DNA from: Streptomyces sp. NBC_00775
Lineage (GTDB): Bacteria; Actinomycetota; Actinomycetes; Streptomycetales; Streptomycetaceae
Direction: 5' to 3'
Length of the DNA: 64,000 nt
Assembly: GCF_036347135.1 (NCBI RefSeq)
Contig: NZ_CP108938.1
Location: 1,922,001-1,986,000, forward strand
Shown: piece by piece, positions 1 to 64,000 of the stretch
Numbering within the stretch: position 1 is the stretch's first letter
Layout: every line of letters begins with the position of its first letter
The notes under the pieces: generated by a model
The model's database searches: none
What the model saw: only the letters and a program-made list of their open reading frames with translations
What the model was told of the DNA's origin: nothing
Translations under genes and position numbers: made by a program

Positions 1-594
1 CGGGAGATGCACGACGTCGTCTCCCACCAGGTCAGCCTCATCGCCGTACAGGCGGGAGCACTCCAGGTGGGCAGCCGGGACGCCGAGACACGAAAGGCCG
101 CGGCCACCATCCGGGAACTCAGCGTCCAGACGCTCGACGAACTGCGGCACATGGTCAGCGTGCTACGCGCCTCCGGCAGCCGCCCCACCGAACTCACCCC
201 ACAGCCTTCGCTCGCCGACCTGGAGCAACTGATCGACACCAGCGGCATCGAAGCGAAGCTGGAGACCGACCTGGCCGAAGACCTTCCGCCGACCGTCCAG
301 CGTGCCGTCTACCGCACAGTCCAGGAAGCCCTGACCAACGCCCGCAAACACGCCCCCGGCGCCACAGCGACCGTCAGTATCCACCACCGCGACGGCGCCA
401 TCCACACCACCATCACCAACACCGCCCCCACCCGACTCGCGCTCGCCCTGCCCAGCGCCCACCACGGCCTCGTCGGCCTCCGCCAGCGCGCCGAGCTCCT
501 CGGCGGCACCGTCACCTCCGGCCCCACGGACCAGGGCGGCTACGAGCTCCACCTGGAACTGCCCGTCGAGCAGATCCGCGACCGCATCGGCTGA
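1..594 (+). CDS. Sensor histidine kinase (NarL/HisKA_3 type), 5' end outside window
   Basis: This is the C-terminal kinase core of a two-component sensor. It autophosphorylates a histidine and passes the phosphate to a LuxR-type response regulator. The frame is open from base 1. The visible part starts in the dimerisation/phosphoacceptor helix, where the HDVVSH motif carries the acceptor His at codon 4. An HATPase_c domain follows: the N-box EALTNARKHA lies near residues 111-120 and the G-box HGLVGLRQRAELLGG near residues 156-170. The protein ends normally about 25 residues after the G-box, so only the N-terminal sensor/membrane part is missing, because of the window edge. No partner response regulator follows. 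It may lie upstream, or the kinase may be an orphan. The family call is secure; the signal sensed is unknown. Confidence 0.9.
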   Translation, partial: REMHDVVSHQVSLIAVQAGALQVGSRDAETRKAAATIRELSVQTLDELRHMVSVLRASGSRPTELTPQPSLADLEQLIDTSGIEAKLETDLAEDLPPTVQRAVYRTVQEALTNARKHAPGATATVSIHHRDGAIHTTITNTAPTRLALALPSAHHGLVGLRQRAELLGGTVTSGPTDQGGYELHLELPVEQIRDRIG

Positions 595-1045
595 TACGGA
601 CGTGCCGTCGATGGCCCAGGCACAGGTCATGAGGCCGCCGGCCGGCTCGACACGGTGGACCCTGTCCGCCTTCTTCGAGGCCAGCCGCGCTTCGTCGGCC
701 ACCCATAGCTGTGCCGCTGTCGCCAGCGTGCCGTCCAGTTCCCTGAATCGGATCGCGACCCCGGGAAGATCGTGGGACGCGGTGCAGACCAGCGCCATGC
801 CAGCGGCGTTCCTTCCCTCGACCAGCGCCAAGAGGCGGACGGTTGCTGCTGACCGCCGATGACCAACGTTCGCACCAGCGGGGCCGTGACCGGAACCAGG
901 GACCGGTCACGGCCCCACGCCGCGCTTTCTCCCGCGGCCGCCGCACGAACGGGCCCGAGCTCGCCACCGACCCGGACGCCCCGACCGGCCACCTGACACC
1001 GGCGGCATAGATCGAGCCGCACCCGGCACACAGGACAACGAAGAC
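595..1045. other. Gap with no recognisable intact gene
   Basis: The stretch between the kinase stop and the hairpins near 1050 has several open frames on both strands. None shows a family motif that I recognise. The minus frame ending just before the kinase stop, about 594-831, has protein-like composition (for example LWVADEARLASKKADR). It could be a remnant of a mobile-element gene, but I cannot assign it. Confidence 0.35.
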
Positions 1046-1082
1046 GGGCCCCGCCCGTGAGATAGCTCACGCGTCGGGGCCC
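1046..1082. terminator. Intrinsic terminator-like hairpin
   Basis: An 8-bp GC stem (gggccccg at 1046-1053 with cggggccc at 1075-1082) encloses a second hairpin, cgtgag-atag-ctcacg. No long T-run follows on either strand, which is usual for actinobacteria. It lies between the kinase remnant and the leftward carrier-protein gene and could end transcription from either side. Confidence 0.5.
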
Positions 1083-1136
1083 CTCGTATGTCCTGACCAG
1101 GCCGTGCGATGCCTCGCAACCGTCGAGAAACCGAGA

Positions 1137-1183
1137 AACGGGCCCCTGCGATGACTTCCGTCACCTGCATGCAGAGACCCGTT
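1137..1183 (-). terminator. Terminator hairpin downstream of the PosA/Pls-like gene
   Basis: The 13-base arms 1137-1149 and 1171-1183 pair with one wobble and one mismatch. Read on the minus strand, the hairpin starts about 50 bases after the stop of the leftward gene ending at 1233 and is followed by a T-rich stretch (TTTCTCGGTTTCTC). This fits termination of that gene. Confidence 0.5.
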
Positions 1184-1232
1184 CCGTCAGTTCTTCGTGA
1201 TGGGGCCGGATGCAAACCCGTTCGGTCTGCCC

Positions 1233-4064
1233 TCACTCATGGGTGCGTCCGGTCTCCACGGCCGGGTTGCCACCCCATCGCGCCCGGGGCGGAACCTCTT
1301 CGCCCTTCATCAGGAAGGTGTCGGCGTCAAGTTGCGCTTGATCGCCCAGGACCGTGCCGTAGTGGACGAACGCTCCGACGCCGAGGGTCACGCCCCGGCC
1401 GAGCGTGGCGTGGTCGGACTTGAAGGCGCCGTCTTCCTGGGAGTGCGACTGGACGACGCTCGCAGCGTTGAGGGTGCAGTCGTCTCCGATGGACACGAGG
1501 GTGCGCTCGATCAGCGTGCAGCCGTCGTCGAAGACCCGGCGACCGACCTTCGCGCCGAGCAGCCGCCAGACCAGGGCCTTGAACGGGGTGCCGTTGAAAG
1601 CCTCCATATAGCGGTGCGACGTCAGCTTCCAGAAACGTTCATGCGACCAGAAGGCAGGGTCGTAGATCGAGCAGTACAGGGGCTTCAGTGGGCGGAAGCC
1701 GGTGACGGCCCGTTCGATCAGGGTGAACAACATGACGGTGAACGCCACGCTGACCAGGCTCGCCAGGGCCAGCACCAGTACGCCGTAGACGTCGTAAAGG
1801 TCGACGGCAGCCACGCCGATGAGGGCGAGCACGACGAAGTGGAACCATCGCACCAGCAGATGAAGGCTCGCGGTGAGCGCGTTGTGCCGGTTCTTGGCCG
1901 CCAGGCGCCGCCGTAGTTCGTCGCCGATGGCCATGCCGTCGAACTGGGTGTCGCGCATGACGGTGCGCGGGATCTCGAAGCTGGGCGAGCCCAGCAGTCC
2001 CACACCTTCCCGTACGGGCCCGTCGATGGGGACCAGCACCTTGGTCGCGAGCAGGCAGTTGTCGCCCGTGCGGCCGCCCGAGGGGTAGGCGATGTTGTTT
2101 CCGAGGAAGTTGTCCGGCCCGATCGAGGTCCTGGACAACCGGAAGGACGTGCTGGAGAACTCGGCGTTGATGATCGACAGTCCGTCAGCCACCATCGTTC
2201 CGCTGCCGACCTTGCTCAGATACGGGGTGTCGTGCTTGACCATCGTGCCGAAGTTCGACCCGGTCTGCTGGACGTTGCGGAGGTCGTAGCCCAGGCAGCG
2301 CAGGTAGTGCACGATCGCGGAGCTGTCCCCGAACAGAGTGGTGAAGAATCTGATGTTGGTCAGCCGCAGGATCGCTCGCTGGACGCCGTAGTGGAAGCCG
2401 TACAGCGGATAAACCCTGTCCGGCTTGATCGCCAGGCGGAGCAGGCGGGGCAGGGTTCCCACCAGGACCAGACCCACCGGCGCGGCACCGATGAAGACCA
2501 CCAGGGAAGCCAGCAGGGCGGCGAGGACGGAGGCGGGGTTCGTGAGGGCCGATGACTCTGGGCCCAGCACCGCGTTCAGCTGCGGTACGACGGAGAGCAC
2601 AATGCTCACGCCGGCCACCGACATCGGCAGATACACCAGCAGCATGGCCGCAAGCTGGCCCAGGCTGTAGATGGCCGGGCGCAGGGTGCCGCACGCGACG
2701 GGCGGGACAGAGCTGTAGTCGGTCGTCGTCGCCTCCGCGGGCGAGCCGTGCCAGGACTCACCAGCCGGAACGCTCTGGCCTCGCTGCAAGGACGAGGCGT
2801 GGCCGAGCTGGGCGCCATCGCCCATCGATGTGTCGATATCGAGTACGGTCTGCTCGCTGACGATCACCTGTGCGCCGAGGGTGACGGAGCCCGTCTCGAT
2901 CCAGCCGTCGTGCGCTCGGTAGCAGGACAGGTGGACGTCCTTGCGAATGAGCGTGCCGTCACCGATGGAGAGCAGGTCGGTGCAGACCGGAACAGTACGG
3001 GAAAGGATGACGACGCCCTTCCCGATGCGTGCGCCCAAGGCTCTCAGATAGAGCCCATAGAGCGGTGAACCGGCGAGCAGCCGTGCCGGGCTGGTGCGGA
3101 TGAAGGCCTTCACGCACCAGAAGCGCAGGTAGGCAACGCTCCACACCCGCAGCCTGCGGTGGGTGAAGCGGCCGACGAGCAACCACTTGGCGACGATGGG
3201 AAGGGCACACAGGCCGAAGAAGACCGCCGCGCTGAACGACACCGCGCGCCGGTAGAGGTCGACGGTCCTGGAACCTTCGATGACCCACTCGTAGCCCTCG
3301 ATGGCGACCAAGCCACCGACGGACGAGAAGACGAGGAAGAAGAGAAGCTGCGCCGCCCCGCACAGCACGTACGGCAGCGTGCCGAGCGGCGGCTCATCCG
3401 AGTCACCTGACGGCACATCGACGGCCTGGGCCTCACTGGGCAGCGGAATTCCTGACGGCGCCTGACCGCGGACCGGGGACGGCTCGCCGACCGCGAACGC
3501 GGCTGCCAGAGTCTCGATCGTCGGGTACCGGTAGATGTCTCTCATCGACACCGTCGGCAGATCGTCCCGCTTGCGCGCACGCGCACAGAACTGCGCCATC
3601 ACCAGCGAGTCGGCACCCAGATCGTCGAAGAAGTGACTGTCGACCGACACACGCTCCACCCGCAGAACGGCTGCCAGCACCTCGGCCAACCGCACGTCCA
3701 GGGCCTGTGACACACCGATCGCCGTCCCGGCCCCAGCCGCGCCGGCCTCATCGAGCGAAGGCACGCTGACAGGAACCGCAGTCGCGACCCCCTGGATTGT
3801 CGGGTACCGGTAGATGTCCTTCATCGACACCGTCGGCAGGTCGTCCCGCTTGCGCACGCGCGCACAGAACTGCGCCATCACCAGCGAGTCGGCACCCAGA
3901 TCGTCGAAGAAGTGACTGTCGGCCGACACCCGCTCCACCCGCAGGACGGCTGCCAGCACCTCGGCCAGCAGGCGCTCGGTACGGGCTGCTCCCGTAGCCA
4001 TGTCCATCGCGTCCTCGGTCGTCGTTGTCGCGGCAGCGACGCTCTCGCCGCTGGGGGTACTCAC
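1233..4064 (-). CDS. PosA/Pls-like membrane protein: tandem carrier domains plus hexapeptide-repeat acyltransferase-like domains, no adenylation domain
   Basis: A 943-residue protein resembling the back half of Pls/PosA peptide synthetase-like proteins. Two nearly identical carrier (ACP/PCP-like) domains occupy about residues 29-95 and 123-188. Each has the phosphopantetheine attachment motif DLGADSL, with Ser60 and Ser153. Several membrane helices follow (about 230-256, 273-295, 463-497, 510-540, 733-785). Between them lie three left-handed beta-helix segments rich in hexapeptide repeats (about 332-445, 580-700, 825-935). Epsilon-poly-lysine synthetase family members usually begin with an adenylation domain; here there is none. 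A substrate would therefore have to be loaded in trans, or the protein does something else. The GTG start overlaps the upstream remnant's stop by four bases (GTGA), so translation is probably coupled. The domain reading is firm; the product is unknown. Confidence 0.8.
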   Translation of the reverse strand: MSTPSGESVAAATTTTEDAMDMATGAARTERLLAEVLAAVLRVERVSADSHFFDDLGADSLVMAQFCARVRKRDDLPTVSMKDIYRYPTIQGVATAVPVSVPSLDEAGAAGAGTAIGVSQALDVRLAEVLAAVLRVERVSVDSHFFDDLGADSLVMAQFCARARKRDDLPTVSMRDIYRYPTIETLAAAFAVGEPSPVRGQAPSGIPLPSEAQAVDVPSGDSDEPPLGTLPYVLCGAAQLLFFLVFSSVGGLVAIEGYEWVIEGSRTVDLYRRAVSFSAAVFFGLCALPIVAKWLLVGRFTHRRLRVWSVAYLRFWCVKAFIRTSPARLLAGSPLYGLYLRALGARIGKGVVILSRTVPVCTDLLSIGDGTLIRKDVHLSCYRAHDGWIETGSVTLGAQVIVSEQTVLDIDTSMGDGAQLGHASSLQRGQSVPAGESWHGSPAEATTTDYSSVPPVACGTLRPAIYSLGQLAAMLLVYLPMSVAGVSIVLSVVPQLNAVLGPESSALTNPASVLAALLASLVVFIGAAPVGLVLVGTLPRLLRLAIKPDRVYPLYGFHYGVQRAILRLTNIRFFTTLFGDSSAIVHYLRCLGYDLRNVQQTGSNFGTMVKHDTPYLSKVGSGTMVADGLSIINAEFSSTSFRLSRTSIGPDNFLGNNIAYPSGGRTGDNCLLATKVLVPIDGPVREGVGLLGSPSFEIPRTVMRDTQFDGMAIGDELRRRLAAKNRHNALTASLHLLVRWFHFVVLALIGVAAVDLYDVYGVLVLALASLVSVAFTVMLFTLIERAVTGFRPLKPLYCSIYDPAFWSHERFWKLTSHRYMEAFNGTPFKALVWRLLGAKVGRRVFDDGCTLIERTLVSIGDDCTLNAASVVQSHSQEDGAFKSDHATLGRGVTLGVGAFVHYGTVLGDQAQLDADTFLMKGEEVPPRARWGGNPAVETGRTHE

Positions 4065-4468
4065 GACCGCTCCCCGAGGACACAGAGGTCAGAACCGACC
4101 CGTGCGGCCGGCGTCCGGCGCCCAGGCATGGGCATGGCAGTGGCCTGCCGTCCGAGGTGTTCGCGAGCCGGTGCGTTGCCGGCGTCGTCGGGGCTGGAGT
4201 AGTGGTCGGGGTACCAGGAACTGCTGGACTCGACGATTGCGACGCCGGGCCTCAGATCGCCCCGCGCGCGGGTGATGGCGAACCTGGGGAGGGCGGAGCG
4301 GTCCTTGAGGCCGCCGGGAGGGAAAGCTTCGAGCTTGGCCCAGGAGTTCCGCCCTTCCGGCGTGAGGGGGGCGGAGATCGAGACGGCCGGTGTGTTGCCG
4401 ACCGCCGCTATGAGAGAGCGGCCGAAGCCGCGAGGGGGCATGCCAAAGGAGGACTGGTGCATGATCAC
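4061..4468 (-). pseudogene. Decayed PLP-dependent cysteine synthase-like gene
   Basis: The 135-codon frame starts like a cysteine synthase/beta-replacing PLP enzyme: GNTP near residue 24, then AKLE and a GGLKDR segment with the expected PLP lysine. The match continues to VESSS, where an intact protein would read into its catalytic core. The frame jumps instead to WYPDHYSSPDDAGNA, which resembles the family's later Y-P-[DG]-Q-Y-x-N-P-[DE]-N segment. About 60 or more codons are thus missing inside, and the end does not match the family. A full enzyme is about 300 residues or more. The stop overlaps the start of the carrier-domain gene by GTGA, so the pair was probably an operon and the remnant may still drive coupled translation. 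Amino-acid activation or supply for the carrier protein is a possible ancestral role (inference). Confidence 0.6.
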
Positions 4469-4589
4469 GTGCTTTCTGGTGCGGGAAGAACGCCGTACGA
4501 CAACGACTCACCCGAACCCGCGGCTCCGACATGGAGACAGACGGGCATGCAGGGGTGAAGGACTCGCTTCGGAGTCCGGAGGCGGTCTT

Positions 4590-5081
4590 CTAAATGCGCC
4601 AGAGGCACAGACGAGTCTGGAGAGCCGCGCTACCCGGTGGAGGCCGCGGATCGCGAACACAACCCACCGGCTGCAGCAGGGCTGGGATGTCTACGGCAGT
4701 CGTCGCCAAATCGACGGAGATCAGCCGTGGTGCACCCGTCCAGGGAAGGGAAGTCGACTCGACCACGAAGTGGTCGCCCGGCTGATGCGGCGTATGCTCC
4801 GCAGGCTCACCACACGGCTCAACGCTGTGCTCAGCCGCTGCCGCAGGGTGCGGCACATGATGAACGTGCATCGGCGAACAAGCCACTGTGTGGTGCTCAG
4901 ACGACAGTTCCTGGTGGAGCCCCTGATGAACGTGCAAGGGCGAACCGGCAACCGCACAGAAGAACAGTGCGAGCATCGACATGATCAACGCTCGCAACCA
5001 TACGTACCGGGCCGCACACACAAAGTCAACAATAGGGCACGATTGACACGCCCGCCGCCTCCGTACCGCCACGTGAGGCAC
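4590..5081 (-). CDS. Small membrane or exported His-rich protein (hypothetical)
   Basis: The 163-codon frame holds one hydrophobic segment (about residues 30-46, LIMSMLALFFCAVAG). Spaced His pairs follow (HVHQGLHQEL, HHT, MHVHH) together with a few Cys. This resembles small streptomycete His-rich exported proteins such as the DUF6153 type, possibly metal-related. The start is unsure: a TTG or ATG just before the hydrophobic segment, near 4985-5000, would give a shorter and more typical product. The region has lower GC than its neighbours. A perfect hairpin stands just upstream at 5091-5137. I would accept that this is not a gene. Confidence 0.35.
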   Translation of the reverse strand: MPHVAVRRRRACQSCPIVDFVCAARYVWLRALIMSMLALFFCAVAGSPLHVHQGLHQELSSEHHTVACSPMHVHHVPHPAAAAEHSVEPCGEPAEHTPHQPGDHFVVESTSLPWTGAPRLISVDLATTAVDIPALLQPVGCVRDPRPPPGSAALQTRLCLWRI

Positions 5082-5090
5082 TGAGCCGCC

Positions 5091-5137
5091 GAACCCCGGA
5101 GGGGCGCCCCATGCGTGGGGGCGCCCCTCCGGGGTTC
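5091..5137. terminator. Perfect 20-bp hairpin, bidirectional terminator-like
   Basis: Arms 5091-5110 and 5118-5137 are exact inverted repeats around a 7-base loop (atgcgtg). This is the second-longest perfect inverted repeat noticed with a loop or without one in the window and is very GC-rich. No gene is recognised reading into it from the right, so its partner transcript is unclear. Confidence 0.6.
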
Positions 5138-6082
5138 CGGCCGGTCAACCGCCGCCTCCGAACCGCTTCGCTCACTCACCATGCTCCCTGGCTCGGTGCC
5201 GCCAGGCACTCAGGCCCCGCTCAGCACCCTCGCCAACGTGCGCATAGCTAGGCGGACCGCCCGGCACCGGCATGCAATGGCCAAGCGACGTGAGCATGCG
5301 GCGGTGCCGAGAATCCGCGTCGCCGCGTCAACGTTGACGGTCAGTGCGTCACACAACCGGCAGTCGGCTCCCCTCTCCCAAGATCCGGACCATACGCGGG
5401 CCAACGCCGCTTCTCGTACTCAACGTCCGCTGTCTCCGCTGGTCAACCGCGTACCGAGTCTGTACCACCAGACCAAGAATCTGCTGGCGAGTCCCCTCTC
5501 CTGGTCGCCTGCCGCAGCCTCCCAGCGTGCCTCCGGCGACTCATCGGTCCGACCGCTCGCCACGCCGACCCGCACGCAAGGCAATCCAGCGCTTCTTGGC
5601 TCCACAACGCCCTCACCAGCGACAGCACACTGAACAGCGCCCAACGGTGCTGATTCGACCCGGACTCGCCCCGGGAACTCTCCCCGCCGAAACGAACATC
5701 ACTTGACCTGTGGCGATAGCGATTCTTGCTGCTGTACCGAGCACGCACCGGCGAAAAAATGTCACAGTCAACAACAAAAGGGATACTAAAGAGCAATTGT
5801 GGCCGCGCTGCCAGTGGATGCGTTCCTCGGAGCCATCTACCGCACCCTCGGGTGCAACCCGAACAGCAGCGCCCCTTCGTGGGCTGCACTGGTGACCATC
5901 GGCAGACAGATCCGTGCTCTGACCAGCCATTTTGTCGAAGTTCCTCCGTCTGGCAGAAGCCCGCTTGCCGAGTGACCGCAACCTTCACCACCCTGATTCC
6001 AACCACGGCACGAGGGGCGAGGACGCCCCGCTCTCAGGGACGGGACCGCCATGCCGCACACCACCGCCTTCGCCAAAAACCA
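5138..6082. other. Gene-poor stretch of reduced GC upstream of the metallophosphoesterase
   Basis: About 940 bases with open frames on both strands but no recognisable protein motif. Base 5700-5800 is unusually AT-rich for this DNA and could hold promoters. The frame of the downstream metallophosphoesterase stays open back to 5726, but its translation there has no family similarity and reads like out-of-frame sequence. Confidence 0.35.
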
Positions 6083-6841
6083 GTGGTACGCCGCCTGGAC
6101 GTGCAACTTCCGCGCCTGGGGGCCGGGTTGGACGGCACGCGCGTCGTCCTCATCACCGACACCCACTACGGCCCGCTCGACCGCGCCCGCTGGTCTGCGC
6201 GGGTCTGCGAGACGGTGAACACCCTGGAGGCCGACCTGGTCTGCCACACCGGCGACATCGCGGACGGCACGGCCCAACGCCGCCGCGCCCAGGCCGCCCC
6301 GCTCGGCACCGTGCGAGCCACCCGGGCCCGGGTCTACGTCACCGGCAACCACGAGTACTACAGCGAGGCCCAGGGCTGGGTCGACCTCATGGACGAACTG
6401 GGCTGGGAGCCGTTACGCAACCGCCATCTGCTGCTCGAACGCGGCGGCGACACCCTCGTCGTCGCCGGCGTAGATGACGTCACCGCCGAATCCTCCGGCC
6501 TCGCCGGCCACCGCGCCCACCTCGCCGGAGCCCTGCACGGCGCCGACCCCGACCACCCCGTCCTGCTCCTGGCCCACCAGCCCAAGTTCGTCGACCGGGC
6601 CGCAGCCGACGGCGTCGACCGCCAACTCTCCGGCCACACCCACGGCGGCCAGATCTGGCCCTTCCACCACCTCGTCCGCATCGACCAGCCCGCCCTCGCC
6701 GGCCTCAGCCACCACGGCCCCCGCACCCTCCTCTACACCAGCCGCGGCACCGGCTTCTGGGGCCCGCCCTTCCGCGTCTTCGCCCCCAGCGAGATCACCC
6801 TGCTCATACTCCGCTCCCCGCAGCGCCCCCCCACACCGTAG
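6083..6841 (+). CDS. Metallophosphoesterase (YkuE-like), probably 5' truncated
   Basis: Calcineurin-type phosphoesterase domain, which binds two metal ions and hydrolyses phosphoesters. All metal motifs are present in order: ITDTHYG (normally D-x-H), HTGDIADG, VTGNHEYY, the LLLAHQPKF histidine and the C-terminal LSGHTHGGQIWP. YkuE-like actinobacterial relatives usually carry N-terminal membrane helices before this domain and are near 380-400 residues. Here similarity starts only at about RRLDVQLP, so the membrane part seems lost and the rest has been joined to unrelated sequence. The GTG at 6083 is the most conservative start and gives 252 residues; the open frame itself extends back to 5726. 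No clear ribosome binding site decides between them. The enzyme core looks intact, so activity is possible. Confidence 0.65.
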   Translation: MVRRLDVQLPRLGAGLDGTRVVLITDTHYGPLDRARWSARVCETVNTLEADLVCHTGDIADGTAQRRRAQAAPLGTVRATRARVYVTGNHEYYSEAQGWVDLMDELGWEPLRNRHLLLERGGDTLVVAGVDDVTAESSGLAGHRAHLAGALHGADPDHPVLLLAHQPKFVDRAAADGVDRQLSGHTHGGQIWPFHHLVRIDQPALAGLSHHGPRTLLYTSRGTGFWGPPFRVFAPSEITLLILRSPQRPPTP

Positions 6842-6966
6842 AGCTGGGCGGGCCGGCGGTTCCGCCTGGAGTTGCTGCCCCTCAACGGCCTCGCTCCGCT
6901 CACGCGACGGAGATCGCGGCGGACAACCGGGGCTCGGAAATGACCATGTCCCGTATCACGCAGCCC

Positions 6967-8066
6967 TTATGAGCGGGGTCCTGGCTGTAGCTGTCCGACC
7001 AGGTGGAAGACCTCCCGCGCTGCATAGCGCTTGAGGCAACGGACGATTTCGCGCCGGGTCTTCCCCTCTTTGATCCGGCGCTCGTAATAGTCCTGGGTGC
7101 GCGGGTCGACCCGCAGACGGGTGAACACGATGCGATGGAGCGCGGCATTGGCCTGACGGTCGCCACCACGGTTGAGGCGACGGTACTGCCGGCGTCCCGA
7201 GGAACGCTCGACAGGACTGACCCCGCACAGCGCAGCGAAGGACGCCTCACTATCCAGGCGCTCCGGGTTGTCCCCCACCGTGATCAGCAAGGCGACGGCC
7301 GTGTCCGGACCGATCCCCACCACCTCGAGAAGCTGCGGGGCATGACATTTCACGAGGCGGGCCAGACGAGCGTCCACATCCCGGATCTGCTCGGAGAGCT
7401 GGCCGATCCGGCAAGCCAGCAGACCCAGCGTGACGCGAGTGGCCTGCCGCACCGCCTCGTCACCGACCTCCTCGAGACCGCTCACGTCGGTGAACCGCGC
7501 ACAGGTCCGGAAGAGTTCGGCATTGCCCAGTCCGGCCAGTTCTTCCCGCAAGGCGGGGTCAGCAGTAATGAGGACGGCTTTGAGCTGGTTGATGGCCTGG
7601 GTGCGGGCTTTGACGGCCGACGCCTTCGTGAGTTTGTACATTCTCGCGATCTGCACCGGCCCGTCACCCGCTTTGGCCCTGGCGCGGGCCCGCCCGCTCA
7701 ATACGGCTCGCGCCGCGTTCTGGGCATCGAGCGGATCCGATTTGCCGCGCTGACGGCGATCCGCCCGGTCCATCCGATTCACGTCAAACACGTCTATGCC
7801 CTGGGCCAGCAGAGAGCGGGACAGGGACGCCCCGTAGGAGCCGGTCCCCTCCACTCCGGCCCGCCTCACGGTTCTAACTTCCTGGCCCACTTCAGCAGAT
7901 CGCGGTATCCCGCCGCAGTGGCCGGGAACTCGCCGGTGGCCAGCACCGTCCCCGTCACGGAGAGCACCGCAGCCACATGGGCATCCCGGTGCGTGTCCAC
8001 TCCCAACACCACCTCCCCCACAGGGCGACGACGACGGGTCTGCGGAGCAGGCGGCGTACTGGACAT
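6967..8066 (-). pseudogene. IS110-family DEDD transposase, frameshifted (copy 1)
   Basis: The N-terminal part (start 8066, MSSTPPAPQ) carries VLGVDTHRDAHVAAV with the first catalytic Asp, and ends at KWARKLEP with a stop near 7866. The rest, beginning around 7884, continues in another frame with VEGTGSYG (Glu), DPLDAQNAARAVL (Asp pair) and the C-terminal SPVERSSGRR segment with the Ser of the IS110 Tnp domain. Copy 2 reads KWARKSGAVRRAGVEG across the same point, which places a small indel at about 7868-7885. All catalytic residues survive, but on two frames, so the gene is probably dead unless a programmed shift occurs. For that reason it is called a pseudogene. Confidence 0.8.
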
Positions 8067-8170
8067 GCCCGTTCCCCTTCCGGTCTGATAGCGCGTCGCG
8101 TTGCCGGTATCGGGCCGCGTCGGGCGGTCAGAATCGTGAGGACGCCACAACGAACGGCAGGCCCCTATCG
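8067..8170 (-). ncRNA. Candidate IS110 bridge RNA region (non-coding end)
   Basis: Elements of the IS110 group carry a structured guide (bridge) RNA in the non-coding DNA upstream of the transposase (established for IS621 and relatives). Here about 100 bases lie between the transposase start and the putative element end at 8161-8172. They contain potential stem segments (for example gcgtcgcg and cgggccgcgtcgggcgg). I could not fold it or find target-binding loops with certainty; the placement rests on position only. Copy 2 lacks this segment. Confidence 0.25.
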
Positions 8171-8662
8171 GGACACGCCCCGCCGGCCCGGCACCGACAA
8201 CGCACCATCCCCAGCCAACGGCCGACACTGTGTAATTCAGACACTCTGGTCAAAGGTGTCATGAGTCAGACCTCGGACCCGGGACAGCACCCACCCATCC
8301 TCCCGCCCGTCACAGCATCCCCATCCAGAAACACTGAGCGTGCTCAGTCCCAGCCCTAGGCACATCCTGGTTCTGACTCCGGCCGATCGTTTTGCGGCAC
8401 AGAAGCCGACATCTTGGTTCAGGTTGCTTCAACGAGCGGTGCGGCTTCTCCACGGCTGCGTGCGCCACGAGGCAGGGCACCAACGTGCGGGCATTCGGGC
8501 CGATACGCAGTGGGTGGCCCAGCGGCAGCGCCGCCCGCTGCGGGCAATCGAGGCGTTCGCAGACTCCGCAGCAGGATCGAGGAGCGGACCTCGCCGCTGA
8601 GGAACGCTGAGGCACCCTGCCAGCACCTGCCCGGCGGGGGCCTCAGCGACCATCACGTGTCA
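8171..8662. other. Spacer between the two IS110 copies
   Basis: About 490 bases. Frames on both strands are open but show no recognised motif. The DNA is presumably flanking or older mobile-element sequence. Confidence 0.3.
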
Positions 8663-9675
8663 CAGCCCCTATGAGCGGGGTCCTGGCTGTAGCTGTTTGA
8701 CCAGGTGGAAGACCTCCCGGGCCGCGTAGCGTTTGAGGCAGCGGACGATTTCGCGCCGGGTCTTGCCCTCCTTGACGCGGCGCTCGTAGTAGTCCTGGGT
8801 GCGCGGGTCGACCCGCAGGCGGGTGAACACGATGCGGTGGAGCGCGGCGTTGGCCTGCCGGTCGCCGCCGCGGTTGAGGCGACGGAACTGCCGGCGTCCC
8901 GAGGAGCGCTCGACAGGGCTGACCCCGCACAGCGCGGCGAACGACGCCTCACTGTCCAGCCGTTCCGGGTTGTCCCCCACCGTGATCAGCAACGTGACCG
9001 CCGTGTCCGGGCCGATCCCCACCACCTCGAGAAGCTGCGGGGCATGGCATTCCACGAGCCGGGCAAGACGAGCCTCCACGTCCCGGATCTCCTCGGAGAG
9101 CTGGCCGATCCGGTGAGCCAGCAGGCCCAGCGTGATCCGGGTGGCCTGCATCACCGGCTCCGCGCCGACCTCCTCGTGACCACGCGCATCGGTGAACTGT
9201 GCGCAGGTACGGAAGAGTTCGGCATTGCCCAGTCCGGCCAGTTCCTCCCGCAAGACGGGGTCCGCAGTGACGAGTACGGCCGTGAGCTGGTTGATGGCCT
9301 GGGTGCGGGCTTTGACCGCCGACGCCTTCGTGAGTTTGTACATTCTCGCGACCTGCACCGGCCCGTCGCCCGTTTTGGCCCGGGCGCGGGCCCGCCCGCT
9401 CAACACGGCTCGCGCCGCATTCTGGGCATCGAGTGGATCCGACTTGCCGCGCCGCCGACGATCCGCCCGGTCCATCCAGTTCACGTCAAACACGTCCACG
9501 CCCTGGGCCAGCAGATGGCGGGACAGGGACGCCCCATACGAGCCGGTCCCCTCCACCCCGGCCCGCCTCACGGCTCCCGACTTCCTGGCCCACTTCAGCA
9601 GATCGCGGTATCCCGCCGCGGTGGCCGGGAACTCGTCGGTGGCAAGGACTGCCCCTGTCACGGAGAGCACCGAGG
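8663..9675 (-). mobile_element. IS110-family element, copy 2, truncated at its transposase-start end
   Basis: Very similar to copy 1 along its length and sharing the same distal end (agcccctatgagcgggg near 8663). Homology to copy 1 stops at about 9674, inside the transposase N-terminus. From there the sequence is IS3-like. The non-coding guide-RNA end is therefore absent. Confidence 0.65.
8669..9670 (-). pseudogene. IS110-family transposase, N-terminally truncated (copy 2)
   Basis: An open frame of 333 codons begins at MLSVTGAVLATDEFPAT. It matches copy 1 from that point on without frameshift: VEGTGSYG, DPLDAQNAARAVL and SPVERSSGRR are all present. The first part of the RuvC-like DEDD domain, VDTHRDAHVAAV with its catalytic Asp, is missing because the element is cut off near 9674. 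Without that Asp and without the upstream non-coding end it should be unable to move itself. Confidence 0.75.
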
Positions 9676-9744
9676 CTGTTCAAACCTGACCGTCGGCCGG
9701 GATCTTTCGTCGGCTGGCGCCCACTGACGACAGAGAGTGCGCGC

Positions 9745-10672
9745 AACAGAGAGACAACAATGACGCGTGAGCTGCTGCAGATCTGCTCGTCAACAGGAAC
9801 GCGGAACTACGGACCGCGCATCAGCGGATCAAGCTGCTGAAGCAGGAGAACGAGGTCCTGTGCCGGACCGCGACTACCTGTCGCAAGCGCATCTGCCAGG
9901 AAAAAGCTCTACCCGCTCGTGAGGGAGCCGGCCGTGGACGGGGTTCCCGTCACGATCACGTGCCGGGAACCCCAGCACGCCAGACGGCCCTCATACCGCT
10001 GGCTCGACCGGCCGGTGACCGATGCCGCACTAAAGGAGGCTTACCGCGCGAACGTGTTGTTCGACGCCCATCGTGAGGATCCGGAGTTCGGCTACCGCTT
10101 CCTGGCCGATGAAGCCCGCGACGCGAGGTCGGTCATGGCCACCGGACCGCGTGGCGGATCTGCCGGGACAACCGCTGGTGGAGCGTGTTCGGGAAAAGAC
10201 GCGGCAGGACCAAGAAGGCCGGTCCGCCGGTACACGACGACATGGTCCGCCGTGACTTCACCGCAGATGGCCCGAACCGCCTGTGGCTCGCCGACATCAC
10301 CGAACACGCCACCGGGAAAGGGAAGTTGTATCTCTATGCGATCAAGGACGTCTTCCGCAGGAGGATCGTCGGTTACTCCATCGACGCGCGGATGAAGTCC
10401 GGCCTCGCCGTGACGGCCCTGGACAACGCCGTTGCCCGACATGAGAAGGTCGCCGGGTGCATTCTGCATACCGATCGCGGGCCGCCCAGTTCCGGCCACG
10501 GACATTCGTCCGGATGCTCGACGGCCACGGGATGGCCGGATCGACAGGAAGGGTCGGAGAGACAGGCGACAGCGCGGCCATGAAACACGCCGTGCGCGAG
10601 GAGGAGATCCCCAGCAACGTCGCCCGTAGCGTCCACACCGGAACTGATGCAGCCCTCTCATGGACAGTCTCC
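9745..10672 (+). pseudogene. IS3-family transposase remnant (orfA end plus orfB, several frameshifts)
   Basis: Around 9780-9905 one frame reads DLLVNRNAELRTAHQRIKLL, the leucine-zipper end of an IS3 orfA. From 9919 comes the orfB start (VREPAVDGVPVTITC, YRWLDRPVTDAALKEAYRAN, DPEFGYRFLADEAR). The frame then breaks near 10130 and resumes at about 10185 (GKRRGRTKKAGPPVHDDMV, RRDFTADGPNRLWLADITE with the first DDE Asp, and later AGCILHTDRG with the second). A further break follows near 10490, then DGHGMAGSTGRVGETGDSAAM, where the family continues with the catalytic Glu. The sequence stops matching soon after. At least three frame breaks and a lost C-terminus make it inactive. Confidence 0.7.
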
Positions 10673-10700
10673 TAGCAGCGCGCCTCGTCAGCCACCGGCC

Positions 10701-10738
10701 GCCATCAGCTCAGCAGCGGCCGCTGCTGAGCTGATGGC
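10701..10738. repeat. Perfect 38-bp palindrome
   Basis: Bases 10701-10719 are exactly complementary in reverse to 10720-10738, with no central spacer. It stands between the end of the IS3 remnant and the 3' end of the leftward XRE-type regulator. As RNA it would form a strong hairpin and could terminate either. As DNA it could be a protein site or a relic of a mobile-element end. Confidence 0.75.
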
Positions 10739-10805
10739 CCTGGGTGTCTTGTCTGCCCGCTCACATCGGCTTCGCTGCTGTGAAGTTCTAGGCGACATCC
10801 GGGGT

Positions 10806-11714
10806 TCAAGAGTCCCGGTCACCGGTAGGGCTTATCTCCTTGGACTTGGTCGCTGCCCAGCTTGCGAGGAGCTTGAGCCGGTCCTCGTCAGGGGTGCCTG
10901 GCTCGGCCGTGTAGATGGTCAGCGAGTGGACCTCGCGTGGAGAAATGGGCAGGTCCAGAGGCTGGTAGACGAGTTCGAGAGGCCCGGCGTCAGGGTGCTG
11001 GAACTGTTTGACCCCACCGTGGTGGATTCGCACGTCGTGGTCGGCCCAAAGAGTGCGGAACTCGGCGCTCATCGTGCACAGTTCACCGATCAGTTCGCGC
11101 AGCGCTTTGTCGTGCGGGTAGCGCCCCGCCTCGGCACGCAGCAGGGCGACGGTGGCGCCAAGGGCGCCGTCCCAGTCGGCGACGAAGTCGGGTGCCCCGC
11201 GGTCGAGGAACCAGTACCGGGCGAAGTTCGGCCGGCCTCGAGCATCGGTGGTCTCGCTGTCGAACAGTGGCGCGAACAGGGCGCGGGCCAGTGCGTTGGC
11301 GGCGACGATGTCGAGGCGGCCGTTGGTGACGAGGGCCGCGGACAGTGTCATGGAGTCGAGCAGCCACTGGACGCGGGGCGGCACGTCGACGGCCTTGCGG
11401 CGGCGGGGGGTGCGGCTGGACGGCTGGGCTGCCCGGGCCAGGTCGAACAGGTAGGTGCGTTCGTCGTCGTCCAGCTGCAGCGCACCGGCGACCGCGTCGA
11501 GGACGTCTTCGGATACTCCGTTGATGTGGCCCTTCTCCAGACGCGTGTACCACTCGGTGCTCACGCCGGCGAGGACGGCGACCTCCTCGCGCCGCAGCCC
11601 CGAAACCCGGCGTCGGCCGCTGGTGGGCAGCCCGACCTGCTCCGGTGTGATCTTGGCGCGCCGGGTGGCGAGGAAGTCACGGATGTCGGCGCGGCGGTCG
11701 GGGAGGCGTTCCAT
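10806..11714 (-). CDS. XRE-family HTH regulator with MmyB-like ligand domain
   Basis: The 302-residue protein has an N-terminal XRE helix-turn-helix (about residues 15-70; QVGLPT..RRVSGLRREEVAVLAGVSTEWY) and a C-terminal MmyB-like domain (about 110-290) of the PAS-like class that binds small hydrophobic ligands. This architecture is common in actinobacteria, often beside a divergently transcribed exporter or oxidoreductase gene. That is the case here: the MFS gene starts 138 bases away on the other strand. A G/C-rich dyad at 11749-11769 in the shared region is a candidate operator. It probably controls the MFS pump and perhaps the dehydrogenases beyond it (inference). Confidence 0.88.
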   Translation of the reverse strand: MERLPDRRADIRDFLATRRAKITPEQVGLPTSGRRRVSGLRREEVAVLAGVSTEWYTRLEKGHINGVSEDVLDAVAGALQLDDDERTYLFDLARAAQPSSRTPRRRKAVDVPPRVQWLLDSMTLSAALVTNGRLDIVAANALARALFAPLFDSETTDARGRPNFARYWFLDRGAPDFVADWDGALGATVALLRAEAGRYPHDKALRELIGELCTMSAEFRTLWADHDVRIHHGGVKQFQHPDAGPLELVYQPLDLPISPREVHSLTIYTAEPGTPDEDRLKLLASWAATKSKEISPTGDRDS

Positions 11715-11748
11715 GCCCTCAACGCTACGGCGCGAGCCGCTGAGGGAG

Positions 11749-11769
11749 GGGGGTTGAGCTTGTACCCCC
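11749..11769. promoter_or_regulatory. Candidate operator of the XRE/MFS divergent pair
   Basis: Inverted repeat GGGGGT-N9-ACCCCC in the intergenic region. It overlaps an AT-rich tataaa string at 11770-11776, where a -10 element of the MFS gene could lie. Assignment to the XRE regulator rests on position only. Confidence 0.4.
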
Positions 11770-11851
11770 TATAAACCGGGCCTCCCGCGCCTGAGGCAGA
11801 AGCGGTTTCGTGGGATGCGCCCCCGATTTCGACCCGCTGCGGAGATGAAGC

Positions 11852-13120
11852 ATGACGACGCGAGGAGACACCCTCCACGCCCCCGACGCCCTGCAGGGCA
11901 CTGACCCTGGGCAGCCGCCCACCCGGCTTCCGCTCGTCGTCCACATCCTGGCACTGGGCACGTTCTTGATGGGCACGACTGAGTTCGTGGTGGCGGGCCT
12001 GTTGCCGGAGATCGCCGGTGACGTGCAGATCAGCGTGGCCCAGGCCGGTCTGTTGATCACTGTCTTCGCGGTTGGGATGATCGTCGGTGCGCCGCTGATG
12101 GCGATGCTGACGTTGCGGCTTCCCCGGAGGCTGACACTGATCCTGGCGCTGGGGGTCTTCGCGGCCGGGCACGTCATCGTCGCCGTCGGCTCCAGCTTCT
12201 CGCTGTTGCTGGCCGCGCGGTTCCTGACCGCGTTGGCGACCGGCGCGTTCTGGGCGGTGGCCAACGTAGTAGCCGCCCGTGCTGCAGGCCCCGCCTCGAG
12301 TTCCCGCGCCCTGGGCGTCGTGGGCGCCGGCGCGATGCTCGCCAACGTCGTCGGCGTGCCGCTGGGCGCTTTCGCCGGACAGGTCATGGGCTGGCGGGGC
12401 CCGTTCTGGGCGCTCGCGGCCCTGGGGGCAGCCGCCATAGTGCTCATCGCCCGCCACGTCGCGCCCGACGAAGTGAGTCACGCGGCGGTGTCGATCCGCT
12501 CCGAGCTGTCCGCTCTGCGCTCGGGCCTGATGTGGCTGGTCCTCGCGGCCTGCGCGACCACGACGGGCGGCGTGCTGTCGACGTACTCCTACATTTCGCC
12601 GCTGCTGACCGACCGGGCGGGGCTGGCCTCCGGCCTTGTGCCGCTGGTCCTGGTCGGATTCGGCATCGGTGCCCTGGCGGGTTTTCTCGTGGGCGGCCGC
12701 CTGGGAGACCATCGTCCGCACACGACGACCATCGCTGCCGCTGCGACAACCATGATCCTGCTCCTGGCGCTGTGCCTGCTGTCCCGGTCCGCCGCGCCCA
12801 CAATCGTGCTGGTCGCCCTGCTGGGGCTGTTCGGACTCGGCGCCAACCCGGTACTGATCTCCCTCGGCGTCCGCTTCGCAGGCCGGGCCCCCACTCTGGG
12901 CTCCGCCCTCACCGTCTCGGCATTCAATCTCGGCACGGCCGTCGGCTCCTGGTTCGCGGGCCTCGCTCTGGAGTCACCCCTGCGGGCCACCGGTCCCGCC
13001 GCCGTCGGCGCCGCCATCGGGGCTCTCACACTGATCCCCACGATCGCCATCGCACTCACCCAGCGCCGTCGCTCGGCGGTGGTGATGCCGGACCCGGGAC
13101 CGGACGCTTCGGCCCTTTGA
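11852..13120 (+). CDS. MFS drug/metabolite exporter (DHA1, AraJ/Cmx-like)
   Basis: A 422-residue inner-membrane protein with about 12 hydrophobic segments. The first helix reads GTTEFVVAGLLPEIAGD and helix 2 AGLLITVFAVGMIVGAPL, typical of the DHA1 proton-antiport family that includes AraJ and actinobacterial chloramphenicol exporters. The ATG follows aatgaag-type leader sequence without a strong ribosome site. It faces the XRE regulator and is followed at 114 bases by the alcohol dehydrogenase gene on the same strand, so the three may be co-regulated. It likely expels a small organic compound; the substrate cannot be read from sequence. Confidence 0.88.
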   Translation: MTTRGDTLHAPDALQGTDPGQPPTRLPLVVHILALGTFLMGTTEFVVAGLLPEIAGDVQISVAQAGLLITVFAVGMIVGAPLMAMLTLRLPRRLTLILALGVFAAGHVIVAVGSSFSLLLAARFLTALATGAFWAVANVVAARAAGPASSSRALGVVGAGAMLANVVGVPLGAFAGQVMGWRGPFWALAALGAAAIVLIARHVAPDEVSHAAVSIRSELSALRSGLMWLVLAACATTTGGVLSTYSYISPLLTDRAGLASGLVPLVLVGFGIGALAGFLVGGRLGDHRPHTTTIAAAATTMILLLALCLLSRSAAPTIVLVALLGLFGLGANPVLISLGVRFAGRAPTLGSALTVSAFNLGTAVGSWFAGLALESPLRATGPAAVGAAIGALTLIPTIAIALTQRRRSAVVMPDPGPDASAL

Positions 13121-13233
13121 GCGGGCTCGACCGCATGAGCCCTCCAAACCGAGGAAGCCGCGGCAGCGCCGTGCCTTCCTGAAACGAACCGGTGCCTTCA
13201 GGCGCCCGCACGATGAAAGCAAGGAGATCCACG

Positions 13234-14256
13234 ATGCGTGGAGTAGTGATGTACACCGCCGGCGACGTCCGTGTGGAGGAGCGCGAGGATCCGAAGATCA
13301 TCGAGCCCACCGACGCGATCGTGAAGCTGACCGCGACGTGCATCTGCGGCTCGGACCTGTGGCCGTACCGTGGTGTCGAACCCGTCGACCACACGCTCAT
13401 GGGCCACGAGTACGTGGGCGTGGTTGAGGAGGTAGGCGCGGAGGTGAAGACCGTCAAGCCCGGGGACTTCGTGGTCGGGTCGTTCGTCATCTCCGACAAC
13501 ACCTGCGAGATCTGTCAGGCCGGGTTCCAGTCCAAGTGTGTGCACGCCGAGTTCGTCCACGCGGGCATCGGCACCCAGGCCGAGAAGGCCCGCATCCCGC
13601 TGGCCGACGGCACCCTGGTGGCCACGCCCGGACAACCCGACCCGGAGCTGGTCCCCGCCCTGCTGGCCGCCTCCGACGTGCTGGGCACCGGCTGGTACGC
13701 GGCCGTCGCCGCCGAGGCCGGGCCCGGCAAGACCGTCGCGGTCGTCGGCGACGGCGCGGTCGGCCTGATGGCAGTCCTGGCCGCCAAACAGCTCGGCGCG
13801 GAGCGGATCATCGCCATGTCCCGCCACCCGGAGCGGCAGAAGCTGGCCCGCTACTACGGCGCGACCGACATCGTGGAGGAGCGCGGCGAGGAAGGCATCG
13901 CCAAGATCAGGGAACTCACCGGCGGCCTCGGCGCCCACTCGGTCGTCGAGGCGGTCGGCACGCAGGAATCGTTCATGCAGGCCGTCGGCGCCACCCGCGG
14001 CGGCGGCCACCTGGGCTACGTGGGCGTCAACTACGACGTCCAGATTCCCGGCATCCAGCTGTTCTTCGCCGGTATCCACACCCTCGGTGGCCCCGCCCCC
14101 GTGCGCCGCTTCCTCCCTGAGCTGATCCAGCTCATCTGGGACAAGAAGATCGACCCCGGCAAGGTCTTCGACCTCACCCTCCCCCTGGAGCAGGCTCCGG
14201 AGGGCTACAAGGCGATGGACGAGCGTCGCGCGACGAAGGTCCTGCTTACCCTCTGA
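13234..14256 (+). CDS. Zinc-dependent alcohol dehydrogenase
   Basis: A 340-residue medium-chain dehydrogenase. N-terminal GroES-like domain: CICGSDLWPYRG holds the catalytic zinc Cys, GHEYVGVVEEVG the catalytic His/Glu, and a structural zinc-like cluster lies at TCEICQAGFQSKC. Rossmann domain: VAVVGDGAVGLMAVLAAKQLGA near residue 170. It oxidises or reduces an alcohol/aldehyde with NAD(P). The start was set at 13234, where AAGGAG stands eight bases upstream of the ATG; a longer in-frame ATG at 13192 lacks such a site. An SDR gene follows at 63 bases on the same strand. Confidence 0.9.
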   Translation: MRGVVMYTAGDVRVEEREDPKIIEPTDAIVKLTATCICGSDLWPYRGVEPVDHTLMGHEYVGVVEEVGAEVKTVKPGDFVVGSFVISDNTCEICQAGFQSKCVHAEFVHAGIGTQAEKARIPLADGTLVATPGQPDPELVPALLAASDVLGTGWYAAVAAEAGPGKTVAVVGDGAVGLMAVLAAKQLGAERIIAMSRHPERQKLARYYGATDIVEERGEEGIAKIRELTGGLGAHSVVEAVGTQESFMQAVGATRGGGHLGYVGVNYDVQIPGIQLFFAGIHTLGGPAPVRRFLPELIQLIWDKKIDPGKVFDLTLPLEQAPEGYKAMDERRATKVLLTL

Positions 14257-14318
14257 GTACCGGGCCGACAGCCCCGCTCTCGCCCTCCCACCACCTCACG
14301 GACGGAGAACCCGACCAC

Positions 14319-15032
14319 ATGGTCCTGATCTTGGTGACGGGAGCCTCCAGCGGGCTCGGCTATACGACGGCGACCGCGCTGGCCGAGGAGGGGCACGACG
14401 TGGTCGTCCACGCCCGCACCCCGGCACGCGTCACCGCGCCGGCGGGAGGGGGGCGGTGGGCGGGCGTGGTGACCGGGGATCTGGCCGAGACCGGCGAGGT
14501 CCCCGGCCTGGTTCGTCAGACCGCCGCGTTCGGCCGCTTCGACACGGTCATCCACAACGCCGGCACCATGCACACCCCCGAAGCGGCCACCGTCAACGTG
14601 ATCGCGCCCTACCTACTGACGGCCCTGATGGACAAGCCGTCCCGACTCATCTACCTGAGCAGCTCCATGCATCGGGGCGGTTCCACCAGCCTTGCGCGGT
14701 TGGCGGACGGCACGGCCTCCTACAGCGACAGCAAGCTGTGGGTGACCACCTTGGCCATGGCTGTCGCCGACCGGTGGGAGAAGACAGCCGCCCAGGCCGT
14801 CGATCCGGGTTGGGTGCCCACCCGGATGGGCGGCCCCGGCGCGACCGACGACCTCGCCGCCGGCCACCAGACCCAGGTCTGGCTGGCCACCCACGACGAC
14901 ATCACGCCGCCCACCGGCGGCTACTGGTACCACCAGCGCACCCAGGACCCGCACCCCGCCGCGCGCGAGCCCAAGTTCCAGGACCGGCTCCTGCACGCCC
15001 TGGAAGAGCGCACAGGGGTTCGGCTCGACTGA
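14319..15032 (+). CDS. SDR-family NAD(P)-dependent oxidoreductase
   Basis: A 237-residue short-chain dehydrogenase. The nucleotide-binding turn LVTGASSGLGYTTA is at residues 4-17, the NAG motif is IHNAGTM near residue 77, and the active site has Ser in IYLSSS and Tyr/Lys in SYSDSKLW near residue 133. Its short nucleotide-binding half is typical of streptomycete SDRs annotated as epimerase- or retinol dehydrogenase-like. It lies 62 bases after the alcohol dehydrogenase and is probably co-transcribed. It converges on the TetR gene with a gap under 20 bases. Confidence 0.85.
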   Translation: MVLILVTGASSGLGYTTATALAEEGHDVVVHARTPARVTAPAGGGRWAGVVTGDLAETGEVPGLVRQTAAFGRFDTVIHNAGTMHTPEAATVNVIAPYLLTALMDKPSRLIYLSSSMHRGGSTSLARLADGTASYSDSKLWVTTLAMAVADRWEKTAAQAVDPGWVPTRMGGPGATDDLAAGHQTQVWLATHDDITPPTGGYWYHQRTQDPHPAAREPKFQDRLLHALEERTGVRLD

Positions 15033-15046
15033 CCGCCGACCGGGGG

Positions 15047-15760
15047 TCAGTGCCCCTTTCCGGTTTCGGTTGAGGTGAGGCCCAGGCTGGCGCGGCGCAT
15101 GGCCTGATACAGGGCGGCGTCCTCCGGCGGGTCTGGCAGCGGGCCGCGGGCGGGCGCTTTGAAGGACTGGATCATCCACGCGACCGGGCGGCGCCAGGCA
15201 TCGGGCGCGTCCTCACCGGTGGCGCTCAGGACGCCGGCGTTGGCCATCAGCAGCAGGACCAGGTCCCGGCTGGTGAAGTCCTCACGCAGGTCTCCGCTGT
15301 CCTTGGCGCGGGCGATGAGCTCCAGGAAGCCCTGGTACGCCTCGGCGCGACACGCCTCCAGGGCCTCGGCCCCGGGCAGACTCATCGTCAGGACATCGGC
15401 GAAGCCGCGGTCGGCCGCCTGCATCGCGCAGACCGTCTCGATGTAGCCGCTGAAGCCGCGCCACGGGTCGGGCTCGGCCAGTGCCTCGGCGGTGGCTCGC
15501 ACATAGGCGTCCATCCGGTCCGCGAAGACAGCCGCGACCAGTTCCTCCTTGGTGGGGAAGCGGCGGAATATCGTGGCGATCCCCACCCCCGTCTCCCGTG
15601 CGACCGAGGCCATCGACGCGCTCAGCCCGTCGCGGCCGAACACCGTGCGCGCCGCAGCGATGATCCGCGCCCGATTGCGCTCCGCGTCACTGCGCAGCGG
15701 CTGAGCGGCGGGGCCGGCCGAGCTGCCGGTGCCGCCAGTGTGCTGGTCCCGAGGGGTCAT
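15047..15760 (-). CDS. TetR/AcrR-family regulator (binds the 15.8 kb operators, predicted)
   Basis: A 237-residue regulator. The TetR N-terminal helix-turn-helix lies at about residues 25-70 (RIIAAARTVFGRDGLSA, SVARETGVGIATIFRRFPTKEEL). A C-terminal all-helical ligand domain follows, of the type often annotated SbtR-like. The ATG at 15760 is preferred; an in-frame GTG three codons earlier is possible. It diverges from an SDR gene. The 129-base shared region contains three copies of a 14-bp palindrome, one only 21 bases before this start, which predicts autorepression and repression of the SDR. Confidence 0.88.
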   Translation of the reverse strand: MTPRDQHTGGTGSSAGPAAQPLRSDAERNRARIIAAARTVFGRDGLSASMASVARETGVGIATIFRRFPTKEELVAAVFADRMDAYVRATAEALAEPDPWRGFSGYIETVCAMQAADRGFADVLTMSLPGAEALEACRAEAYQGFLELIARAKDSGDLREDFTSRDLVLLLMANAGVLSATGEDAPDAWRRPVAWMIQSFKAPARGPLPDPPEDAALYQAMRRASLGLTSTETGKGH

Positions 15761-15780
15761 GCCGACCACTCTAGCAAACC

Positions 15781-15864
15781 GGAAAGCCCTATCCGATTCC
15801 CGTGCTACGCTCGACCAGCGAACCGGATAGGGCTTTCCGGATCAGAAAGTGGATAGCCCTATCC
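15781..15864. promoter_or_regulatory. Three operator copies between TetR and SDR
   Basis: GGAAAGCCCTATCC at 15781-15794, GGATAGGGCTTTCC at 15825-15838 and GGATAGCCCTATCC at 15851-15864 all fit GGAWAGSSCTWTCC. Sites 1 and 2 are exact reverse complements of each other over 17 bases (15779-15795, 15824-15840). They fill the intergenic region around the expected promoters. Assignment to the adjacent TetR is inferred from position. Confidence 0.75.
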
Positions 15865-15888
15865 ACCCCACTCCATGGAAGGCTTCCC

Positions 15889-16566
15889 ATGCCCACCATC
15901 GCCATCGTCGGCGCCGGCCCTCAGCTGGGCCTCGCCATCGCCCGCACCTTCGGCTCCCACGGCCACAGCGTCGCCCTGGTCTCCCGCAACCGCGCCAAGC
16001 TCGACGGCCTCGTCGCCCAACTGGCCGCTGACGGCATCACCGCCGCCGCCTTCCCCGCCGACGTCCTCGACCGCGATGCGCTCACCGCGGCGCTGCGCGA
16101 TGCCTCCACGCATTTCGGCGGCATCGACGTGCTGGAGTACTCCCCGGTCGGCGGATTCGACTCGACCGTCCTGACCCTGCCCAGTGCAACCGCACCCGCG
16201 GATGTGCAGCACGAGATGGACTTCCAGCTCTACGGGGCCATCGCCGCCACCCAGGCGGTGCTGCCCGCGATGCGCCATGCCAGCGCCGGCACCCTGCTGT
16301 TCACCACCGGCGCCGGATCCATCGACCCGGTGCCTCAAGTCGGCAACGTCAATGCCGCCGCCGCGGCCCTGCGCAACTGGGCCGTCAACCTGCACAAGGA
16401 GCTGGCCGACAGCGGCATCCAGGCCGCCCACGTCGGCATCGACGTGTCCATCGGCATGTCGGTCGTCCCCGGCTTCCCGACAGCCCAGCCCGAGGAGATC
16501 TCCCCGGTCTACTGGGAACTGCACACCACCCACCGCGACAAGGGCGAACGCGTCTTCAGCCGCTGA
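15889..16566 (+). CDS. SDR-like NAD(P)-binding protein
   Basis: A 225-residue Rossmann protein with the dinucleotide motif IAIVGAGPQLGLAIARTFG at the very N-terminus and ADVLDRD (acidic residue contacting the cofactor) near residue 60. The usual SDR Tyr-x3-Lys is not visible. The corresponding part reads VGNVNAAAAALRNWAVN, so classical SDR chemistry is doubtful even though the fold is clear. The start at 15889 was chosen because the cofactor motif begins three codons later. The gene faces the TetR gene across the three-operator region and is the obvious regulated target. Confidence 0.82.
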   Translation: MPTIAIVGAGPQLGLAIARTFGSHGHSVALVSRNRAKLDGLVAQLAADGITAAAFPADVLDRDALTAALRDASTHFGGIDVLEYSPVGGFDSTVLTLPSATAPADVQHEMDFQLYGAIAATQAVLPAMRHASAGTLLFTTGAGSIDPVPQVGNVNAAAAALRNWAVNLHKELADSGIQAAHVGIDVSIGMSVVPGFPTAQPEEISPVYWELHTTHRDKGERVFSR

Positions 16567-16627
16567 CACCACGCCCCGCCGGCTCGAGTTCTAGTGGTCG
16601 TCGCAACACCCCAGCTCAAGGGGTGCG

Positions 16628-17149
16628 ATGGACTTCGAGGTCCGCAAGGTCCGCAAGGCTCAGGGGCCCGAGAGGCTGCAGCGTGAGCGGGAGGAATACT
16701 TCCGCCTCATGCAGTTGGGGTACTCGAACAAGGAAGCCTGCCAGGTCGTAGGGATCAACCTGAGGACCGGCCGTGCATGGCGGAACGGCAGGACGAGTCC
16801 CAACCGGACCGTGGCGCCCGCGCTATCCCCGCGGACGCCACGGTCCACCTCGTCGCGGTACCTGCGCGAGGACGAGCGCATACACATAGCCGACCGGCTG
16901 CAGGAGAAGACCCCCATCCGGGCCATCGCAGCCGAGCTGGGCCGCAGCCCGTCGACCATCAGCCGGGAGATCCGCCGCAACCGCAGAAAGTTCCCCGACC
17001 GGTCGGAGATGCACGTGACCCACGAGACGGTCTACCAGGCTCTCTACGTCCAGGGCCGGGGCGAAGCTCCGTCGCGAACTTGCCAAGGCCCTGCGGACCG
17101 GACGCGCCCGCTCTCCTTGGTGGGGCGTTACTCTCACGACTACTATTGA
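16628..17149 (+). pseudogene. IS30-family transposase remnant
   Basis: The N-terminal HTH part matches IS30 transposases: MQLGYSNKEACQVVGINLRTGRAW, then DERIHIADRLQEKTPIRAIA and GRSPSTISREIRRNR. After that the catalytic domain start is missing and the frame jumps to MHVTHETVYQALYVQGRGE, where the family reads V-S-x-E-T-I/V-Y-Q-A-L-Y. One base later the frame shifts (another frame gives LRRELAKALRTGRAR) and a stop follows. An internal deletion, a frameshift and a missing DDE core make it inactive. Confidence 0.7.
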
Positions 17150-17665
17150 CACTCCGTCACCTTAGGACTCTCGCCCCTTAGGCAATCCCGAATTCCTCTT
17201 TCCATCACTGGGAACTGGGCTTCAAACAGTCTGGTCTTCGCCATATCACACGGACCTTGCGCGACAGCACCTTAAACGCCTTCGCAGCGCTTCACGCTTT
17301 CCCGCCATGCTGTTGTTCCCTCGCGCTTTCGCGTCCAGGTAAGGCGGGTGGTCCAGAGGCTTCCCCTTCCGAACCTCTACTCTCTGAAAGAGTGATCCAA
17401 CGCCGAGTCAGACGGCGCAACTTCGCCCTGCGGACGGCTTTCCCGCCCGCCTCGGCCGGGCGTTAATCCGGCGACTACTACGGGGCCTCCGTCGCCCTAG
17501 GACTCGCATCCCGTAGGCGATCCCACGTTCGTTTCTGCTTGTACGTTCTAGCGCGAGTTAGGCGTCCCACTCATCTCCTTGAATGCCCTCGCTGGGCATC
17601 GCTCCGCACTCCGGAAGTTGCTCCGACCACACCATACGAAGCCGAAGCAGAGCACGGCGCCGGTT
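17137..17665. repeat. Atypical segment with a diverged direct repeat
   Basis: No gene is recognised. Two related stretches of about 55 bases begin at 17137 and 17472: cgactacta, then ctccgtc-cc-taggact, then c-taggc-atccc. They are separated by about 335 bases. The segment is less GC-biased than its neighbours and carries many stop codons. It sits between IS30 and IS5 remnants, so it may derive from a mobile element that I cannot name. Confidence 0.4.
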
Positions 17666-18355
17666 TCAGTTGTCTTTCCGGCGGCCAGAGCGCCTCGTGG
17701 CGCACAAGGTCTGCTCGACGATCCACCGCTTCGGCGCCGGCGCGAAGTCCTTCGTGTGCGGATCGCGCTGCACCACCTCGATGTCGATGCCCAAGGCGGC
17801 GCCGTGGTCGATGACCGCGTTCTTGAAACCGGCGTTCACCCAGCCCTTGGTCACGGACGGGTTGTCCGCGGCGACCTGGTCCAGCAGCGTGATGCCGATG
17901 GCGTTGTCGTGCACGCTCGCCGGAACCACGATCACCGCGATGAGCAGGCCCAGGATGTCGGTGGTGATGCCCCGCTTGCGGCCCCGGCTCTTCTTGCCCG
18001 GATCCAGCCCCGTCGTGGCCTTGGGCGCGTTGACGGAGGCGTGCACGGTCTGGGTGTCCATCACGATCGCGGACGGGTCCTCACGGCGGCCGCGGCTCTC
18101 GCGCACCTGCCGGCGCAGCAGGTCGTGGATCACCTGGTCGGTGCCGTCGTCGCGCCATTTCCCGAAGTAGTAGTACACCGCGGTGTACGGCGGGAAGTAG
18201 TGCGGCAGGTAGCGCCATTGGCGGCCCACCCGGGCTTGGTACAGGATCGCGTCGACGATCTCTCGCATCTCGTACCGGCCCTCATGACCGCTGACCGAGC
18301 GGTGCTGCCCCTTCCAGGACGTGATGACCGGCCGGATCAGCTCCCACACCTCCAA
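17666..18355 (-). pseudogene. IS5-family transposase, C-terminally truncated
   Basis: The 229-codon frame is a DDE transposase of the IS5 group: WELIRPVITSWKGQHRS, then YLPHYFPPYTAVYYYFGKW (DUF4096-type N-terminus), then IVMDTQTVHAS with the first Asp. The second catalytic Asp is Asn here: GWVNAGFKNAV, where relatives have W-V/A-D-x-G-F/Y. The Glu of RWIVEQT is reached, but the following C-terminal helix (normally G-W-L-M..RRL..DYE) is replaced by unrelated residues. The Asp change and the truncation point to an inactive copy. Transcription would begin at a TTG codon near 18355; a stop lies five codons upstream. Confidence 0.7.
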
Positions 18356-18662
18356 GTCGCCCTCGCGTCAGCACCGCGCACTGCCGGGGCTGTCGCAGCG
18401 GCCGGCCACGCCAGCTGATGCGCGACACCGGCGCGGGAAGCGTCAGAGATGGGGGTGAAGATCAGCCAAGTGATGTCCCGTCAACCGTTCGCGCTGCGCC
18501 CGGTGGCCGGCCTGGTGGCTCGACTTGCCGCTGGATCTGGCCGGTGTCCCGGATGGACCGTCTCATCGTCCAGGCAGTGCGTCGCGCCATGGGTCGGGTG
18601 TCAACCCTGCCGTTGAGGTTCCTCGCGGCGATGGCCGCGCTCTACGGGCGCTCGGCCATCGC
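18356..18662. other. Intergenic stretch, nothing recognised
   Basis: About 300 bases between the IS5 remnant and the reductase gene. No gene motif or convincing hairpin was seen. It contains the downstream end of the leftward reductase operon. Confidence 0.4.
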
Positions 18663-19790
18663 TCACACCTCCAGCACCAACCGCTCTCCTTCCGGTGCAC
18701 GCGAGACGCAGGGCAGCATGGCGCCGGCCGCACGTTCGGTGGCCGTGAGCCGACGGTCACGGTGATCGACATGGCCATGGGCCACCCGTACCCGGCAGGT
18801 GCCGCAGAACCCCTGGCGGCAGGAGAACGGCAGGTCCGGCAGGGCCTCGTGGAGAACATCCAGGGCGGAGCGGTCGTACGGCACTGGCAGAACCCGTCCG
18901 GTGTCGCCCAGTTGGAGTTCGAAGGGATGGCCGTCCGTGATCGGGGCCGGGGCGAAACGCTCGAAGTGCAGGGCGGACGCGCGGCTGTCACCGAACGCGC
19001 GCCGAACGCCGTCGATCATGGGTGCGGGCCCGCAGCAGTACACCGCACCCGTCGCCGGGCTCAAGCTCAGTAGATCGGCTGCTTCGGGCGCGCCGGACTC
19101 GTCGTCAGGACGGATGGAGACCCGGCCAGGGGCTGCGGCTGCGAGTTCGGCCAGCTCTGCCGCGAAGGGCATCGAGCCGCGGCTGCGGCCGGTGTGCACG
19201 AGCCTCCAGTCAAGCCCGCGTCGGGCGGCTTCCCGGGCCATCGGCAGGATCGGGGTGATTCCGATGCCGCCTGCGATGAGCAGGATGGACGTTTCGGCGG
19301 CGAAGGGGAAGGCGTTTCGGGGCCCGGTGATGGCGACCCGCATTCCGTCTGAGAGGGCGTCGTGTACCTCGGCCGAACCGCCTTGGCCGTTGGCGATGCG
19401 GCGCACCGCGATGCGGTACCGGTACCGGTCGGCGGGGTCGCCGCACAGAGAGTACTGCCGCTTGCGGCCGGAGGGCAGCTGCAGTTCGATGTGGGCGCCG
19501 GGCTGCCAGGGCGGGAGTACTCCCCCGTCAGATGCTGCCAGCCGCAGGGAGACGACATCCTCGGCTTCTTGGTGCTTGGCGGCGACCACCAGTTCCCGGA
19601 TCACGGGCATCTCGGTGGCCGGCGGGCGCCTGGGAGGAGTGCCGCGCCGCGCGAGGCGCGTGACCGCGTGGTCGCTGAAAGCCGCCAGCTTCTGCATGAA
19701 GGAGTCGCCGCGCGGCCTGCCGTACAGGTCCGGCGGCCGAGTGGCGGGTGTGCCGATGTCCATGCGATGTCCCACTGGTTGCTGGGTCAT
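18663..19790 (-). CDS. PDR/VanB-type flavin reductase with C-terminal 2Fe-2S ferredoxin domain
   Basis: A 375-residue electron-transfer protein. The flavin domain (about 65-165) has the RQYSLCG flavin signature. The NAD domain (about 170-280) has LLIAGGIGITPILPM and YCCGPAPMI. A plant-type 2Fe-2S domain at the C-terminus has Cys324, 329, 332 and 361. It passes electrons from NAD(P)H to an oxygenase or hydroxylase. The start overlaps the PF10118 gene's stop by ATGA, so the two are translationally coupled, last in a leftward five-gene set. In other actinobacteria such reductases sit beside PF10118 proteins (recalled context), where they may serve as electron donor for an iron enzyme. Confidence 0.9.
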   Translation of the reverse strand: MTQQPVGHRMDIGTPATRPPDLYGRPRGDSFMQKLAAFSDHAVTRLARRGTPPRRPPATEMPVIRELVVAAKHQEAEDVVSLRLAASDGGVLPPWQPGAHIELQLPSGRKRQYSLCGDPADRYRYRIAVRRIANGQGGSAEVHDALSDGMRVAITGPRNAFPFAAETSILLIAGGIGITPILPMAREAARRGLDWRLVHTGRSRGSMPFAAELAELAAAAPGRVSIRPDDESGAPEAADLLSLSPATGAVYCCGPAPMIDGVRRAFGDSRASALHFERFAPAPITDGHPFELQLGDTGRVLPVPYDRSALDVLHEALPDLPFSCRQGFCGTCRVRVAHGHVDHRDRRLTATERAAGAMLPCVSRAPEGERLVLEV

Positions 19791-20698
19791 CGGGCAGCCG
19801 CTCGGGCAGCGGGGGACGTTGCCAGGTAGGCGACCGCCTGCTGGGTCGAGCCCTCCTGGGTCGGGTGGTAGCCGGGGTGGAAGTAGCGCAGCACCGAGCG
19901 GGTGAACGAGACCGGCGGGGGCAACAGGTGCTTGCGGGCCGCGGTCAGGTAGTCGCGGAAGCGGACCTTGACCTGATCGTCGAGTTCAGGGTCGGCGCTC
20001 ATCAGGAAGCGGACTCCGCGGATCCACAGCCGGGTCAGCACCGGAGTGGTGACGAGCATGCCGACCACTCGGCGCCGGTAGCGGGGATCGAGGTGCACCA
20101 GCAGGTCGAATGCGACCGAACGGTGTTCGACCTCCTCCGCGCCGTGCCAGCGGAACAGATCGAGCATCGCGGGGTCTGCGCCGGCCTGGTCCAGGTGCCC
20201 GTTGCTGAGAATCCAGTGACCCATGTACGCGGTGAAGTGCTCGAAGGCCGCTATGAGGGCGAGTCGTTGGAGGAGGTGCGCGTGTGTGGCGGCCGGGGTC
20301 AGCTCCGGCCGGTCTCCGAGCACCCTTCGGAAGATCCATTCGGACTGCTGGGTGTACGGAGCCGGGTCCAGCCCCTTGGTGAGCAGGTGCTCCAGGACCT
20401 CCTGGTGCGCCTCGGCGTGCATCGCTTCCTGGCCGATGAAGCCGCGTACGTCCTCGCGCAGCCGGTCATCGGTGATCAGTGGCAGTGCCTGCTCGAAGGT
20501 GCGCACGAACCAGCGTTCGAGCTCGGGGAGCATGAGGTGGAGCACATCGAAGGTGTGGGTCGCGAAGGGCTCACCCGGTAGCCAGTGGAGCGGGGTGGTG
20601 CCCCAGTCGAAGGTGACGTCCCGGGGTTGTAGCACCAGGTCGTGGTGGTCGATGGGCTCGGACGGACGTTCCAGGTGGGTATGTGCGGCTCGGAACAT
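19787..20698 (-). CDS. PF10118-type metal-dependent hydrolase family protein
   Basis: A 303-residue protein of the family annotated as predicted metal-dependent hydrolase. Conserved acidic/His pairs that could bind a di-metal centre: FIGQEAMHAEAHQ near residue 88, AAFEHFTAYMGHW near residue 150 and WHGAEEVEHRSVAFDL near residue 184. The E-x2-H pattern across helices resembles ferritin-like di-iron proteins, so an oxygenase-like role fed by the adjoining 2Fe-2S reductase is plausible (inference). ATGA overlap with the reductase. 83 bases separate it from the alpha/beta hydrolase upstream, so the operon may continue. Confidence 0.85.
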   Translation of the reverse strand: MFRAAHTHLERPSEPIDHHDLVLQPRDVTFDWGTTPLHWLPGEPFATHTFDVLHLMLPELERWFVRTFEQALPLITDDRLREDVRGFIGQEAMHAEAHQEVLEHLLTKGLDPAPYTQQSEWIFRRVLGDRPELTPAATHAHLLQRLALIAAFEHFTAYMGHWILSNGHLDQAGADPAMLDLFRWHGAEEVEHRSVAFDLLVHLDPRYRRRVVGMLVTTPVLTRLWIRGVRFLMSADPELDDQVKVRFRDYLTAARKHLLPPPVSFTRSVLRYFHPGYHPTQEGSTQQAVAYLATSPAARAAAR

Positions 20699-20780
20699 GA
20701 CAGGTTCCTCCTCCGTCAGCGATCGGTGTGTGCGAAAGGGCGGTCAGGCAGTCGTCCAGTACTGCTGGTCTGTTGGGCTG

Positions 20781-21704
20781 TCAGATCGGGTGCGCGGTGT
20801 GGTCCGGAGCGGGGCGGGAGCCGTCTTCGATGCGGTTGGCGAATTCCGCGATCCGGGACGCGATCTCCTCGGGGTGGCTGAGCTGTACCCAGTGCCCGGC
20901 GTCGATCGGGCGCCGTTGTATCTGGCCCGTCCAGTGCTCCACTCCGTACGACAGCACCGGGGTGACGCAGAAGTCGCGGGTGGGGATGATGAGTTGAATC
21001 GGGACGGTGGTCGGCCGGTCCCGGGGACGCAGCAGGCGGGGCAGCATGTTGGCGCGGTACAGCGCGGTGCCGGACACGGCGTCGCGGGCCAGCGTCGGCG
21101 CGGGGTAGGGGGTGTGCCCGGGCATGCCTTGGGAGCCGGTGAGGAAGGTGCGCCAGCGGTGTCCCAGTGCTCGCCAGGTCAGGGCGGGCAGGAGCGGAAG
21201 ATGGAAGTAGGCGATGTACCAGGACCGTGCGGCCTGCCGCAGCATCTTCGGCAGATCCGGATGCCGCGGCCGAAGGCGGGCACGGATCAGGTGGCCGACG
21301 TGGTCCAGGCAGGGTCCGGAGATGGAGGTGAACGAGGCGATCCGCCCGGCCAGGCGGGTGCCGGTGACCGACTCCCAGGAGTGGATCGATCCCCAGTCGT
21401 GTCCGACCAGGTGCACCGGGCGGTCGGGGCTCACGGCGTCGAGAACCGCCTCCAGGTCGGCTTCCAGGCGGGACATCCGGTAGGCGCGCAGACCCCTGGG
21501 CCGGTGGGAGGCACCGGCTCCCCGCACGTCGAAGGCGGTGACGTGGAAGCGGTCGGCCAGGCGCTCGGCGACGGGGCGCCACACGGCGCTGGTGTCGGGA
21601 TAGCCGTGGACCAGCACCACCGGAGGAGCCGTGGACGCTCCCCATTGGTAGGCGGCCAACTCCACGCCGTCCGCAGCGATCCGGCGGGCGGCCGGGCCGG
21701 TCAT
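20781..21704 (-). CDS. Alpha/beta hydrolase, epoxide hydrolase-like
   Basis: A 307-residue hydrolase. Oxyanion motif HGYPDTSAVW near residue 33, nucleophile elbow HLVGHDWGSIHSW near residue 97 with Asp as nucleophile (Asp rather than Ser is the mark of epoxide hydrolases and dehalogenases), and a C-terminal catalytic His in DAGHWVQLSHPEE. It would open an epoxide or cleave a C-halogen bond. The gene begins within the stop of the MBL-fold gene (ATGA overlap), so it is the third gene of the leftward operon. Confidence 0.88.
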   Translation of the reverse strand: MTGPAARRIAADGVELAAYQWGASTAPPVVLVHGYPDTSAVWRPVAERLADRFHVTAFDVRGAGASHRPRGLRAYRMSRLEADLEAVLDAVSPDRPVHLVGHDWGSIHSWESVTGTRLAGRIASFTSISGPCLDHVGHLIRARLRPRHPDLPKMLRQAARSWYIAYFHLPLLPALTWRALGHRWRTFLTGSQGMPGHTPYPAPTLARDAVSGTALYRANMLPRLLRPRDRPTTVPIQLIIPTRDFCVTPVLSYGVEHWTGQIQRRPIDAGHWVQLSHPEEIASRIAEFANRIEDGSRPAPDHTAHPI

Positions 21705-22837
21705 CGGCCACCACCGGCAGGGGTCAGTTCGCCGTAGTTCAGACCGCCGTGGAAGAAGCTGGGCCGCACCGGCCAGTGCCGCTTGAAGGGGGCCAGCTCC
21801 GAGGAGGGCAGGATCTGCAGCCAGCGCGGATCGCGCCGGCTGGGGTCGGCGAGGGTCTTCTCCTTGACCATGGAGTCGTACTGGTCGAGAGAGTCCTCCA
21901 GGGTGTTGGCGTTGGGCACCACCTCATGGCCGTAGAACGCGGCGTGGCGGCGCACCCCGGGGATGCGGGAGAGCTCGGGTTGCCAGTTGTCGGCCGAGAT
22001 GCCGTTCTCGGAGGAGACCCACACCCCGTCGGGGGTGTTCAGCACCAGGGAGTGGTTGCCGTCCGTGTGGCCGGGGGTCCACAGCAGGCTGACGCCGACG
22101 CCGAGTTCGACATCGCCGTCGAAGGCGGTGATGCGCTCGGGCGGTACCCCGTCCATGCCTCCGTCGACGTACCAGGCCCACTGCATCGGATGCACCGATT
22201 CGAAGGTGCCCAGCTCCCTGCGGTGCACCAGCAGCCTGGCGCGCGGGAACAGCGCATCGCGGGGCGCCCGTTCACCCGGAATCGTGCTGGTACTTCCCAT
22301 GATCATGCGCACGTCCTGGACGTGCAGGTGGTCGAAGCTGACGAAGTCCACGTCCTCGGGTCGCAGACCGCAGGAGGGCAGGACGGTGTTCGGGTCCTGG
22401 TAGAAGCGGGCGAAGACATGCTCGGTGAGAAAGTCCCCCGCCAGACGCTTGAGCTGGGCGTAGAACGGTGCTTGAGCCGTTCCGGCGGCGACGGTCGGCT
22501 CCCACACCAATGTTTTCGGCTCACCGTCGAAGCCGTCGAACTGCACGACGAGCATCCGGTTGACGATGCTCACGAACGGGTTGACGGCGAGCGCGGCGCC
22601 GTGGAAGCCGAACCGGGTCGGGTACGGGGCGGCGGCGATGTCGAAACTGCGGACGGCGTGGATGCGGCCCTGCTGGACGAACCGCTCACGGTAGGTGGCC
22701 GCGGCGCCGCGCACGGCGCGCAGCCGGTCACCACGGGGCCATACGTCGTGGACACCTTCGAATTCGGGGATGGGACGCGGAGCGGCGGCGTCCTGGGCCT
22801 TCTTCGCGCTGGGCGTCGGCTTGGGCGTGGTGGTCAC
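21701..22837 (-). CDS. MBL-fold metallo-hydrolase
   Basis: A 378-residue metallo-beta-lactamase-fold protein. The metal motif is atypical: SFDHLHVQDVRM near residue 175 in place of canonical H-x-H-x-D-H. Later ligands look normal: WTPGHTDGNHSL near residue 270. The GTG at 22837 was chosen because AAGGATG stands upstream of it; the open frame extends further into the SDR gene but without family similarity. It starts four bases after the SDR stop and ends overlapping the alpha/beta hydrolase start. Probable hydrolysis of an ester or lactone in the same pathway (inference). Confidence 0.85.
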   Translation of the reverse strand: MTTTPKPTPSAKKAQDAAAPRPIPEFEGVHDVWPRGDRLRAVRGAAATYRERFVQQGRIHAVRSFDIAAAPYPTRFGFHGAALAVNPFVSIVNRMLVVQFDGFDGEPKTLVWEPTVAAGTAQAPFYAQLKRLAGDFLTEHVFARFYQDPNTVLPSCGLRPEDVDFVSFDHLHVQDVRMIMGSTSTIPGERAPRDALFPRARLLVHRRELGTFESVHPMQWAWYVDGGMDGVPPERITAFDGDVELGVGVSLLWTPGHTDGNHSLVLNTPDGVWVSSENGISADNWQPELSRIPGVRRHAAFYGHEVVPNANTLEDSLDQYDSMVKEKTLADPSRRDPRWLQILPSSELAPFKRHWPVRPSFFHGGLNYGELTPAGGGR

Positions 22838-22841
22838 GGGC

Positions 22842-23753
22842 TCATCCTTCGGGCAGGCGGGCGGTGCGGGTGCGCTGTTCGTAGGCCGCGCGGACCGACC
22901 GGTCGGACAGGGCGGCGAGCTGGTCGGGGACAAGGAGGTGATGCAGGGCGTCGCGGGCACGGCCCGGCAGCACCGCGGCCAACCGGGTCAGGGCGGCTAC
23001 CTGGCGTGGAACGAAGACCTCGAACCGCGGGCGCAGCACGACGTCGAGCACCGCGTCGGCCACCTGATCCGTCGTCAGGCGTCGGGTGGGGCCGGTCGCG
23101 GTGCCCACGGCCAGCTCGGTGTCCACGACGCCGGGCATCACCAGGGACACGTGCACTCCGGTGCCGCGCAGTTCGGCGCGGACGGCTGTGCTGTAGCCGT
23201 GGAGGGCGTGCTTCGTCGCCGCGTAGGTCGCCTCGCCGGCCGGGGCGACCTTGCTGGCGGCGGAGGCGATGTTCACCACGTGGCCGCGACCGCGTTTCCG
23301 CATCCCCGGGATCACCAGTTTCATCCCACGCACTGCGCCGTGGACGTTGACGTCGAACTGGCGCAGGGCGGCCTCCTCCGGTTCCTCCTCGAAGGGGCCC
23401 ACCCACATGATTCCGGCGTTGTTGATCAGTACGTCGATCGGCCCCAGCTCGGTCTCGACGGTGCGCAGGAAGTCATCGAAGGAATGTGTGTCGGTGACGT
23501 CGAGAGACAGCCCGAGCAGTCGGCCACCGGGACGCGCGCCGATGGCACCGGCCGTCTCCCTGGCGAGCTCCGCGTCGAGATCGCCGATCGCCACGGCGGT
23601 TCCGGCCGCGGCGAGCCGGGCTGCGACGGCACGCCCGATTCCGCGGCCCGCCCCGGTGACCGCGATCACTCGGCCGGTCAGCGGTTGTGTGCGGGAGAGT
23701 CTGTCGCGGTCTCTCCGGCTGAACGTGTACGGGGATTTGGGCGGTACTGCCAC
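22842..23753 (-). CDS. SDR-family oxidoreductase, first gene of the leftward operon
   Basis: A 303-residue classical SDR. VIAVTGAGRGIGRAVAARLA near residue 28, NNAGIMWVGPF near residue 112, VVNIASAASK with the catalytic Ser, and YAATKHAL with Tyr/Lys near residue 175. An extended C-terminal tail is present, as in proteins annotated as SDRs of lipid or steroid metabolism. The GTG at 23753 was chosen because AAGGAAGGGG precedes it; an upstream in-frame ATG at 23834 falls inside the operator region. It is divergent from the TetR gene and heads the five-gene set 23753 to 18663. Confidence 0.87.
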   Translation of the reverse strand: MAVPPKSPYTFSRRDRDRLSRTQPLTGRVIAVTGAGRGIGRAVAARLAAAGTAVAIGDLDAELARETAGAIGARPGGRLLGLSLDVTDTHSFDDFLRTVETELGPIDVLINNAGIMWVGPFEEEPEEAALRQFDVNVHGAVRGMKLVIPGMRKRGRGHVVNIASAASKVAPAGEATYAATKHALHGYSTAVRAELRGTGVHVSLVMPGVVDTELAVGTATGPTRRLTTDQVADAVLDVVLRPRFEVFVPRQVAALTRLAAVLPGRARDALHHLLVPDQLAALSDRSVRAAYEQRTRTARLPEG

Positions 23754-23833
23754 GGTCGAGCCCCTTCCTTGCCCTGAGCACGAGCGGACCGCCGAGCGGC
23801 AAGCGGCCCCCACGCATTTCTGACACGACGCCA

Positions 23834-23865
23834 TGTCAGATGAACTGACAAGCTAGAGTGTCAGT
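23834..23865. promoter_or_regulatory. Operator between SDR operon and TetR
   Basis: Two overlapping dyads: TGTCAG-N5-CTGACA at 23834-23850 and ACTGACA-N8-TGTCAGT at 23844-23865. The shared ACTGACA half-site suggests two overlapping dimers of the adjacent TetR protein controlling both directions. Inferred from symmetry and position. Confidence 0.7.
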
Positions 23866-23905
23866 TCGGAGCACACCGGTGTCAACACCTCTGCGAAGGG
23901 GAAAA

Positions 23906-24547
23906 ATGACCGGCACACAGACCGCCGGGCGGCGCTACGGCGGACGCGACGCGGCGCAACGCCAGCAGGAGCGCCGCACCCGCCTCATCCAGGCGGGCCT
24001 CGACCTGTTCGGCACGGTCGGATACGCCTCGGCCTCCGTCAAGCAGGTGTGCTCACATGCCGGACTGACCGAGCGCTACTTCTACGAGTCGTTCCGCGAC
24101 CGCGAAGACCTTCTCGCCGGGGTCTACAACGAGCTGATCACTACGATCAGCGCCGAAACCGCGCAGGCCGCAGCCGCCGCCGCACCCGATATCGACGCCC
24201 AGCTGCGCGCCGGCCTCGAGGTCTTCATCCGCACACTGGCCGGCGACGCCCGCAAGGCCCGCCTGGTGCTCATCGAGGTCGTGGGCGCCAGCCCCCGCCT
24301 CGAAGTGCGTCGCCGTGAGGTCCTGCATGAATTCGCCGCGATGGTCGCCGCCGTCGTCGGACCGCTCCCTGGCCCGGAAGCCTCCTCCAACCGGCTCACC
24401 ATGACCGCGATGAGCCTGGTCGGCGGAGTCAACGAACTCCTCGTGGACTGGACCCTCGGCCACCAGAACGCCACCGTCGAAGAACTGATCGACCTGTGCT
24501 ACACCCTGTTCACCGCGGCCTACCGAGCCATCAGCGATCAGCCCTGA
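23906..24547 (+). CDS. TetR/AcrR-family regulator of the 18.7-23.8 kb operon (predicted)
   Basis: A 213-residue regulator with an N-terminal HTH at about residues 20-65 (RLIQAGLDLFGTVGYAS, VKQVCSHAGLTERYFYESFRDRE). The ligand-binding core follows. The ATG at 23906 has GAAGGGG five bases upstream; an earlier in-frame ATG at 23858 lies in the operator. It is divergent from the SDR-headed operon, and the double TGTCAGT dyad between them is the likely binding site. Confidence 0.88.
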   Translation: MTGTQTAGRRYGGRDAAQRQQERRTRLIQAGLDLFGTVGYASASVKQVCSHAGLTERYFYESFRDREDLLAGVYNELITTISAETAQAAAAAAPDIDAQLRAGLEVFIRTLAGDARKARLVLIEVVGASPRLEVRRREVLHEFAAMVAAVVGPLPGPEASSNRLTMTAMSLVGGVNELLVDWTLGHQNATVEELIDLCYTLFTAAYRAISDQP

Positions 24548-25063
24548 TCCCGCGGGCCCGGATTCCTCAGGAGCTTCTGCACCGGACGGCAGCCCACACC
24601 CCCTGCTCAACGGCCCGGCGCACTCGGCGGCCCTGGTTCGATCAGGCAGGCCGACGGGAAACATTGCGCAATGAACGCAGGTGCGGCGCACCTGCCGGCT
24701 GTCGGACGGGTTCCATACCCATCATCCATCCGGAAGCGACGGGGGGCGATCGGGCTGAGGGGCCGCGAACCATGACGGCACTGTTACGTCGCGGGAGCTG
24801 CTGAACGATGAGGGATCACCCACCGCCTGCGCCCCCGCACTGTCCCGCGCCCGGGGGCCCGGCCCGCGCCGGACGGACCCTGCCGCTATTGCTGGGCGCC
24901 CGCAAATGCCCAGGCCCGCCAAGTGCCGGCGTCTCTCGACCGCAGTCACTGTCCGTATTCGTGCGGTGGACGCATTCGCCACAATCGAGTACTGCACCCC
25001 GTCAGTGATCATCGTCGGCGGCATCGGGCTCGTGCCCGTCTCACCGGACGCCGCTGAGGGCTT
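24548..25063. other. Intergenic stretch, nothing recognised
   Basis: About 515 bases with no family-like frame or strong hairpin. The right edge adjoins the decayed TetR copy. Confidence 0.4.
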
Positions 25064-25420
25064 CTACCGCCTGGTGGCTGCCGCGACGGCGTATCCCTGC
25101 ATCTGCATCTGGAGCGTTTCGGGGTGTGCCGAGATCGGCCGCATGTATCCGATCGCCATTGAGCTGCTCATGGCACGGGAGGCCCACTCGTGCCGCTCAT
25201 CCTTGGCCACCTCTCGAACGCCAGGCGGGCGTTCTTCCGTGCTCCGCGTCAAGGCGGCGGCGACGATCGCCTTCTCGCCCGGGAAGGGTCGGAAGAGGTA
25301 CGGCTGCGTGACACCGGCACGCTTGGCAATCGCCTCGGCAGAGGTGCCGTAGCAGCCCTTGAGCGCGAACTCGCGATCGCGGCGGGGGGATGACGCTGTC
25401 GCGTCTCTCCTGCCTGCTCA
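25064..25420 (-). pseudogene. Decayed TetR gene, paralogue of the TetR at 41034-41567
   Basis: Pieces in different minus frames match the 41.0-41.6 kb TetR in order. From 25420: MSRQERRDSVI (paralogue AQERRESVV), then in another frame a KGCYGTSAEAIAKR-like segment and VTQPYLFR, then ETLQMQMQGYAVAAA (paralogue ETLLMQMQGYAVVAA). A stop follows at 25064. Frame breaks and loss of about 60 codons in the middle make it non-functional. Its position, divergent from an SDR across the same palindromic promoter, is the same as for the intact copy, so the two loci are duplicates. Confidence 0.75.
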
Positions 25421-25510
25421 TCCGGCGCGTGCCGCCCTGCCGGCGGGCGCCGGTCAGCTCAACCTGAAGTGGGCCGGTGACGCGGCCCGAGATCAGTTCC
25501 GTTCTTGAGC

Positions 25511-25566
25511 TTGCGCAGTGGAAACCGATCGGTTTACAGTGAGGGCAAGGGGAAACCGATCGGTTT
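25511..25566 (+). promoter_or_regulatory. Promoter with two AAACCGATCGGTTT operators (SDR 1)
   Basis: A -35-like ttgcgc at 25511-25516 and a -10-like tacagt at 25535-25540 are 18 bases apart. Operator 1 (25522-25535) fills the spacer and operator 2 (25553-25566, within a perfect 18-bp palindrome) lies just downstream. Same layout as at 41.8 and 44.4 kb. Confidence 0.75.
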
Positions 25567-25587
25567 CCCAGGCGAGTTCGGGAGTGC

Positions 25588-26403
25588 ATGATGACGACAA
25601 AACGACCGGTGGCCCTCGTGACGGGCGCGTCCTCCGGCATCGGCAAGCAGACCGCGCTCGCGCTGGTCGCGGCGGGTTTCGAGGTGGCCGGCACAGGCCG
25701 CGATACCTCACGCGTCGCCCCGCTCCAGGGTGTGACGTTCTTCGACCTCGACGTGGTCAGTGACAAGTCGGTCACCGCCGTGGTCCAGCAGGTGATCGAC
25801 CGGTTCGGGCGGATCGACGTCCTGGTCAACAACGCCGGCATCGGCTCGATAGGCGCGGCCGAGGAAACCTCCGTCGCGCAGGCCCAGGGCGTCTTCGACA
25901 TCAACGTCTTCGGGGTCATGCGCATGGTGAAGGAGGTCCTGCCGCACATGCGTGCCCAGGGACGCGGGCGCATCATCAACCTCTCGTCGGTGCAGGGGTT
26001 CATCCCCGCTCCCTACATGGCCGTCTACGGCGCGTCCAAGCACGCGATCGAGGGCTACTCCCAGTCCCTGGACCACGAGGTCCGGGAATACGGCGTCCGG
26101 TCGCTTCTCGTCGAACCCGCCTACACCAGGACCGGATTCGAGGCCAACAGCGCGAAGCCCGACACGCCCCTGCAGCCCTACGCGAACCAGCGGCACGTCT
26201 TCGACCGCCTGATGACGGAGGCGATCAAGGACGGCGACGACCCCGCCGTGGTCGCCAAGGCGATCGTCACGGCGGCGACCGACGCGAAGCCGAAACTGCG
26301 CTACGCCGCCGGCCCCATGGCCGGACGCGCGCGCCTACTCCGCTTCGTTCCCGCCTGGGTCTTGGACAAGCAGATCCGCACGATGAACAAGCTGGCCGGC
26401 TGA
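25588..26403 (+). CDS. SDR-family oxidoreductase (paralogue of 41868-42686)
   Basis: A 271-residue classical SDR: ALVTGASSGIGKQTALALV near the N-terminus, NNAGIGSIGAAEETS near residue 88, Ser in INLSSVQGF and Tyr/Lys in YGASKHAIEGYSQ near residue 148. The AYTRTGFEANSAKPDTP segment is shared nearly exactly with the paralogue at 41.9 kb. The two ATG codons are adjacent (25588, 25591). It is transcribed from the AAACCGATCGGTTT promoter and followed at 63 bases by a SnoaL-like gene, probably in one transcript. Confidence 0.9.
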   Translation: MMTTKRPVALVTGASSGIGKQTALALVAAGFEVAGTGRDTSRVAPLQGVTFFDLDVVSDKSVTAVVQQVIDRFGRIDVLVNNAGIGSIGAAEETSVAQAQGVFDINVFGVMRMVKEVLPHMRAQGRGRIINLSSVQGFIPAPYMAVYGASKHAIEGYSQSLDHEVREYGVRSLLVEPAYTRTGFEANSAKPDTPLQPYANQRHVFDRLMTEAIKDGDDPAVVAKAIVTAATDAKPKLRYAAGPMAGRARLLRFVPAWVLDKQIRTMNKLAG

Positions 26404-26466
26404 CACCTGCAACCCGCCACCTGCAACCCGCCAATCCCCTCGCGCCGTTGATACCGGGAGAGACCC

Positions 26467-26985
26467 ATGTCCGAGACCCCGCACTCCGCCGCGGCTACCG
26501 TCGCGAGCTGGCGCGCCGCCTCAGAACGCGGTGACGTCGACGCCGCGGCCGCCTGCCTGAGCCAGGACGTCGTGCTCAGCTCGCCGCTCACCGACCAGTT
26601 CCGTTTCGAGGGACCTGACCAGCTGCGCTCCTTCCTGACCTCGGCGTTCACGGCCGTTCAGGACATCCGCTTCCACACCCAGACCGGCGAGGGCGACGCG
26701 TACTCGCTGTTCTACCGGGCTCGGGTGGGATCCCAGCCGTTCGAGGAGGCGCAACTGCTCCGGCTCGACGACGAGGCACGCATCAAGGAGATCACGCTCT
26801 TCGGGCGTCCGATGCCGGCCCTCACCGCCCTGATGATCAGCGCGGGGTCGGAGCTCGCCCGCCGGCAGGGCCGCCGGGGCGTCGCGGCGCTCATGCGCGC
26901 CAGCGCCGCGCCCGTGCACGCGATGGTCACCTTCGGGGACCGCCGGGTGGTCCCGCTGACCCGGCCGGCAGCCCGGCGGAGCTGA
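26467..26985 (+). CDS. NTF2/SnoaL-like domain protein
   Basis: A 172-residue protein with a small alpha+beta barrel fold: N-terminal helix SAAATVASWRAASERGDVDAAAACL, then DVVLSSPLTDQFRFEGPDQ. Such proteins may be isomerases, cyclases or simple ligand binders. The ATG at 26467 follows gggagag. Being downstream of the SDR it may act on the same substrate (inference). Confidence 0.8.
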   Translation: MSETPHSAAATVASWRAASERGDVDAAAACLSQDVVLSSPLTDQFRFEGPDQLRSFLTSAFTAVQDIRFHTQTGEGDAYSLFYRARVGSQPFEEAQLLRLDDEARIKEITLFGRPMPALTALMISAGSELARRQGRRGVAALMRASAAPVHAMVTFGDRRVVPLTRPAARRS

Positions 26986-27010
26986 GAGCACCAGGTCCAC
27001 TGGGCGTTTG

Positions 27011-27118
27011 GCCCCGTTCCCCTTCCAGGAGTTGGCGGTAGCCGCAGGCGATGTCCTCGGCGGACAGCTTCGGGTCGCAGGAACGCAGGTGGTACTTGCC
27101 GTCCAGGTGAGCTTCGGC
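27011..27118 (-). pseudogene. Transposase fragment (IS1634-like)
   Basis: One minus-strand frame reads AEAHLDGKYHLRSCDPKLSAEDIACGYRQLLEGERG in pieces, resembling the segment L-D-G-K-Y-x-L-R-T-x-D..LSAEDIALGYKQL of IS1634/IS4-type transposases. Only about 36 codons survive, without the rest of a transposase on either side. Confidence 0.5.
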
Positions 27119-27277
27119 TCGCCATGACCACGCGGGCGAAACCGACTCCCCGAGAGCGGCTGCTGGAGGCGGTGTCCTCCACCGGCCACGGCAGCGTCCG
27201 GCCGGTCCCCCACATGCCGGGGCGATGCGGCAACTCGCCGCGCTTCCCAGCGACTTGACCCACCAGGAGACGCTCGC

Positions 27278-28435
27278 ATGAAACGACGTACGTTCCTTAC
27301 GGCGACCACCGCGTCGCTGGCCGCCACCCAACTCGCCGGACCCGCCTACGCCTCCGCCTCCCCCTCCCGTTCAACAGCCGGTCACTACGAGGTCGTTGCC
27401 CGCTTCTGGGGCGCGATGCCGACGGGTGTCACCGTCTCGCGCCGCGGCCGGGTCTTCGTCAACTTTCCCCGCTGGGGCGACGACGTCCCGTTCACCGTCG
27501 CCGAACTGCGGGGCGGGAAGCCGGTGGCCTACCCCGACGCCGAGGTGAACCGCGAGGACTCCTCCGACCTGGCCGGGCATTTCCAGTCGGTGCAGAGCGT
27601 CGTCGTCGACCCGGCCGAGCGGCTGTGGATCCTCGACACCGGAAGCCCGCTGTTCGCCGGGTCCTCCTACGGCGGTCCGAAGCTGGTGGCGGTCGACCTG
27701 CGCACCGACCGGATCGTACGGAAGATCCTCTTCCCGCCCGAGGTGGTGCCGGCGAACAGCTACCCCAACGACGTGCGCTTCGACCTGCGGCGCGGCGCCG
27801 AGGGCATGGCCTTCATCACCGACTCGGGCGGCTTGAACGGCGTGATCGTGGTCGACCTCGCCACGGGCCGCTCCTGGCGGCGACTGGCCGGGCACCCCTC
27901 GGTGCTCGCGGACGAGCAGTTCCTTCCGGTCATCGAGGGCGAGCCCTTCATGGTCCGCCCCGCGGGCGGCGAGCCCACGTACTACGAGACCGGCTCCGAC
28001 GGCATCGCTCTCAGCGCCGACGGCACGCGCCTCTACTACTGCCCGCTGTCCAGCCGCCGACTGCACAGCGTGTCCACCGACGCCCTCGCCGACCCGGACG
28101 CCACGGACGCCGAGGTGGCGGCAACGGTCGAGGACCTCGGGTTCAAGCCGATGGCCGACGGCCTGGAGAGCGACGACAAGGGGCGGCTCTACGGCGGCGA
28201 CCTGGAACACAACGCGATCTGGCGCAGGAGCCCGAACGGCACCTACCGGACCCTCGCCCAGGGACGCGATCTGCTCTGGGTCGACACCCTGTCCGTCGCC
28301 TCGGACCGGCACCTGTACGCCATCGCCAACCAGCTCGACCGGCTGTCGCCCTTCCACGAGGGCAAGGACCTGCGCCGCAAGCCCTATCTCCTGGTCCGCC
28401 TGCCGATCGACGCCGGGCCGGTCAGGCTCGTGTGA
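27278..28435 (+). CDS. Secreted Yellow/MRJP-like (L-dopachrome tautomerase-related) protein
   Basis: A 385-residue exported protein. The N-terminus MKRRTFLTATTASLAATQLAGPAYA is a Tat-type signal (KRRTFL) ending in an AYA cleavage site. The rest is a six-bladed propeller of the major royal jelly/Yellow type: ARFWGAMPTGVTVSRRGRVF, SVVVDPAERLWILDTG near residue 110, NSYPNDVRFDLR near residue 160 and FITDSGG near residue 180. In bacteria the role is unknown; insect relatives act in melanin chemistry or bind amines. No partner gene is next to it, and the surrounding DNA is mobile-element debris. The family call is good, the function open. Confidence 0.88.
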   Translation: MKRRTFLTATTASLAATQLAGPAYASASPSRSTAGHYEVVARFWGAMPTGVTVSRRGRVFVNFPRWGDDVPFTVAELRGGKPVAYPDAEVNREDSSDLAGHFQSVQSVVVDPAERLWILDTGSPLFAGSSYGGPKLVAVDLRTDRIVRKILFPPEVVPANSYPNDVRFDLRRGAEGMAFITDSGGLNGVIVVDLATGRSWRRLAGHPSVLADEQFLPVIEGEPFMVRPAGGEPTYYETGSDGIALSADGTRLYYCPLSSRRLHSVSTDALADPDATDAEVAATVEDLGFKPMADGLESDDKGRLYGGDLEHNAIWRRSPNGTYRTLAQGRDLLWVDTLSVASDRHLYAIANQLDRLSPFHEGKDLRRKPYLLVRLPIDAGPVRLV

Positions 28436-28695
28436 CCTCGCCGGCCCGCGTCAGGCGGCCGCCTGGTCGATGGATCAGTGCGCACCCCAGCCGTGCAGCG
28501 GGCGACCTCGACCCGGGCGCTGCCCCGGGCGCGGACCCGGGCGGGGCAGGGCTTGCCGGTGTAGTGCGCGGTGATGCGGTCGGTATCGGTCAGACCATCG
28601 TCCCCGTACAACTCGACGGCGCGTACGGTTGGGCGGATCGGATCTCAGGGGGAGATTCTCGAGCAGTTCGGTGGCGAGAGGGCCCTCCGGGCGCG
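28436..28695. other. Intergenic stretch before the intron remnant
   Basis: About 260 bases. No intact gene motif was found. It may include part of the intron's RNA, but no domain V-like hairpin was recognised. Confidence 0.35.
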
Positions 28696-29259
28696 GCCCT
28701 CAACGCGCTGGCACCCGAGTCGGAGGCACGGTTCGAGTCGAAGTCGTACGGCTTTCGGCCCGGCCGTGGCTGTCATGACGCCATCGAGGCGATCTTCAAT
28801 ACGGTCGGGGGCAAGAAACCGCACCGCCGGTGGAGTCTCGACGCGGACCTGGCAGGGGTGTTCGACCGCATCGACCATGGGCATCTTCTCCGTCAGCTCG
28901 GCACATCCCCGAGGGAACAGCTCAAGCAGTGGCTGAAGCCGGGCGTGGTCGAGCGTGAACAGCTCGCACCGACCGAGGCGAGGGCTCCACAAGGCGGGGT
29001 TATCAGCTCGACGTTGTTGAACGTCTCCCTGCATGGGCTGGATGAAGCCGCCGGGGGCCGGTACCTCCCTGATGGGATGAGGCACGCCGGTAGGTTGAAG
29101 CCGGGCACCCCCGTGGTGATCCGTTATGCCGACGATCTGGTGGCCTTGTGCGTCAGCGAGGAACAGGCCCGACAGGTCAAGCAGCAGCTCGCGGTGTGGC
29201 TGGCGCCGAGGGGACTGGCCTTCAACGAGGACAGCACGCGCGTCGTCCGCCTTGAAGGA
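28696..29259 (+). pseudogene. Group II intron reverse transcriptase/maturase fragment
   Basis: The plus frame through this segment reads ALNALAPESEARFESKSYGF, RPGRGCHDAIEAIF, SLDADLAGVFDRIDHGHLL, APQGGVISSTLLNVSLHGL, then VIRYADDLVALCVSEEQA and LAPRGLAFNEDSTRVV. These are the RT motifs 2-6 of a bacterial group II intron protein, including the catalytic YADD. The N-terminal RT-0/1 part and the maturase (X), DNA-binding and endonuclease domains are absent, so the intron cannot be active. The 3' end abuts an integrase fragment. Confidence 0.8.
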
Positions 29260-29261
29260 GG

Positions 29262-29415
29262 CTCCGACGGCGTCGGCGGCGAGCATGAAGGTGGCCGCGC
29301 CGTGCCGGAGGTCGTGCGGCCGGACGGGCGGGAGACCGGAGGCGGCGGCGAGCCGCTCGAAGAGGTCGGTGACCTTGCCGGGGTGCGGCCAGGAGTCGTC
29401 CTCCTGGGAGAACCG
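29262..29415 (-). pseudogene. Tyrosine recombinase (integrase) C-terminal fragment
   Basis: A minus frame reads SWPHPGKVTDLFERLAAASG and then VRPHDLRHGAATFMLAADA. This is the region holding the H-x-x-R active-site pair of tyrosine integrases (PHDLRH). Upstream and downstream parts, including the terminal Tyr, are missing. It lies back to back with the intron RT fragment. Confidence 0.6.
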
Positions 29416-29481
29416 GCTCGGGCCGCAGCGTGTGCAGGCTGCGGTTCTCCGTGTGTCCGAGGGACGGCCGCCGACTGGAGC

Positions 29482-30315
29482 TCAGCGCAGGCCGGCGAAG
29501 AGGTCGTTCTCGGGCAGGGGCGCGCCGGTGGTGTCGTGGACCCGGACGAACGTCTCCACTCCCATGAGCTGCGTGAACCTCTCCTTGCCCATCCGCAGGA
29601 AGAAGATGTTCTCACCCTGGCTGGCATGCGCGGCCAGCGCGTCGAACTTCTGGCCGCCGAAGTCGGTGGTGTCCACCCACGTGGTGATCTCCTCGTCGGG
29701 CAGGCCGATTTCGGGCCCCTCTCCGGCCTCGGACGGACCCGGCTCCTCCCAGTCCGCGCCGAACTCCTGCATGATCTGCCCGAACTCCTTCATCATCGAG
29801 CGCGGCGCCGTCGTCCAGTACACCTTCGACGCCATCCCGGTCAGCGACAGCGCTGCCATCGTGATCCGATTCGCCTGGATGTGATCGGGGTGGCCGTAGA
29901 ACCCGTTCTCGTCGTAGGTCACGACGACATCAGGCTCATAACGCAGCATCAGTTCGGCCAGCCGAGCGGCTGCCTCATCCACGGGCGTACTCCAGAACGA
30001 TCCGGGCGCGGTGTTGGCCGGCCAGCCCATCATCCCGGAGTCGGCATACCCGAGTAGCTCAAGACGGTCGACCCCGAGGACGTCACAGCTGGCTTCGAGT
30101 TCGCCTCGACGCATCACGGCAACGGCAGCTGGATCATGCCCGGGGTCGCCCGGCTTGGTGCCCCCCGGACCGTCACCGCAGCTACCGTCGGTGCACGTGA
30201 CGAGCACCGTGCGGATGCCCTCCGCCGCATAACGCGCCAGGACACCCCCTGTTCCCGTAGCTTCGTCGTCCGGGTGGGCGTGCACTGCCATCAGAGTCAA
30301 AGCCCGGTCAGCCAT
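29482..30315 (-). CDS. PIG-L family deacetylase (LmbE-like)
   Basis: A 277-residue zinc deacetylase of the LmbE/MshB fold. The metal-binding AHPDDE is at residues 12-17 and the second zinc-site HPDH is within ENGFYGHPDHIQANRI near residue 155. It removes an acetyl group from an N-acetylglucosaminyl-type substrate. It resembles mycothiol-pathway and mycothiol-conjugate amidase-like members but is shorter and not next to mycothiol genes, so the substrate is open. ATG 30315 follows AGGGG; a GTG three codons earlier is possible. A tandem 15-bp repeat lies upstream at 30450-30479. Confidence 0.85.
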   Translation of the reverse strand: MADRALTLMAVHAHPDDEATGTGGVLARYAAEGIRTVLVTCTDGSCGDGPGGTKPGDPGHDPAAVAVMRRGELEASCDVLGVDRLELLGYADSGMMGWPANTAPGSFWSTPVDEAAARLAELMLRYEPDVVVTYDENGFYGHPDHIQANRITMAALSLTGMASKVYWTTAPRSMMKEFGQIMQEFGADWEEPGPSEAGEGPEIGLPDEEITTWVDTTDFGGQKFDALAAHASQGENIFFLRMGKERFTQLMGVETFVRVHDTTGAPLPENDLFAGLR

Positions 30316-30449
30316 GAAATCCACCCCTGGTCGGTCAAGCGATCGAAGCCAGTCTGCGGCACAGCGGTACGTGACCGCCCGCAGCCCGCCGAGTCCGTCC
30401 GGTGTCCCACAGGATCCGACCGGCCTGGGTTCACCCGCTGCCGTACTTC

Positions 30450-30479
30450 AACTGATCATTTCAGAACTGATCATCTCGG
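30450..30479. repeat. Tandem 15-bp repeat upstream of PIG-L gene
   Basis: aactgatcatttcag and aactgatcatctcgg follow one another directly, each containing the palindrome TGATCA. Spacing of exactly 15 bases and location about 135 bases upstream of the deacetylase start suggest a regulator site. Confidence 0.5.
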
Positions 30480-30601
30480 AACGGGCCCCGGTCGGATAGA
30501 CCGGCCAGGGCAGCGGGGACTCATGTACCACCTCGCGGGACGCGACCGAAAGAGTCTCGCTGAACCGTACGTTCAGGCCCGGAGCGGTACCGGCTCCTGG
30601 C

Positions 30602-31237
30602 TCACGGCACGTCCGCGAACCCCTGAACCTTCCCCTCGCTCTCTCGCCACCCCGCTACCAATACCCCCAGTGCCCGCTCATAGCAGTCGGCGACCGCGAG
30701 CCCGGGCGGCTCGTTCCCCGACAGCACCAGGGACACCAGGCCATGGGCCGTTCCCCAGACCGACAGCGCGATGACCTCCGGGTCGGACTCCGAACTGAAC
30801 TGCCCTGCCTGCTGTCCGCGCCGCACGGCGTCGACGAGGGGCCGGTAGGTCTCGATGGCCTCACGCGGCTTCTCCGACTCCGACTCGGACGGGCACTGGA
30901 CGCTGCGGTCGGAGAAGAGGATTGCGTAGAGATGCGGGTTGGCGATGGCGTATTCGCGATAGACGAGCCCAAGTCGGATCACGTCGCCGGCCGGGTCGTC
31001 CGTCGGACGGATGGCTGCCAGGCGTGCGGCGAAGAGCCGCGCGGCCTCCTCGTACAGGTTCCTGAGCAGGCCCGCCTTGTTGCCGAACAGCGAGTAGACC
31101 GCCGTGGTCGAGGTCTTCACGTCCGCAGCGAGCTGTCGCAGGCTCAGCGCGGCCGTGCCGCGGTCGAAGACCGTGGCGGCCGCGCGGTGCAGGAGCCGGA
31201 GCCGGAGTGCTTCGTCATGTGTCTTGAGCCTGGCCAT
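30602..31237 (-). CDS. TetR/AcrR-family regulator
   Basis: A 211-residue regulator. HTH at about residues 15-55 (RLLHRAAATVFDRGTAALSL, QLAADVKTSTTAVYSLFGNKAGLL) and a C-terminal domain of the WHG type (ESDPEVIALSVWGTAHGLVSLVLSG). The ATG at 31237 was preferred over the upstream in-frame start at 31351, because the HTH begins normally from it. It faces the MMPL transporter gene across 265 bases and probably represses it. The intergenic DNA has a cgttacg/gttacgg motif near both starts. Confidence 0.87.
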   Translation of the reverse strand: MARLKTHDEALRLRLLHRAAATVFDRGTAALSLRQLAADVKTSTTAVYSLFGNKAGLLRNLYEEAARLFAARLAAIRPTDDPAGDVIRLGLVYREYAIANPHLYAILFSDRSVQCPSESESEKPREAIETYRPLVDAVRRGQQAGQFSSESDPEVIALSVWGTAHGLVSLVLSGNEPPGLAVADCYERALGVLVAGWRESEGKVQGFADVP

Positions 31238-31502
31238 GGCGCCATCGTATTGCAACGCCGTTACGAATGCTTCTCGGTATCGCTTTGGCTTGTTGTCGTC
31301 CGCTCCGCCCCGCGTCAGGACCCGCCGCTTCCGAACGAGCTTCTCTTGCATACCAGCAGGTCAGAGCAGAGGACCTCGACCCCTCTCCGAATGAGAGGTG
31401 TGCAGCAGCGTTGCATCGAGCAATAAAAACACTGTTACGGTTCGTTCGGCGCCGACTTTCAGATGGTCCTGCCCGGCGCTGGCTAACGATCTAGGAGAAG
31501 TC

Positions 31503-33680
31503 ATGTTTGAGGGGTTTGGGCGTCTGCTGCACCGCAGGCGAAAGCCGGTGCTGATACTGGCCATGCTGTTCGCCGTCCTGTCCGGGGCCTACGGTGCCGG
31601 AGTCTTCGGCTCCCTGACACCGCTCGGCTTCCAGGACCCCGGCTCGGACAGCGTGCGCGCGGCCCACATCGCCGAGAAGGCGTTCCCGCAGCGGACACCT
31701 GACGCGGTGATCGTCTACCGCGACAAGGACCGCACCGTCGACGACCCGTCCTTCCAGCAGGCGGTCGTCAAGCAGTTGGAGTCCCTGCCGAAGTCGGAGG
31801 TGACCGGCTACCTGGACTTCTGGACGACCAAGATGTCGGCGCAGGTCAGCCACGACCGGCACGCCACCTACGTCGCCCTGAACCTGCACGGCAGCAGCGA
31901 GAAGGCCAAGGAGGACGCGTACAAGGCCGTCAAGGACAAGATCCCGGCACCCGGCCTTCAGACGTTGCAAGGCGGCACGGTGCCCACCGGCCACCAGGCG
32001 AGTGAGAAGATCGAACATGACCTGAGAACCGCGGAAATCATCTCGGCCCCCGTGCTCTTCCTGCTCCTGCTGGTCGTGTTCGGCGGTCTGACCGCGGCCT
32101 TCCTCCCGCTGCTTGTCGGCGTGCTCTCCATCCTCGGTTCGATGGCCGTCCTGCGGACCATCGCGAACATCACCGATGTGTCCGTGTTCTCCATGAGCCT
32201 GGTCACGATCCTGGGTCTCGCGGTCGCCATCGACTACGGCCTGCTGATCGTGAGCCGTTACCGCGAGGAACTGGCGGCCGGCTACACCGGCGAAGCGGCG
32301 ATCGGGCGCACCCTCGCCACGGCCGGGCGCACCGTGATGGTTTCCGGCACCACAGTCGCGGCGGCGCTGGCCGGCCTGACCCTCTTCCCGTCGACGTTCC
32401 TGAAGTCGATGTCGTACGGCGGTGTGGCAGCGGTCCTGCTGGCGGTGCTCTTCTCACTGGTCGCGCTGCCCGCACTGCTCGCCGTGATGGGACCGAAGGT
32501 CAATGCCTTCCCGCTGCGCCGCAAGAAGGCAGGGCGGCCGACGGCGGCGGGCGAGGGTGCCTGGTACCGGTTCGGGCACGGCCTGATGCGGCGGCGGTGG
32601 GTCGTGGTGGTGGGCGCGGTGGGCCTGCTGCTGACGCTCGCCCTGCCGTTCTCCAAGATCGAGTTCGGTTCCATCAACGCGCAGCAGCTGCCGAGCAGCT
32701 CCGAGGGCCGCCAGGTCTTCAACGCCATGGAGCACGACTTCGACGGCGACGCGGTGAAGTCCATCGACTCGCTGCTCGTGCTGAAGTCCGACGGGACCTC
32801 GAAGGAGCAGGGCGCGGCGCTGAAGGCGTACGCCGAGCGGCTCGGTGCCACCGAGGGCGCCACGAGCGCCCGGATCAGCGGCGTGCAGGGCACCACGGCC
32901 CGGGTGTCGGTCACCTACGACGGCAATCCCATCTCGACCCACGCGCGCGACCTGGTGAACCGGCTCAAGGACGTCCCCGAACCGCCGGGCGCCCGGGCGT
33001 ACTTCGGCGGCGAGTCGGCGGTGTACGACGACACCCTGGACGCACTGGGCGAGACCCTGCCGTGGATGCTGCTCTACATCGCGGTGATGACGTACCTTCT
33101 GCTGTTCCTCGCGTTCGGCTCGGTGCTGCTGCCGTTGAAGGCGATCGCGATGAACATGCTGTCGCTGTCCGCGACCTTCGGCGTCCTGGTCTGGATCTTC
33201 CAGGACGGCCATCTGCACAACCTGCTCGGCTTCGATCCGACGGGCAACATCGAGCCCAACATGCCGATCATGCTGTTCGCGCTGATCTTCGGGCTCTCCA
33301 TGGACTACGAGGTGTTCCTGGTGTCCCGGATGCGGGAGCAGTACGACAAGCAGGGCGACAGCACGGAAGCCGTGGCGACCGGGCTGCAGTCCATCGGCCG
33401 CCTGGTCGTGAGCGCGGCGGTGCTGATGTGCGTGCCGCTCGCGGCGATCGGGATGAGCGATGTGCTGACCATCAAGCTGTTCGGCGTCGGCATGGTGTTC
33501 GCGGTCCTGGTGGACGTGCTGGTGGTGCGCGTCCTGCTGGGAACGGCCGTCATGAGGCTGCTGGGCAGGGCGGCCTGGTGGGCTCCGGGCCCGCTCGCCC
33601 GCTTCTACGACCGGTTCGGCATCAAGGAGACCGACGTGCCGGAGGACACCGACGAGCGGGTCCCCGTCGCCACGGGCTGA
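31503..33680 (+). CDS. MMPL-family RND transporter
   Basis: A 725-residue membrane transporter with two halves, each with a large extracytoplasmic loop and a block of helices. The Asp-Tyr pairs that carry protons in MmpL proteins are present in both halves: VAIDYGLLIVSRYREEL (Asp244-Tyr245) and LSMDYEVFLVSRMREQY (Asp601-Tyr602). It likely exports lipids or a hydrophobic drug-like compound. ATG 31503 has AGGAGAAG five bases upstream; the frame is open further upstream. It is divergent from a TetR gene, the usual arrangement for inducible efflux. Confidence 0.92.
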   Translation: MFEGFGRLLHRRRKPVLILAMLFAVLSGAYGAGVFGSLTPLGFQDPGSDSVRAAHIAEKAFPQRTPDAVIVYRDKDRTVDDPSFQQAVVKQLESLPKSEVTGYLDFWTTKMSAQVSHDRHATYVALNLHGSSEKAKEDAYKAVKDKIPAPGLQTLQGGTVPTGHQASEKIEHDLRTAEIISAPVLFLLLLVVFGGLTAAFLPLLVGVLSILGSMAVLRTIANITDVSVFSMSLVTILGLAVAIDYGLLIVSRYREELAAGYTGEAAIGRTLATAGRTVMVSGTTVAAALAGLTLFPSTFLKSMSYGGVAAVLLAVLFSLVALPALLAVMGPKVNAFPLRRKKAGRPTAAGEGAWYRFGHGLMRRRWVVVVGAVGLLLTLALPFSKIEFGSINAQQLPSSSEGRQVFNAMEHDFDGDAVKSIDSLLVLKSDGTSKEQGAALKAYAERLGATEGATSARISGVQGTTARVSVTYDGNPISTHARDLVNRLKDVPEPPGARAYFGGESAVYDDTLDALGETLPWMLLYIAVMTYLLLFLAFGSVLLPLKAIAMNMLSLSATFGVLVWIFQDGHLHNLLGFDPTGNIEPNMPIMLFALIFGLSMDYEVFLVSRMREQYDKQGDSTEAVATGLQSIGRLVVSAAVLMCVPLAAIGMSDVLTIKLFGVGMVFAVLVDVLVVRVLLGTAVMRLLGRAAWWAPGPLARFYDRFGIKETDVPEDTDERVPVATG

Positions 33681-33692
33681 ACCCTCCCGAGA

Positions 33693-33725
33693 GGCCGAAG
33701 TGCCTTCACCCGGGGCACTTCGGCC
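33693..33725 (+). terminator. Terminator after MMPL gene
   Basis: A perfect 12-bp stem (33693-33704 with 33714-33725) around a 9-base loop, starting 13 bases after the MMPL stop. It sits between this gene and the convergent MerR gene and may serve both. Confidence 0.75.
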
Positions 33726-33773
33726 CTCGCTGCCGTCGCGAGCGGGGGGTGTCGGCGGTGCACTGCTGGGGAC

Positions 33774-34478
33774 TCACTCCTCCGGATGCTCGCCCCGCCC
33801 GCATGTACGGCGATCATGGCGACGGTGGTTCGCGTCCTCCTGGGCCAGGCGCCGTAGCAGCCGGACGACCGGCTCGAAGAGCACGGTGAGGACCACCGCT
33901 CGCTCCGCGAGGGCGATGCGGTCCTCGATCCCGTCGAACTGCGCGAAGTCCAAGTCCGCGGTGGAGGTGGCGAGCCGTGCGTAGGGGATGAGGTCGTCGG
34001 CCGTGTAGTCGGTGCCGAGGCGGCTCAGCGCCGCGAGACTCTCGGCGAGCGCCGGGCGGTGCGGCGACGCATCGGAGATCTGCCAGCCCATGGTCCCGAT
34101 GAGAGCCTCGACGCTCGCTGCGGCTCCTTCGCCCGACACGGCTTCGTCGACAGCGCTGTCCGGCCCGTCGTCGTCCTTCGCGCCCTTCGCGTTCTTGTCC
34201 GCGGAGGGCACGGGCAGCGCATGGTGGACGACGCCCAGGGTCTCGAACGCATCCAGTGGACGGTCCACCGCATCGAGCACTTCACGGGTACGCGCGACAG
34301 ACAGCCCGCCGAGCTGGATGAGAGAACGGATCAGACGGAGCCGCTGGATGTGCTCCTCGCCGTACTCGACCGCCGTCGGGTTCAGCGCGCGTCCCTCGGG
34401 AAGCAGCCCTTCCCGTCGGTAGTACTTGATGGTCGCCACCGGCACCCCGGACCGCCGGCCGAGCTCTGAAATCCTCAT
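33774..34478 (-). CDS. MerR-family regulator
   Basis: A 234-residue MerR protein. The winged HTH begins at the start (MRISELGRRSGVPVATIKYYRREGLL) and continues to about residue 70 with YGEEHIQRLRLIRSLIQLGGLSVARTREVLDAV. A long C-terminal domain without metal-binding Cys follows, which argues for an organic-ligand type. The ATG at 34478 was chosen for its direct lead into the HTH and GAGGG upstream; a start at 34505 is possible. Two tandem dyads between it and the DUF6230 gene are its likely sites. Confidence 0.87.
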   Translation of the reverse strand: MRISELGRRSGVPVATIKYYRREGLLPEGRALNPTAVEYGEEHIQRLRLIRSLIQLGGLSVARTREVLDAVDRPLDAFETLGVVHHALPVPSADKNAKGAKDDDGPDSAVDEAVSGEGAAASVEALIGTMGWQISDASPHRPALAESLAALSRLGTDYTADDLIPYARLATSTADLDFAQFDGIEDRIALAERAVVLTVLFEPVVRLLRRLAQEDANHRRHDRRTCGRGEHPEE

Positions 34479-34541
34479 GCGCTCCCTCACGCTCAACTGT
34501 CCCACCAGTATCGCGTTACGAGGGGTTGCCCTCGCGATCTC

Positions 34542-34579
34542 GATAGTGCCACTATCAGGTACTCGGTAGTAACACTATC
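34542..34579. promoter_or_regulatory. Tandem MerR-type operators
   Basis: A perfect dyad GATAGTG-c-CACTATC at 34542-34556 and a second imperfect copy GGTAGTaacACTATC at 34565-34579, eight bases apart. They lie between the MerR gene and the DUF6230 gene on opposite strands. Predicted from position to bind the MerR protein. Confidence 0.7.
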
Positions 34580-34752
34580 GAGTGCCTCTTCGGTGTGCCC
34601 GCTTCTCCCGTGCGCGTGGACAACATGCTCCTGCGGAAGCCGCCTGCATCGCCGCGGCCGCACCCGGCCGTAGTTCTTCCCCCGCCCCGGGCCCGGGGCA
34701 GTCAGTCCTGGGTCCGGTCGTCTCGTACGCCTCGACAACGGAGGACCACCCC

Positions 34753-35367
34753 ATGTCTCAGCGAATCGGCAAGACCCACTGGAAGCGCTTCGCCATCGGT
34801 GCGGTGCCGACGGTGGCCGCCACCGCGGCTGTCGCCGTCTCCATGGCCCAGGGCGCGTTGGCCGCTTCGTTCAGCATCTCCGGTTCCGACTTCCAGGTCT
34901 CGGCCGGCAAGTTGAGCGGCACCGGATTCGGCAACTACGCCACGGTGGACGTCGCCAAGAACGGCAAGCACGTGCCCGTCTCCGTCTCGTCCATCAAGAA
35001 CGCGACGGTCACCGACATGTGCCAGTCCGTCCCGGTGGACATTCCCGTCCTCGGGACCTACACGATGTCGCTCAAGGCCGGCGGGTCGGGTACGCCGGTC
35101 AAGGCCAAGGACCTGTACATCGACATGACCGACCTCCAGGCCAAGAAGGGCACCTTCACGAACGTCGACATCGGCGTCGCCACCGGTTCCATGACCAAGG
35201 CTCAGGTCAACCCGAAGGACCACGTCGATCCCGACGGCTACGCCCAGCAGGCGGACGCGGTCGAGATCATCGATGCCCACCAGAAGGTCTGGGCCACGAC
35301 TGCGGGAACGTTCGAACTCGCGGGCCTGCACATGAACATCGCGGCCGGCCGCCACGACTGCTTCTGA
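34753..35367 (+). CDS. DUF6230 family exported protein
   Basis: A 204-residue protein with an N-terminal membrane/signal segment (AIGAVPTVAATAAVAVSMAQGALAA, residues 14-38) followed by an Ig-like beta-rich domain with two Cys (one in MCQSV, one in the C-terminal HDCF). This matches DUF6230, a streptomycete surface/exported family of unknown role that is typically encoded beside DUF6114. The ATG at 34753 sits after cggaggacc. It is the first gene downstream of the MerR dyads. Confidence 0.82.
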   Translation: MSQRIGKTHWKRFAIGAVPTVAATAAVAVSMAQGALAASFSISGSDFQVSAGKLSGTGFGNYATVDVAKNGKHVPVSVSSIKNATVTDMCQSVPVDIPVLGTYTMSLKAGGSGTPVKAKDLYIDMTDLQAKKGTFTNVDIGVATGSMTKAQVNPKDHVDPDGYAQQADAVEIIDAHQKVWATTAGTFELAGLHMNIAAGRHDCF

Positions 35368-35484
35368 CCTCGCCCGGCCCCGTCGTCTCCAGTGCGTGGA
35401 AGCGATACCGGCGACGGTCCGGGGCACCGGCGTCCCCACCCCCTCACGGACACCATGACTCGCTCACGACTTGGGAGCTGCCAC

Positions 35485-35973
35485 ATGACGAGTGCAGGCG
35501 CACCCGCGCACCCCCACAGTGACGGCGGCTTCGCCCGCGCTCGCCGGGACTTCCGGGCCTGGCGGCGCACCCGCCCCTTCTGGGCGGGCCTGCTGGTACT
35601 CCTCGCTGCCGCGCCCATCATCTACTTCCCGTACTTCAACCTCTCCCTGGGCGCCCTGTCCGTGGCGATGTCCACCACCGCGGGGGCAGGATCCCTGGTC
35701 ATCGGCCTGACGCTGATCGTCCTTGGCGGACTTCTCTGGTTCCAGCCGGTCATCAGGTTCTTCGCCGGCTGCGTCGCCGTCTTCCTCGGTGTGCTGTCGC
35801 TCCCCATCTCCAACTTCGGCGGATTCCTCGTCGGCACGCTGTTCGCGGCCACGGGCGGGCTCCTGGCCCTGGCGTGGGGTCCGGTGGACGGGCACCCGGC
35901 GGACCTGTCCGGCGGCGGCACCCAGGAGCCGTCAGGCGCCGCCGGCTCCGAAGGAGGTCCGGCACATGAATGA
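35485..35973 (+). CDS. DUF6114 family membrane protein
   Basis: A 162-residue protein with four hydrophobic segments (AGLLVLLAAAPIIYF, VAMSTTAGAGSLVIG, LIVLGGLLWFQPVIRFFAG, VFLGVLSLPI..GTLFAATGGLLALAWG). It matches DUF6114. The start at 35485 is preceded by GGGAGC. It is usually next to DUF6230, as here, and the two probably act together at the membrane. It overlaps the next gene by eight bases. Confidence 0.82.
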   Translation: MTSAGAPAHPHSDGGFARARRDFRAWRRTRPFWAGLLVLLAAAPIIYFPYFNLSLGALSVAMSTTAGAGSLVIGLTLIVLGGLLWFQPVIRFFAGCVAVFLGVLSLPISNFGGFLVGTLFAATGGLLALAWGPVDGHPADLSGGGTQEPSGAAGSEGGPAHE

Positions 35974-37183
35974 CCCGTCACCCGACGCCCGCGGCGAGGC
36001 CGCAGAACCCCGCTCCGCCCGGCAGTCGAGAGGCCGGCACGCCGTTCCCCGCGCGTCAGCGCTGACGCGCCTGCGCCTGCCGCTCGGGAAGGCTCTCGCG
36101 CTGACCGCGCTGCCGACCGCCCTCATCCTGGGAAATCAACGCCTTCCCGAGTCCGCGGACACGAGCGCCACCGCGGCGCTCTCCGTTTCCGAAGAGGGGT
36201 CAGGCACGCCCGGAACCAGCGGTGTCGACTGCGCCCGCCCCGACGACACCTCAACCTCTGCGACGAACGCTCCCGCACACCCCACCCCGTCCGCTGATCC
36301 CCGCACGGTCGGCGCTCACCCGAGCGGGAAGCCCGTCAAGCCGCCGTCGCACGCGGACGACGAGGGAGCGGGCCCGACCCCAGCACCGACCGCCACTCCC
36401 ACCCCCTCGCCCAGCGCAACCTCCGCCACAACGAGCCTCGCGGACATCCTCGATCCCCTCTTCCACGACGACGCCGAGCAGCAAAGCCCGTCACCCGACG
36501 CGAGCCCCTCACTCCACGCGAGCCCTTCACCAAGATCGGCAACTTCGAGGCCAGAGTCCGGAGCACCGCCCGAGCCCCGGCTGTCCACCACGCCTGTATC
36601 ACCTGCTCCCAGCCACCGGGCCGTCGAGCCGTCGCCCCGACCGGAGTCCACCGGTGGAACCTCCCGAACCTGCGACATCAGTGATCTCAAGGCCCCCGAG
36701 GAACATGAGGCCGGCCGATTCTCCGCCGAGGCATGGAACATGAAGGGGAGCCGCCTCGAACTGCATGACCTCGTCTTCGGCGGCGTGGTGACCGTGGACA
36801 CGGCCGCCGGACCCAAGCGGGTGCTCAAGTTCTCCGCGGGGAGCGTCACGATCCGTGACCTGAAGATGGCCGTACCCGTCGGCCCGCAGATCCAGCACAT
36901 CGACGGGGCGCCCGGCTCGACGTCCACGCTGCGAGGCGACGGCATCACCATGTACGTCGAAAGCCTGACGGGCACCCTCTCCGGAGTCGAAGGCGTTCCC
37001 GTACCGCCCGTCCTCCGCCTGCACCTCACCCCGGACACCATTCCGGAGTGGCTCTACGACACGGTCGGGAAGCTTGACCTCAAGCTCCAACTCGGCCTGG
37101 ACGACGCCGACATTGACCAGGCCGGACAGACAGGCGGAAAACTCTCCATCCCGGGGATCCACGGGTACGGAACGCCACGCTGA
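35966..37183 (+). CDS. Proline-rich exported protein of the DUF6230/DUF6114 set (hypothetical)
   Basis: A 405-residue protein. An N-terminal hydrophobic segment (about 33-55, KALALTALPTALILGN) is followed by a long Pro/Ser/Thr-rich linker (about 65-235) and a C-terminal domain that begins at the only Cys-containing piece, RTCDISDLK, and carries beta-strand-like repeats (VTVDTAAGPKRVLKFSAGSV, GDGITMYVESLTGTL). The layout suggests a cell-wall-spanning or secreted protein whose tail lies outside. AAGGAGG stands before ATG 35966, which overlaps the DUF6114 stop. The function is unknown; the C-terminal domain is shared by other genes in such clusters (recollection). Confidence 0.72.
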   Translation: MNDPSPDARGEAAEPRSARQSRGRHAVPRASALTRLRLPLGKALALTALPTALILGNQRLPESADTSATAALSVSEEGSGTPGTSGVDCARPDDTSTSATNAPAHPTPSADPRTVGAHPSGKPVKPPSHADDEGAGPTPAPTATPTPSPSATSATTSLADILDPLFHDDAEQQSPSPDASPSLHASPSPRSATSRPESGAPPEPRLSTTPVSPAPSHRAVEPSPRPESTGGTSRTCDISDLKAPEEHEAGRFSAEAWNMKGSRLELHDLVFGGVVTVDTAAGPKRVLKFSAGSVTIRDLKMAVPVGPQIQHIDGAPGSTSTLRGDGITMYVESLTGTLSGVEGVPVPPVLRLHLTPDTIPEWLYDTVGKLDLKLQLGLDDADIDQAGQTGGKLSIPGIHGYGTPR

Positions 37184-37347
37184 AGCCAGCCGCAAGCGGC
37201 TGTGGTTGGTCGTGGTCATGGGTGACGACACCTGACCTGACTGCACGCCGAGCCCCAACGATGCACAGTTTGCTCATCGGCGACACCAGACCAGGAGTTT
37301 GCAGGCGCGGCTCGAGGCGACGTCGCCTCGAAGACACGGGAGAGGCA

Positions 37348-38016
37348 ATGCAGCCAGGGGAGATGGAGCGCGTCGATCTGGGTGAGGTGCCGTATGAGGT
37401 GGCGCAGGCCGACATGGCCGGTTGGGTGGCCGAGCGGAAGCAGGGGCGTACTGGGGATCGGCTGTTTCTGCTCACCCACCCTCCCGTGATCACCTACACG
37501 GCGCGGACACCGGCCGACCAACTGCCAGAACCGGCTTCACCGATCAGCCTGGTCGAAGTCGACCGGGGAGGTCACGCCACCTATCACGGGCCAGGGCAGC
37601 TGATCGGGTATCTCGTGCTGAACGTACGCGAGCTAGGACCGCGCGGCTTGATACGACGGATCGAACACGCCCTGATCCGTGCGCTGGGATCACTCGGGTT
37701 CGAGGCGATACGCCGGGACACACCCCGAGGCGCCGAGAGCCTGGTCGGCGTATGGACCCCCGGCCACCGCAAAATCGCCTCCATCGGCATGCGCATCAGC
37801 GGAGGCGTGACCAGCCACGGATTCGCGCTCAACGTCGACCCGGACCTCGACGTCTACACCACGTTCACGGCCTGCGCCCTGCCCGGTGTCCGGATGACCT
37901 CGTTGGCTCAACTCGCTGCCGAACTCGGCCGGCCCACGCCCACGGAGGAGCAGGTGAGGGATGCTGTAGCCGACGCCGTAACAGCCGAGCTGGCGCCAAC
38001 GCGCACACCCTCCTGA
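37348..38016 (+). CDS. lipB: Lipoyl(octanoyl) transferase LipB
   Basis: A 222-residue enzyme that moves octanoyl from acyl carrier protein to lipoyl domains. RGGHATYHGPGQLIGYLVLNV (residues 73-93), the catalytic Lys142 in HRKIASIGMRI and the acyl-accepting Cys176 in FTACALPG identify LipB. The N-terminal part is divergent from the main streptomycete LipB beside lipA as I recall it. No lipA is next to it here, so it could be a second or acquired copy. ATG 37348 follows gggagagg. Confidence 0.92.
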   Translation: MQPGEMERVDLGEVPYEVAQADMAGWVAERKQGRTGDRLFLLTHPPVITYTARTPADQLPEPASPISLVEVDRGGHATYHGPGQLIGYLVLNVRELGPRGLIRRIEHALIRALGSLGFEAIRRDTPRGAESLVGVWTPGHRKIASIGMRISGGVTSHGFALNVDPDLDVYTTFTACALPGVRMTSLAQLAAELGRPTPTEEQVRDAVADAVTAELAPTRTPS

Positions 38017-38049
38017 GCCGGGGCAGGCGCTTGCGCGGTGGCCGCCGCT

Positions 38050-38302
38050 CAGTTTCCAGTCCCCGCCTCCCGGTAGACCGTCGGCCATGGGCCGAACCGG
38101 CCCGGCATTTCCCGCCACCGACTGCTGGTGCGGAACCGCCAGATCCCCCCTCGACCTGCTCACGCAGCCGTTCAGGGTACGGACCGTGCTCGCCCATCGG
38201 CAGGAACGGCTCGGTCAACTGCTCCTGCTTGTCGGTGAGTTGCCTGCGCGTCACGATCGCCTTGCTACCGGCTTCGCCTCCCAGGCAGATCCGGATCGGC
38301 AA
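38050..38302 (-). pseudogene. IS5-family transposase N-terminal fragment
   Basis: Minus-strand reading gives RRQLTDKQEQLTEPFLPMGE and HGPYPERLREQVEGG. After a frame shift comes IWRFRTSSRWREMPGRFG and PWPTVYREAG. This is the N-terminus of an IS5-group transposase, without the DDE domain. Confidence 0.6.
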
Positions 38303-38641
38303 GATTGATCACGACATCACACAGGCCCGCCACCGGAGACCTGGCCGTGAACTTCCAGCTCCGCAGGGAGTCGGTGTCGATCGAGCCGGTAGAGCACGGT
38401 ATCGGCTTCATCCGCACCCAGGCAGATCGAGGCCATCATCTGGAGCCGGCAGGTCACCGGGAGCCGGTAACGGCGACTGCCGGGCGGGCGGCCCCGATGG
38501 CCGCGTTCGGCGCGGCGGACCTGGAGGGCTTGCGCGACCGGAAGCGAACCACTCCACTCGCGGCTCGCACCGACCCGATGACAGGGATGGCGCCGGCACG
38601 CGGCTTCCTGGCGCTGCTGGGATATGGGCCAGCACCTCGAC
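38303..38641. other. Gap upstream of the 38.6 kb promoter, no recognised gene
   Basis: About 340 bases. Frames are open on the plus strand but show no motif I recognise. Confidence 0.35.
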
Positions 38642-38692
38642 TTGGAAATTGTAAACTGATCGGTTTACGATGGGCTTGAAACCGACCGGTTT
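38642..38692 (+). promoter_or_regulatory. Promoter with two operators of the AAACCGATCGGTTT type (YhgE-like gene)
   Basis: A -35-like ttggaa at 38642 and a -10-like tacgat at 38666 are 18 bases apart. Operator 1 AAACTGATCGGTTT at 38653-38666 fills the spacer; operator 2 AAACCGACCGGTTT at 38679-38692 lies downstream. Both are one-base variants of the palindrome. Confidence 0.7.
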
Positions 38693-38844
38693 CATCAGTC
38701 GGAGTCCCGGCGGGGTGCTGCATCTCCGGTTCCGCGTCGACGGCCGTGTGTGCCGGGATTGAACGTTCCGAGGGTCGCCGGACCGCAATGAAGCTGTCCG
38801 TCCCTCTCCGAATATGAGTGTGTTGTCCGAGACCGGAGTAAGTC

Positions 38845-40143
38845 ATGAGTGGGATTCACCCGTTCCGCGTCCTGCGTGCCAAACCCCTATGGATCGCCAA
38901 TGGCGTCATCACGGGCGTTCTCGCGCTGCTGTTCACCGTGTTCTATGTCGGGGCCAATATCGATCCCGTCGATCACATGAAGAATCTGCCCGTCGGCCTG
39001 GTCAACGCCGACAAGGGGGCCGCTGTCGGTGGCAAGCAGGTCAACCTCGGGGCTCGGATCACCGAGTCGATCAAGAAGTCCACCGCGAGCGGGGACAAGA
39101 TCGACTGGAAGGTGATGGACGAGAAGGAGATGAAGAAGGAACTCGGCAAGGGCAAGCTGTACGGCGCGCTCGTCGTCCCCGCCGACTTCACCTCCGCCAC
39201 CACCGCACTCACCAGCGCCGCGACCACCGGGGCCCCGACCCGTCCGACACTGACGGTGCTGACCAACCAGTCCGCCGGCAGTGTGGGCTCCAGTCTGGCC
39301 CGGACCGCGACGACGCAGGCTGCCGAAAGCGCCTCGCTCCAGGTGGGCAAGGAGCTCACGTCCCAGGGCGGAACGGGGGAGGCGAAGCTGCCCGCCGCGG
39401 CACGCGTCCTGCTGGCCGACCCGGCCGCCGTCACCGTCGAGGACGGCCATCCCCTCGACTCGCACAGCGGCCTGGGCCTGACGGCGTTCTACTACGCGCT
39501 CGTCCTGGTGGTGTGCGGCATGCTCTCCGCCAACGTCATCAGCGGCCAGGTGGACCACGCCCTCGGCTACACCCACAACGACATGGGCCCGCTGCGCCTG
39601 CACCGCCCGCTGATCCGGGCGACCCGGGCGCAGACCCTCGCCATCAGCAGCACTCTCATGGCCGGGCTGTCCCTGCTGATGGGGAGCCTGGTCATGGCGG
39701 GCGCGGTCGGCCTCATGGGAATGCACGCCGCCCATCTGCCACTGCTGTGGCTCTACTCGGTGTGCGCCATCGCGGTCTCCGGGATCGGTGCGCTGACCCT
39801 GCTCGCCGTCTTCGGCACGCCCGGCATGCTGGTGGTCACGCTGGTCTTCATCGGGATGGCGGTGCCGACGGCCAACGCCACCACGCCGCTTCAGGCGTTG
39901 CCCGGTTTCTACCGCTTCCTGGCGGAGTTCGAACCGCTGCGGCAGATCACCGGCGGCATCCGCTCGATCCTCTATTACGACGCCCAGGCCGACGCCGGCC
40001 TGACCCGGGGCTGGGTCATGATGGCCGTCGGCCTCGTGGCAGCCGCCCTCTTCGGCTTCGGCATGACCAGCTGGTACGACCGCAAGGGGCTCCACCGTAT
40101 CCCCGTCGAGACGGAGCCCGAGAAGACCGCTGCCCCGGCGTAG
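38845..40143 (+). CDS. YhgE/Pip-like membrane protein (ABC-2 type permease-like)
   Basis: A 432-residue membrane protein: one N-terminal helix (LWIANGVITGVLALLFTVFYVG), a soluble loop of about 170 residues starting PVGLVNADKGA, then five or six C-terminal helices. This is the layout of YhgE/Pip and of DUF3533 export-type permeases; no ATPase is nearby. It may export a compound made or altered by the regulon. ATG 38845 follows GGAGTAAG. A terminator stem lies just after the stop. Confidence 0.82.
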   Translation: MSGIHPFRVLRAKPLWIANGVITGVLALLFTVFYVGANIDPVDHMKNLPVGLVNADKGAAVGGKQVNLGARITESIKKSTASGDKIDWKVMDEKEMKKELGKGKLYGALVVPADFTSATTALTSAATTGAPTRPTLTVLTNQSAGSVGSSLARTATTQAAESASLQVGKELTSQGGTGEAKLPAAARVLLADPAAVTVEDGHPLDSHSGLGLTAFYYALVLVVCGMLSANVISGQVDHALGYTHNDMGPLRLHRPLIRATRAQTLAISSTLMAGLSLLMGSLVMAGAVGLMGMHAAHLPLLWLYSVCAIAVSGIGALTLLAVFGTPGMLVVTLVFIGMAVPTANATTPLQALPGFYRFLAEFEPLRQITGGIRSILYYDAQADAGLTRGWVMMAVGLVAAALFGFGMTSWYDRKGLHRIPVETEPEKTAAPA

Positions 40144-40163
40144 CGGAGGCGGCTCACCCAAGA

Positions 40164-40189
40164 CGGGGCCATTACTCGGAGTGGCCCCG
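40164..40189 (+). terminator. Terminator after YhgE-like gene
   Basis: An 8-bp stem (cggggcca/tggccccg) 20 bases after the stop. Confidence 0.6.
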
Positions 40190-40235
40190 GTGTGCGTCGC
40201 CCCCTGTGGGGACGAGAGGCGCGTGCACCATCAGG

Positions 40236-40275
40236 GCTCGGCGACGGTCTCTCCCCCGAGATCGTCGCCGAGCCT
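40236..40275. terminator. Second strong hairpin
   Basis: The 11-bp perfect arms ggctcggcgac (40236-40246) and gtcgccgagcc (40265-40275) continue inward through ggtctc/gagatc. This may isolate the YhgE-like gene from the TetR transcript. Confidence 0.65.
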
Positions 40276-40330
40276 CTGAGCGGCCTTCAGGCGGCCGCGC
40301 GGCGGCGGGCGTCTTCCCGGCACCCTATGT

Positions 40331-40344
40331 AAACCGATCGGTTT
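40331..40344 (+). promoter_or_regulatory. Single AAACCGATCGGTTT operator upstream of TetR
   Basis: A perfect 14-bp palindrome ending 32 bases before the ATG at 40377. This predicts autorepression of the regulator. No second copy follows. Confidence 0.7.
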
Positions 40345-40376
40345 CTTTTTCGTCCGATTCGAGTTAACCTCGCGGT

Positions 40377-40946
40377 ATGACCACCAAAGTGAAGCAAAGC
40401 CCCCGGGAGCGGCTGCTGGAGGCAGCGGCCACGCTCACCTACCGCGACGGCGTCGGCATCGGCGTCGAGGCGCTGTGCAAGGCGGCGGGGGTGTCGAAGC
40501 GCTCCATGTACCAGCTGTTCGAGAGCAAGGACGAACTGCTGGCGGCGAGCCTGGAGGAGCGTGCCGCTGCCTTCGCGGCCGGTCTCCTGCCGGCGGCGGA
40601 CGATGGCCGCTCACCCCGCGAGCGGATCCTGTACGTCTTCGAGCGGGTGGAGTCGCAGGCGGGTGCGCCCGACTTCCAAGGCTGCCGGTACCTGGCTGTG
40701 CAGATCGAGCTCAAGGATCAGACCCACCCCGCGAGCCGGGTGGCCCACCAGATCAAAGCGAACCTGACGGCCTTTTTCCGTTCCGAGGCCGAACAGGGCG
40801 GGGCGAGCAACCCCGACCTGCTGGCCCGGCAGCTCATCCTGGTCTTCGACGGCGCCAGCGCCCGCGCGGGAATCCAGGCCGACAACCTGACCGGGCTCAT
40901 CGCACCCACCGTGGTCACCCTGCTCGATGCGGCAGACATGCGCTGA
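40377..40946 (+). CDS. TetR/AcrR-family regulator, candidate master of the AAACCGATCGGTTT regulon
   Basis: A 189-residue regulator. HTH at about residues 12-55 (RLLEAAATLTYRDGVGI, ALCKAAGVSKRSMYQLFESKDELL). The C-terminal domain has a Cys in FQGCRYLAVQIEL and ends with DLLARQLILVFDGASARAG. Its own promoter carries one copy of the palindrome, so it is the first candidate for the protein that binds it; the second is the TetR at 41034. It is transcribed alone, and a terminator stands upstream. Confidence 0.88.
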   Translation: MTTKVKQSPRERLLEAAATLTYRDGVGIGVEALCKAAGVSKRSMYQLFESKDELLAASLEERAAAFAAGLLPAADDGRSPRERILYVFERVESQAGAPDFQGCRYLAVQIELKDQTHPASRVAHQIKANLTAFFRSEAEQGGASNPDLLARQLILVFDGASARAGIQADNLTGLIAPTVVTLLDAADMR

Positions 40947-41033
40947 CGCGCCCCGGGTTCGAGCAGGCTCGGAGGCCGAAGCGCTCTTTCGGGTTGATGC
41001 CAGTCTCCGGCAGCCGGAGCAGCGCCCACGGCC

Positions 41034-41567
41034 TCACGCCCTTGCCTCCCGGTGATCGGAGGAAAGCCCGATGGCCGTAAGCGTGTTGCCGAGCATGCCG
41101 CAGGCAAAGAAGCTTGCGGTCTCGCGGACGTCGGCACCCAGCGACAGGTGCACGGTTTCCCACAGTCTCATCCAGCCGGTCCGGACGAGCTCGCCCGTCT
41201 GGTCATCGCCCTCCGCCTCAGCGGCCGCGACGACGGCGTATCCCTGCATCTGCATCAGGAGCGTTTCGGGGCGCGCCGAGATGAGCCGCGCGTACGCGTC
41301 CGTCATGGCATGCAGGGTCTGCTCGCCGCCCTCCGCCCCGTCGGCCGCCCGCTCGAAAGCCAGGCGGGTGTCTTCCATGCTCCGCACCAACGCGGCGACG
41401 AAGATCGCCTTCTTGCCCGGGAAGAGTCGGAAGAGGTACGGCTGCGTGACGCCGACGCGTTTGGCGATCACCTCGGTGGAAGTGCCGTAGTAGCCCTTGA
41501 GCGCGAACTCGGCGATCGCTGCGCGGACGACGCTTTCGCGCCTCTCTTGCGCACTGATCCTGGCCAT
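41034..41567 (-). CDS. TetR/AcrR-family regulator (divergent from SDR 2)
   Basis: A 177-residue regulator. HTH at residues 6-50 (QERRESVVRAAIAEFALKGYYG, VIAKRVGVTQPYLFRLFPGKK). The ligand domain includes ARPETLLMQMQGYAVVAAAEAEG and a Cys in FACGMLG. The ATG at 41567 was chosen as the HTH follows directly; the frame remains open further upstream. It faces the SDR gene at 41868 across a promoter carrying the two-palindrome array. The copy at 25.1-25.4 kb has the same layout but has decayed. It is either the regulator of the palindromes or a partner of the 40.4 kb TetR. Confidence 0.87.
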   Translation of the reverse strand: MARISAQERRESVVRAAIAEFALKGYYGTSTEVIAKRVGVTQPYLFRLFPGKKAIFVAALVRSMEDTRLAFERAADGAEGGEQTLHAMTDAYARLISARPETLLMQMQGYAVVAAAEAEGDDQTGELVRTGWMRLWETVHLSLGADVRETASFFACGMLGNTLTAIGLSSDHREARA

Positions 41568-41800
41568 GCCGCCATTGTGGCAGGCGCCGGTCGGTTTGCG
41601 TCCGCCGGCAAGGCACCTGACCGGGCGCCGGTCCGCAGGGCCCGCCCTTGTGGCGGCCGACCGCCATGAGACGGCCTCCTGTCTGCCGCGCGCCACAAAC
41701 AGTGCTCCGCCCCGCCTTGGGCGAGACGCCGCAGCCGCCGCGCAGCCCGATCGGCCTCAGCGCGCAGAGGTGGCACGGCCCGGATCGGGTTGGCCCTAGC

Positions 41801-41850
41801 TTGCACATGGAAACCGATCGGTTTACTATGGTCGGAAACTGATCAGTTTC
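41801..41850 (+). promoter_or_regulatory. Promoter with two operators (SDR 2)
   Basis: -35-like ttgcac (41801-41806) and -10-like tactat (41824-41829), 17 apart. Operator 1 AAACCGATCGGTTT at 41811-41824 fills the spacer; operator 2 is GAAACTGATCAGTTTC at 41835-41850, a perfect 16-bp palindrome. Confidence 0.75.
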
Positions 41851-41867
41851 TAACGAGTCGGGAATCC

Positions 41868-42686
41868 ATGATGACGATGAACCGGCCGGTGGCACTCGTG
41901 ACGGGTGCGTCATCCGGCATCGGGAAGGAAACCGCGCTCGCCCTGGTCGCAGCCGGATTCAACGTGGTCGGCACAAGCCGCGACACCTCACGCGTCACCC
42001 CGCTCGACGGCGTGACGTTCCTCGGGCTCGACGTCGCCAGTGACGCCTCGGTCGCCACAGCGGTCCAGGAGGTGAGCGAGCGGTTCGGGCGGATCGACGT
42101 CCTGGTCAACAACGCCGGCGTCGGCTCGATGGGTGCGGCCGAGGAAACCTCCGTCGCGCAGGCCCAGGGCGTCTTCGACACCAACGTCTTCGGGGTCATG
42201 CGCATGGTGAACGAGGTCCTGCCGCACATGCGTGCCCAGGGACGCGGCCGCATCATCAACATCTCGTCCGTACTCGGGTTCATGCCCCAGCCGTACATGG
42301 CCGCCTACGCCGCCTCCAAGCATGCGATCGAGGGCTACACCGAGTCCCTGGACCACGAGGTCCGCGACCACGACATCCGGGCGCTCATCGTCGAACCCGC
42401 CTACACCAGGACCGGATTCGAGGCCAACAGCGCGAAGCCCGACACCCCCCTGCACGCCTACGCGAAGCAGCGGCTCACCGTCGACCGCGTGATGGCGGAG
42501 GCGGTCAGGGACGGTGACGCCCCCGCCGTCGTCGCCAAGGCGATCGTCGCGGCAGCGACCGACGCCAAACCGAAGCTGCGCTACACCGCCGGCCCCCTGG
42601 CCGGACGCGCGCGCATACTGCGCCGCGTCGCTCCCGCCCAGGTCTTCGACAAGCAGATCCGCAAGATGAACAAACTGGCCGGCTGA
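41868..42686 (+). CDS. SDR-family oxidoreductase (paralogue of 25588-26403)
   Basis: A 272-residue SDR, strongly similar to SDR 1 along its whole length. ALVTGASSGIGKETALALVA, NNAGVGSMGAAEETSVA, Ser in INISSVLGF, Tyr/Lys in YAASKHAIEGYTE. Many blocks, for example AQAQGVFDTNVFGVMRMV, are identical or nearly so. The start was set at 41868, the second of two candidate ATGs (41868 and 41871). It is followed by a broken CocE-type hydrolase gene after 28 bases. Confidence 0.9.
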   Translation: MMTMNRPVALVTGASSGIGKETALALVAAGFNVVGTSRDTSRVTPLDGVTFLGLDVASDASVATAVQEVSERFGRIDVLVNNAGVGSMGAAEETSVAQAQGVFDTNVFGVMRMVNEVLPHMRAQGRGRIINISSVLGFMPQPYMAAYAASKHAIEGYTESLDHEVRDHDIRALIVEPAYTRTGFEANSAKPDTPLHAYAKQRLTVDRVMAEAVRDGDAPAVVAKAIVAAATDAKPKLRYTAGPLAGRARILRRVAPAQVFDKQIRKMNKLAG

Positions 42687-42714
42687 CGCCTGCCCGCACT
42701 CAAGCACCCCGCAA

Positions 42715-44267
42715 GAGAGCGACGGTTGCGACACCGTACGGTGGGCCGCCGCCCTGCCCGGCTCGAACGGCTCCGTCGGCATGATCGGCGGCAGCTACTT
42801 CGGCAACACCCAGTGGATGGCGGCGCTGTCGAAGCCACCGGAGCTGAAGGCCATCGATCCGATGATCACCTGGTCCGACCCGGACGACGGGCTGTGGACG
42901 CGTGGCGGCGCGATCGAGCTCGGCCTCACCGTGCCCTGGTCGCTCCTGCAGGGTGCCGACACCCTGATGCGCCGTCACTCCACCGACCTCGACGGGCTCG
43001 TGAACGGCATCACCGGGCTCGTGCAGGATTTCGACGGCCTGGCGAGCGGCGGTTACGGGAAGCTGCCCGCCGGGCGGTTTCCCGCGTTCGCCCGGCACGA
43101 CCTGCCCGAGCTGGGCTACGAGCGTTCCCGGCGCGAGCCCGAGTGGGCGGCGTCCTGCACTGTCGCGGGCCGGCACGGCGAGGTCGATCTGCCCACCTTC
43201 CAGGTCGGCGGCTGGTTCGACATCTTCGGCCAAGGCACGCTCGACAACTTCACCGCCATGCGCCGCGCCGGCCGGTCCGCCACGCTGGTCATGGGCCCGT
43301 GGACCCACACCAACTTGCGGCACGTGGTCGGTGACGTCAACTTCGGGTTCGGCGCGAACTCCGACTTCATGGGCATGCGCGGACGCCTGCACGACATGCA
43401 GTTCGACTGGTTCCGGCGCACGATCGGCGACGGCGAGGCTGTGGAGCCGGACGCGGGCACGGTGCTGCTGTTCGTCATGGGCATCAACCAGTGGCGCGAG
43501 GAGACGGAATGGCCCCTGCCGCGGGCCGTGGATACGGACTTCCACCTGCGCGCCGACGGACGCCTGACGCAGGAGCCGCCGTCCGCCTCCGAGCAGGCCG
43601 AGGAGTTCACCTACGACCCCATGGACCCGGTGCCGACCACCGGCGGCGCGCTCCTCATGGGCGGCGGGCTCCTGAACACCGACGAGTTCCGTCCCGGGCC
43701 GCTCGACCAGGCGCGGCCGTCGAGGCGCGCGAGGACGTCCTGGTCTTCACCACCGAACTGCTCACCGAGGACGTCGAGGTGACCGGCCGGGTCCGGGCGG
43801 TGCTCTTCGCTGCCACGGACGGCCCCTCGACCGACTGGGTGGCACGCCTGTGCGACGTCGATGAGATGGGCGTCTCCCGCAATGTGGCCGACGGCATGGT
43901 AAGGGTGCGCGCTGCGACACCGGGCGAGGCGGCCGAGCACGTCGTGGACCTGTGGTCGACCAGCGTCGTCTTCCGGGCGGGGCACCGGATACGGGTCCAG
44001 GTCACCTACAGCAACTTCCCCCGCTGGGACCGCAATCTCAACACGGGCGAACCCGAGGAGAGCGCGACCACGGCCCGAGTGGCCCGGCAGCAGGTCTTCC
44101 ACGACCCCGCCCGACCCTCCCGCATCGTCCTGCCGGTGGTTCCGGTCCCAGCGCCGCCGACAGTCGGCCGCCCTTGGCCGCCGACCCCGGGCCGGCCGGG
44201 GACGGCGGCCGGGCACGCCGGCGATACCGAGCCGTACGGCACGCCACTCCTCACGTCACCCCGCTGA
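42715..44267 (+). pseudogene. CocE/NonD-family hydrolase, 5' truncated and frameshifted
   Basis: The first frame (about 42715-43715) has the CocE-type nucleophile loop GMIGGSYFGNTQW near 42781, Asp in VGGWFDIF and His in GPWTHTNLRH. The C-terminal jelly-roll domain continues in a second frame from about 43715 (VEAREDVLVFTTELLTEDVEVTG..RHRIRVQVTYSNFPRWDRNL) to the stop at 44267. A frameshift near 43710-43720 divides it. The N-terminus before ESDGCDTVRW is missing, about 90 residues if compared with usual members. The SDR-distal junction lies directly after SDR 2, suggesting deletion or recombination joined the two. An esterase was probably part of the pathway once. Confidence 0.75.
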
Positions 44268-44440
44268 ACTCCGTGGGCCCAGCCGGGCCACGTCGATCAC
44301 TGGCAGGCTCGCGGCTTCACCGGCCTGCGACGGGCGAGTACGGACTTCGCCGATGGACACGAGGCCAGCCCCTGAAGCCTGAGCTCCGCCCGACTCCACC
44401 TCGACCCCGCGTGCCGTAGTCATCCGGTGCTCAACCCGAC

Positions 44441-44490
44441 TTGCATGACGAAACCGATCGGTTTACGGTGGTGAAAACCGATCGGTTTTC
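44441..44490 (+). promoter_or_regulatory. Promoter with two operators (SDR 3)
   Basis: -35-like ttgcat (44441-44446) and -10-like tacggt (44464-44469), 17 apart. Operator 1 AAACCGATCGGTTT at 44451-44464 lies in the spacer; operator 2 is the perfect palindrome GAAAACCGATCGGTTTTC at 44473-44490. Confidence 0.75.
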
Positions 44491-44508
44491 ATCTTCGTGG
44501 AGGTAGTC

Positions 44509-45210
44509 ATGACAGCAATCAAGGGCGCCAGCGTCTTCGTCACCGGAGGCAGCCGTGGCATCGGCAAGATGCTGGTCGAGGAGCTCTACGCGCGCGGGGC
44601 CGGCAAGGTCTACGCCACGGCCCGTGACCCGCGCACGGTGACCCACCCCGATGCCGTTCCGCTGGCGCTCGAGGCCACTGACCCGGCATCTGTGGCGGCG
44701 GCCGCCGAGCAGGCCCAGGACGTCACCATTCTGATCAACAACGCCGGCGCATCCGTCCGCGCTTCGTACCTCGACTCCCCGATGGAGGACGTGCGCCGGG
44801 ATCTGGAGACCAACTTCTACGGGCCGCTGCTGGTCACCCGGGCCTTCGTGCCGGTCATCGAGCGCAACGGCGGAGGCCACCTCCTCAACGCCCACTCCGC
44901 CCTGTCCTGGCTGGCCGACGGCACGCCCTACGGCGCCTCCAAGGCCGCCCTGTGGTCGCAGACCAACTCCCTGCGCCTGGAGCTGCAGCCGCGCGGCATA
45001 GCGGTGACCGGGCTCCACATGGCCTACGTGGACACCGACATGACCTCGGGCGTCGACGCACCCAAGGCCGACCCCCGCGACATCGCCGTGGCCGCACTCG
45101 ACGGCATCGAGGCAGGGGCGCACGAGGTCCTGGCCGACGACACCACCCGCTGGGTCAAGTCCCAGCTGTCCGCCGACCTGGACGCCATGTACGCCCAGCT
45201 GAAGAAGTAG
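44509..45210 (+). CDS. SDR-family oxidoreductase (third regulon SDR)
   Basis: A 233-residue SDR. VFVTGGSRGIGKMLVEEL near the N-terminus, NNAGASVRASY near residue 82, Ser in NAHSALSW and Tyr/Lys in YGASKAALWSQ near residue 147. It differs more from SDR 1 and 2 than they do from each other. ATG 44509 has GGAGG eight bases upstream. The epoxide hydrolase gene begins 30 bases after its stop, so the two form a likely operon. Confidence 0.9.
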   Translation: MTAIKGASVFVTGGSRGIGKMLVEELYARGAGKVYATARDPRTVTHPDAVPLALEATDPASVAAAAEQAQDVTILINNAGASVRASYLDSPMEDVRRDLETNFYGPLLVTRAFVPVIERNGGGHLLNAHSALSWLADGTPYGASKAALWSQTNSLRLELQPRGIAVTGLHMAYVDTDMTSGVDAPKADPRDIAVAALDGIEAGAHEVLADDTTRWVKSQLSADLDAMYAQLKK

Positions 45211-45240
45211 CACGCACTCACGCACTTCAAGGAGCTCCTC

Positions 45241-46275
45241 GTGGAAAGTCCGCTCACCCACCGCTTCGTCGACGTGAACGGGGTCAGGCTGCACATCGCC
45301 GAGCAGGGGCAAGGGCCGCTGGTCCTGCTGCTGCACGGCTGGCCGGAGAGCTGGTACTCCTGGCGTCACCAGTTCGGGGCGCTGGCGGCGGCCGGGTACC
45401 GGGTCGTCGCCCCCGACCAGCGCGGCTACGCCCGCAGCGAGCAGCCGCCGGACGTGGCGTCGTACACCCTGCTCCACCTCGTCGGCGACGTGATCGCCCT
45501 GATCGAGGAGCTCGGGGAGGAGCAGGCGGTCGTGGTGGGCCACGACTGGGGTGCACCCGTCGCCTGGACCGCGGCGATGCTGCGCCCGGACAAGGTCCGC
45601 GCAGTGGCCGGGCTCAGCATTCCGCCCATTCTGCCGGGCGGAATGGTCCCGCCCTCGATCACTCGTGCCCAGTACGGCGAGGGCTTCTACCAGGTGTACT
45701 TCCAGCAACCGGGAGTCGCCGACGCGGAGTTCGCCAAGGACATCCCGGACGCCTTGCGCCGCCTCCTGGTCGGTGCCTCGGGCGACAACCCGCTCGGCAG
45801 CGAACCCCGCCCGTTGGTCATACCCGACGGTCTGGGCCTCCTGGACACCATGCCGGAGTCGCCGGCTCTCCCGGACTGGCTGACGGAGGAGGACATTCAG
45901 GTGTACGCCGAGGACTTCGCCCTGCACGGCGAGCGGGCGTTCACTGGAGCCTTCAACTGGTACCGGAACATCGAACGCAACAGCGAACTGCTCGCGCCGT
46001 TCCGGGGACGCGGTATCGACGTCCCCGCGCTGTACGTGGTGGGAGACCGCGACATGGTCACCTCATTGCGCGGCCCGGACGGGGGCCCTTCGCTGAGCGA
46101 AATGTTCCGTGGCGAGGGCGGGTCGGACAACCCGCTGACCGCTATCGCGCCTCAACTGCACGACCTGGTGGTGCTGCCGGGCTGCGGGCACTGGACACAG
46201 CAGGAACGTCCCGCCGAGGTCAACGCCGCACTCCTCGACTTCCTCGCCCACATCGACGGCCCCGCACCCCGATGA
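45241..46275 (+). CDS. Epoxide hydrolase (alpha/beta fold)
   Basis: A 344-residue hydrolase. Oxyanion HGWPESWYSW, nucleophile VVVGHDWGAPVAW with Asp, cap-domain residues including YVEDFALHGERAF-type helices (seen as YAEDFALHGER), and catalytic His in LPGCGHWTQQE. It hydrolyses epoxides to diols; the substrate is open. The GTG at 45241 has AAGGAG nine bases upstream. It is co-transcribed with SDR 3 under the palindromic promoter, so a pathway that opens an epoxide and oxidises or reduces the product can be proposed. Confidence 0.9.
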   Translation: MESPLTHRFVDVNGVRLHIAEQGQGPLVLLLHGWPESWYSWRHQFGALAAAGYRVVAPDQRGYARSEQPPDVASYTLLHLVGDVIALIEELGEEQAVVVGHDWGAPVAWTAAMLRPDKVRAVAGLSIPPILPGGMVPPSITRAQYGEGFYQVYFQQPGVADAEFAKDIPDALRRLLVGASGDNPLGSEPRPLVIPDGLGLLDTMPESPALPDWLTEEDIQVYAEDFALHGERAFTGAFNWYRNIERNSELLAPFRGRGIDVPALYVVGDRDMVTSLRGPDGGPSLSEMFRGEGGSDNPLTAIAPQLHDLVVLPGCGHWTQQERPAEVNAALLDFLAHIDGPAPR

Positions 46276-46520
46276 CCCTCCGCCGAATCCGCCTGGCCGG
46301 CACCGTCCGGACACAGCAGAGCCCACGGCTCACGCGCAGGCGGCCATCGAGCTGGGCGACTGGAAATCCTCCGCGGCCCGGGAGTCCTGCTAGAGACCCT
46401 GGCCTGCATTCAGGAAGTGCTTCGAGCGGACCTCCGTACGCCGTGCAAGGCGCTCCTCGCACCTCAAGCAGCCCAAAACGGTCGCCGACACCCACTGTCG
46501 GCCCCGGCTTTGTGAACAAC

Positions 46521-46576
46521 CGACTCACTGACTCGCTGACTCACCCCAACCAGACGCAACCAGACACAACCAGACA
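46521..46576. repeat. Two back-to-back triplet tandem repeats before the NmrA-like gene
   Basis: Three 8-base units (cgactcac, tgactcgc, tgactcac; 46521-46544) and three 10-base units (caaccagac plus g or a; 46547-46576). The second array ends 12 bases before the ATG at 46589. Its length could alter translation or promoter spacing. Confidence 0.65.
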
Positions 46577-46588
46577 GAGGACACATTG

Positions 46589-47563
46589 ATGCCAGAGCGC
46601 AATCCCATCCTGATCACCGGTGCCGCCGGCGAAATCGGTGGTGTGAGCCGGACGATGGTCGACATGCTGCTCGAACAAGGGCACCCGGTGCGCGCGTTCG
46701 TGCGCCAGGACGACGAACGCGCGCATTCGCTCCGCCAGGCCGGGGCCGAGGTGTTCGTCGGGGACCTGCTCACCATCGCCGACGTGAGCGCCGCGCTGAA
46801 GGGCGTCCGGCGCATCTACTTCAGCATGAGCCTGTCGCCGTACTACACGGACGCCGTCAGCCTGATGGCCGCGGCGGCGCGGGCCCAGGGCGATATCGAG
46901 GTTTTCGTCAACATGTCCGAGTACGAGCAGTCGTTCATGACGTTCGAGAAGTTGACCGCGCCGGAGGAAGAGCGGCGTGCGTGGCTGGGCGGACTCGTCG
47001 CGAACTGGTCGCCGCAGCAGCGGGCCCACTGGGTCGCCGAGCAGGTGCTGGAGTGGTCCGGCCTCCCGGCCGTCAACGTACGGGCGGCCATGTTCGTCGA
47101 GAACCCCCTGATGACCTGGCTGGCGCTGGAGCCGCTGAGCCGCGGTGAACTGCGTCTGCCTTTCGGCGACCACCGGCTCGCGCCCATCGCGGGTTACGAC
47201 GTGGCGGAGGTGTGCGCGAAGATCCTGGCCGACCCGGCGCCGCACATCTCGAAGTCCTACGAACTGAACGGTCCGGAAGCGAAGGACATGCACGGGTTCG
47301 CGGAGGACTTCGCGGCCGTGCTGGGACGCCCGGTCACCTACGTTCCCGAAGACGTCGAAACCTGGAACGAGACCTACGTGGACACCGCCCTGGCCGCGAT
47401 CCCGCACACTGCGGAGCACCTGAAGACCCTGACCCGGCTTATGGGCGGCGGCGGCTACCGCGGCACCACCGACCAGCTGGAGACCCTGCTCGGACGCCCG
47501 CCGAAGACCGTGCGCTGGGCCCTGGAGAACCATCCGCGCATTCAGAAGCTCGCGTCTGCCTGA
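46589..47563 (+). CDS. NmrA-like NAD(P)-binding protein
   Basis: A 324-residue Rossmann protein. ILITGAAGEIGGVSRTMVDML near the N-terminus and VNMSEYEQSF near residue 108. Such atypical SDRs act as oxidoreductases or redox sensors (HSCARG/NmrA group). ATG 46589 stands after a tandem-repeat leader (caaccagac units); the TTG immediately before is another candidate. A 17-bp perfect hairpin follows the gene at 47594-47634. Confidence 0.82.
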   Translation: MPERNPILITGAAGEIGGVSRTMVDMLLEQGHPVRAFVRQDDERAHSLRQAGAEVFVGDLLTIADVSAALKGVRRIYFSMSLSPYYTDAVSLMAAAARAQGDIEVFVNMSEYEQSFMTFEKLTAPEEERRAWLGGLVANWSPQQRAHWVAEQVLEWSGLPAVNVRAAMFVENPLMTWLALEPLSRGELRLPFGDHRLAPIAGYDVAEVCAKILADPAPHISKSYELNGPEAKDMHGFAEDFAAVLGRPVTYVPEDVETWNETYVDTALAAIPHTAEHLKTLTRLMGGGGYRGTTDQLETLLGRPPKTVRWALENHPRIQKLASA

Positions 47564-47593
47564 GCCACTGAGCAGCCCAGAGCAGCAACATGA

Positions 47594-47634
47594 CGCCACA
47601 TCGGAGTCCTCATGCGGAGGACTCCGATGTGGCG
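47594..47634 (+). terminator. Terminator after NmrA-like gene
   Basis: A perfect 17-bp stem (47594-47610 with 47618-47634) around a 7-base loop, 30 bases after the stop. Strong enough to block read-through from either side. Confidence 0.8.
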
Positions 47635-48399
47635 CGGGCCCCGGTCCAGCGTGACGCGGCCCGGCTGAAGTCCTGGTGATACCCCGAAGGCCCCGGTGCC
47701 GCCCGAACAAGTGCCGTCAAACTGTGCCCGAGTGCTCAACGCCCCGGCGGGCTCGCGCCCGAATCGGTCGCGGAGCCGTGAGAACCCGCTTCCACATACC
47801 ATCGACGGCCTCGCGCGCAGCGTGTGCGGGCGCCCCGCCCGTTCCCGGCCGCACCCGGGCCGGCAGGCATCTGATGTACCGCCAGGACGAGCGTCACGGT
47901 ATGCCGGGGCCCATCCCGCCGCCATCCTCCATAAAGCCGCACCCATGGGGGCCGGGGTTGTCAAGGCGCGTAAGGGCCTGTCCCCGGTGTGAGGCGGGCC
48001 CCCGCCGAGGTGGGCGGTCTTGTGAAAGGGGCGGGATGCCGGATGTGGTTCCCCAGGATGTAGTCGGGGCTGCGACCGCGTCTTCCCCTTCGAGGAAACC
48101 CCCACCGCAGCGTCCTACATGGAGCAAGGCGGTCACTTCGGCAAGGTCGTCACCAGTCACTGACGCCCAAGCGTCTACTTCCGGTCGGCCTGCAGCAGCC
48201 GGTTACAGTAGGTCCCATGCCTGTCCAGCAGCGGCGGAGTCGTGCGAGCCGACTCCGCGGGTTCCCGGCTGGCTGGCGCAGCTGACGTCCCTCTGCAATC
48301 GCCCCGGCGCCCGATCTCGCCGAGCGCCCAGTGCACCGGAGTGATCGTGCACTGGATGCCGGGAGCCCGAGCCCGAGGGCCGTGGAGGCGGTAACAGAA
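47635..48399. other. Gap between NmrA-like gene and fructan locus
   Basis: About 760 bases with no recognised gene. Minus frames (for example a piece with LAEVTALLHVGRCGGGF near 48100-48160) could be remnants of an unidentified mobile-element gene. Confidence 0.35.
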
Positions 48400-49899
48400 T
48401 CAGGGGCGGACGAGGCCAGCGTCCGGGAGCGCGGACTGGGCGTTGGAGTCGGCCGTGTACCGCATGGTGTACGGCCGCAGGTTCCAGGCTCCGACCGTGT
48501 AACCGAGGCTGCCCTCGCCTCCGGCATGGGCCTCGATCCGCCAGGGAGCGCCGCCGGTTGGGTAGAACCGCAAGGTCAACGCCCGGCCCGACGGCAGGTA
48601 GAGCTCGGCGACGGAGCGGTCCACCACCAGGCGCAGTTCGACCGGGGCGCCGGACACCGCACTCGCCTCGGGGCAGGGGACGCGGTACGTCCCGCCGTGT
48701 GCGCGCGGGTCGAGGGAGGCGTGGTCGCGGTCCACGACGAGCTCACCGGCGGCAGTGTCGATCCTGATGTCGAGGTACTCGGTGCCGTCGGCGGAGGTCA
48801 CCAGCCGCAGTCTGCCCGCCGTCCCGGCACTCCCGGCACTGCGGGGTTCCAGACGGGCCGTCAGGTCGAAGCTCGGGCCCACCGTTCCCAGTACGGCCGT
48901 TCCGGCGGTCTCGCCGGTAGCGGTCACCGCGCGCTCGTCGCGCAGCGCGAGGAGTTCCGCGGCCGGTCGCTGTCGTACGGAGCCGTCCTCGGCGAGTGTC
49001 ACCTCGCGCGGCATTGTCAGCAGCCCGGCCCAGCCGCTCTCCCGTACCCACTTCGGGTCGCGGGCCTCCCACGACCAGCCCCACAGCAACCATCGGCCGT
49101 CGGGGGCGGGCAGCAGCGCCGGGGCGTAGAAGTCGGGCCCGTGGTCGAGCAGAACGGGATCGCCGGCGAGGAAGCGGCCGGCCTGTTCGCGCCCGGGGTA
49201 GACCACGGTGCGGCGCGGTCCGAGCTCCGGGTCCCAGGCGCCGAGGAGCAGCGCGCCGCGTCCGTCCGCGTGCAGGTACTGGGGGCACTCCCAGCCCAGC
49301 CCCGTGTCGGCGCCCGGCGCCACCGGCTGCGGGGCCCGGTCCAGGAAGAGCCCCCTGTACTTCCACTGTTCCAGGTCCCCGGACTCGTAGAGCAGTGCCG
49401 CCGCCCGGCCGCCCGCCTGGGCGGAGCCGACCAGCATGCGCCAGCGGCCGGCTTCCCGCCACACGTACGGGTCGCGGTACATGGTGGCGCCCGCGGGCGG
49501 TTCGGGGATGAGCAGGCTGCCGCGCGGTGTCCAGGTGACACCGTTGTCCCGGGACTCGGCGGTGGTGACCGGCTGTGCCCAGCGGTCGGTGCGGAAGGCG
49601 GAGTAGAAGGCGACCATGCGGTCGCCGTCGGAGATCGCGTTGCCGGAGAAGCAGCCGTCGGCGTCCTCGCCGCCCGGCGTGGGGGTCAAAGCGAGGGGAA
49701 GTTCTTCCCAGGTGATCAGGTCCGGGCTGCGGAAGTGGCCCCAGTGCATGTTCGCGTGCTCGGGTCCGTATGGGTTGTGCTGGAAGCACACGTGGTAGTG
49801 GCCGTGGTGGAAGGCGAGCCCGTTGGGGTCGTTGATCCAGTTGCGGGGCGGGCGCAGGTGCGCGACGGGCAGGTGGGGGTCTGCGGGCATGACGGACAC
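48400..49899 (-). CDS. GH32 beta-fructosidase, cytoplasmic
   Basis: A 499-residue glycoside hydrolase without signal peptide. The GH32 catalytic triad is normal: nucleophile Asp24 in NWINDPNGL, transition-state Asp143 in YRDPYVW and acid/base Glu204 in GWECPQYL. A C-terminal beta-sandwich follows the five-bladed propeller. It would cleave fructosyl bonds of imported oligosaccharides (sucrose, levan- or inulin-derived). The GTG at 49899 has AAAGGA upstream; an ATG three codons in is possible. It is the last gene of the leftward importer operon. Confidence 0.92.
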   Translation of the reverse strand: MSVMPADPHLPVAHLRPPRNWINDPNGLAFHHGHYHVCFQHNPYGPEHANMHWGHFRSPDLITWEELPLALTPTPGGEDADGCFSGNAISDGDRMVAFYSAFRTDRWAQPVTTAESRDNGVTWTPRGSLLIPEPPAGATMYRDPYVWREAGRWRMLVGSAQAGGRAAALLYESGDLEQWKYRGLFLDRAPQPVAPGADTGLGWECPQYLHADGRGALLLGAWDPELGPRRTVVYPGREQAGRFLAGDPVLLDHGPDFYAPALLPAPDGRWLLWGWSWEARDPKWVRESGWAGLLTMPREVTLAEDGSVRQRPAAELLALRDERAVTATGETAGTAVLGTVGPSFDLTARLEPRSAGSAGTAGRLRLVTSADGTEYLDIRIDTAAGELVVDRDHASLDPRAHGGTYRVPCPEASAVSGAPVELRLVVDRSVAELYLPSGRALTLRFYPTGGAPWRIEAHAGGEGSLGYTVGAWNLRPYTMRYTADSNAQSALPDAGLVRP

Positions 49900-49937
49900 G
49901 CAGGGGTCCTTTCGGTGTGGAGGTCGACGGAGCGTGG

Positions 49938-50810
49938 TCAGCCCTTGACGCCGGTGGAGGCGATGCTGTTGACGAACGACCGTTGGAAAGCCACGAAGAG
50001 GGCCAGGATCGGCACGGTGATCATGGAGGAGTAGGCCATGATCTGGCCCCAGCCCACGTTCAGTTGGAAGAAGTAGGAGATGCCCACCATCACCGGTCGC
50101 AGGTTCTCGCTCTGCACGACCATGAGCGGCCAAAGGTAGGAGTTCCAGGCGGGCAGGAAGGTGAGGATGGCGACGGTGGCGACGGCTGGTCCGGACAGCG
50201 GCATGACGATGCGGCGGTAGATGGTGAACCAGCCTGCGCCCTCCATGACCGCCGCCTCGTCCAGTTCCTTGGGGATGCTCTGGAAGTACTGGTGGAAGAA
50301 GAAGATCGAGAAGGCGTTGGCGACGAACGGCACGATCTGCACCTGGTAGGTGTCCAGCCAGCCGGTGGTCCACTCCAGGTGGAAGCCGTTGATGCGCAGC
50401 AGCGGCAGTTGGTTGACCCACCACACCAGCGGCAGGGCGAAAGTCTCGAACGGCACGATGAGGGTGGCGATGATCGCGGTCAGGACGAGCTTCCGGCCGG
50501 GCCAGCGCATCCGTGACAGGGCGAAGGCGGCCAGGCTGTTGACGATGATGCCGAGTACCACGGTGATGGATGAGATCAGCACGGAGTTCAGCAGGAACCG
50601 TGCCGCCGGGACGCGCTGGAACACGGCGGTGTAGTTGTCCAGTGACAGGGCGCCGACTGGCAGGAAGGCACGCAGGGAGCCCAAGTCGCTGAAGATCTCG
50701 TCGTCCGGTTTGAAGGACGAGACCAGCATGAAGACGAGTGGGAGCGCGAAGACCAGGGTCAGGACGATACGGCCGGCGTGACCGCCGAGATGCTTGAGGA
50801 AGGAGGTCAT
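49938..50810 (-). CDS. Sugar ABC transporter permease, MalG-type
   Basis: A 290-residue membrane protein with six helices and the EAA loop EAAVMEGAGWFTIYRRIVMP (residues 180-199 region) that contacts the ATPase. Family: binding-protein-dependent carbohydrate permeases. It starts one base after the MalF-type gene's stop. The ATPase is not in this operon; streptomycetes commonly share MsiK for such importers (established for several sugar systems). Confidence 0.92.
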   Translation of the reverse strand: MTSFLKHLGGHAGRIVLTLVFALPLVFMLVSSFKPDDEIFSDLGSLRAFLPVGALSLDNYTAVFQRVPAARFLLNSVLISSITVVLGIIVNSLAAFALSRMRWPGRKLVLTAIIATLIVPFETFALPLVWWVNQLPLLRINGFHLEWTTGWLDTYQVQIVPFVANAFSIFFFHQYFQSIPKELDEAAVMEGAGWFTIYRRIVMPLSGPAVATVAILTFLPAWNSYLWPLMVVQSENLRPVMVGISYFFQLNVGWGQIMAYSSMITVPILALFVAFQRSFVNSIASTGVKG

Positions 50811-50811
50811 G

Positions 50812-51747
50812 TCAGTCCTTCTCCCGGGTCAGGAATCGCTGGACGAGGGACACGCTCAGCACGAGCACGAAGAAGGCCAGCGAGATCGCTGCCGCGTACG
50901 CGGTCTGCTGCTGGTCGTAGCCGGTGTGCACCGCCTGATAGACGACGGTGGTGGTGGAGTCGAGCGGGCCTCCTTGCGTCATCACCCTGATCTGGGTGAA
51001 GAGGCTGAACGCCGCGATGGTGATGGTGACCAGCACGAAGGTGCGGGTGGCGCGCAGTCCGGGCCAGGTGACATGGAGGAAGCGGTGCCAGCGGGCGGCC
51101 CCGTCCAGGTCGGCGGCCTCGTACAGCTCGGCGGGGATGGTCTGCAGGCCGGCCAGCCAGATGATCATGTGGAAGCCGACGCCCTGCCAGACCGACATCA
51201 GGATGATGGCGGGCATGGCGGTGGCCGGGTCGCCCAGCCAGTCCGGGCCGTGGACATGCCCCAGGGTGAGTCCTGAGATCACGTGGTTGACCAGGCCGTC
51301 CTGCCGGTAGAGGAAGGTCCACAGGAGGGACACGACCACCATCGAGGTGACGACCGGCAGGAAGTAGACGGTGCGGAAGAAGTTGACGCCGCGCACCTTC
51401 GCGTTGACCAACAGCGCCAGCACCAGCGCGAGCCCGGCCTGGAGCGGGACGACGACGGCGGCGAAGTAGGCCGTGTTGCGCAGGGACTTGTAGAAGACCG
51501 GGTCCTGGAAGAGCAGGGTGAAGTTCCTCAGGCCCACGAAGCGGGCCGGAGTGGGCGAGATGAGCCTCGCGTCGGTGAACGCCAGGGCGAAGGCGAGGGC
51601 GACCGGTACGACGAGGAAGACGATCAGCAGCACGACGGCCGGGGTGGCCATGCCGAGGGCGGTGAGGCTCTCACGGCGACGGGCGTGCGTCGTTCGGGTT
51701 CGCCGGACCGGACGCAGCCGTTCAAGGGCTGCGATCATGGTGGTCAC
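50812..51747 (-). CDS. Sugar ABC transporter permease, MalF-type
   Basis: A 311-residue membrane protein with the N-terminal extra helix (MATPAVVLLIVFLVVPVALAFALAF) and the EAA loop EAADLDGAARWHRFLHVTWP. It pairs with the MalG-type protein to form the channel. It follows the solute-binding protein by about 90 bases and precedes MalG by one base. Confidence 0.92.
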   Translation of the reverse strand: MTTMIAALERLRPVRRTRTTHARRRESLTALGMATPAVVLLIVFLVVPVALAFALAFTDARLISPTPARFVGLRNFTLLFQDPVFYKSLRNTAYFAAVVVPLQAGLALVLALLVNAKVRGVNFFRTVYFLPVVTSMVVVSLLWTFLYRQDGLVNHVISGLTLGHVHGPDWLGDPATAMPAIILMSVWQGVGFHMIIWLAGLQTIPAELYEAADLDGAARWHRFLHVTWPGLRATRTFVLVTITIAAFSLFTQIRVMTQGGPLDSTTTVVYQAVHTGYDQQQTAYAAAISLAFFVLVLSVSLVQRFLTREKD

Positions 51748-51833
51748 GGTAGCTCCAGAGGGAGCCGGTCCGGTTCAGGCGGCGCAGCGAGGCGCGGTCG
51801 GGGCCCGAACCGGACCGGGGCGGGGCGGGCGGG

Positions 51834-53138
51834 TCAGCCGGCGTAGTTGTTGTTCGTCTTCAGGTTGTTGTCGATGTCCTTCGCGGCCTGGCCGAGAGCG
51901 TTCTTGGGATCGGCACCGGCCAGGATGTCCTGGGCCGCCTTCTGGAACTCGGTGGAGATGTACGGGTAGGCCGGCGTGACCGGGCGCACCACCGCGTACT
52001 TGCGCGCGTACTGGACGAGCACATTGAACTTCCCGCCCGGCTGGTAACCCTCGACCTGCTTCGCGGCGGCGTCGGTGCCGGGGAGGGTGCCGGTGGCCTT
52101 GGCGTAGTCGACGAAGTACTTGGTCTGGCGGGAGAACTTCAGCCACGCCTGCGCGCCGGCCTTGTTGGAGCACGTGGAGCTCATGGCCCACTGCCAGGAG
52201 GCGCCGCCGATCTTGGGCCCGTTGCCGAAGTCGACCGGCGGGATGATCGCCAGGTCGTCGCCGAGCTTGTCGGCGTTCTTGGCCGCGTTCCAGCTGCCGT
52301 CCCACTGGATGGCGCTCTTGCCGGCCAGGAAGTCCTTGTTCGGGTCGGCTCCGGACTTCTTCGCGATGTAGCCCTTGGCCACCAGCGAGCGGAACCAGGT
52401 CGCCCATTCCTGGGAGTTCTTGCCGTCGAGGGTGCCCGAGGCGGTCTTGTAGCCGTCGCGGTCGATCAGGTCGCCGCCGAAGCTCTCCAGCTGCGGGGAG
52501 TATGCGTAGGGCCACCACTCGCCGCTGCCGCCGGTGCCCATCTCCAGCGGGTACGCGAACTTTCCGCCCTTCTTCAGCTTGGCCAGCGCGGAGTCGAATT
52601 CGTCCTTCGTCCAGGGCTTGTCGGTGGTCGGGATCCGGATGTCGTACTTGTTCAGCACCGACTTGCGGGCGAAGTGGGTCAGGGCGACGTCGTAGAAACC
52701 GAACCCGTAGACCTTGTTCTTGTAGCGGCCGACGGTGCTGGGCAGTTGGTCGGACAACGGTACCTGGCTGCCGGAGACGTCGATCGGGGACAGATAGCCG
52801 CCCCAGGCCCAGTTCGGTACGTTGGGGCCGTCCACATCCAGCAGGCAGGGCAGCTTGTGGGCCGAGGCGGCGGCCACGACGGAGTTGTTGTAGTCGCTCT
52901 GCGGGAACGCCTGGAGCTTGACCTTGTATGTGCTCTGGGAGCCGTTGAACTCCTTGATGATCTTCTTGACGACGTCGAGCTCGGCCGAGTTGCCGGCGTT
53001 GTGCGTCCACAGTGTCAGCGTGTTGCCGCTGGCTCCGGACGCGCTGTCGCCACTCCCGGTCGCGCATCCGGCGACCAGCGCGGTCGCCGCCGCGAGGGCT
53101 ACACTCGCCACTGCGAGGCGCCTGGTTCTGAACACCAC
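51834..53138 (-). CDS. Sugar ABC transporter solute-binding lipoprotein
   Basis: A 434-residue extracellular binding protein (family 1). Signal RTRRLAVASVALAAATALVAGC with lipid-anchor Cys25 (lipobox LVAGC). LTLWTHNAG starts the mature domain. The GTG at 53138 has GGAGGAACC upstream; the frame is open further upstream. It is the first gene of the importer operon, downstream of LacI and a terminator hairpin. It would capture fructo-oligosaccharides released by the large GH32 enzymes (inference). Confidence 0.92.
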   Translation of the reverse strand: MVFRTRRLAVASVALAAATALVAGCATGSGDSASGASGNTLTLWTHNAGNSAELDVVKKIIKEFNGSQSTYKVKLQAFPQSDYNNSVVAAASAHKLPCLLDVDGPNVPNWAWGGYLSPIDVSGSQVPLSDQLPSTVGRYKNKVYGFGFYDVALTHFARKSVLNKYDIRIPTTDKPWTKDEFDSALAKLKKGGKFAYPLEMGTGGSGEWWPYAYSPQLESFGGDLIDRDGYKTASGTLDGKNSQEWATWFRSLVAKGYIAKKSGADPNKDFLAGKSAIQWDGSWNAAKNADKLGDDLAIIPPVDFGNGPKIGGASWQWAMSSTCSNKAGAQAWLKFSRQTKYFVDYAKATGTLPGTDAAAKQVEGYQPGGKFNVLVQYARKYAVVRPVTPAYPYISTEFQKAAQDILAGADPKNALGQAAKDIDNNLKTNNNYAG

Positions 53139-53219
53139 GAGGTTCCTCCATCTCACTGAGACGGGTCTTGCCGGACCCGCCCATGCGACCGGTTGCGACG
53201 GTCGCTGTTCTTGGTGGTC

Positions 53220-53258
53220 GTCCCGCCGCCCGGGGATCTTCGCTCCGGGCGGCGGGAC
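53220..53258 (-). terminator. Terminator between LacI and importer operon
   Basis: A perfect 14-bp stem (gtcccgccgcccgg at 53220-53233 with 53245-53258) with an 11-base loop, 22 bases after the LacI stop on the minus strand. It separates LacI from the importer operon, which would need its own promoter in 53139-53219. Confidence 0.75.
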
Positions 53259-53280
53259 AGCCGTTTTCGGGTGCCCGGTG

Positions 53281-54315
53281 TCAGCCCGCTGCGGGGGTGC
53301 CGATGGAGGCGCGTTCCTGCAGCGGCATGGGCACACGGTGTACGACTGCTTCGAGCGGTCCCTCGCCGAGGATCAACTCCACGGCAAGGCGGCCGAGTTG
53401 GTAGTGCGGCAGTTTCAGCGTGGTGAGCGCCGGGCGCAGTACGGACGCGATGTCCTGATCATCGAACGAGACCACCGATGCGTCGCCGGGCACCGACAGA
53501 CCCGCCTCGCCGAGCGCCTGGTAGGCGCCGAAGGAGACGCGGTCGGTCAGGCACACCAGCGCCCGGGGGCGGTGGCCTGCCGCGAGCAGGGCGGAGACCT
53601 CCCGGTGCCCGTCCCGCGTGTCCCAGTCGCACTCGACGACACCGTCCAGGCGGGCGCCGCCCGCCCGCAGGACCTCCTCCAGGCCGCGCATGCGCTCGTT
53701 GCCGGCGATGATCCCCTCGGGCGTGGCCGGGATGGCCTGGTGGCCGCCGATCGCCCAGATGCCCTCGGTATGACCAGCTGCGAGCAGGGCACGGGCCGCG
53801 TCCCGGCCGGCCTCGAGCTCGTCCGGGACGACGGACGGCGCGTCGAAGCCGGGCGCCAGGCAGTTCAACAGGACCACCCGGCGACCGAACAACTCCTTGG
53901 GCGGAGTCACATACCGAGTGAACATGGACGCGTAGATCACCGCGTCGACCTGGCGGTCCAGCAGCGCGTGGACCAGTGACGACTCGGCGGCGCGGTCGCC
54001 GCCCGCCTCCGTGATGAACAGCAGGTGGTCCCGCTCCCGGGCAGCCTCCAGCGCCCCGCGGATCACATCCCCCGCGAACGGTGTCGTGGTGATCTGGTCC
54101 GACACGAACCCGATGGTCTGGGTCGACTTCGTCCGCAGGCTGCGCGCGGTGACGTTGGGGCGATAGCCCAGCTCCCGGGCGGCCTCCAGGACACGTGCGC
54201 GGGAGGAGTCGGCGATGCGCATGTCGGTGCGGCCGGACAGGGCGAACGACGCGGTCGTCGGCGAGACGCCTGCCTTGCGGGCGACGTCGGCCATGGTCAC
54301 ACGACGTTCAGGCAT
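53281..54315 (-). CDS. LacI-family regulator of the fructan locus
   Basis: A 344-residue LacI repressor. HTH and hinge at residues 6-60 (VTMADVARKAGVSPTTASFALSG, RVLEAARELGYRPN), then the periplasmic-binding-protein-like sugar domain from about 65. The ATG at 54315 leads directly into the HTH; a start at 54351 is possible but lies in the operator. It is divergent from the GH32 gene at 54580 across 264 bases with two matching candidate operators. It likely senses a fructose-containing sugar. Confidence 0.92.
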   Translation of the reverse strand: MPERRVTMADVARKAGVSPTTASFALSGRTDMRIADSSRARVLEAARELGYRPNVTARSLRTKSTQTIGFVSDQITTTPFAGDVIRGALEAARERDHLLFITEAGGDRAAESSLVHALLDRQVDAVIYASMFTRYVTPPKELFGRRVVLLNCLAPGFDAPSVVPDELEAGRDAARALLAAGHTEGIWAIGGHQAIPATPEGIIAGNERMRGLEEVLRAGGARLDGVVECDWDTRDGHREVSALLAAGHRPRALVCLTDRVSFGAYQALGEAGLSVPGDASVVSFDDQDIASVLRPALTTLKLPHYQLGRLAVELILGEGPLEAVVHRVPMPLQERASIGTPAAG

Positions 54316-54333
54316 CAGCGGCTCAGCTCCGTT

Positions 54334-54349
54334 GTTAAATCGGATTAGC
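54334..54349. promoter_or_regulatory. Candidate LacI operator 1
   Basis: GTTAAATCGGATTAGC, 18 bases upstream of the LacI start. It shares GTTAAAYCG-RWTTRGC with operator 2. Confidence 0.6.
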
Positions 54350-54525
54350 AAGGTGTGACGAGACTGATGCGCTCTTCGCCCGGTGTCAACACCTCGGACA
54401 TATCAAGTAGAGATATGCCGACCTTATGTGACGTTTTGCGCGGCCTTCAGGTAACGCCCAGGTAAATCGGCATGCGTTAGCTCTTGCTTTAGCAGGAGCG
54501 GCGCGCGAACGATGCCGAGCCACCG

Positions 54526-54541
54526 GTTAAACCGATTTGGC
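54526..54541. promoter_or_regulatory. Candidate LacI operator 2
   Basis: GTTAAACCGATTTGGC, 38 bases upstream of the first large GH32 gene. It resembles LacI-family sites with a central CG and AT-rich flanks and matches operator 1 in 12 of 16 bases. Confidence 0.65.
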
Positions 54542-54579
54542 AGGGCGTCAGACCTGTCGCGCACCCTCAGGAGTCAGCC

Positions 54580-57513
54580 ATGAGGAGAAGAACAGCCCTC
54601 AGTGTCGTATCGGCTGCCGTCGGCGGCGCCATCGTTCCCCTCGCGTTCGTTCCCGCACCGGCAGCCGCCCAGGAGCGGCGCAGCCCTCAAAGCCCCACCG
54701 CCCGCTGGGACTTCGACGAGCGCACCGGCACGGTCACCCGCGAGGCGGTCTCCGGCACCGCCGACCCCATCGGTTACGTCTTCGACGACGCCCGCTACAA
54801 GCCCGACGGCGATCCCGTACGGCGCCGCGGAGTGCGCGGCCGGGCACTGTATTTCGACGGCTACTCGACCGTCGTCACCGCCGACGGCCCCGGCAAGCTC
54901 GACCCCGCCGGGGGCTTCACGCTCGACGCGTGGATCGCCCCCTACGCCTACGAGCAAGGCATCGACGGCAAACCCCAGGCCCTGGTCAACCAGCACAACC
55001 CGGACGCGAAGACCGGATTCCTGCTCGGCCTGCGCCGCTTCGGTCAGATCGTCTTCCAACTCGGCTTCGGAACCGACCTGATCGAGGTCAAGGGAGCCTC
55101 GGACCAGCCTGCCGTCAAGGGCCGGTGGACGCACCTCGCGGCCACCTACGACCCGGCCGCCCGGCAACTGCGCCTCTACCGCGACGGCCGGCTGATCGGC
55201 ACCGCCACCACCCCGGACAAGGCCCCCGTACTGGCCTCGGACGAGCCGCTGCTCATCGGGCTGCACAACACACCCACGCTGCTCAACGGCGAGTTCCACG
55301 CCAACATGTACATCGGCCTGATGGACAGCCTCGCGATCCGCCCGGGCACCCTGGACGATACGGCGGCGCACAAGGAGCACGCCGACACCATCGCGGCTCT
55401 CCCCGGCCATCGCGTGCCCCGGCCGGACCTGGCCCAGCAGCGGGCCCGCTACGACGGCGACCGCCACCGCCCCCAGTTCCACCTGCTGCCGCCCTGGCAC
55501 TGGATGAACGAGCCGCACGCGCCCGTGTACTTCAAGGGCAAGTACCACATCTTCTACCAGCACGATCCGTTCGGCCCGTACTGGGGCCAGATCCACTGGG
55601 GGCACGCGGTCAGCACCGACATGGTGCACTGGCGAGACCAGCCCATAGCCCTCGCCCCCGCCGCGGACTCGGTCGCACCGGACGGCTGCTGGTCGGGCTC
55701 GGCCCACGTCGACGGCGACCGCGGCCCCGTGCTCTTCTTCACCGGCGGCGACGACCGGCTGCCCTACCGCCAGCGCACCGGGCTCGCCGTGTCCTCCTAC
55801 CCGACCGACGGCGACACGGACCTGCCCACCTGGACCATGAAGTCCGAGCCGGTCACCGAAGCCCCGGCCGCCCTCCCGGCGGGCCCCGGCACCGCGTGGG
55901 CGGAGAACTTCCGCGACCCGTTCGTCTGGGAGGAGGACGGCGTCTGGTACCAGCTGACGGGCAGCGGAATCGTCGACTACGACGGCACACAGGTCACCAA
56001 GAAGTACGGCGGCACCGCGCTCGTCCACACCGCCCGCCGACCCGAGGGCCCCTGGACGTACCAAGGCCCCCTGCACTGGAACGATCTCACCAAGGTGCCC
56101 GAGCCCGGCGAGGCGTGGGAACTGCCGGTCCTCCTCCCGCTCCCCGGACCCACGGGCAAGCGCACCGGCAAGCACATCCTGCTGGTCAGCCCCTGGTGGG
56201 AGGCGTTCAACTCCAACGCCGTCAAGCACACGTACTACTGGATCGGCACCTTCGACAAGGACGCGTGCCGCTTCGTGCCCGACCACGAAAAGCCCCGCGA
56301 GTTCGATTTCGGCGAGCACTTCACCGGCCCGTCCGGCTTCGTCACTCCCGACGGCCGGTCCGTGCTCTTCAGCATCACCCAGGACCGCCGCAGCGAACAG
56401 CAGCACGCCCAGGCCGGCTGGGCGCACAACGCCGGAATGCCCGTCAGCGTCTCGCTTCGCCAGGACGGCGCCCTCGGCGTCGAACCGATCGCCGAAGCGG
56501 CCACCCTGCGGGGCCGACGACTCGCCAAGATTCGCCAGACCTCGGTGAAGGACGCGAACCGCCAACTCGCCGACGTCTCTGGCGACCTGCTGGACATCGA
56601 AGCCGTCATCGAGCCGCGCGACGCCACAACCATCACCCTGACCGTTCGGGCCAGCGACGACGGCAGCGAGCAGACACTGCTCTCCTACGACACGACCAAG
56701 CGGCGCTTCTCCATCGACCGCAGCCGCTCCAGCCTCGACCCGGACGTACGCAAGAGTGCCCACGGAGGGACCGTGGAACTCGACGGCAGCCGACTGACGC
56801 TGAGGGTCCTGCTCGACCGCTCCATGCTGGAGGCGTACATCAACGGCACCAACAGCCTGACCAGCCGCGTCTACCCGACGCAAAAGGACGCCACCGGCTT
56901 GCGGCTGACCAGTGAGGGCGGCGCCGCCCGGGTCGTGTCCCTGGACGTCTGGCGCATGAACGGCGCCTACGACACGTCTGTCGCCCCCGCCGCCTACGAC
57001 CCGCCGCGTCCGAAGGACGTCGACGCCCTCCCCAACCACGACTTCGCCACCGGGGACCTCACCGGATGGACCGTCGTCTCGGGCACCACCTTCAGCGACG
57101 CCAGCGTGACCACCCGCACCGACTGGGGCTGGGGCGGACCGTTCTACCAGGCCGAGACCGAAGACGACGCGACCGGCCACCACCTGTGGGGCTACAACCC
57201 GGACGCAGGCGGCGACGACGCGGTCGGCGTCCTCCGCTCCGACACCGTCACCCTCGGCGGAGACGGCGTCGTCGATCTGCTCGTATCCGGCGGCAACGAC
57301 CTCGACCGACTCTACGCGGCCGTCGTCCGAGCCGACGACGGCAAGGTGCTGGCCAAGGCCACCGGTCGTGGTGGCGAGCAGTACCGCCGAGTCGCCTTCG
57401 ACCTGTCCGCCCACATCGGTGAGCGGATCTACGTCGAGGTCGTCGACAAGGCGACGGGCGGCTGGGGCCACATCAACGTCGACGACGTCAACGTGCCCGT
57501 CCAACGCCCCTGA
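54580..57513 (+). CDS. Secreted multimodular GH32 protein A: LamG-like, GH32, C-terminal carbohydrate-binding-like module
   Basis: A 977-residue exported enzyme. Tat-type signal MRRRTALSVVSAAVGGAIV with AAAQ near residue 35. A LamG/concanavalin-like jellyroll (about 40-275: ARWDFDERTG, FTLDAWIAPY, DGKPQALVNQHN). GH32 propeller and sandwich (about 295-800). A C-terminal module (about 825-977: NHDFATGDLTGWT, GWGHINVDDV) is shared with protein B. At the nucleophile place the motif reads HWMNEPHAP, so Glu311 replaces the usual Asp. The other two residues fit: Asp446 in NFRDPFVW and Glu514 in AWELPVLLPL. It probably acts on extracellular levan or inulin-type fructan. The start has agccatg after a weak site; an earlier open frame is not family-like. 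Confidence 0.9.
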   Translation: MRRRTALSVVSAAVGGAIVPLAFVPAPAAAQERRSPQSPTARWDFDERTGTVTREAVSGTADPIGYVFDDARYKPDGDPVRRRGVRGRALYFDGYSTVVTADGPGKLDPAGGFTLDAWIAPYAYEQGIDGKPQALVNQHNPDAKTGFLLGLRRFGQIVFQLGFGTDLIEVKGASDQPAVKGRWTHLAATYDPAARQLRLYRDGRLIGTATTPDKAPVLASDEPLLIGLHNTPTLLNGEFHANMYIGLMDSLAIRPGTLDDTAAHKEHADTIAALPGHRVPRPDLAQQRARYDGDRHRPQFHLLPPWHWMNEPHAPVYFKGKYHIFYQHDPFGPYWGQIHWGHAVSTDMVHWRDQPIALAPAADSVAPDGCWSGSAHVDGDRGPVLFFTGGDDRLPYRQRTGLAVSSYPTDGDTDLPTWTMKSEPVTEAPAALPAGPGTAWAENFRDPFVWEEDGVWYQLTGSGIVDYDGTQVTKKYGGTALVHTARRPEGPWTYQGPLHWNDLTKVPEPGEAWELPVLLPLPGPTGKRTGKHILLVSPWWEAFNSNAVKHTYYWIGTFDKDACRFVPDHEKPREFDFGEHFTGPSGFVTPDGRSVLFSITQDRRSEQQHAQAGWAHNAGMPVSVSLRQDGALGVEPIAEAATLRGRRLAKIRQTSVKDANRQLADVSGDLLDIEAVIEPRDATTITLTVRASDDGSEQTLLSYDTTKRRFSIDRSRSSLDPDVRKSAHGGTVELDGSRLTLRVLLDRSMLEAYINGTNSLTSRVYPTQKDATGLRLTSEGGAARVVSLDVWRMNGAYDTSVAPAAYDPPRPKDVDALPNHDFATGDLTGWTVVSGTTFSDASVTTRTDWGWGGPFYQAETEDDATGHHLWGYNPDAGGDDAVGVLRSDTVTLGGDGVVDLLVSGGNDLDRLYAAVVRADDGKVLAKATGRGGEQYRRVAFDLSAHIGERIYVEVVDKATGGWGHINVDDVNVPVQRP

Positions 57514-57619
57514 CCACCGGCACACCCTGTTCCACGCTCTCGAGGCCGTGTCGTGGGCCCGCACTCAACCACGCGAACCAGCCTGCTCAACAAACCTCAA
57601 CACCCCATCGGAGGTCTGC

Positions 57620-60511
57620 ATGCGAACGCGCTCACCAGCGATATCCGGGACAGGATCCCCGGGCAGCCTGCTACGCATACTGCTCGCACTCGTGGTCTGT
57701 CTCGGCCTGACAACGCCCCTCATGTCGCAGCCGGCCAGCGCGAGTGAGAGCACCCTGTCCAACCCCGGCTTCGAGACAGGCGACCTGAGCGGTTGGACCG
57801 CCACAGGCACGGCCTTCAACGGATCCGTCACCGACCAGCCGGGCTGGGGGTGGGGCTGCTGCTTCAACCACCAGGGCACCTACCACCTGTGGGGATTCGC
57901 GGGCGGCGGCGACGCCCCCACGGGTACCGTCACCTCCGAGCCGTTCACCCTGACCGGCACGGGAATGGTCAGCGTTCTGGTTTCCGGCGGCCGCAACGAC
58001 GACCAGCTCTACGTCGCCCTGACGACCCTGGACGGCACCATCCTGCACAAGGCCACCGGAACCGACGACGAGGCGTACCGCCGCGTCACCTGGGACGCGC
58101 GCGAGCACCTGGGTGAGCAGCTGCGCATCACTGCGGTCGACCAGGCCACCGGCGGCTGGGGACACATCAACCTGGACGACGTGAGAGTCGGTCTGGACAA
58201 GGCGCCGGATCCGGGCCTCGAGGGACTGGCCACCTATTGGGACTTCTCCGAGGGCCAGGGCACCGCAACCACGGAGCGTGTCAGCCAGAGCGCGGACCCC
58301 ATCAGCTACGTCTTCAACAACGCGGTCTACAAGCCGAACAGCGACCCGCTGTGGCGTCCCAAGCGACAGGAGGACGGCGTTCTCTCCGGCGCCCTTCTCT
58401 TCGACGGGTACTCCACCTGGGTCACCCGCGCCGCATCGCAGACCCAGATCCCGACGGACGGCATGACCGTCGAAGCCTGGGTCGCACCGCGCGCCTTCGA
58501 ATGGGGCGACGAAGGCAAGCCCTCGGCGGTCGTCAACCAGCAGGACAAGGCAGCACACCGAGGGTTCTCGCTCGGCGTCGGCCGGCACGGCGTGTGGCAA
58601 TTCGGCATCGGCACCGGTGACGCCTGGTACGAGACGGCGGTCCCCCAATCGGCAGCTCTGGCCGCAGGCAAGTGGGCGCACCTCGCGGGCGTCTTCGCAC
58701 CGAGCGAAGGCACGATCACGCTGTACGTGAACGGCGCGCAGGTCGCCCAGACCGCCATCCCCACCACGGCCCGCCTGGCCAAGGCCGACGTTCCACTGCT
58801 CATCGGCCGCCACAACCAGCCCGCGATCATCAACGGCACCTTTGCCGTGAACATGTTCAATGGCCTGATCGACGAGGTGAAGGTCCACACCAGCGCGCTC
58901 ACCTCGGAGTCCGTGAGGGCCAGCCACGAGCACGATGTACAGACATTCGCCGGGGGCAGCATCCCCGAGGCCCGTATGGCCATGGATCGCTCACGCTACG
59001 ACGGCGACCGCTACCGCCCGGGCTACCACTTCACGGCCCCCAACCACTGGATGAACGAGCCGCACGCCCCCATCCAGGTCAACGGCAAGTACCACCTCTT
59101 CTACCAGCACAACTCCCACGGTCCCTACTGGCACAACATCAGTTGGGGGCATGCGGTCAGCGAGGATCTGGTGCACTGGCGCGACCTGCCCGTCGCTCTC
59201 GCGCCCACCGCAGGAAGCGTGGCGCCCGACGGTGTCTGGTCCGGTGGCTCGACCCTCGACGAGAACGGCGTCCCCGTCCTGCTGTTCACGGCCGGCAACG
59301 ATTCCCAGCGCCCCAACCAAGCGGTCGGACTCGCGCGCCCTGTCGACCCCAGCGACCCGGACCTGGTCGAGTGGAAGATGTACCCGACCTTGGTGACCAG
59401 CCAGACCGCCGATCTGGACGTCGGTGCCGGACGGAAGGTCCGCTTCGGAGACTTCCGCGACCCGTCCGTGTGGAAGGAGGGCGACACCTGGTTCCAGTTG
59501 GTCGGCTCGGGAGTCCAGACCACCTCGGGGCAAAACGTCGGCGGCACGGCGCTTCTCTACACCTCCAAGAACCTCACCGACTGGACCTACTCGGGGCCTC
59601 TGATGGTCGGTGACGTGGCGGCCCACCCCAAGACCGGCCAGGTCTGGGAGCTTCCCACCTTCCTGCCCATCGGCAAGGACGCCCAGGGCCGCCAGCGACG
59701 GGCGCTGCTCGTCAACCCGGCCTTCCCCGACGGCCCCGGCGAGTACAGCAGCAAGTACGTCTACTACTGGGTCGGTACCTGGGACGCCCAGGCGCGCCGC
59801 TGGACGCCCGACACCACCGAGCCCAGGCTGCTCGACTACGGCGATCACTTCACCGGGCCCAGCGGCACGGTCGACGACAAGGGGCGCTCCCTCGTCTTCA
59901 GCATCGCGCAGGACCGGCGCACCGAGCGCGCCCACTACGACGCCGGCTGGGCCCACAACGCCGGACTCCCCATCCAACTGTCCATGCGCCCTGACGGAGA
60001 CCTCGGATTCAGCCCCGTCGAGGAGGTCTCCCGGCTTCACGTGGGCGAACCGCTCCTGGACATCAGCGAACAGACCTCTGTCGCCGACGCCAATGCGCGC
60101 CTGGCCGACATCAAGGGGGACATGCTCCACATCAAGCTGACCCTGGAACGGGGCAGCGCCGACACCTTCGGACTCGATGTGCTCCGCAGCCCCGGGGACG
60201 AAGAGCGGACCCGCCTGTTCTACGACGCCCCAGCCGGACAACTGGGTGTCGACCGAACACGATCCGGAAACAACTCCAGCGTCGACGCCGACCTCGGCAT
60301 CCAGAAAGGCCCGCTGACGCTCTCCAACGGAGAGTTGTCACTGGATGTGTTCCTGGACCGCTCGATGATCGAGGCATACGCGAACTCGCACAAGTCCATC
60401 ACCACCCGCGCCTACCCCTTCCGGCAGGACTCCCTCGGCCTGCGGCTCTTCGGCGACGGCACTGTTGTCAAGTCCATGACCGTCTGGAAGATGGGCAAGC
60501 TGACCGACTGA
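57620..60511 (+). CDS. Secreted multimodular GH32 protein B: N-terminal binding-like module, LamG-like, GH32
   Basis: A 963-residue exported protein. Sec signal around LLRILLALVVCLGLTTPLMSQPASA (residues 16-40). A module at about 45-195 (SNPGFETGDLSGWTATG, GWGHINLDDVRVG) matches the C-terminal module of protein A. A LamG-like domain (about 205-440) and GH32 (about 465-963) follow. The order is therefore permuted relative to A. The nucleophile place reads HWMNEPHAP with Glu480; Asp614 (FRDPSVW) and Glu677 (VWELPTFLPI) fit GH32. ATG 57620 follows cggaggtctgc. 106 bases after A and likely in the same transcript. Confidence 0.9.
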   Translation: MRTRSPAISGTGSPGSLLRILLALVVCLGLTTPLMSQPASASESTLSNPGFETGDLSGWTATGTAFNGSVTDQPGWGWGCCFNHQGTYHLWGFAGGGDAPTGTVTSEPFTLTGTGMVSVLVSGGRNDDQLYVALTTLDGTILHKATGTDDEAYRRVTWDAREHLGEQLRITAVDQATGGWGHINLDDVRVGLDKAPDPGLEGLATYWDFSEGQGTATTERVSQSADPISYVFNNAVYKPNSDPLWRPKRQEDGVLSGALLFDGYSTWVTRAASQTQIPTDGMTVEAWVAPRAFEWGDEGKPSAVVNQQDKAAHRGFSLGVGRHGVWQFGIGTGDAWYETAVPQSAALAAGKWAHLAGVFAPSEGTITLYVNGAQVAQTAIPTTARLAKADVPLLIGRHNQPAIINGTFAVNMFNGLIDEVKVHTSALTSESVRASHEHDVQTFAGGSIPEARMAMDRSRYDGDRYRPGYHFTAPNHWMNEPHAPIQVNGKYHLFYQHNSHGPYWHNISWGHAVSEDLVHWRDLPVALAPTAGSVAPDGVWSGGSTLDENGVPVLLFTAGNDSQRPNQAVGLARPVDPSDPDLVEWKMYPTLVTSQTADLDVGAGRKVRFGDFRDPSVWKEGDTWFQLVGSGVQTTSGQNVGGTALLYTSKNLTDWTYSGPLMVGDVAAHPKTGQVWELPTFLPIGKDAQGRQRRALLVNPAFPDGPGEYSSKYVYYWVGTWDAQARRWTPDTTEPRLLDYGDHFTGPSGTVDDKGRSLVFSIAQDRRTERAHYDAGWAHNAGLPIQLSMRPDGDLGFSPVEEVSRLHVGEPLLDISEQTSVADANARLADIKGDMLHIKLTLERGSADTFGLDVLRSPGDEERTRLFYDAPAGQLGVDRTRSGNNSSVDADLGIQKGPLTLSNGELSLDVFLDRSMIEAYANSHKSITTRAYPFRQDSLGLRLFGDGTVVKSMTVWKMGKLTD

Positions 60512-60512
60512 C

Positions 60513-61997
60513 TCAGAAGCCGTATCTCAACCGATCTTGGAACGTGTGGATCGAACGGAGTTCCTGGTCGGGTGATCTTCCGACGGTACGCGTATGCAGG
60601 CAGGGCCTCACGGTAGCTCGGGGGTGCGATCCCATTCCGAGCGGTTCCCGGAGGCCCTGTTGTCGTTGTTGTACGCGCTCGAGCCCGTTGACTTCAACTC
60701 GCCCGCCGCGTCGTGTGATTGCCTCGCGCACGTGTACGGCAACGCGGCCGATCGTCCCGATCGGGTGCGCCGGTATCCGTCGGACATGTCGGACGCGGAG
60801 TGGGCAGCCATCCGGCCGTTGTTGCCGGTGCCGGCCTGGCTTCAGGGGCGGGGCGGCCGGCCTGAGGGCTACTGTCACCGGCAGCTGCTGTACGCGATCC
60901 GCTATCCGATCGCGGGCGGGATCACGTGGCGGGCGATGCCAGTTCGGCGAGGGACGCCCGGTCGGGGTCAGCGCGTCCAGTCCGAGAACGTCCATGGCCA
61001 GCTCGGTGGCCTGCTGGTGGTACTCGCTCCAGAGCAGCTTGAACGCGGCGGCGGCGGGACCGGGTTCCTCTCCGGCGATCAGTGTGGCGGCGGTGCGCAG
61101 CCCGTGGCAGCGCAGTTGCTCGACCTGGATGTGACACCAGGCGATCCGGCGGCGGATGTCCGGGTCGTGGTGCAGCCCACGCTCGCGGGTCAACTCGATC
61201 AGCCGCTCCAGTTCGTTGCGGAAGCGGATCGGAGCCCTGAGCGCGGTCGCGCCGCGCTCGAAGCCCAGCAGCGTCATCGCAACCGCCCAGCCGCGGTCGA
61301 CTTCTCCCACGACCAGGCCGAGTTCGGTGGTCGCGTCGTCGAAGAAGATCTCGTTGAAGTCCGCCTCGCCGGTGAGGTTGCGGATCGGGCGGATGTCGAT
61401 GCCGGGCTGGTCCAAGGGGACGAGAAGCATGCTGATGCCGCGGTGTGCCGGGGCGTCGGGGTTGGTCCGGGCCAGGACGAACGCCCAATTCGCCTTGTGT
61501 GCACCGGAGGACCACAGCTTCTGCCCGTTCAATACCCACTGGTCGCCATGCCGTTCGGCCCGCAGGGAGAGCGAAGCGAGGTCCGAGCCGGCGCCCGGCT
61601 CGGAGAAGCCCTGCGCGAAGACGTACTCGCCGGACGCGATCCTCGGCAGAAAGCGGCGCAACAGGTTCGGGTCGCTCCAGCGCAGCATGGTGTTGCCGAG
61701 CATGGTGATGCCGAAATCGTCGTTGTCCGAGCCGGACGGGACGCCGGCCGCAGTCAACTCCTCAATGACGACGGCCAGTTCCGCTGGCCCGAGGCCGGCG
61801 CCGCCGTACTCCCGCGGCCATGCCGGGGCAACCCAGCCGCGCTCGGCCAGCGCGGCCCGCGTCTTCTCCTGAAACGTGTCGCGCTCGATCGGGTCCAGGG
61901 CGCCGATGCCCTGCCAGTCCGACGGGACCAGGTCCGCGACGAATGCCTGCACCGAAGCGCGGAAGCTGTCGGCCGGCTCGCTGCCCTGCGGTTCCAC
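60513..61997 (-). CDS. Acyl-CoA dehydrogenase with C-terminus lost to an IS5 fragment
   Basis: A flavoprotein that desaturates acyl-CoA. From the GTG at 61997 (CAGGAGG upstream) it matches acyl-CoA dehydrogenases: FVFAQGFSEPGAGSDLASL-type FAD site (seen as AQGFSEPGAGSDL), LNGQKLWSSGAHKANW, and a C-terminal helical part to about residue 350 (ELAMDVLGLDAL). At about 60940 the sequence turns into the antisense of an IS5 transposase fragment and the frame runs on to 60513 through foreign sequence. About 60 residues, including the Q-R-N-x-I-x-E-R-V-L-G end, are missing, so activity is doubtful. The pair with the divergent dehydrogenase-like gene at 62108 is typical of heteromeric actinobacterial enzymes. 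Confidence 0.7.
   Translation of the reverse strand: MEPQGSEPADSFRASVQAFVADLVPSDWQGIGALDPIERDTFQEKTRAALAERGWVAPAWPREYGGAGLGPAELAVVIEELTAAGVPSGSDNDDFGITMLGNTMLRWSDPNLLRRFLPRIASGEYVFAQGFSEPGAGSDLASLSLRAERHGDQWVLNGQKLWSSGAHKANWAFVLARTNPDAPAHRGISMLLVPLDQPGIDIRPIRNLTGEADFNEIFFDDATTELGLVVGEVDRGWAVAMTLLGFERGATALRAPIRFRNELERLIELTRERGLHHDPDIRRRIAWCHIQVEQLRCHGLRTAATLIAGEEPGPAAAAFKLLWSEYHQQATELAMDVLGLDALTPTGRPSPNWHRPPRDPARDRIADRVQQLPVTVALRPAAPPLKPGRHRQQRPDGCPLRVRHVRRIPAHPIGTIGRVAVHVREAITRRGGRVEVNGLERVQQRQQGLREPLGMGSHPRATVRPCLHTRTVGRSPDQELRSIHTFQDRLRYGF
60786..60941 (+). pseudogene. IS5-family transposase N-terminal fragment that cuts the acyl-CoA dehydrogenase
   Basis: Plus-strand reading gives MSDAEWAAIRPLLPVPAWLQ, GRGGRPEGYCHRQLLYAIRY and AGGITWRAMP, the N-terminus of an IS5-group transposase. 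It then runs directly into the antisense of the dehydrogenase at about 60940. The fragment explains the loss of the enzyme's C-terminus. Confidence 0.7.
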
Positions 61998-62107
61998 CAA
62001 GACCTCCTGGTGTGATCGGTAAGCGAATGACCAGAACAGTTGCGTAGATAGACTCACTAGTCAATGCTGGGCGCCATGGATCTCCCCCCGACGTGAGGAG
62101 GACGTCG

Positions 62108-63214
62108 ATGCGCTTCGCGCCGACCGGCGAACAGCTCGAACTGGGCCGAACCGCAGAGCGGTTGCTCGCGGACCATGCCCGCGGAAACCCGCTTCCTCCC
62201 CCGTGGGATGCCATCCCTCGGACCCTCGACTCCGAGCTGTGGGCCTCGCTCGCCGAACTCGGACTGCTCGGTCTGGGTGTGCCCGAGCAACTGGGCGGCT
62301 CGGGTGGCGGTGTTGCGGACTTGTGTGTCCTGGCCGAGCGGGTGGGGTCGGCCCAGCCGACCGTGCCGTTCACCGCCACCGCGACGGTCGCCGCGGTGCT
62401 GGCCGAGCACGCCGACAGTCCCGGCGCGCGGGCCGCGCTGGCCCGCGTCCTGGACGGCTCCACCGTCGCCGTACCGGCTTGGGAGACCTTCCCTTCCGAC
62501 ATGGTTCCCGGCCGGCGGGCGGGATCACTGACCTTCAACGACACGGCGGTTGACGGCGTGCTGGCAGCGGTGCCGTTCGGCCTCGACGCCCAGTTGGTGC
62601 TGGCTTTCGCCGATGAGGGCAACGGCCCGGCGCGGCCGTTCCTCGTGGAATTCGCCGAGCCGGCCACCGCCCGGACCTCCGTGGAGGCGCTGGACGTCAC
62701 CGAGCCAATGGCGAGCCTGCGGCTGACCGGAGCGCCTGCCGAACCGCTTCCACCACTCGGCGCGCACACGGTCGCCCGGGTGCTCACCGTGCTTGCGGCC
62801 GAGCTCATCGGCACGGGACGACGCGCCCTGGAAGGCGCCGTCGAATACGCCGGGATGCGACGGCAGTTCGGCCGGCCGATCGGATCGTTCCAGGCCATCA
62901 AGCACGTACTCGCGGACCGGTCCGTCCAACTCGACGCCGCCTGGATGCTCGTCCAAGCGGCGGCCCACGCCGTCGATGGCGAGCGTGCCGACGCCGAAGT
63001 GGCGGCTCGTACCGCACTCGCGGCGGCGGCCGACGCACTCGAGGCGGTGACGGCCGACGCCCTGCAGACCCATGGGGGCATCGGCTTCACCTGGGAGCAC
63101 ACGTCCCACGTACTGCTCAGGCGCGCCCGTGCGAGGCGCTCGCTTCTCGGCTCCCCGGCGCACCGACTCGACGCCCTGGCCGACCGACTTATCGGGTCGG
63201 GGCGCCTGTCCTGA
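62108..63214 (+). CDS. Acyl-CoA dehydrogenase family protein
   Basis: A 368-residue protein of the acyl-CoA dehydrogenase fold, with the N-terminal helical domain (LASLAELGLLGLGVPEQLGGSG) and C-terminal helices (YAGMRRQFGRPIGSFQAIKHVLAD, LQTHGGIGFTWEH). The middle beta domain is short and lacks a clear FAD-binding stretch, as in the beta subunit of heterodimeric dehydrogenases such as the FadE/ChsE type. Its partner is probably the divergent, now truncated, gene ending at 60513. ATG 62108 has AGGAGG upstream. The SRPBCC gene follows at 96 bases. Confidence 0.87.
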   Translation: MRFAPTGEQLELGRTAERLLADHARGNPLPPPWDAIPRTLDSELWASLAELGLLGLGVPEQLGGSGGGVADLCVLAERVGSAQPTVPFTATATVAAVLAEHADSPGARAALARVLDGSTVAVPAWETFPSDMVPGRRAGSLTFNDTAVDGVLAAVPFGLDAQLVLAFADEGNGPARPFLVEFAEPATARTSVEALDVTEPMASLRLTGAPAEPLPPLGAHTVARVLTVLAAELIGTGRRALEGAVEYAGMRRQFGRPIGSFQAIKHVLADRSVQLDAAWMLVQAAAHAVDGERADAEVAARTALAAAADALEAVTADALQTHGGIGFTWEHTSHVLLRRARARRSLLGSPAHRLDALADRLIGSGRLS

Positions 63215-63310
63215 TGTCGGCCGTGGCATACGGGTCCATCTGCACATCTTGACTGTTCGGATCCCCGCGTTGCGGAGATCACCACTGATGAATGAGGAGG
63301 TCGCCGGGCC

Positions 63311-63835
63311 ATGGAGTGGACAGGCGCGGGCTATGCGGACAAGCCGACGGTTGAGGTGCAGATCTGGATCGCCGCTCCGCCGGAACTGGTATGGGCGCTG
63401 GTATCCGACATCGAGCTGATGCCGAGCCTGAGCGCGGAGTTGCAGTCGGTGGAGTGGCTGGACGGGGCAACCCAGCCCGCGTCGGGGGCCCGCTTCGTGG
63501 GCCGGAGCAGCCACGAGTCGCTCGGTGAGTGGGCCACCACCTCCTACGTCGTGGAGTGCGATGCACCCAAGGTGTTCGCCTGGGCGGTTGAGGACCCCGA
63601 GCAGCCTTCGGCGATCTGGCGGTTCACGCTCGAGCCCCAGGACGGCGGCACGCTGCTGCGGCAGTGGATGCAGATGGGACCGGGCCGCTCCGGTCTTTCG
63701 TTTGCCATCGACCGGATGCCGGAGAAGGAACAGAAGATCGTCTTCGTACGGATGCGGGAGTTCGAGACCAACATCAGCGACACCCTCGCGGCGATCAAGA
63801 AGACTGCTGAAGAGTCCGGAAAGGCGAGTCTGTGA
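63311..63835 (+). CDS. SRPBCC-family (START-like) protein
   Basis: A 174-residue helix-grip protein: VEVQIWIAAPPELVWALVSDIELMP, then DGATQPASGARFVGRS and WRFTLEPQDGGTLLRQWMQMGPG. It likely binds a hydrophobic ligand such as a steroid, lipid or polyketide intermediate. AGGAGG stands upstream. The next gene's ATG overlaps its TGA (TGATG), so the two are translated together. Confidence 0.88.
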   Translation: MEWTGAGYADKPTVEVQIWIAAPPELVWALVSDIELMPSLSAELQSVEWLDGATQPASGARFVGRSSHESLGEWATTSYVVECDAPKVFAWAVEDPEQPSAIWRFTLEPQDGGTLLRQWMQMGPGRSGLSFAIDRMPEKEQKIVFVRMREFETNISDTLAAIKKTAEESGKASL

Positions 63836-64000
63836 TGCGCACATCGACCACGATCGAGGCATCCGGGGGCAGTTGGCCGGAGACGGTGGACTTCGTCGTC
63901 GAAGCGGAGAAGCTGGGCCTGGACATCTGCTGGGTGGCGGAGGCGTGGGGATCGGAGGCGCCATCGCCGCTGGGGTATCTCGCGGCCCGGACGGAGCGCA
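63835..64000 (+). CDS. LLM-class flavin-dependent oxidoreductase, 3' end outside window
   Basis: The first 55 codons of a luciferase-like monooxygenase. TVDFVVEAEKLGLDICWVAEAWGSEA is the first beta-alpha unit of the family (F/L-V-x-x-A-E-x-L-G-x-D-x-x-W-V-A-E). It starts in the TGATG overlap with the SRPBCC gene. In actinobacteria such sets of acyl-CoA dehydrogenases, SRPBCC and LLM proteins belong to fatty-acid- or steroid-like side-chain metabolism (context inference). Confidence 0.85.
   Translation, partial: MRTSTTIEASGGSWPETVDFVVEAEKLGLDICWVAEAWGSEAPSPLGYLAARTER

Follow-up and report, generated by a model that had tools for sequence, protein, structure and literature searches.

The window (the whole 64-kb stretch of DNA that was analysed) contains nine copies of the 14-mer palindrome AAACCGATCGGTTT, each with zero to two mismatches, upstream of five genes (Table 1). 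A motif scan recovered all the nine sites that the original prediction had placed before these genes: six are exact copies, two have one mismatch and one has two. When up to three mismatches are allowed, the window holds 11 matches, the additional two being located at 1215 and 31617 with three mismatches each, whereas shuffled sequences give a mean of 0.78 and none of 100 shuffles reaches 11.

Table 1 Genes, promoters and operators of the predicted regulon in the window
Feature	Position	Strand	Description
SDR1 promoter	25511..25540	+	TTGCGC-18-TACAGT; O1 25522-25535 in spacer, exact
SDR1 O2	25553..25566	+	exact; 31 bases from O1, start to start
SDR1	25588..26403	+	NCBIfam NF004823 oxidoreductase, 394.7 bits (cut-off 310); 79% identity to SDR2
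SnoaL_2-like protein	26467..26985	+	starts 63 bases after SDR1
YhgE-like gene promoter	38642..38671	+	TTGGAA-18-TACGAT; O1 38653-38666, one mismatch
YhgE-like gene O2	38679..38692	+	one mismatch; 26 bases from O1, start to start
YhgE/Pip-like membrane protein	38845..40143	+	Pfam DUF3533, 206 bits
TetR-A single operator	40331..40344	+	exact; -46 to -33 relative to ATG
TetR-A predicted -10 (TAACCT)	40365..40370	+	-12 to -7 relative to ATG
TetR-A	40377..40946	+	predicted reader of all operators; 90% identity to SAV143 (PDB 3JSJ)
TetR-B	41034..41567	-	divergent from SDR2
SDR2 promoter	41801..41829	+	TTGCAC-17-TACTAT; O1 41811-41824, exact
SDR2 O2	41836..41849	+	two mismatches; 25 bases from O1; predicted +1 to +14
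SDR2	41868..42686	+	NCBIfam NF004823, 399 bits
SDR3 promoter	44441..44469	+	TTGCAT-17-TACGGT; O1 44451-44464, exact
SDR3 O2	44475..44488	+	exact; 24 bases from O1, start to start
SDR3	44509..45210	+	NCBIfam NF006119, 368.7 bits (cut-off 249)
Alpha/beta hydrolase (Abhydrolase_1)	45241..46275	+	starts 30-42 bases after SDR3, depending on start codon

The YhgE/Pip-like protein also matches TIGR03061, at 96.2 bits for a cut-off of 96.15, and scores under the cut-off of TIGR03062. Judging from the gene spacing, SDR1 and the SnoaL_2-like gene probably form one operon, as do SDR3 and the hydrolase gene. The latter had been taken for an epoxide hydrolase; the family models support an alpha/beta hydrolase and leave its substrate unfixed. 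Both regulators exhibit the TetR_N domain PF00440 (36.3 bits for TetR-A and 45 bits for TetR-B, with a cut-off of 24), and the 50 structural matches listed are all TetR-type proteins by title or fold.

With regard to the whole 11.1-Mb genome, the exact 14-mer is present in seven copies, six of which are in the window, while the seventh lies upstream of a TetR-A paralogue (85% identity). This protein is one of two further TetR-A paralogues, of 85% and 73% identity, found at 10.94 Mb. A promoter pattern derived from the known sites, TTG-spacer-AAACNGNNCNGTNTA, has six matches in the genome, all of which are predicted regulon promoters: four are in the window and two are at the far chromosome end, 9 Mb away, upstream of an MFS exporter gene and of an NmrA-like gene. 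The regulon thus extends past the window. The reversed pattern gave no match, a weak control because it contains CTAG, which is rare in genomes of this kind. Palindromes of the same composition are a better control; in the first 20 TetR-A loci examined, 108 motif sites were found, compared with a mean of 0.07 for 59 such palindromes. The genome also holds 20 one-mismatch 12-mers, of which two are in the window, four adjoin the far TetR-A paralogues and 14 lie elsewhere. In 12 of these 14 (L007-L018), TTG and TAnnnT never occur together, and 20-35 bases further on the closest candidate for a second copy has at least six mismatches. The remaining two (L006) have three mismatches to the 14-mer and are 2.4 kb from each other. 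Random scatter of the motif, which would have counted against the original prediction, was rejected: the exact 14-mer is missing in all 12 genus genomes that lack TetR-A (E 1e-25).

As had been proposed, the -35 and -10 hexamers of the four target promoters are separated by a spacer of 17-18 bp that the first operator copy (O1) fills, and the second copy (O2) starts 24-31 bases after the start of O1. This places O2 near the predicted transcription start. The same arrangement is seen in the fetched TetR-A loci, where 139 of 142 site pairs show a correctly spaced TTG on a single outer side and no pair shows it on the two sides at once. At random positions, the one-side figure is 2.2%. The spacer is 17 bases long in 105 pairs and 18 in 34. 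Three of the 142 pairs have no TTG in place and 17 have no TAnnnT in register. The distances between O1 and O2 fall into two classes, 22-26 and 30-34 bases, which are about one helical turn apart. A direct block of RNA polymerase by the bound repressor would fit this geometry. TetR-A itself has a single operator in front of its predicted -10 hexamer, and its transcript is predicted to be leaderless.

In order to identify the reader of the palindrome, we relied on 79 TetR-A loci, taken from the 80 best among 182 confirmed stretches. Near relatives are favoured by this choice, and the loci are not all independent since some species give two or three. The motif is present at no more than two mismatches in all 79; their 949 kb contain 382 sites, of which 244 are exact, 120 carry one mismatch and 18 carry two. 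A site is found at -46/-47 of the TetR-A ATG in 77 of them, L048 and L058 being the exceptions. A further 16 loci out of 16 also exhibit a site at up to two mismatches, although L119 among them repeats L071. Among 21 genomes of the genus, the nine with TetR-A (E 1e-25) are the same nine that carry the exact motif (Fisher 3e-6). Among 296 genomes of the class, the motif occurs in all 17 whose relative reaches 51% identity, a threshold picked after the data were seen, versus four of the 279 others (Fisher 3e-24); both tests assume independent genomes and so overlook relatedness. In the class sample, G085, G240 and G289 carry a single exact site apiece while lacking any TetR-A match at E 1e-20.

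The residues S40, K41 and R42 of the recognition helix are kept in all 96 motif-group proteins (95 distinct). Of 13 more distant proteins, three (L134, L137 and L142) keep S-K at positions 40-41, and their loci are the only ones of the 13 with a site at up to two mismatches. This covariation and the co-occurrence of regulator and operator back the palindrome-marked TetR regulon that had been predicted, which we judge to be real and of a known kind. TetR-A belongs to what we call the SAV143-type group, defined by at least 51% identity, SKR at positions 40-42 and AAACCGATCGGTTT nearby. One kind of TetR repressor very probably reads this operator in many soil actinobacteria, and in the window TetR-A, not TetR-B, is the likely reader. 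The earlier idea that one TetR serves all the sites is supported for one TetR type, TetR-A; TetR-B drops out, and two further TetR-A paralogues exist elsewhere in the genome.

That TetR-B reads the palindromes is scarcely credible. It adjoins SDR2, a decayed copy of it adjoins SDR1, and among the 22 relatives that align as far as its first six residues, 17 have the TetR-B start 30-33 bases away from the closest site. Nevertheless, co-occurrence led us to reject it: TetR-B is found in 16 of the 21 genus genomes (E 1e-30), nine of which lack the exact motif (Fisher p=1), G001 and G013 have the motif and no TetR-B, and around its 65% paralogue at 4.3 Mb no site better than five mismatches is found in the surrounding 3.5 kb. 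TetR-B may itself be a target in relatives. The presence of the same O1-O2 cassette before several unrelated gene families could also mean that the site serves an activator, or that it is a promoter repeat that moves, and not a repressor operator. We consider this very improbable, as O1 lies inside the promoter spacer and O2 close to the start, both of them typical positions for repression. Moreover, conservation drops to 40-70% upstream of the -35 hexamer (about 10 bases compared), and the presence of the motif tracks TetR-A exactly in the genus sample.

Based on the computed sites, their geometry, the association of regulator and operator and the target list, we infer that TetR-A represses itself and its targets via AAACCGATCGGTTT and is released by a small molecule, an explanation to which, as a whole, we assign a probability of about 0.88. 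TetR-A would be a dimeric repressor reading AAACCGATCGGTTT and would bind each target promoter as two dimers, one occupying O1 in the spacer and the other O2, close to where transcription is predicted to begin; RNA polymerase would thus be excluded. Autorepression would act through the single operator, which reaches the -35 region of the predicted leaderless promoter, and would probably be lighter. A small molecule, probably toxic or reactive, would release TetR-A, and the expression of SDR1-SnoaL, the YhgE-like exporter, SDR2, SDR3-hydrolase, the distant MFS exporter and the NmrA-like oxidoreductase would rise together.

TetR-A need not act alone, because the genome carries two more paralogues. 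The possibility that all three read the same operators, and that a promoter opens only when every paralogue is off, has slightly less than even odds. The recognition helix is kept in the 10.94-Mb paralogues and the same operator is adjacent to them, genomes with at least two TetR-A copies exist, and a second TetR-A lies directly behind a site in 11 of the 79 loci (best 80 of 182 stretches). However, the N-terminus of the third paralogue is aberrant, with the alignment beginning at residue 12, and this protein may be inactive. Mean identity across 110 proteins is 0.90 in the helix region versus 0.79 in the effector domain, i.e. the helix is somewhat better kept, and pairs within a genome (L068, a self-pair, excluded) exhibit no clear difference, with 0.69-0.96 for the HTH and 0.72-0.87 for the effector domain. 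An extended form of this model appears rather unlikely: a spread multi-sensor regulon, with the fixed two-operator cassette before at least five gene families in widely separated chromosome regions and two to three TetR-A paralogues sharing one helix and having diverged sensors, that would open only when every sensor has its signal.

As for the inducer of TetR-A, we tentatively consider that Cys103 might sense a reactive electrophile, be it a quinone, an aldehyde, an epoxide, an organohalide or a thiol oxidant, much as NemR or CifR does. Cysteine 103 is conserved in 109 of 109 proteins, and the sensing cysteine of NemR (number 106, counted from the chain numbering) aligns with it. In a review, though, Cys106 is tied to reactive chlorine, and electrophiles are assigned to Cys21/Cys116. 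The pair G102-C103 says little about the regulon because it is also present in relatives without the operator, its range being broader than that of the regulon. Furthermore, NemR and CifR rank level with many other TetR proteins in the structural comparison, and the recorded targets, which come from first-gene calls, include no nemA- or gloA-like gene.

A close known counterpart is SAV143 of Streptomyces avermitilis (PDB 3JSJ), a putative TetR regulator with 90% identity to TetR-A, whose structure is solved; the records seen do not give its operator or targets. In the open-licence literature, outside which most subscription papers lie, searches found neither 3JSJ nor AAACCGATCGGTTT nor AACCGATCGGTT, and the regulon was not found in the papers searched. 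TetR-A matches PDB 3vpr, which we take to be PfmR (TTHB023) of Thermus thermophilus, with E 4e-4; if this is right, PfmR is a distant TetR relative. According to the excerpts available, PfmR binds a measured operator, CTGACCGATCGGTCAG, with a KD of about 2 nM and has several sites within promoters (PMC7022988). Its operator, as given there, shares the 10-base core ACCGATCGGT with the TetR-A motif, with different flanks, TG/CA against AA/TT. This core occurs in seven papers of the open-licence literature, the PfmR article among them. PfmR controls fatty-acid genes in that text; the TetR-A target families are SDR, iron-sulphur, YhgE-like, MFS, hydrolase and NmrA-like, of which the SDRs could act on lipids.

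Other TetR repressors show partial resemblances. NemR of E. coli and AltR of Pantoea are described, in the sections consulted, as autoregulating repressors of detoxification genes (PMC7464077, PMC13178969); from the same sections, the inverted repeat of AltR is unlike the TetR-A motif and the target genes of both seem different. CifR of Pseudomonas aeruginosa is a repressor released by epoxides; the operon under its control encodes an epoxide hydrolase, MorB and an MFS exporter, and a title cited in the same partly available article reports two binding sites (PMC8244358). The divergent arrangement with a Cif-type epoxide hydrolase operon that would mark a CifR is absent here: TetR-A is on the same strand as the hydrolase gene, 4 kb away, with the latter behind SDR3. 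DitR, a TetR sensing diamide, needs both its cysteines according to the extract seen (PMC9342713). GATCGG and CCGATC have no occurrence in the text of a paper dealing with TetR operators of S. coelicolor and S. griseus (PMC3511530). The gamma-butyrolactone receptors (ScbR/ArpA) are, like TetR-A, TetR proteins of Streptomyces, but TetR-A scores only 22.7 bits with NCBIfam ScbR_bind_reg, for a cut-off of 150. The half site in the operators of these receptors may be somewhat similar to that of the TetR-A motif.

The targets are detoxification- and export-type genes, and the regulon is well-defined but ordinary in kind. That they form one pathway, with a possibly epoxide-containing substrate, as originally proposed, stays a hypothesis. 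Nevertheless, a TetR group that includes the solved SAV143 and for which we found no function described gains a predicted operator and a target list, and this group spans many Streptomyces and some other actinobacteria. With these predictions, the ligand can therefore be searched for directly by means of a ready-made reporter promoter, and this tight promoter with its two operators might serve as a sensor part in actinobacteria. Neither TetR-A nor the YhgE-like protein matches any of the PADLOC families of defence genes. Carriage of the TetR-A stretch on plasmids was rejected, with matches in 4 of 72,556 plasmid records, one of them over more than 80%.

In relatives, the target list is enlarged by an iron-sulphur protein, an MFS exporter, an alpha/beta hydrolase and an NmrA-like gene. 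In four genomes (G009, G013, G016 and G020), sites lie upstream of the same target families, remote from TetR-A or on other contigs, which we count as support for probable action in trans. First genes were called heuristically in the fetched TetR-A loci, a gene being given for 148 of 163 clusters; a looser rule was used for the remaining 15, of which three still have no gene, and some of these calls are doubtful. The first genes after sites include those of 24 4Fe-4S proteins and eight YhgE-like proteins, and one fused frame. The latter, in L047, is a single frame of 821 amino acids that carries both the 4Fe-4S and the YhgE-like parts.

All nine copies of the 14-bp palindrome in the window were found where the original prediction had placed them, in numbers well above chance (0 of 100 shuffles as high). 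Four pairs precede SDR1, the YhgE-like gene, SDR2 and SDR3, and a single site precedes TetR-A, one of the two candidate TetR genes of the window. The proposed position of the operator inside the promoter is also borne out, as the first copy of each pair (O1) occupies the 17 or 18 bp that separate a -35 element of the TTG type from its TAnnnT -10 element. Each pair is directional, with the second copy (O2) beginning 24 to 31 bases after O1, at 0 to +7 relative to the predicted transcription start. Occupancy of O1 and O2 would repress the target promoters, TetR-A would be autoregulated via its one site, and a small molecule would release repression. Given the short gaps (63 bases for SDR1-SnoaL, 30-42 bases for SDR3-hydrolase), the SnoaL-like and alpha/beta hydrolase genes are probably co-transcribed with SDR1 and SDR3, respectively.

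Location of the genes and isolated sites discussed in the text
Feature	Location	Strand	Remark
Decayed TetR-B copy	window 25067-25378	-	frameshifted; 58% over residues 18-118; divergent from SDR1
SDR1	window 25588-26403	+	
SnoaL-like	window 26467-26985	+	
MRJP-type gene	window 27278-28435	+	Pfam MRJP (major royal jelly protein), 109.6 bits
YhgE-like	window 38845-40143	+	
TetR-A	window 40377-40946	+	
TetR-B	window 41034-41567	-	
SDR2	window 41868-42686	+	
CocE/NonD-family hydrolase	window 42781-43782	+	TIGR00976 match restricted to positions 101-390 of 550
SDR3	window 44509-45210	+	
Alpha/beta hydrolase	window 45241-46275	+	
Far target 1, MFS exporter	10.95 Mb		Pfam MFS_1; EmrB/DHA2 model 218.3 bits, slightly below cut-off 230.2
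Far target 2, NmrA-like gene	10.95 Mb		promoter-pattern match
Third TetR-A paralogue	L005 7645-8181	+	alignment from residue 12
Transposase-like frame	L005 4054-4461	-	
Transposase-like frame	L005 4921-5715	+	
4Fe-4S protein	L085 3512-4354		
4Fe-4S protein	L157 3418-4539		
Single exact site	G085:C3:115207		no TetR-A match at 1e-20
Single exact site	G240:C17:106104		no TetR-A match at 1e-20
Single exact site	G289:C23:10802		no TetR-A match at 1e-20

A single TetR, either TetR-A or TetR-B, had been proposed to serve all sites, and we weighed the two by phylogenetic association. The TetR-A loci (85-97% identity, top match 97%) come from Streptomyces, Nonomuraea, Saccharothrix and Actinomadura, most named relatives being Streptomyces. 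The motif is present in all 79 loci read, which were drawn from the best 80 of 182 confirmed stretches, with 382 sites in total; the first 20 loci contain 108 sites, versus a mean of 0.07 for 59 palindromes of the same composition. In 77 of the 79, a site lies 46 or 47 bases upstream of the TetR-A ATG. Among 21 genus genomes, the carriers of the motif and of TetR-A are the same nine, which supports TetR-A. TetR-B is found in 16 of these genomes, of which nine lack the motif, and two motif genomes have no TetR-B, which was therefore rejected as the reader.

The motif occurs in 21 of 296 class genomes. Where a TetR-A relative reaches 51% identity or more, a line set after the loci had been seen, the motif is never missing (17 of 17 genomes); with an E-value cut of 1e-20 instead, 18 of the 56 genomes that contain a relative carry it, versus 3 of the 240 that contain none. 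One further genome (G077) has the motif immediately next to a 40% relative. The remaining three have a single site each, attributable to chance or to a different reader.

The recognition helix follows the same distribution. S40-K41-R42 is invariant in the 96 motif-group proteins (95 distinct). Ten of 13 more distant relatives exhibit A-R-R at positions 40-42 and no site at up to two mismatches in the 3.5 kb read, and the other three (L134, L137 and L142) retain S-K-R together with a site at up to two mismatches, one of them exact. Co-variation of this kind would be predicted for a helix that recognises the palindrome. The closest solved protein to TetR-A is SAV143 (3JSJ, 90% identical), for which a literature search under this code found no paper. 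The PfmR operator CTGACCGATCGGTCAG, bound at 2 nM (PMC7022988), has the same core as this motif and is the only such published operator found in the literature searched. No description of the TetR-A regulon itself was found in the literature searched.

In the relatives, own-promoter sites aside, we found 163 site clusters, of which 142 are pairs, every sequence being different. A correctly spaced TTG lies on one outer side in 139 of the 142 pairs, versus 2.2% of random positions, and on both sides in none; an in-register TAnnnT is present in 125, and the spacer is 17 in 105 pairs and 18 in 34. O1 is better conserved, since it is exact in 91 of 139 pairs versus 65 for O2. The O1-O2 distance is 22-26 bases in 138 pairs and 30-33 in four; 27 further pairs show 23-26 (17 pairs) or 30-34 (10 pairs), and none of the 169 falls at 27-29. 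The two classes are about one helical turn apart, which suggests that the dimers must occupy related faces. Distances of 32-34 bases were observed in L122, L127, L128 and L130-L133, with unchanged spacer geometry in these seven, and in exact pairs of G076 and G131. The TetR-A promoter differs: counted from the ATG, a single operator spans -46 to -33 and TAACCT is conserved at -12 to -7, which predicts a leaderless mRNA; repression of its own gene is perhaps lighter and self-limiting.

The idea that the palindrome marks a regulon also holds at the scale of the 11.1-Mb chromosome, where only one of the seven exact copies of the 14-mer lies outside the window. A scan with a looser promoter pattern retrieved six places only, the four window promoters and two at 10.95 Mb; as this pattern was derived from these same sites, what counts is the absence of any further match in the genome. 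The regulon here thus comprises six structural promoters plus the TetR-A genes. Two TetR-A paralogues (85% and 73%) adjoin the far promoter pair, the first with an exact site 33 bases upstream of its start. Between them lie two frames which we take, by eye, to be an IS200/IS605-like transposase pair. One of these two, the third TetR-A copy of the genome (in L005), keeps the recognition helix, has an N-terminus unlike the others and may be damaged.

The first gene behind each of the 163 clusters is most often an NF004823-type SDR (37) or a PRK08264-type SDR (35), followed in number by 4Fe-4S proteins (24), MFS exporters (15), alpha/beta hydrolases (13), TetR-A genes (12, all but one being second copies within their locus) and YhgE-like proteins (8, besides an L047 frame that combines 4Fe-4S and YhgE parts), with three singletons. 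The 15 clusters left over were reread with a looser rule and include NmrA-like and DUF1330-type genes. The same families stand behind sites distant from TetR-A or on separate contigs in four genomes (G009, G013, G016 and G020), so the regulator, if TetR-A, works in trans. The 4Fe-4S protein, third commonest target in relatives, was seen in L085, L157 and 23 other loci; 11 of 24 have a YhgE-like gene no more than 400 bases downstream, and no 4Fe-4S gene was found ahead of the window's YhgE-like gene. Its best NCBIfam scores, QueG (epoxyqueuosine reductase; 54.4 bits, cut-off 200) and reductive dehalogenase (28.5 bits, cut-off 160.35), make it at most a distant relative of either. A 558-aa CocE relative immediately behind a site in L085 indicates that CocE can be a target. 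In 17 of 22 usable loci of relatives, 30-33 bases separate the TetR-B start from its nearest site, compared with 243 bases in the window, and in relatives TetR-B may itself be a target, transcribed divergently.

The regulon is clean and strongly supported but shows no new principle. Sensing of the inducer by a thiol, that of Cys103, is a tentative option to which we give somewhat less than even odds: this residue is invariant in 109 of 109 proteins and aligns with a sensing cysteine of NemR (106 by our own count), and the target genes resemble detoxification and export functions, but its conservation extends beyond the regulon, and the structural matches to NemR and CifR are tied with other TetR proteins. 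The iron-sulphur target is compatible with thiol sensing and too weak to shift these odds.

The decayed TetR-B copy next to SDR1 mirrors the arrangement of TetR-B and SDR2, and it seems that an SDR/TetR-B unit was duplicated and one regulator then lost. On the other side, the MRJP-type gene beside SDR1-SnoaL has a 93-96% relative in the equivalent place in L039 and L051.
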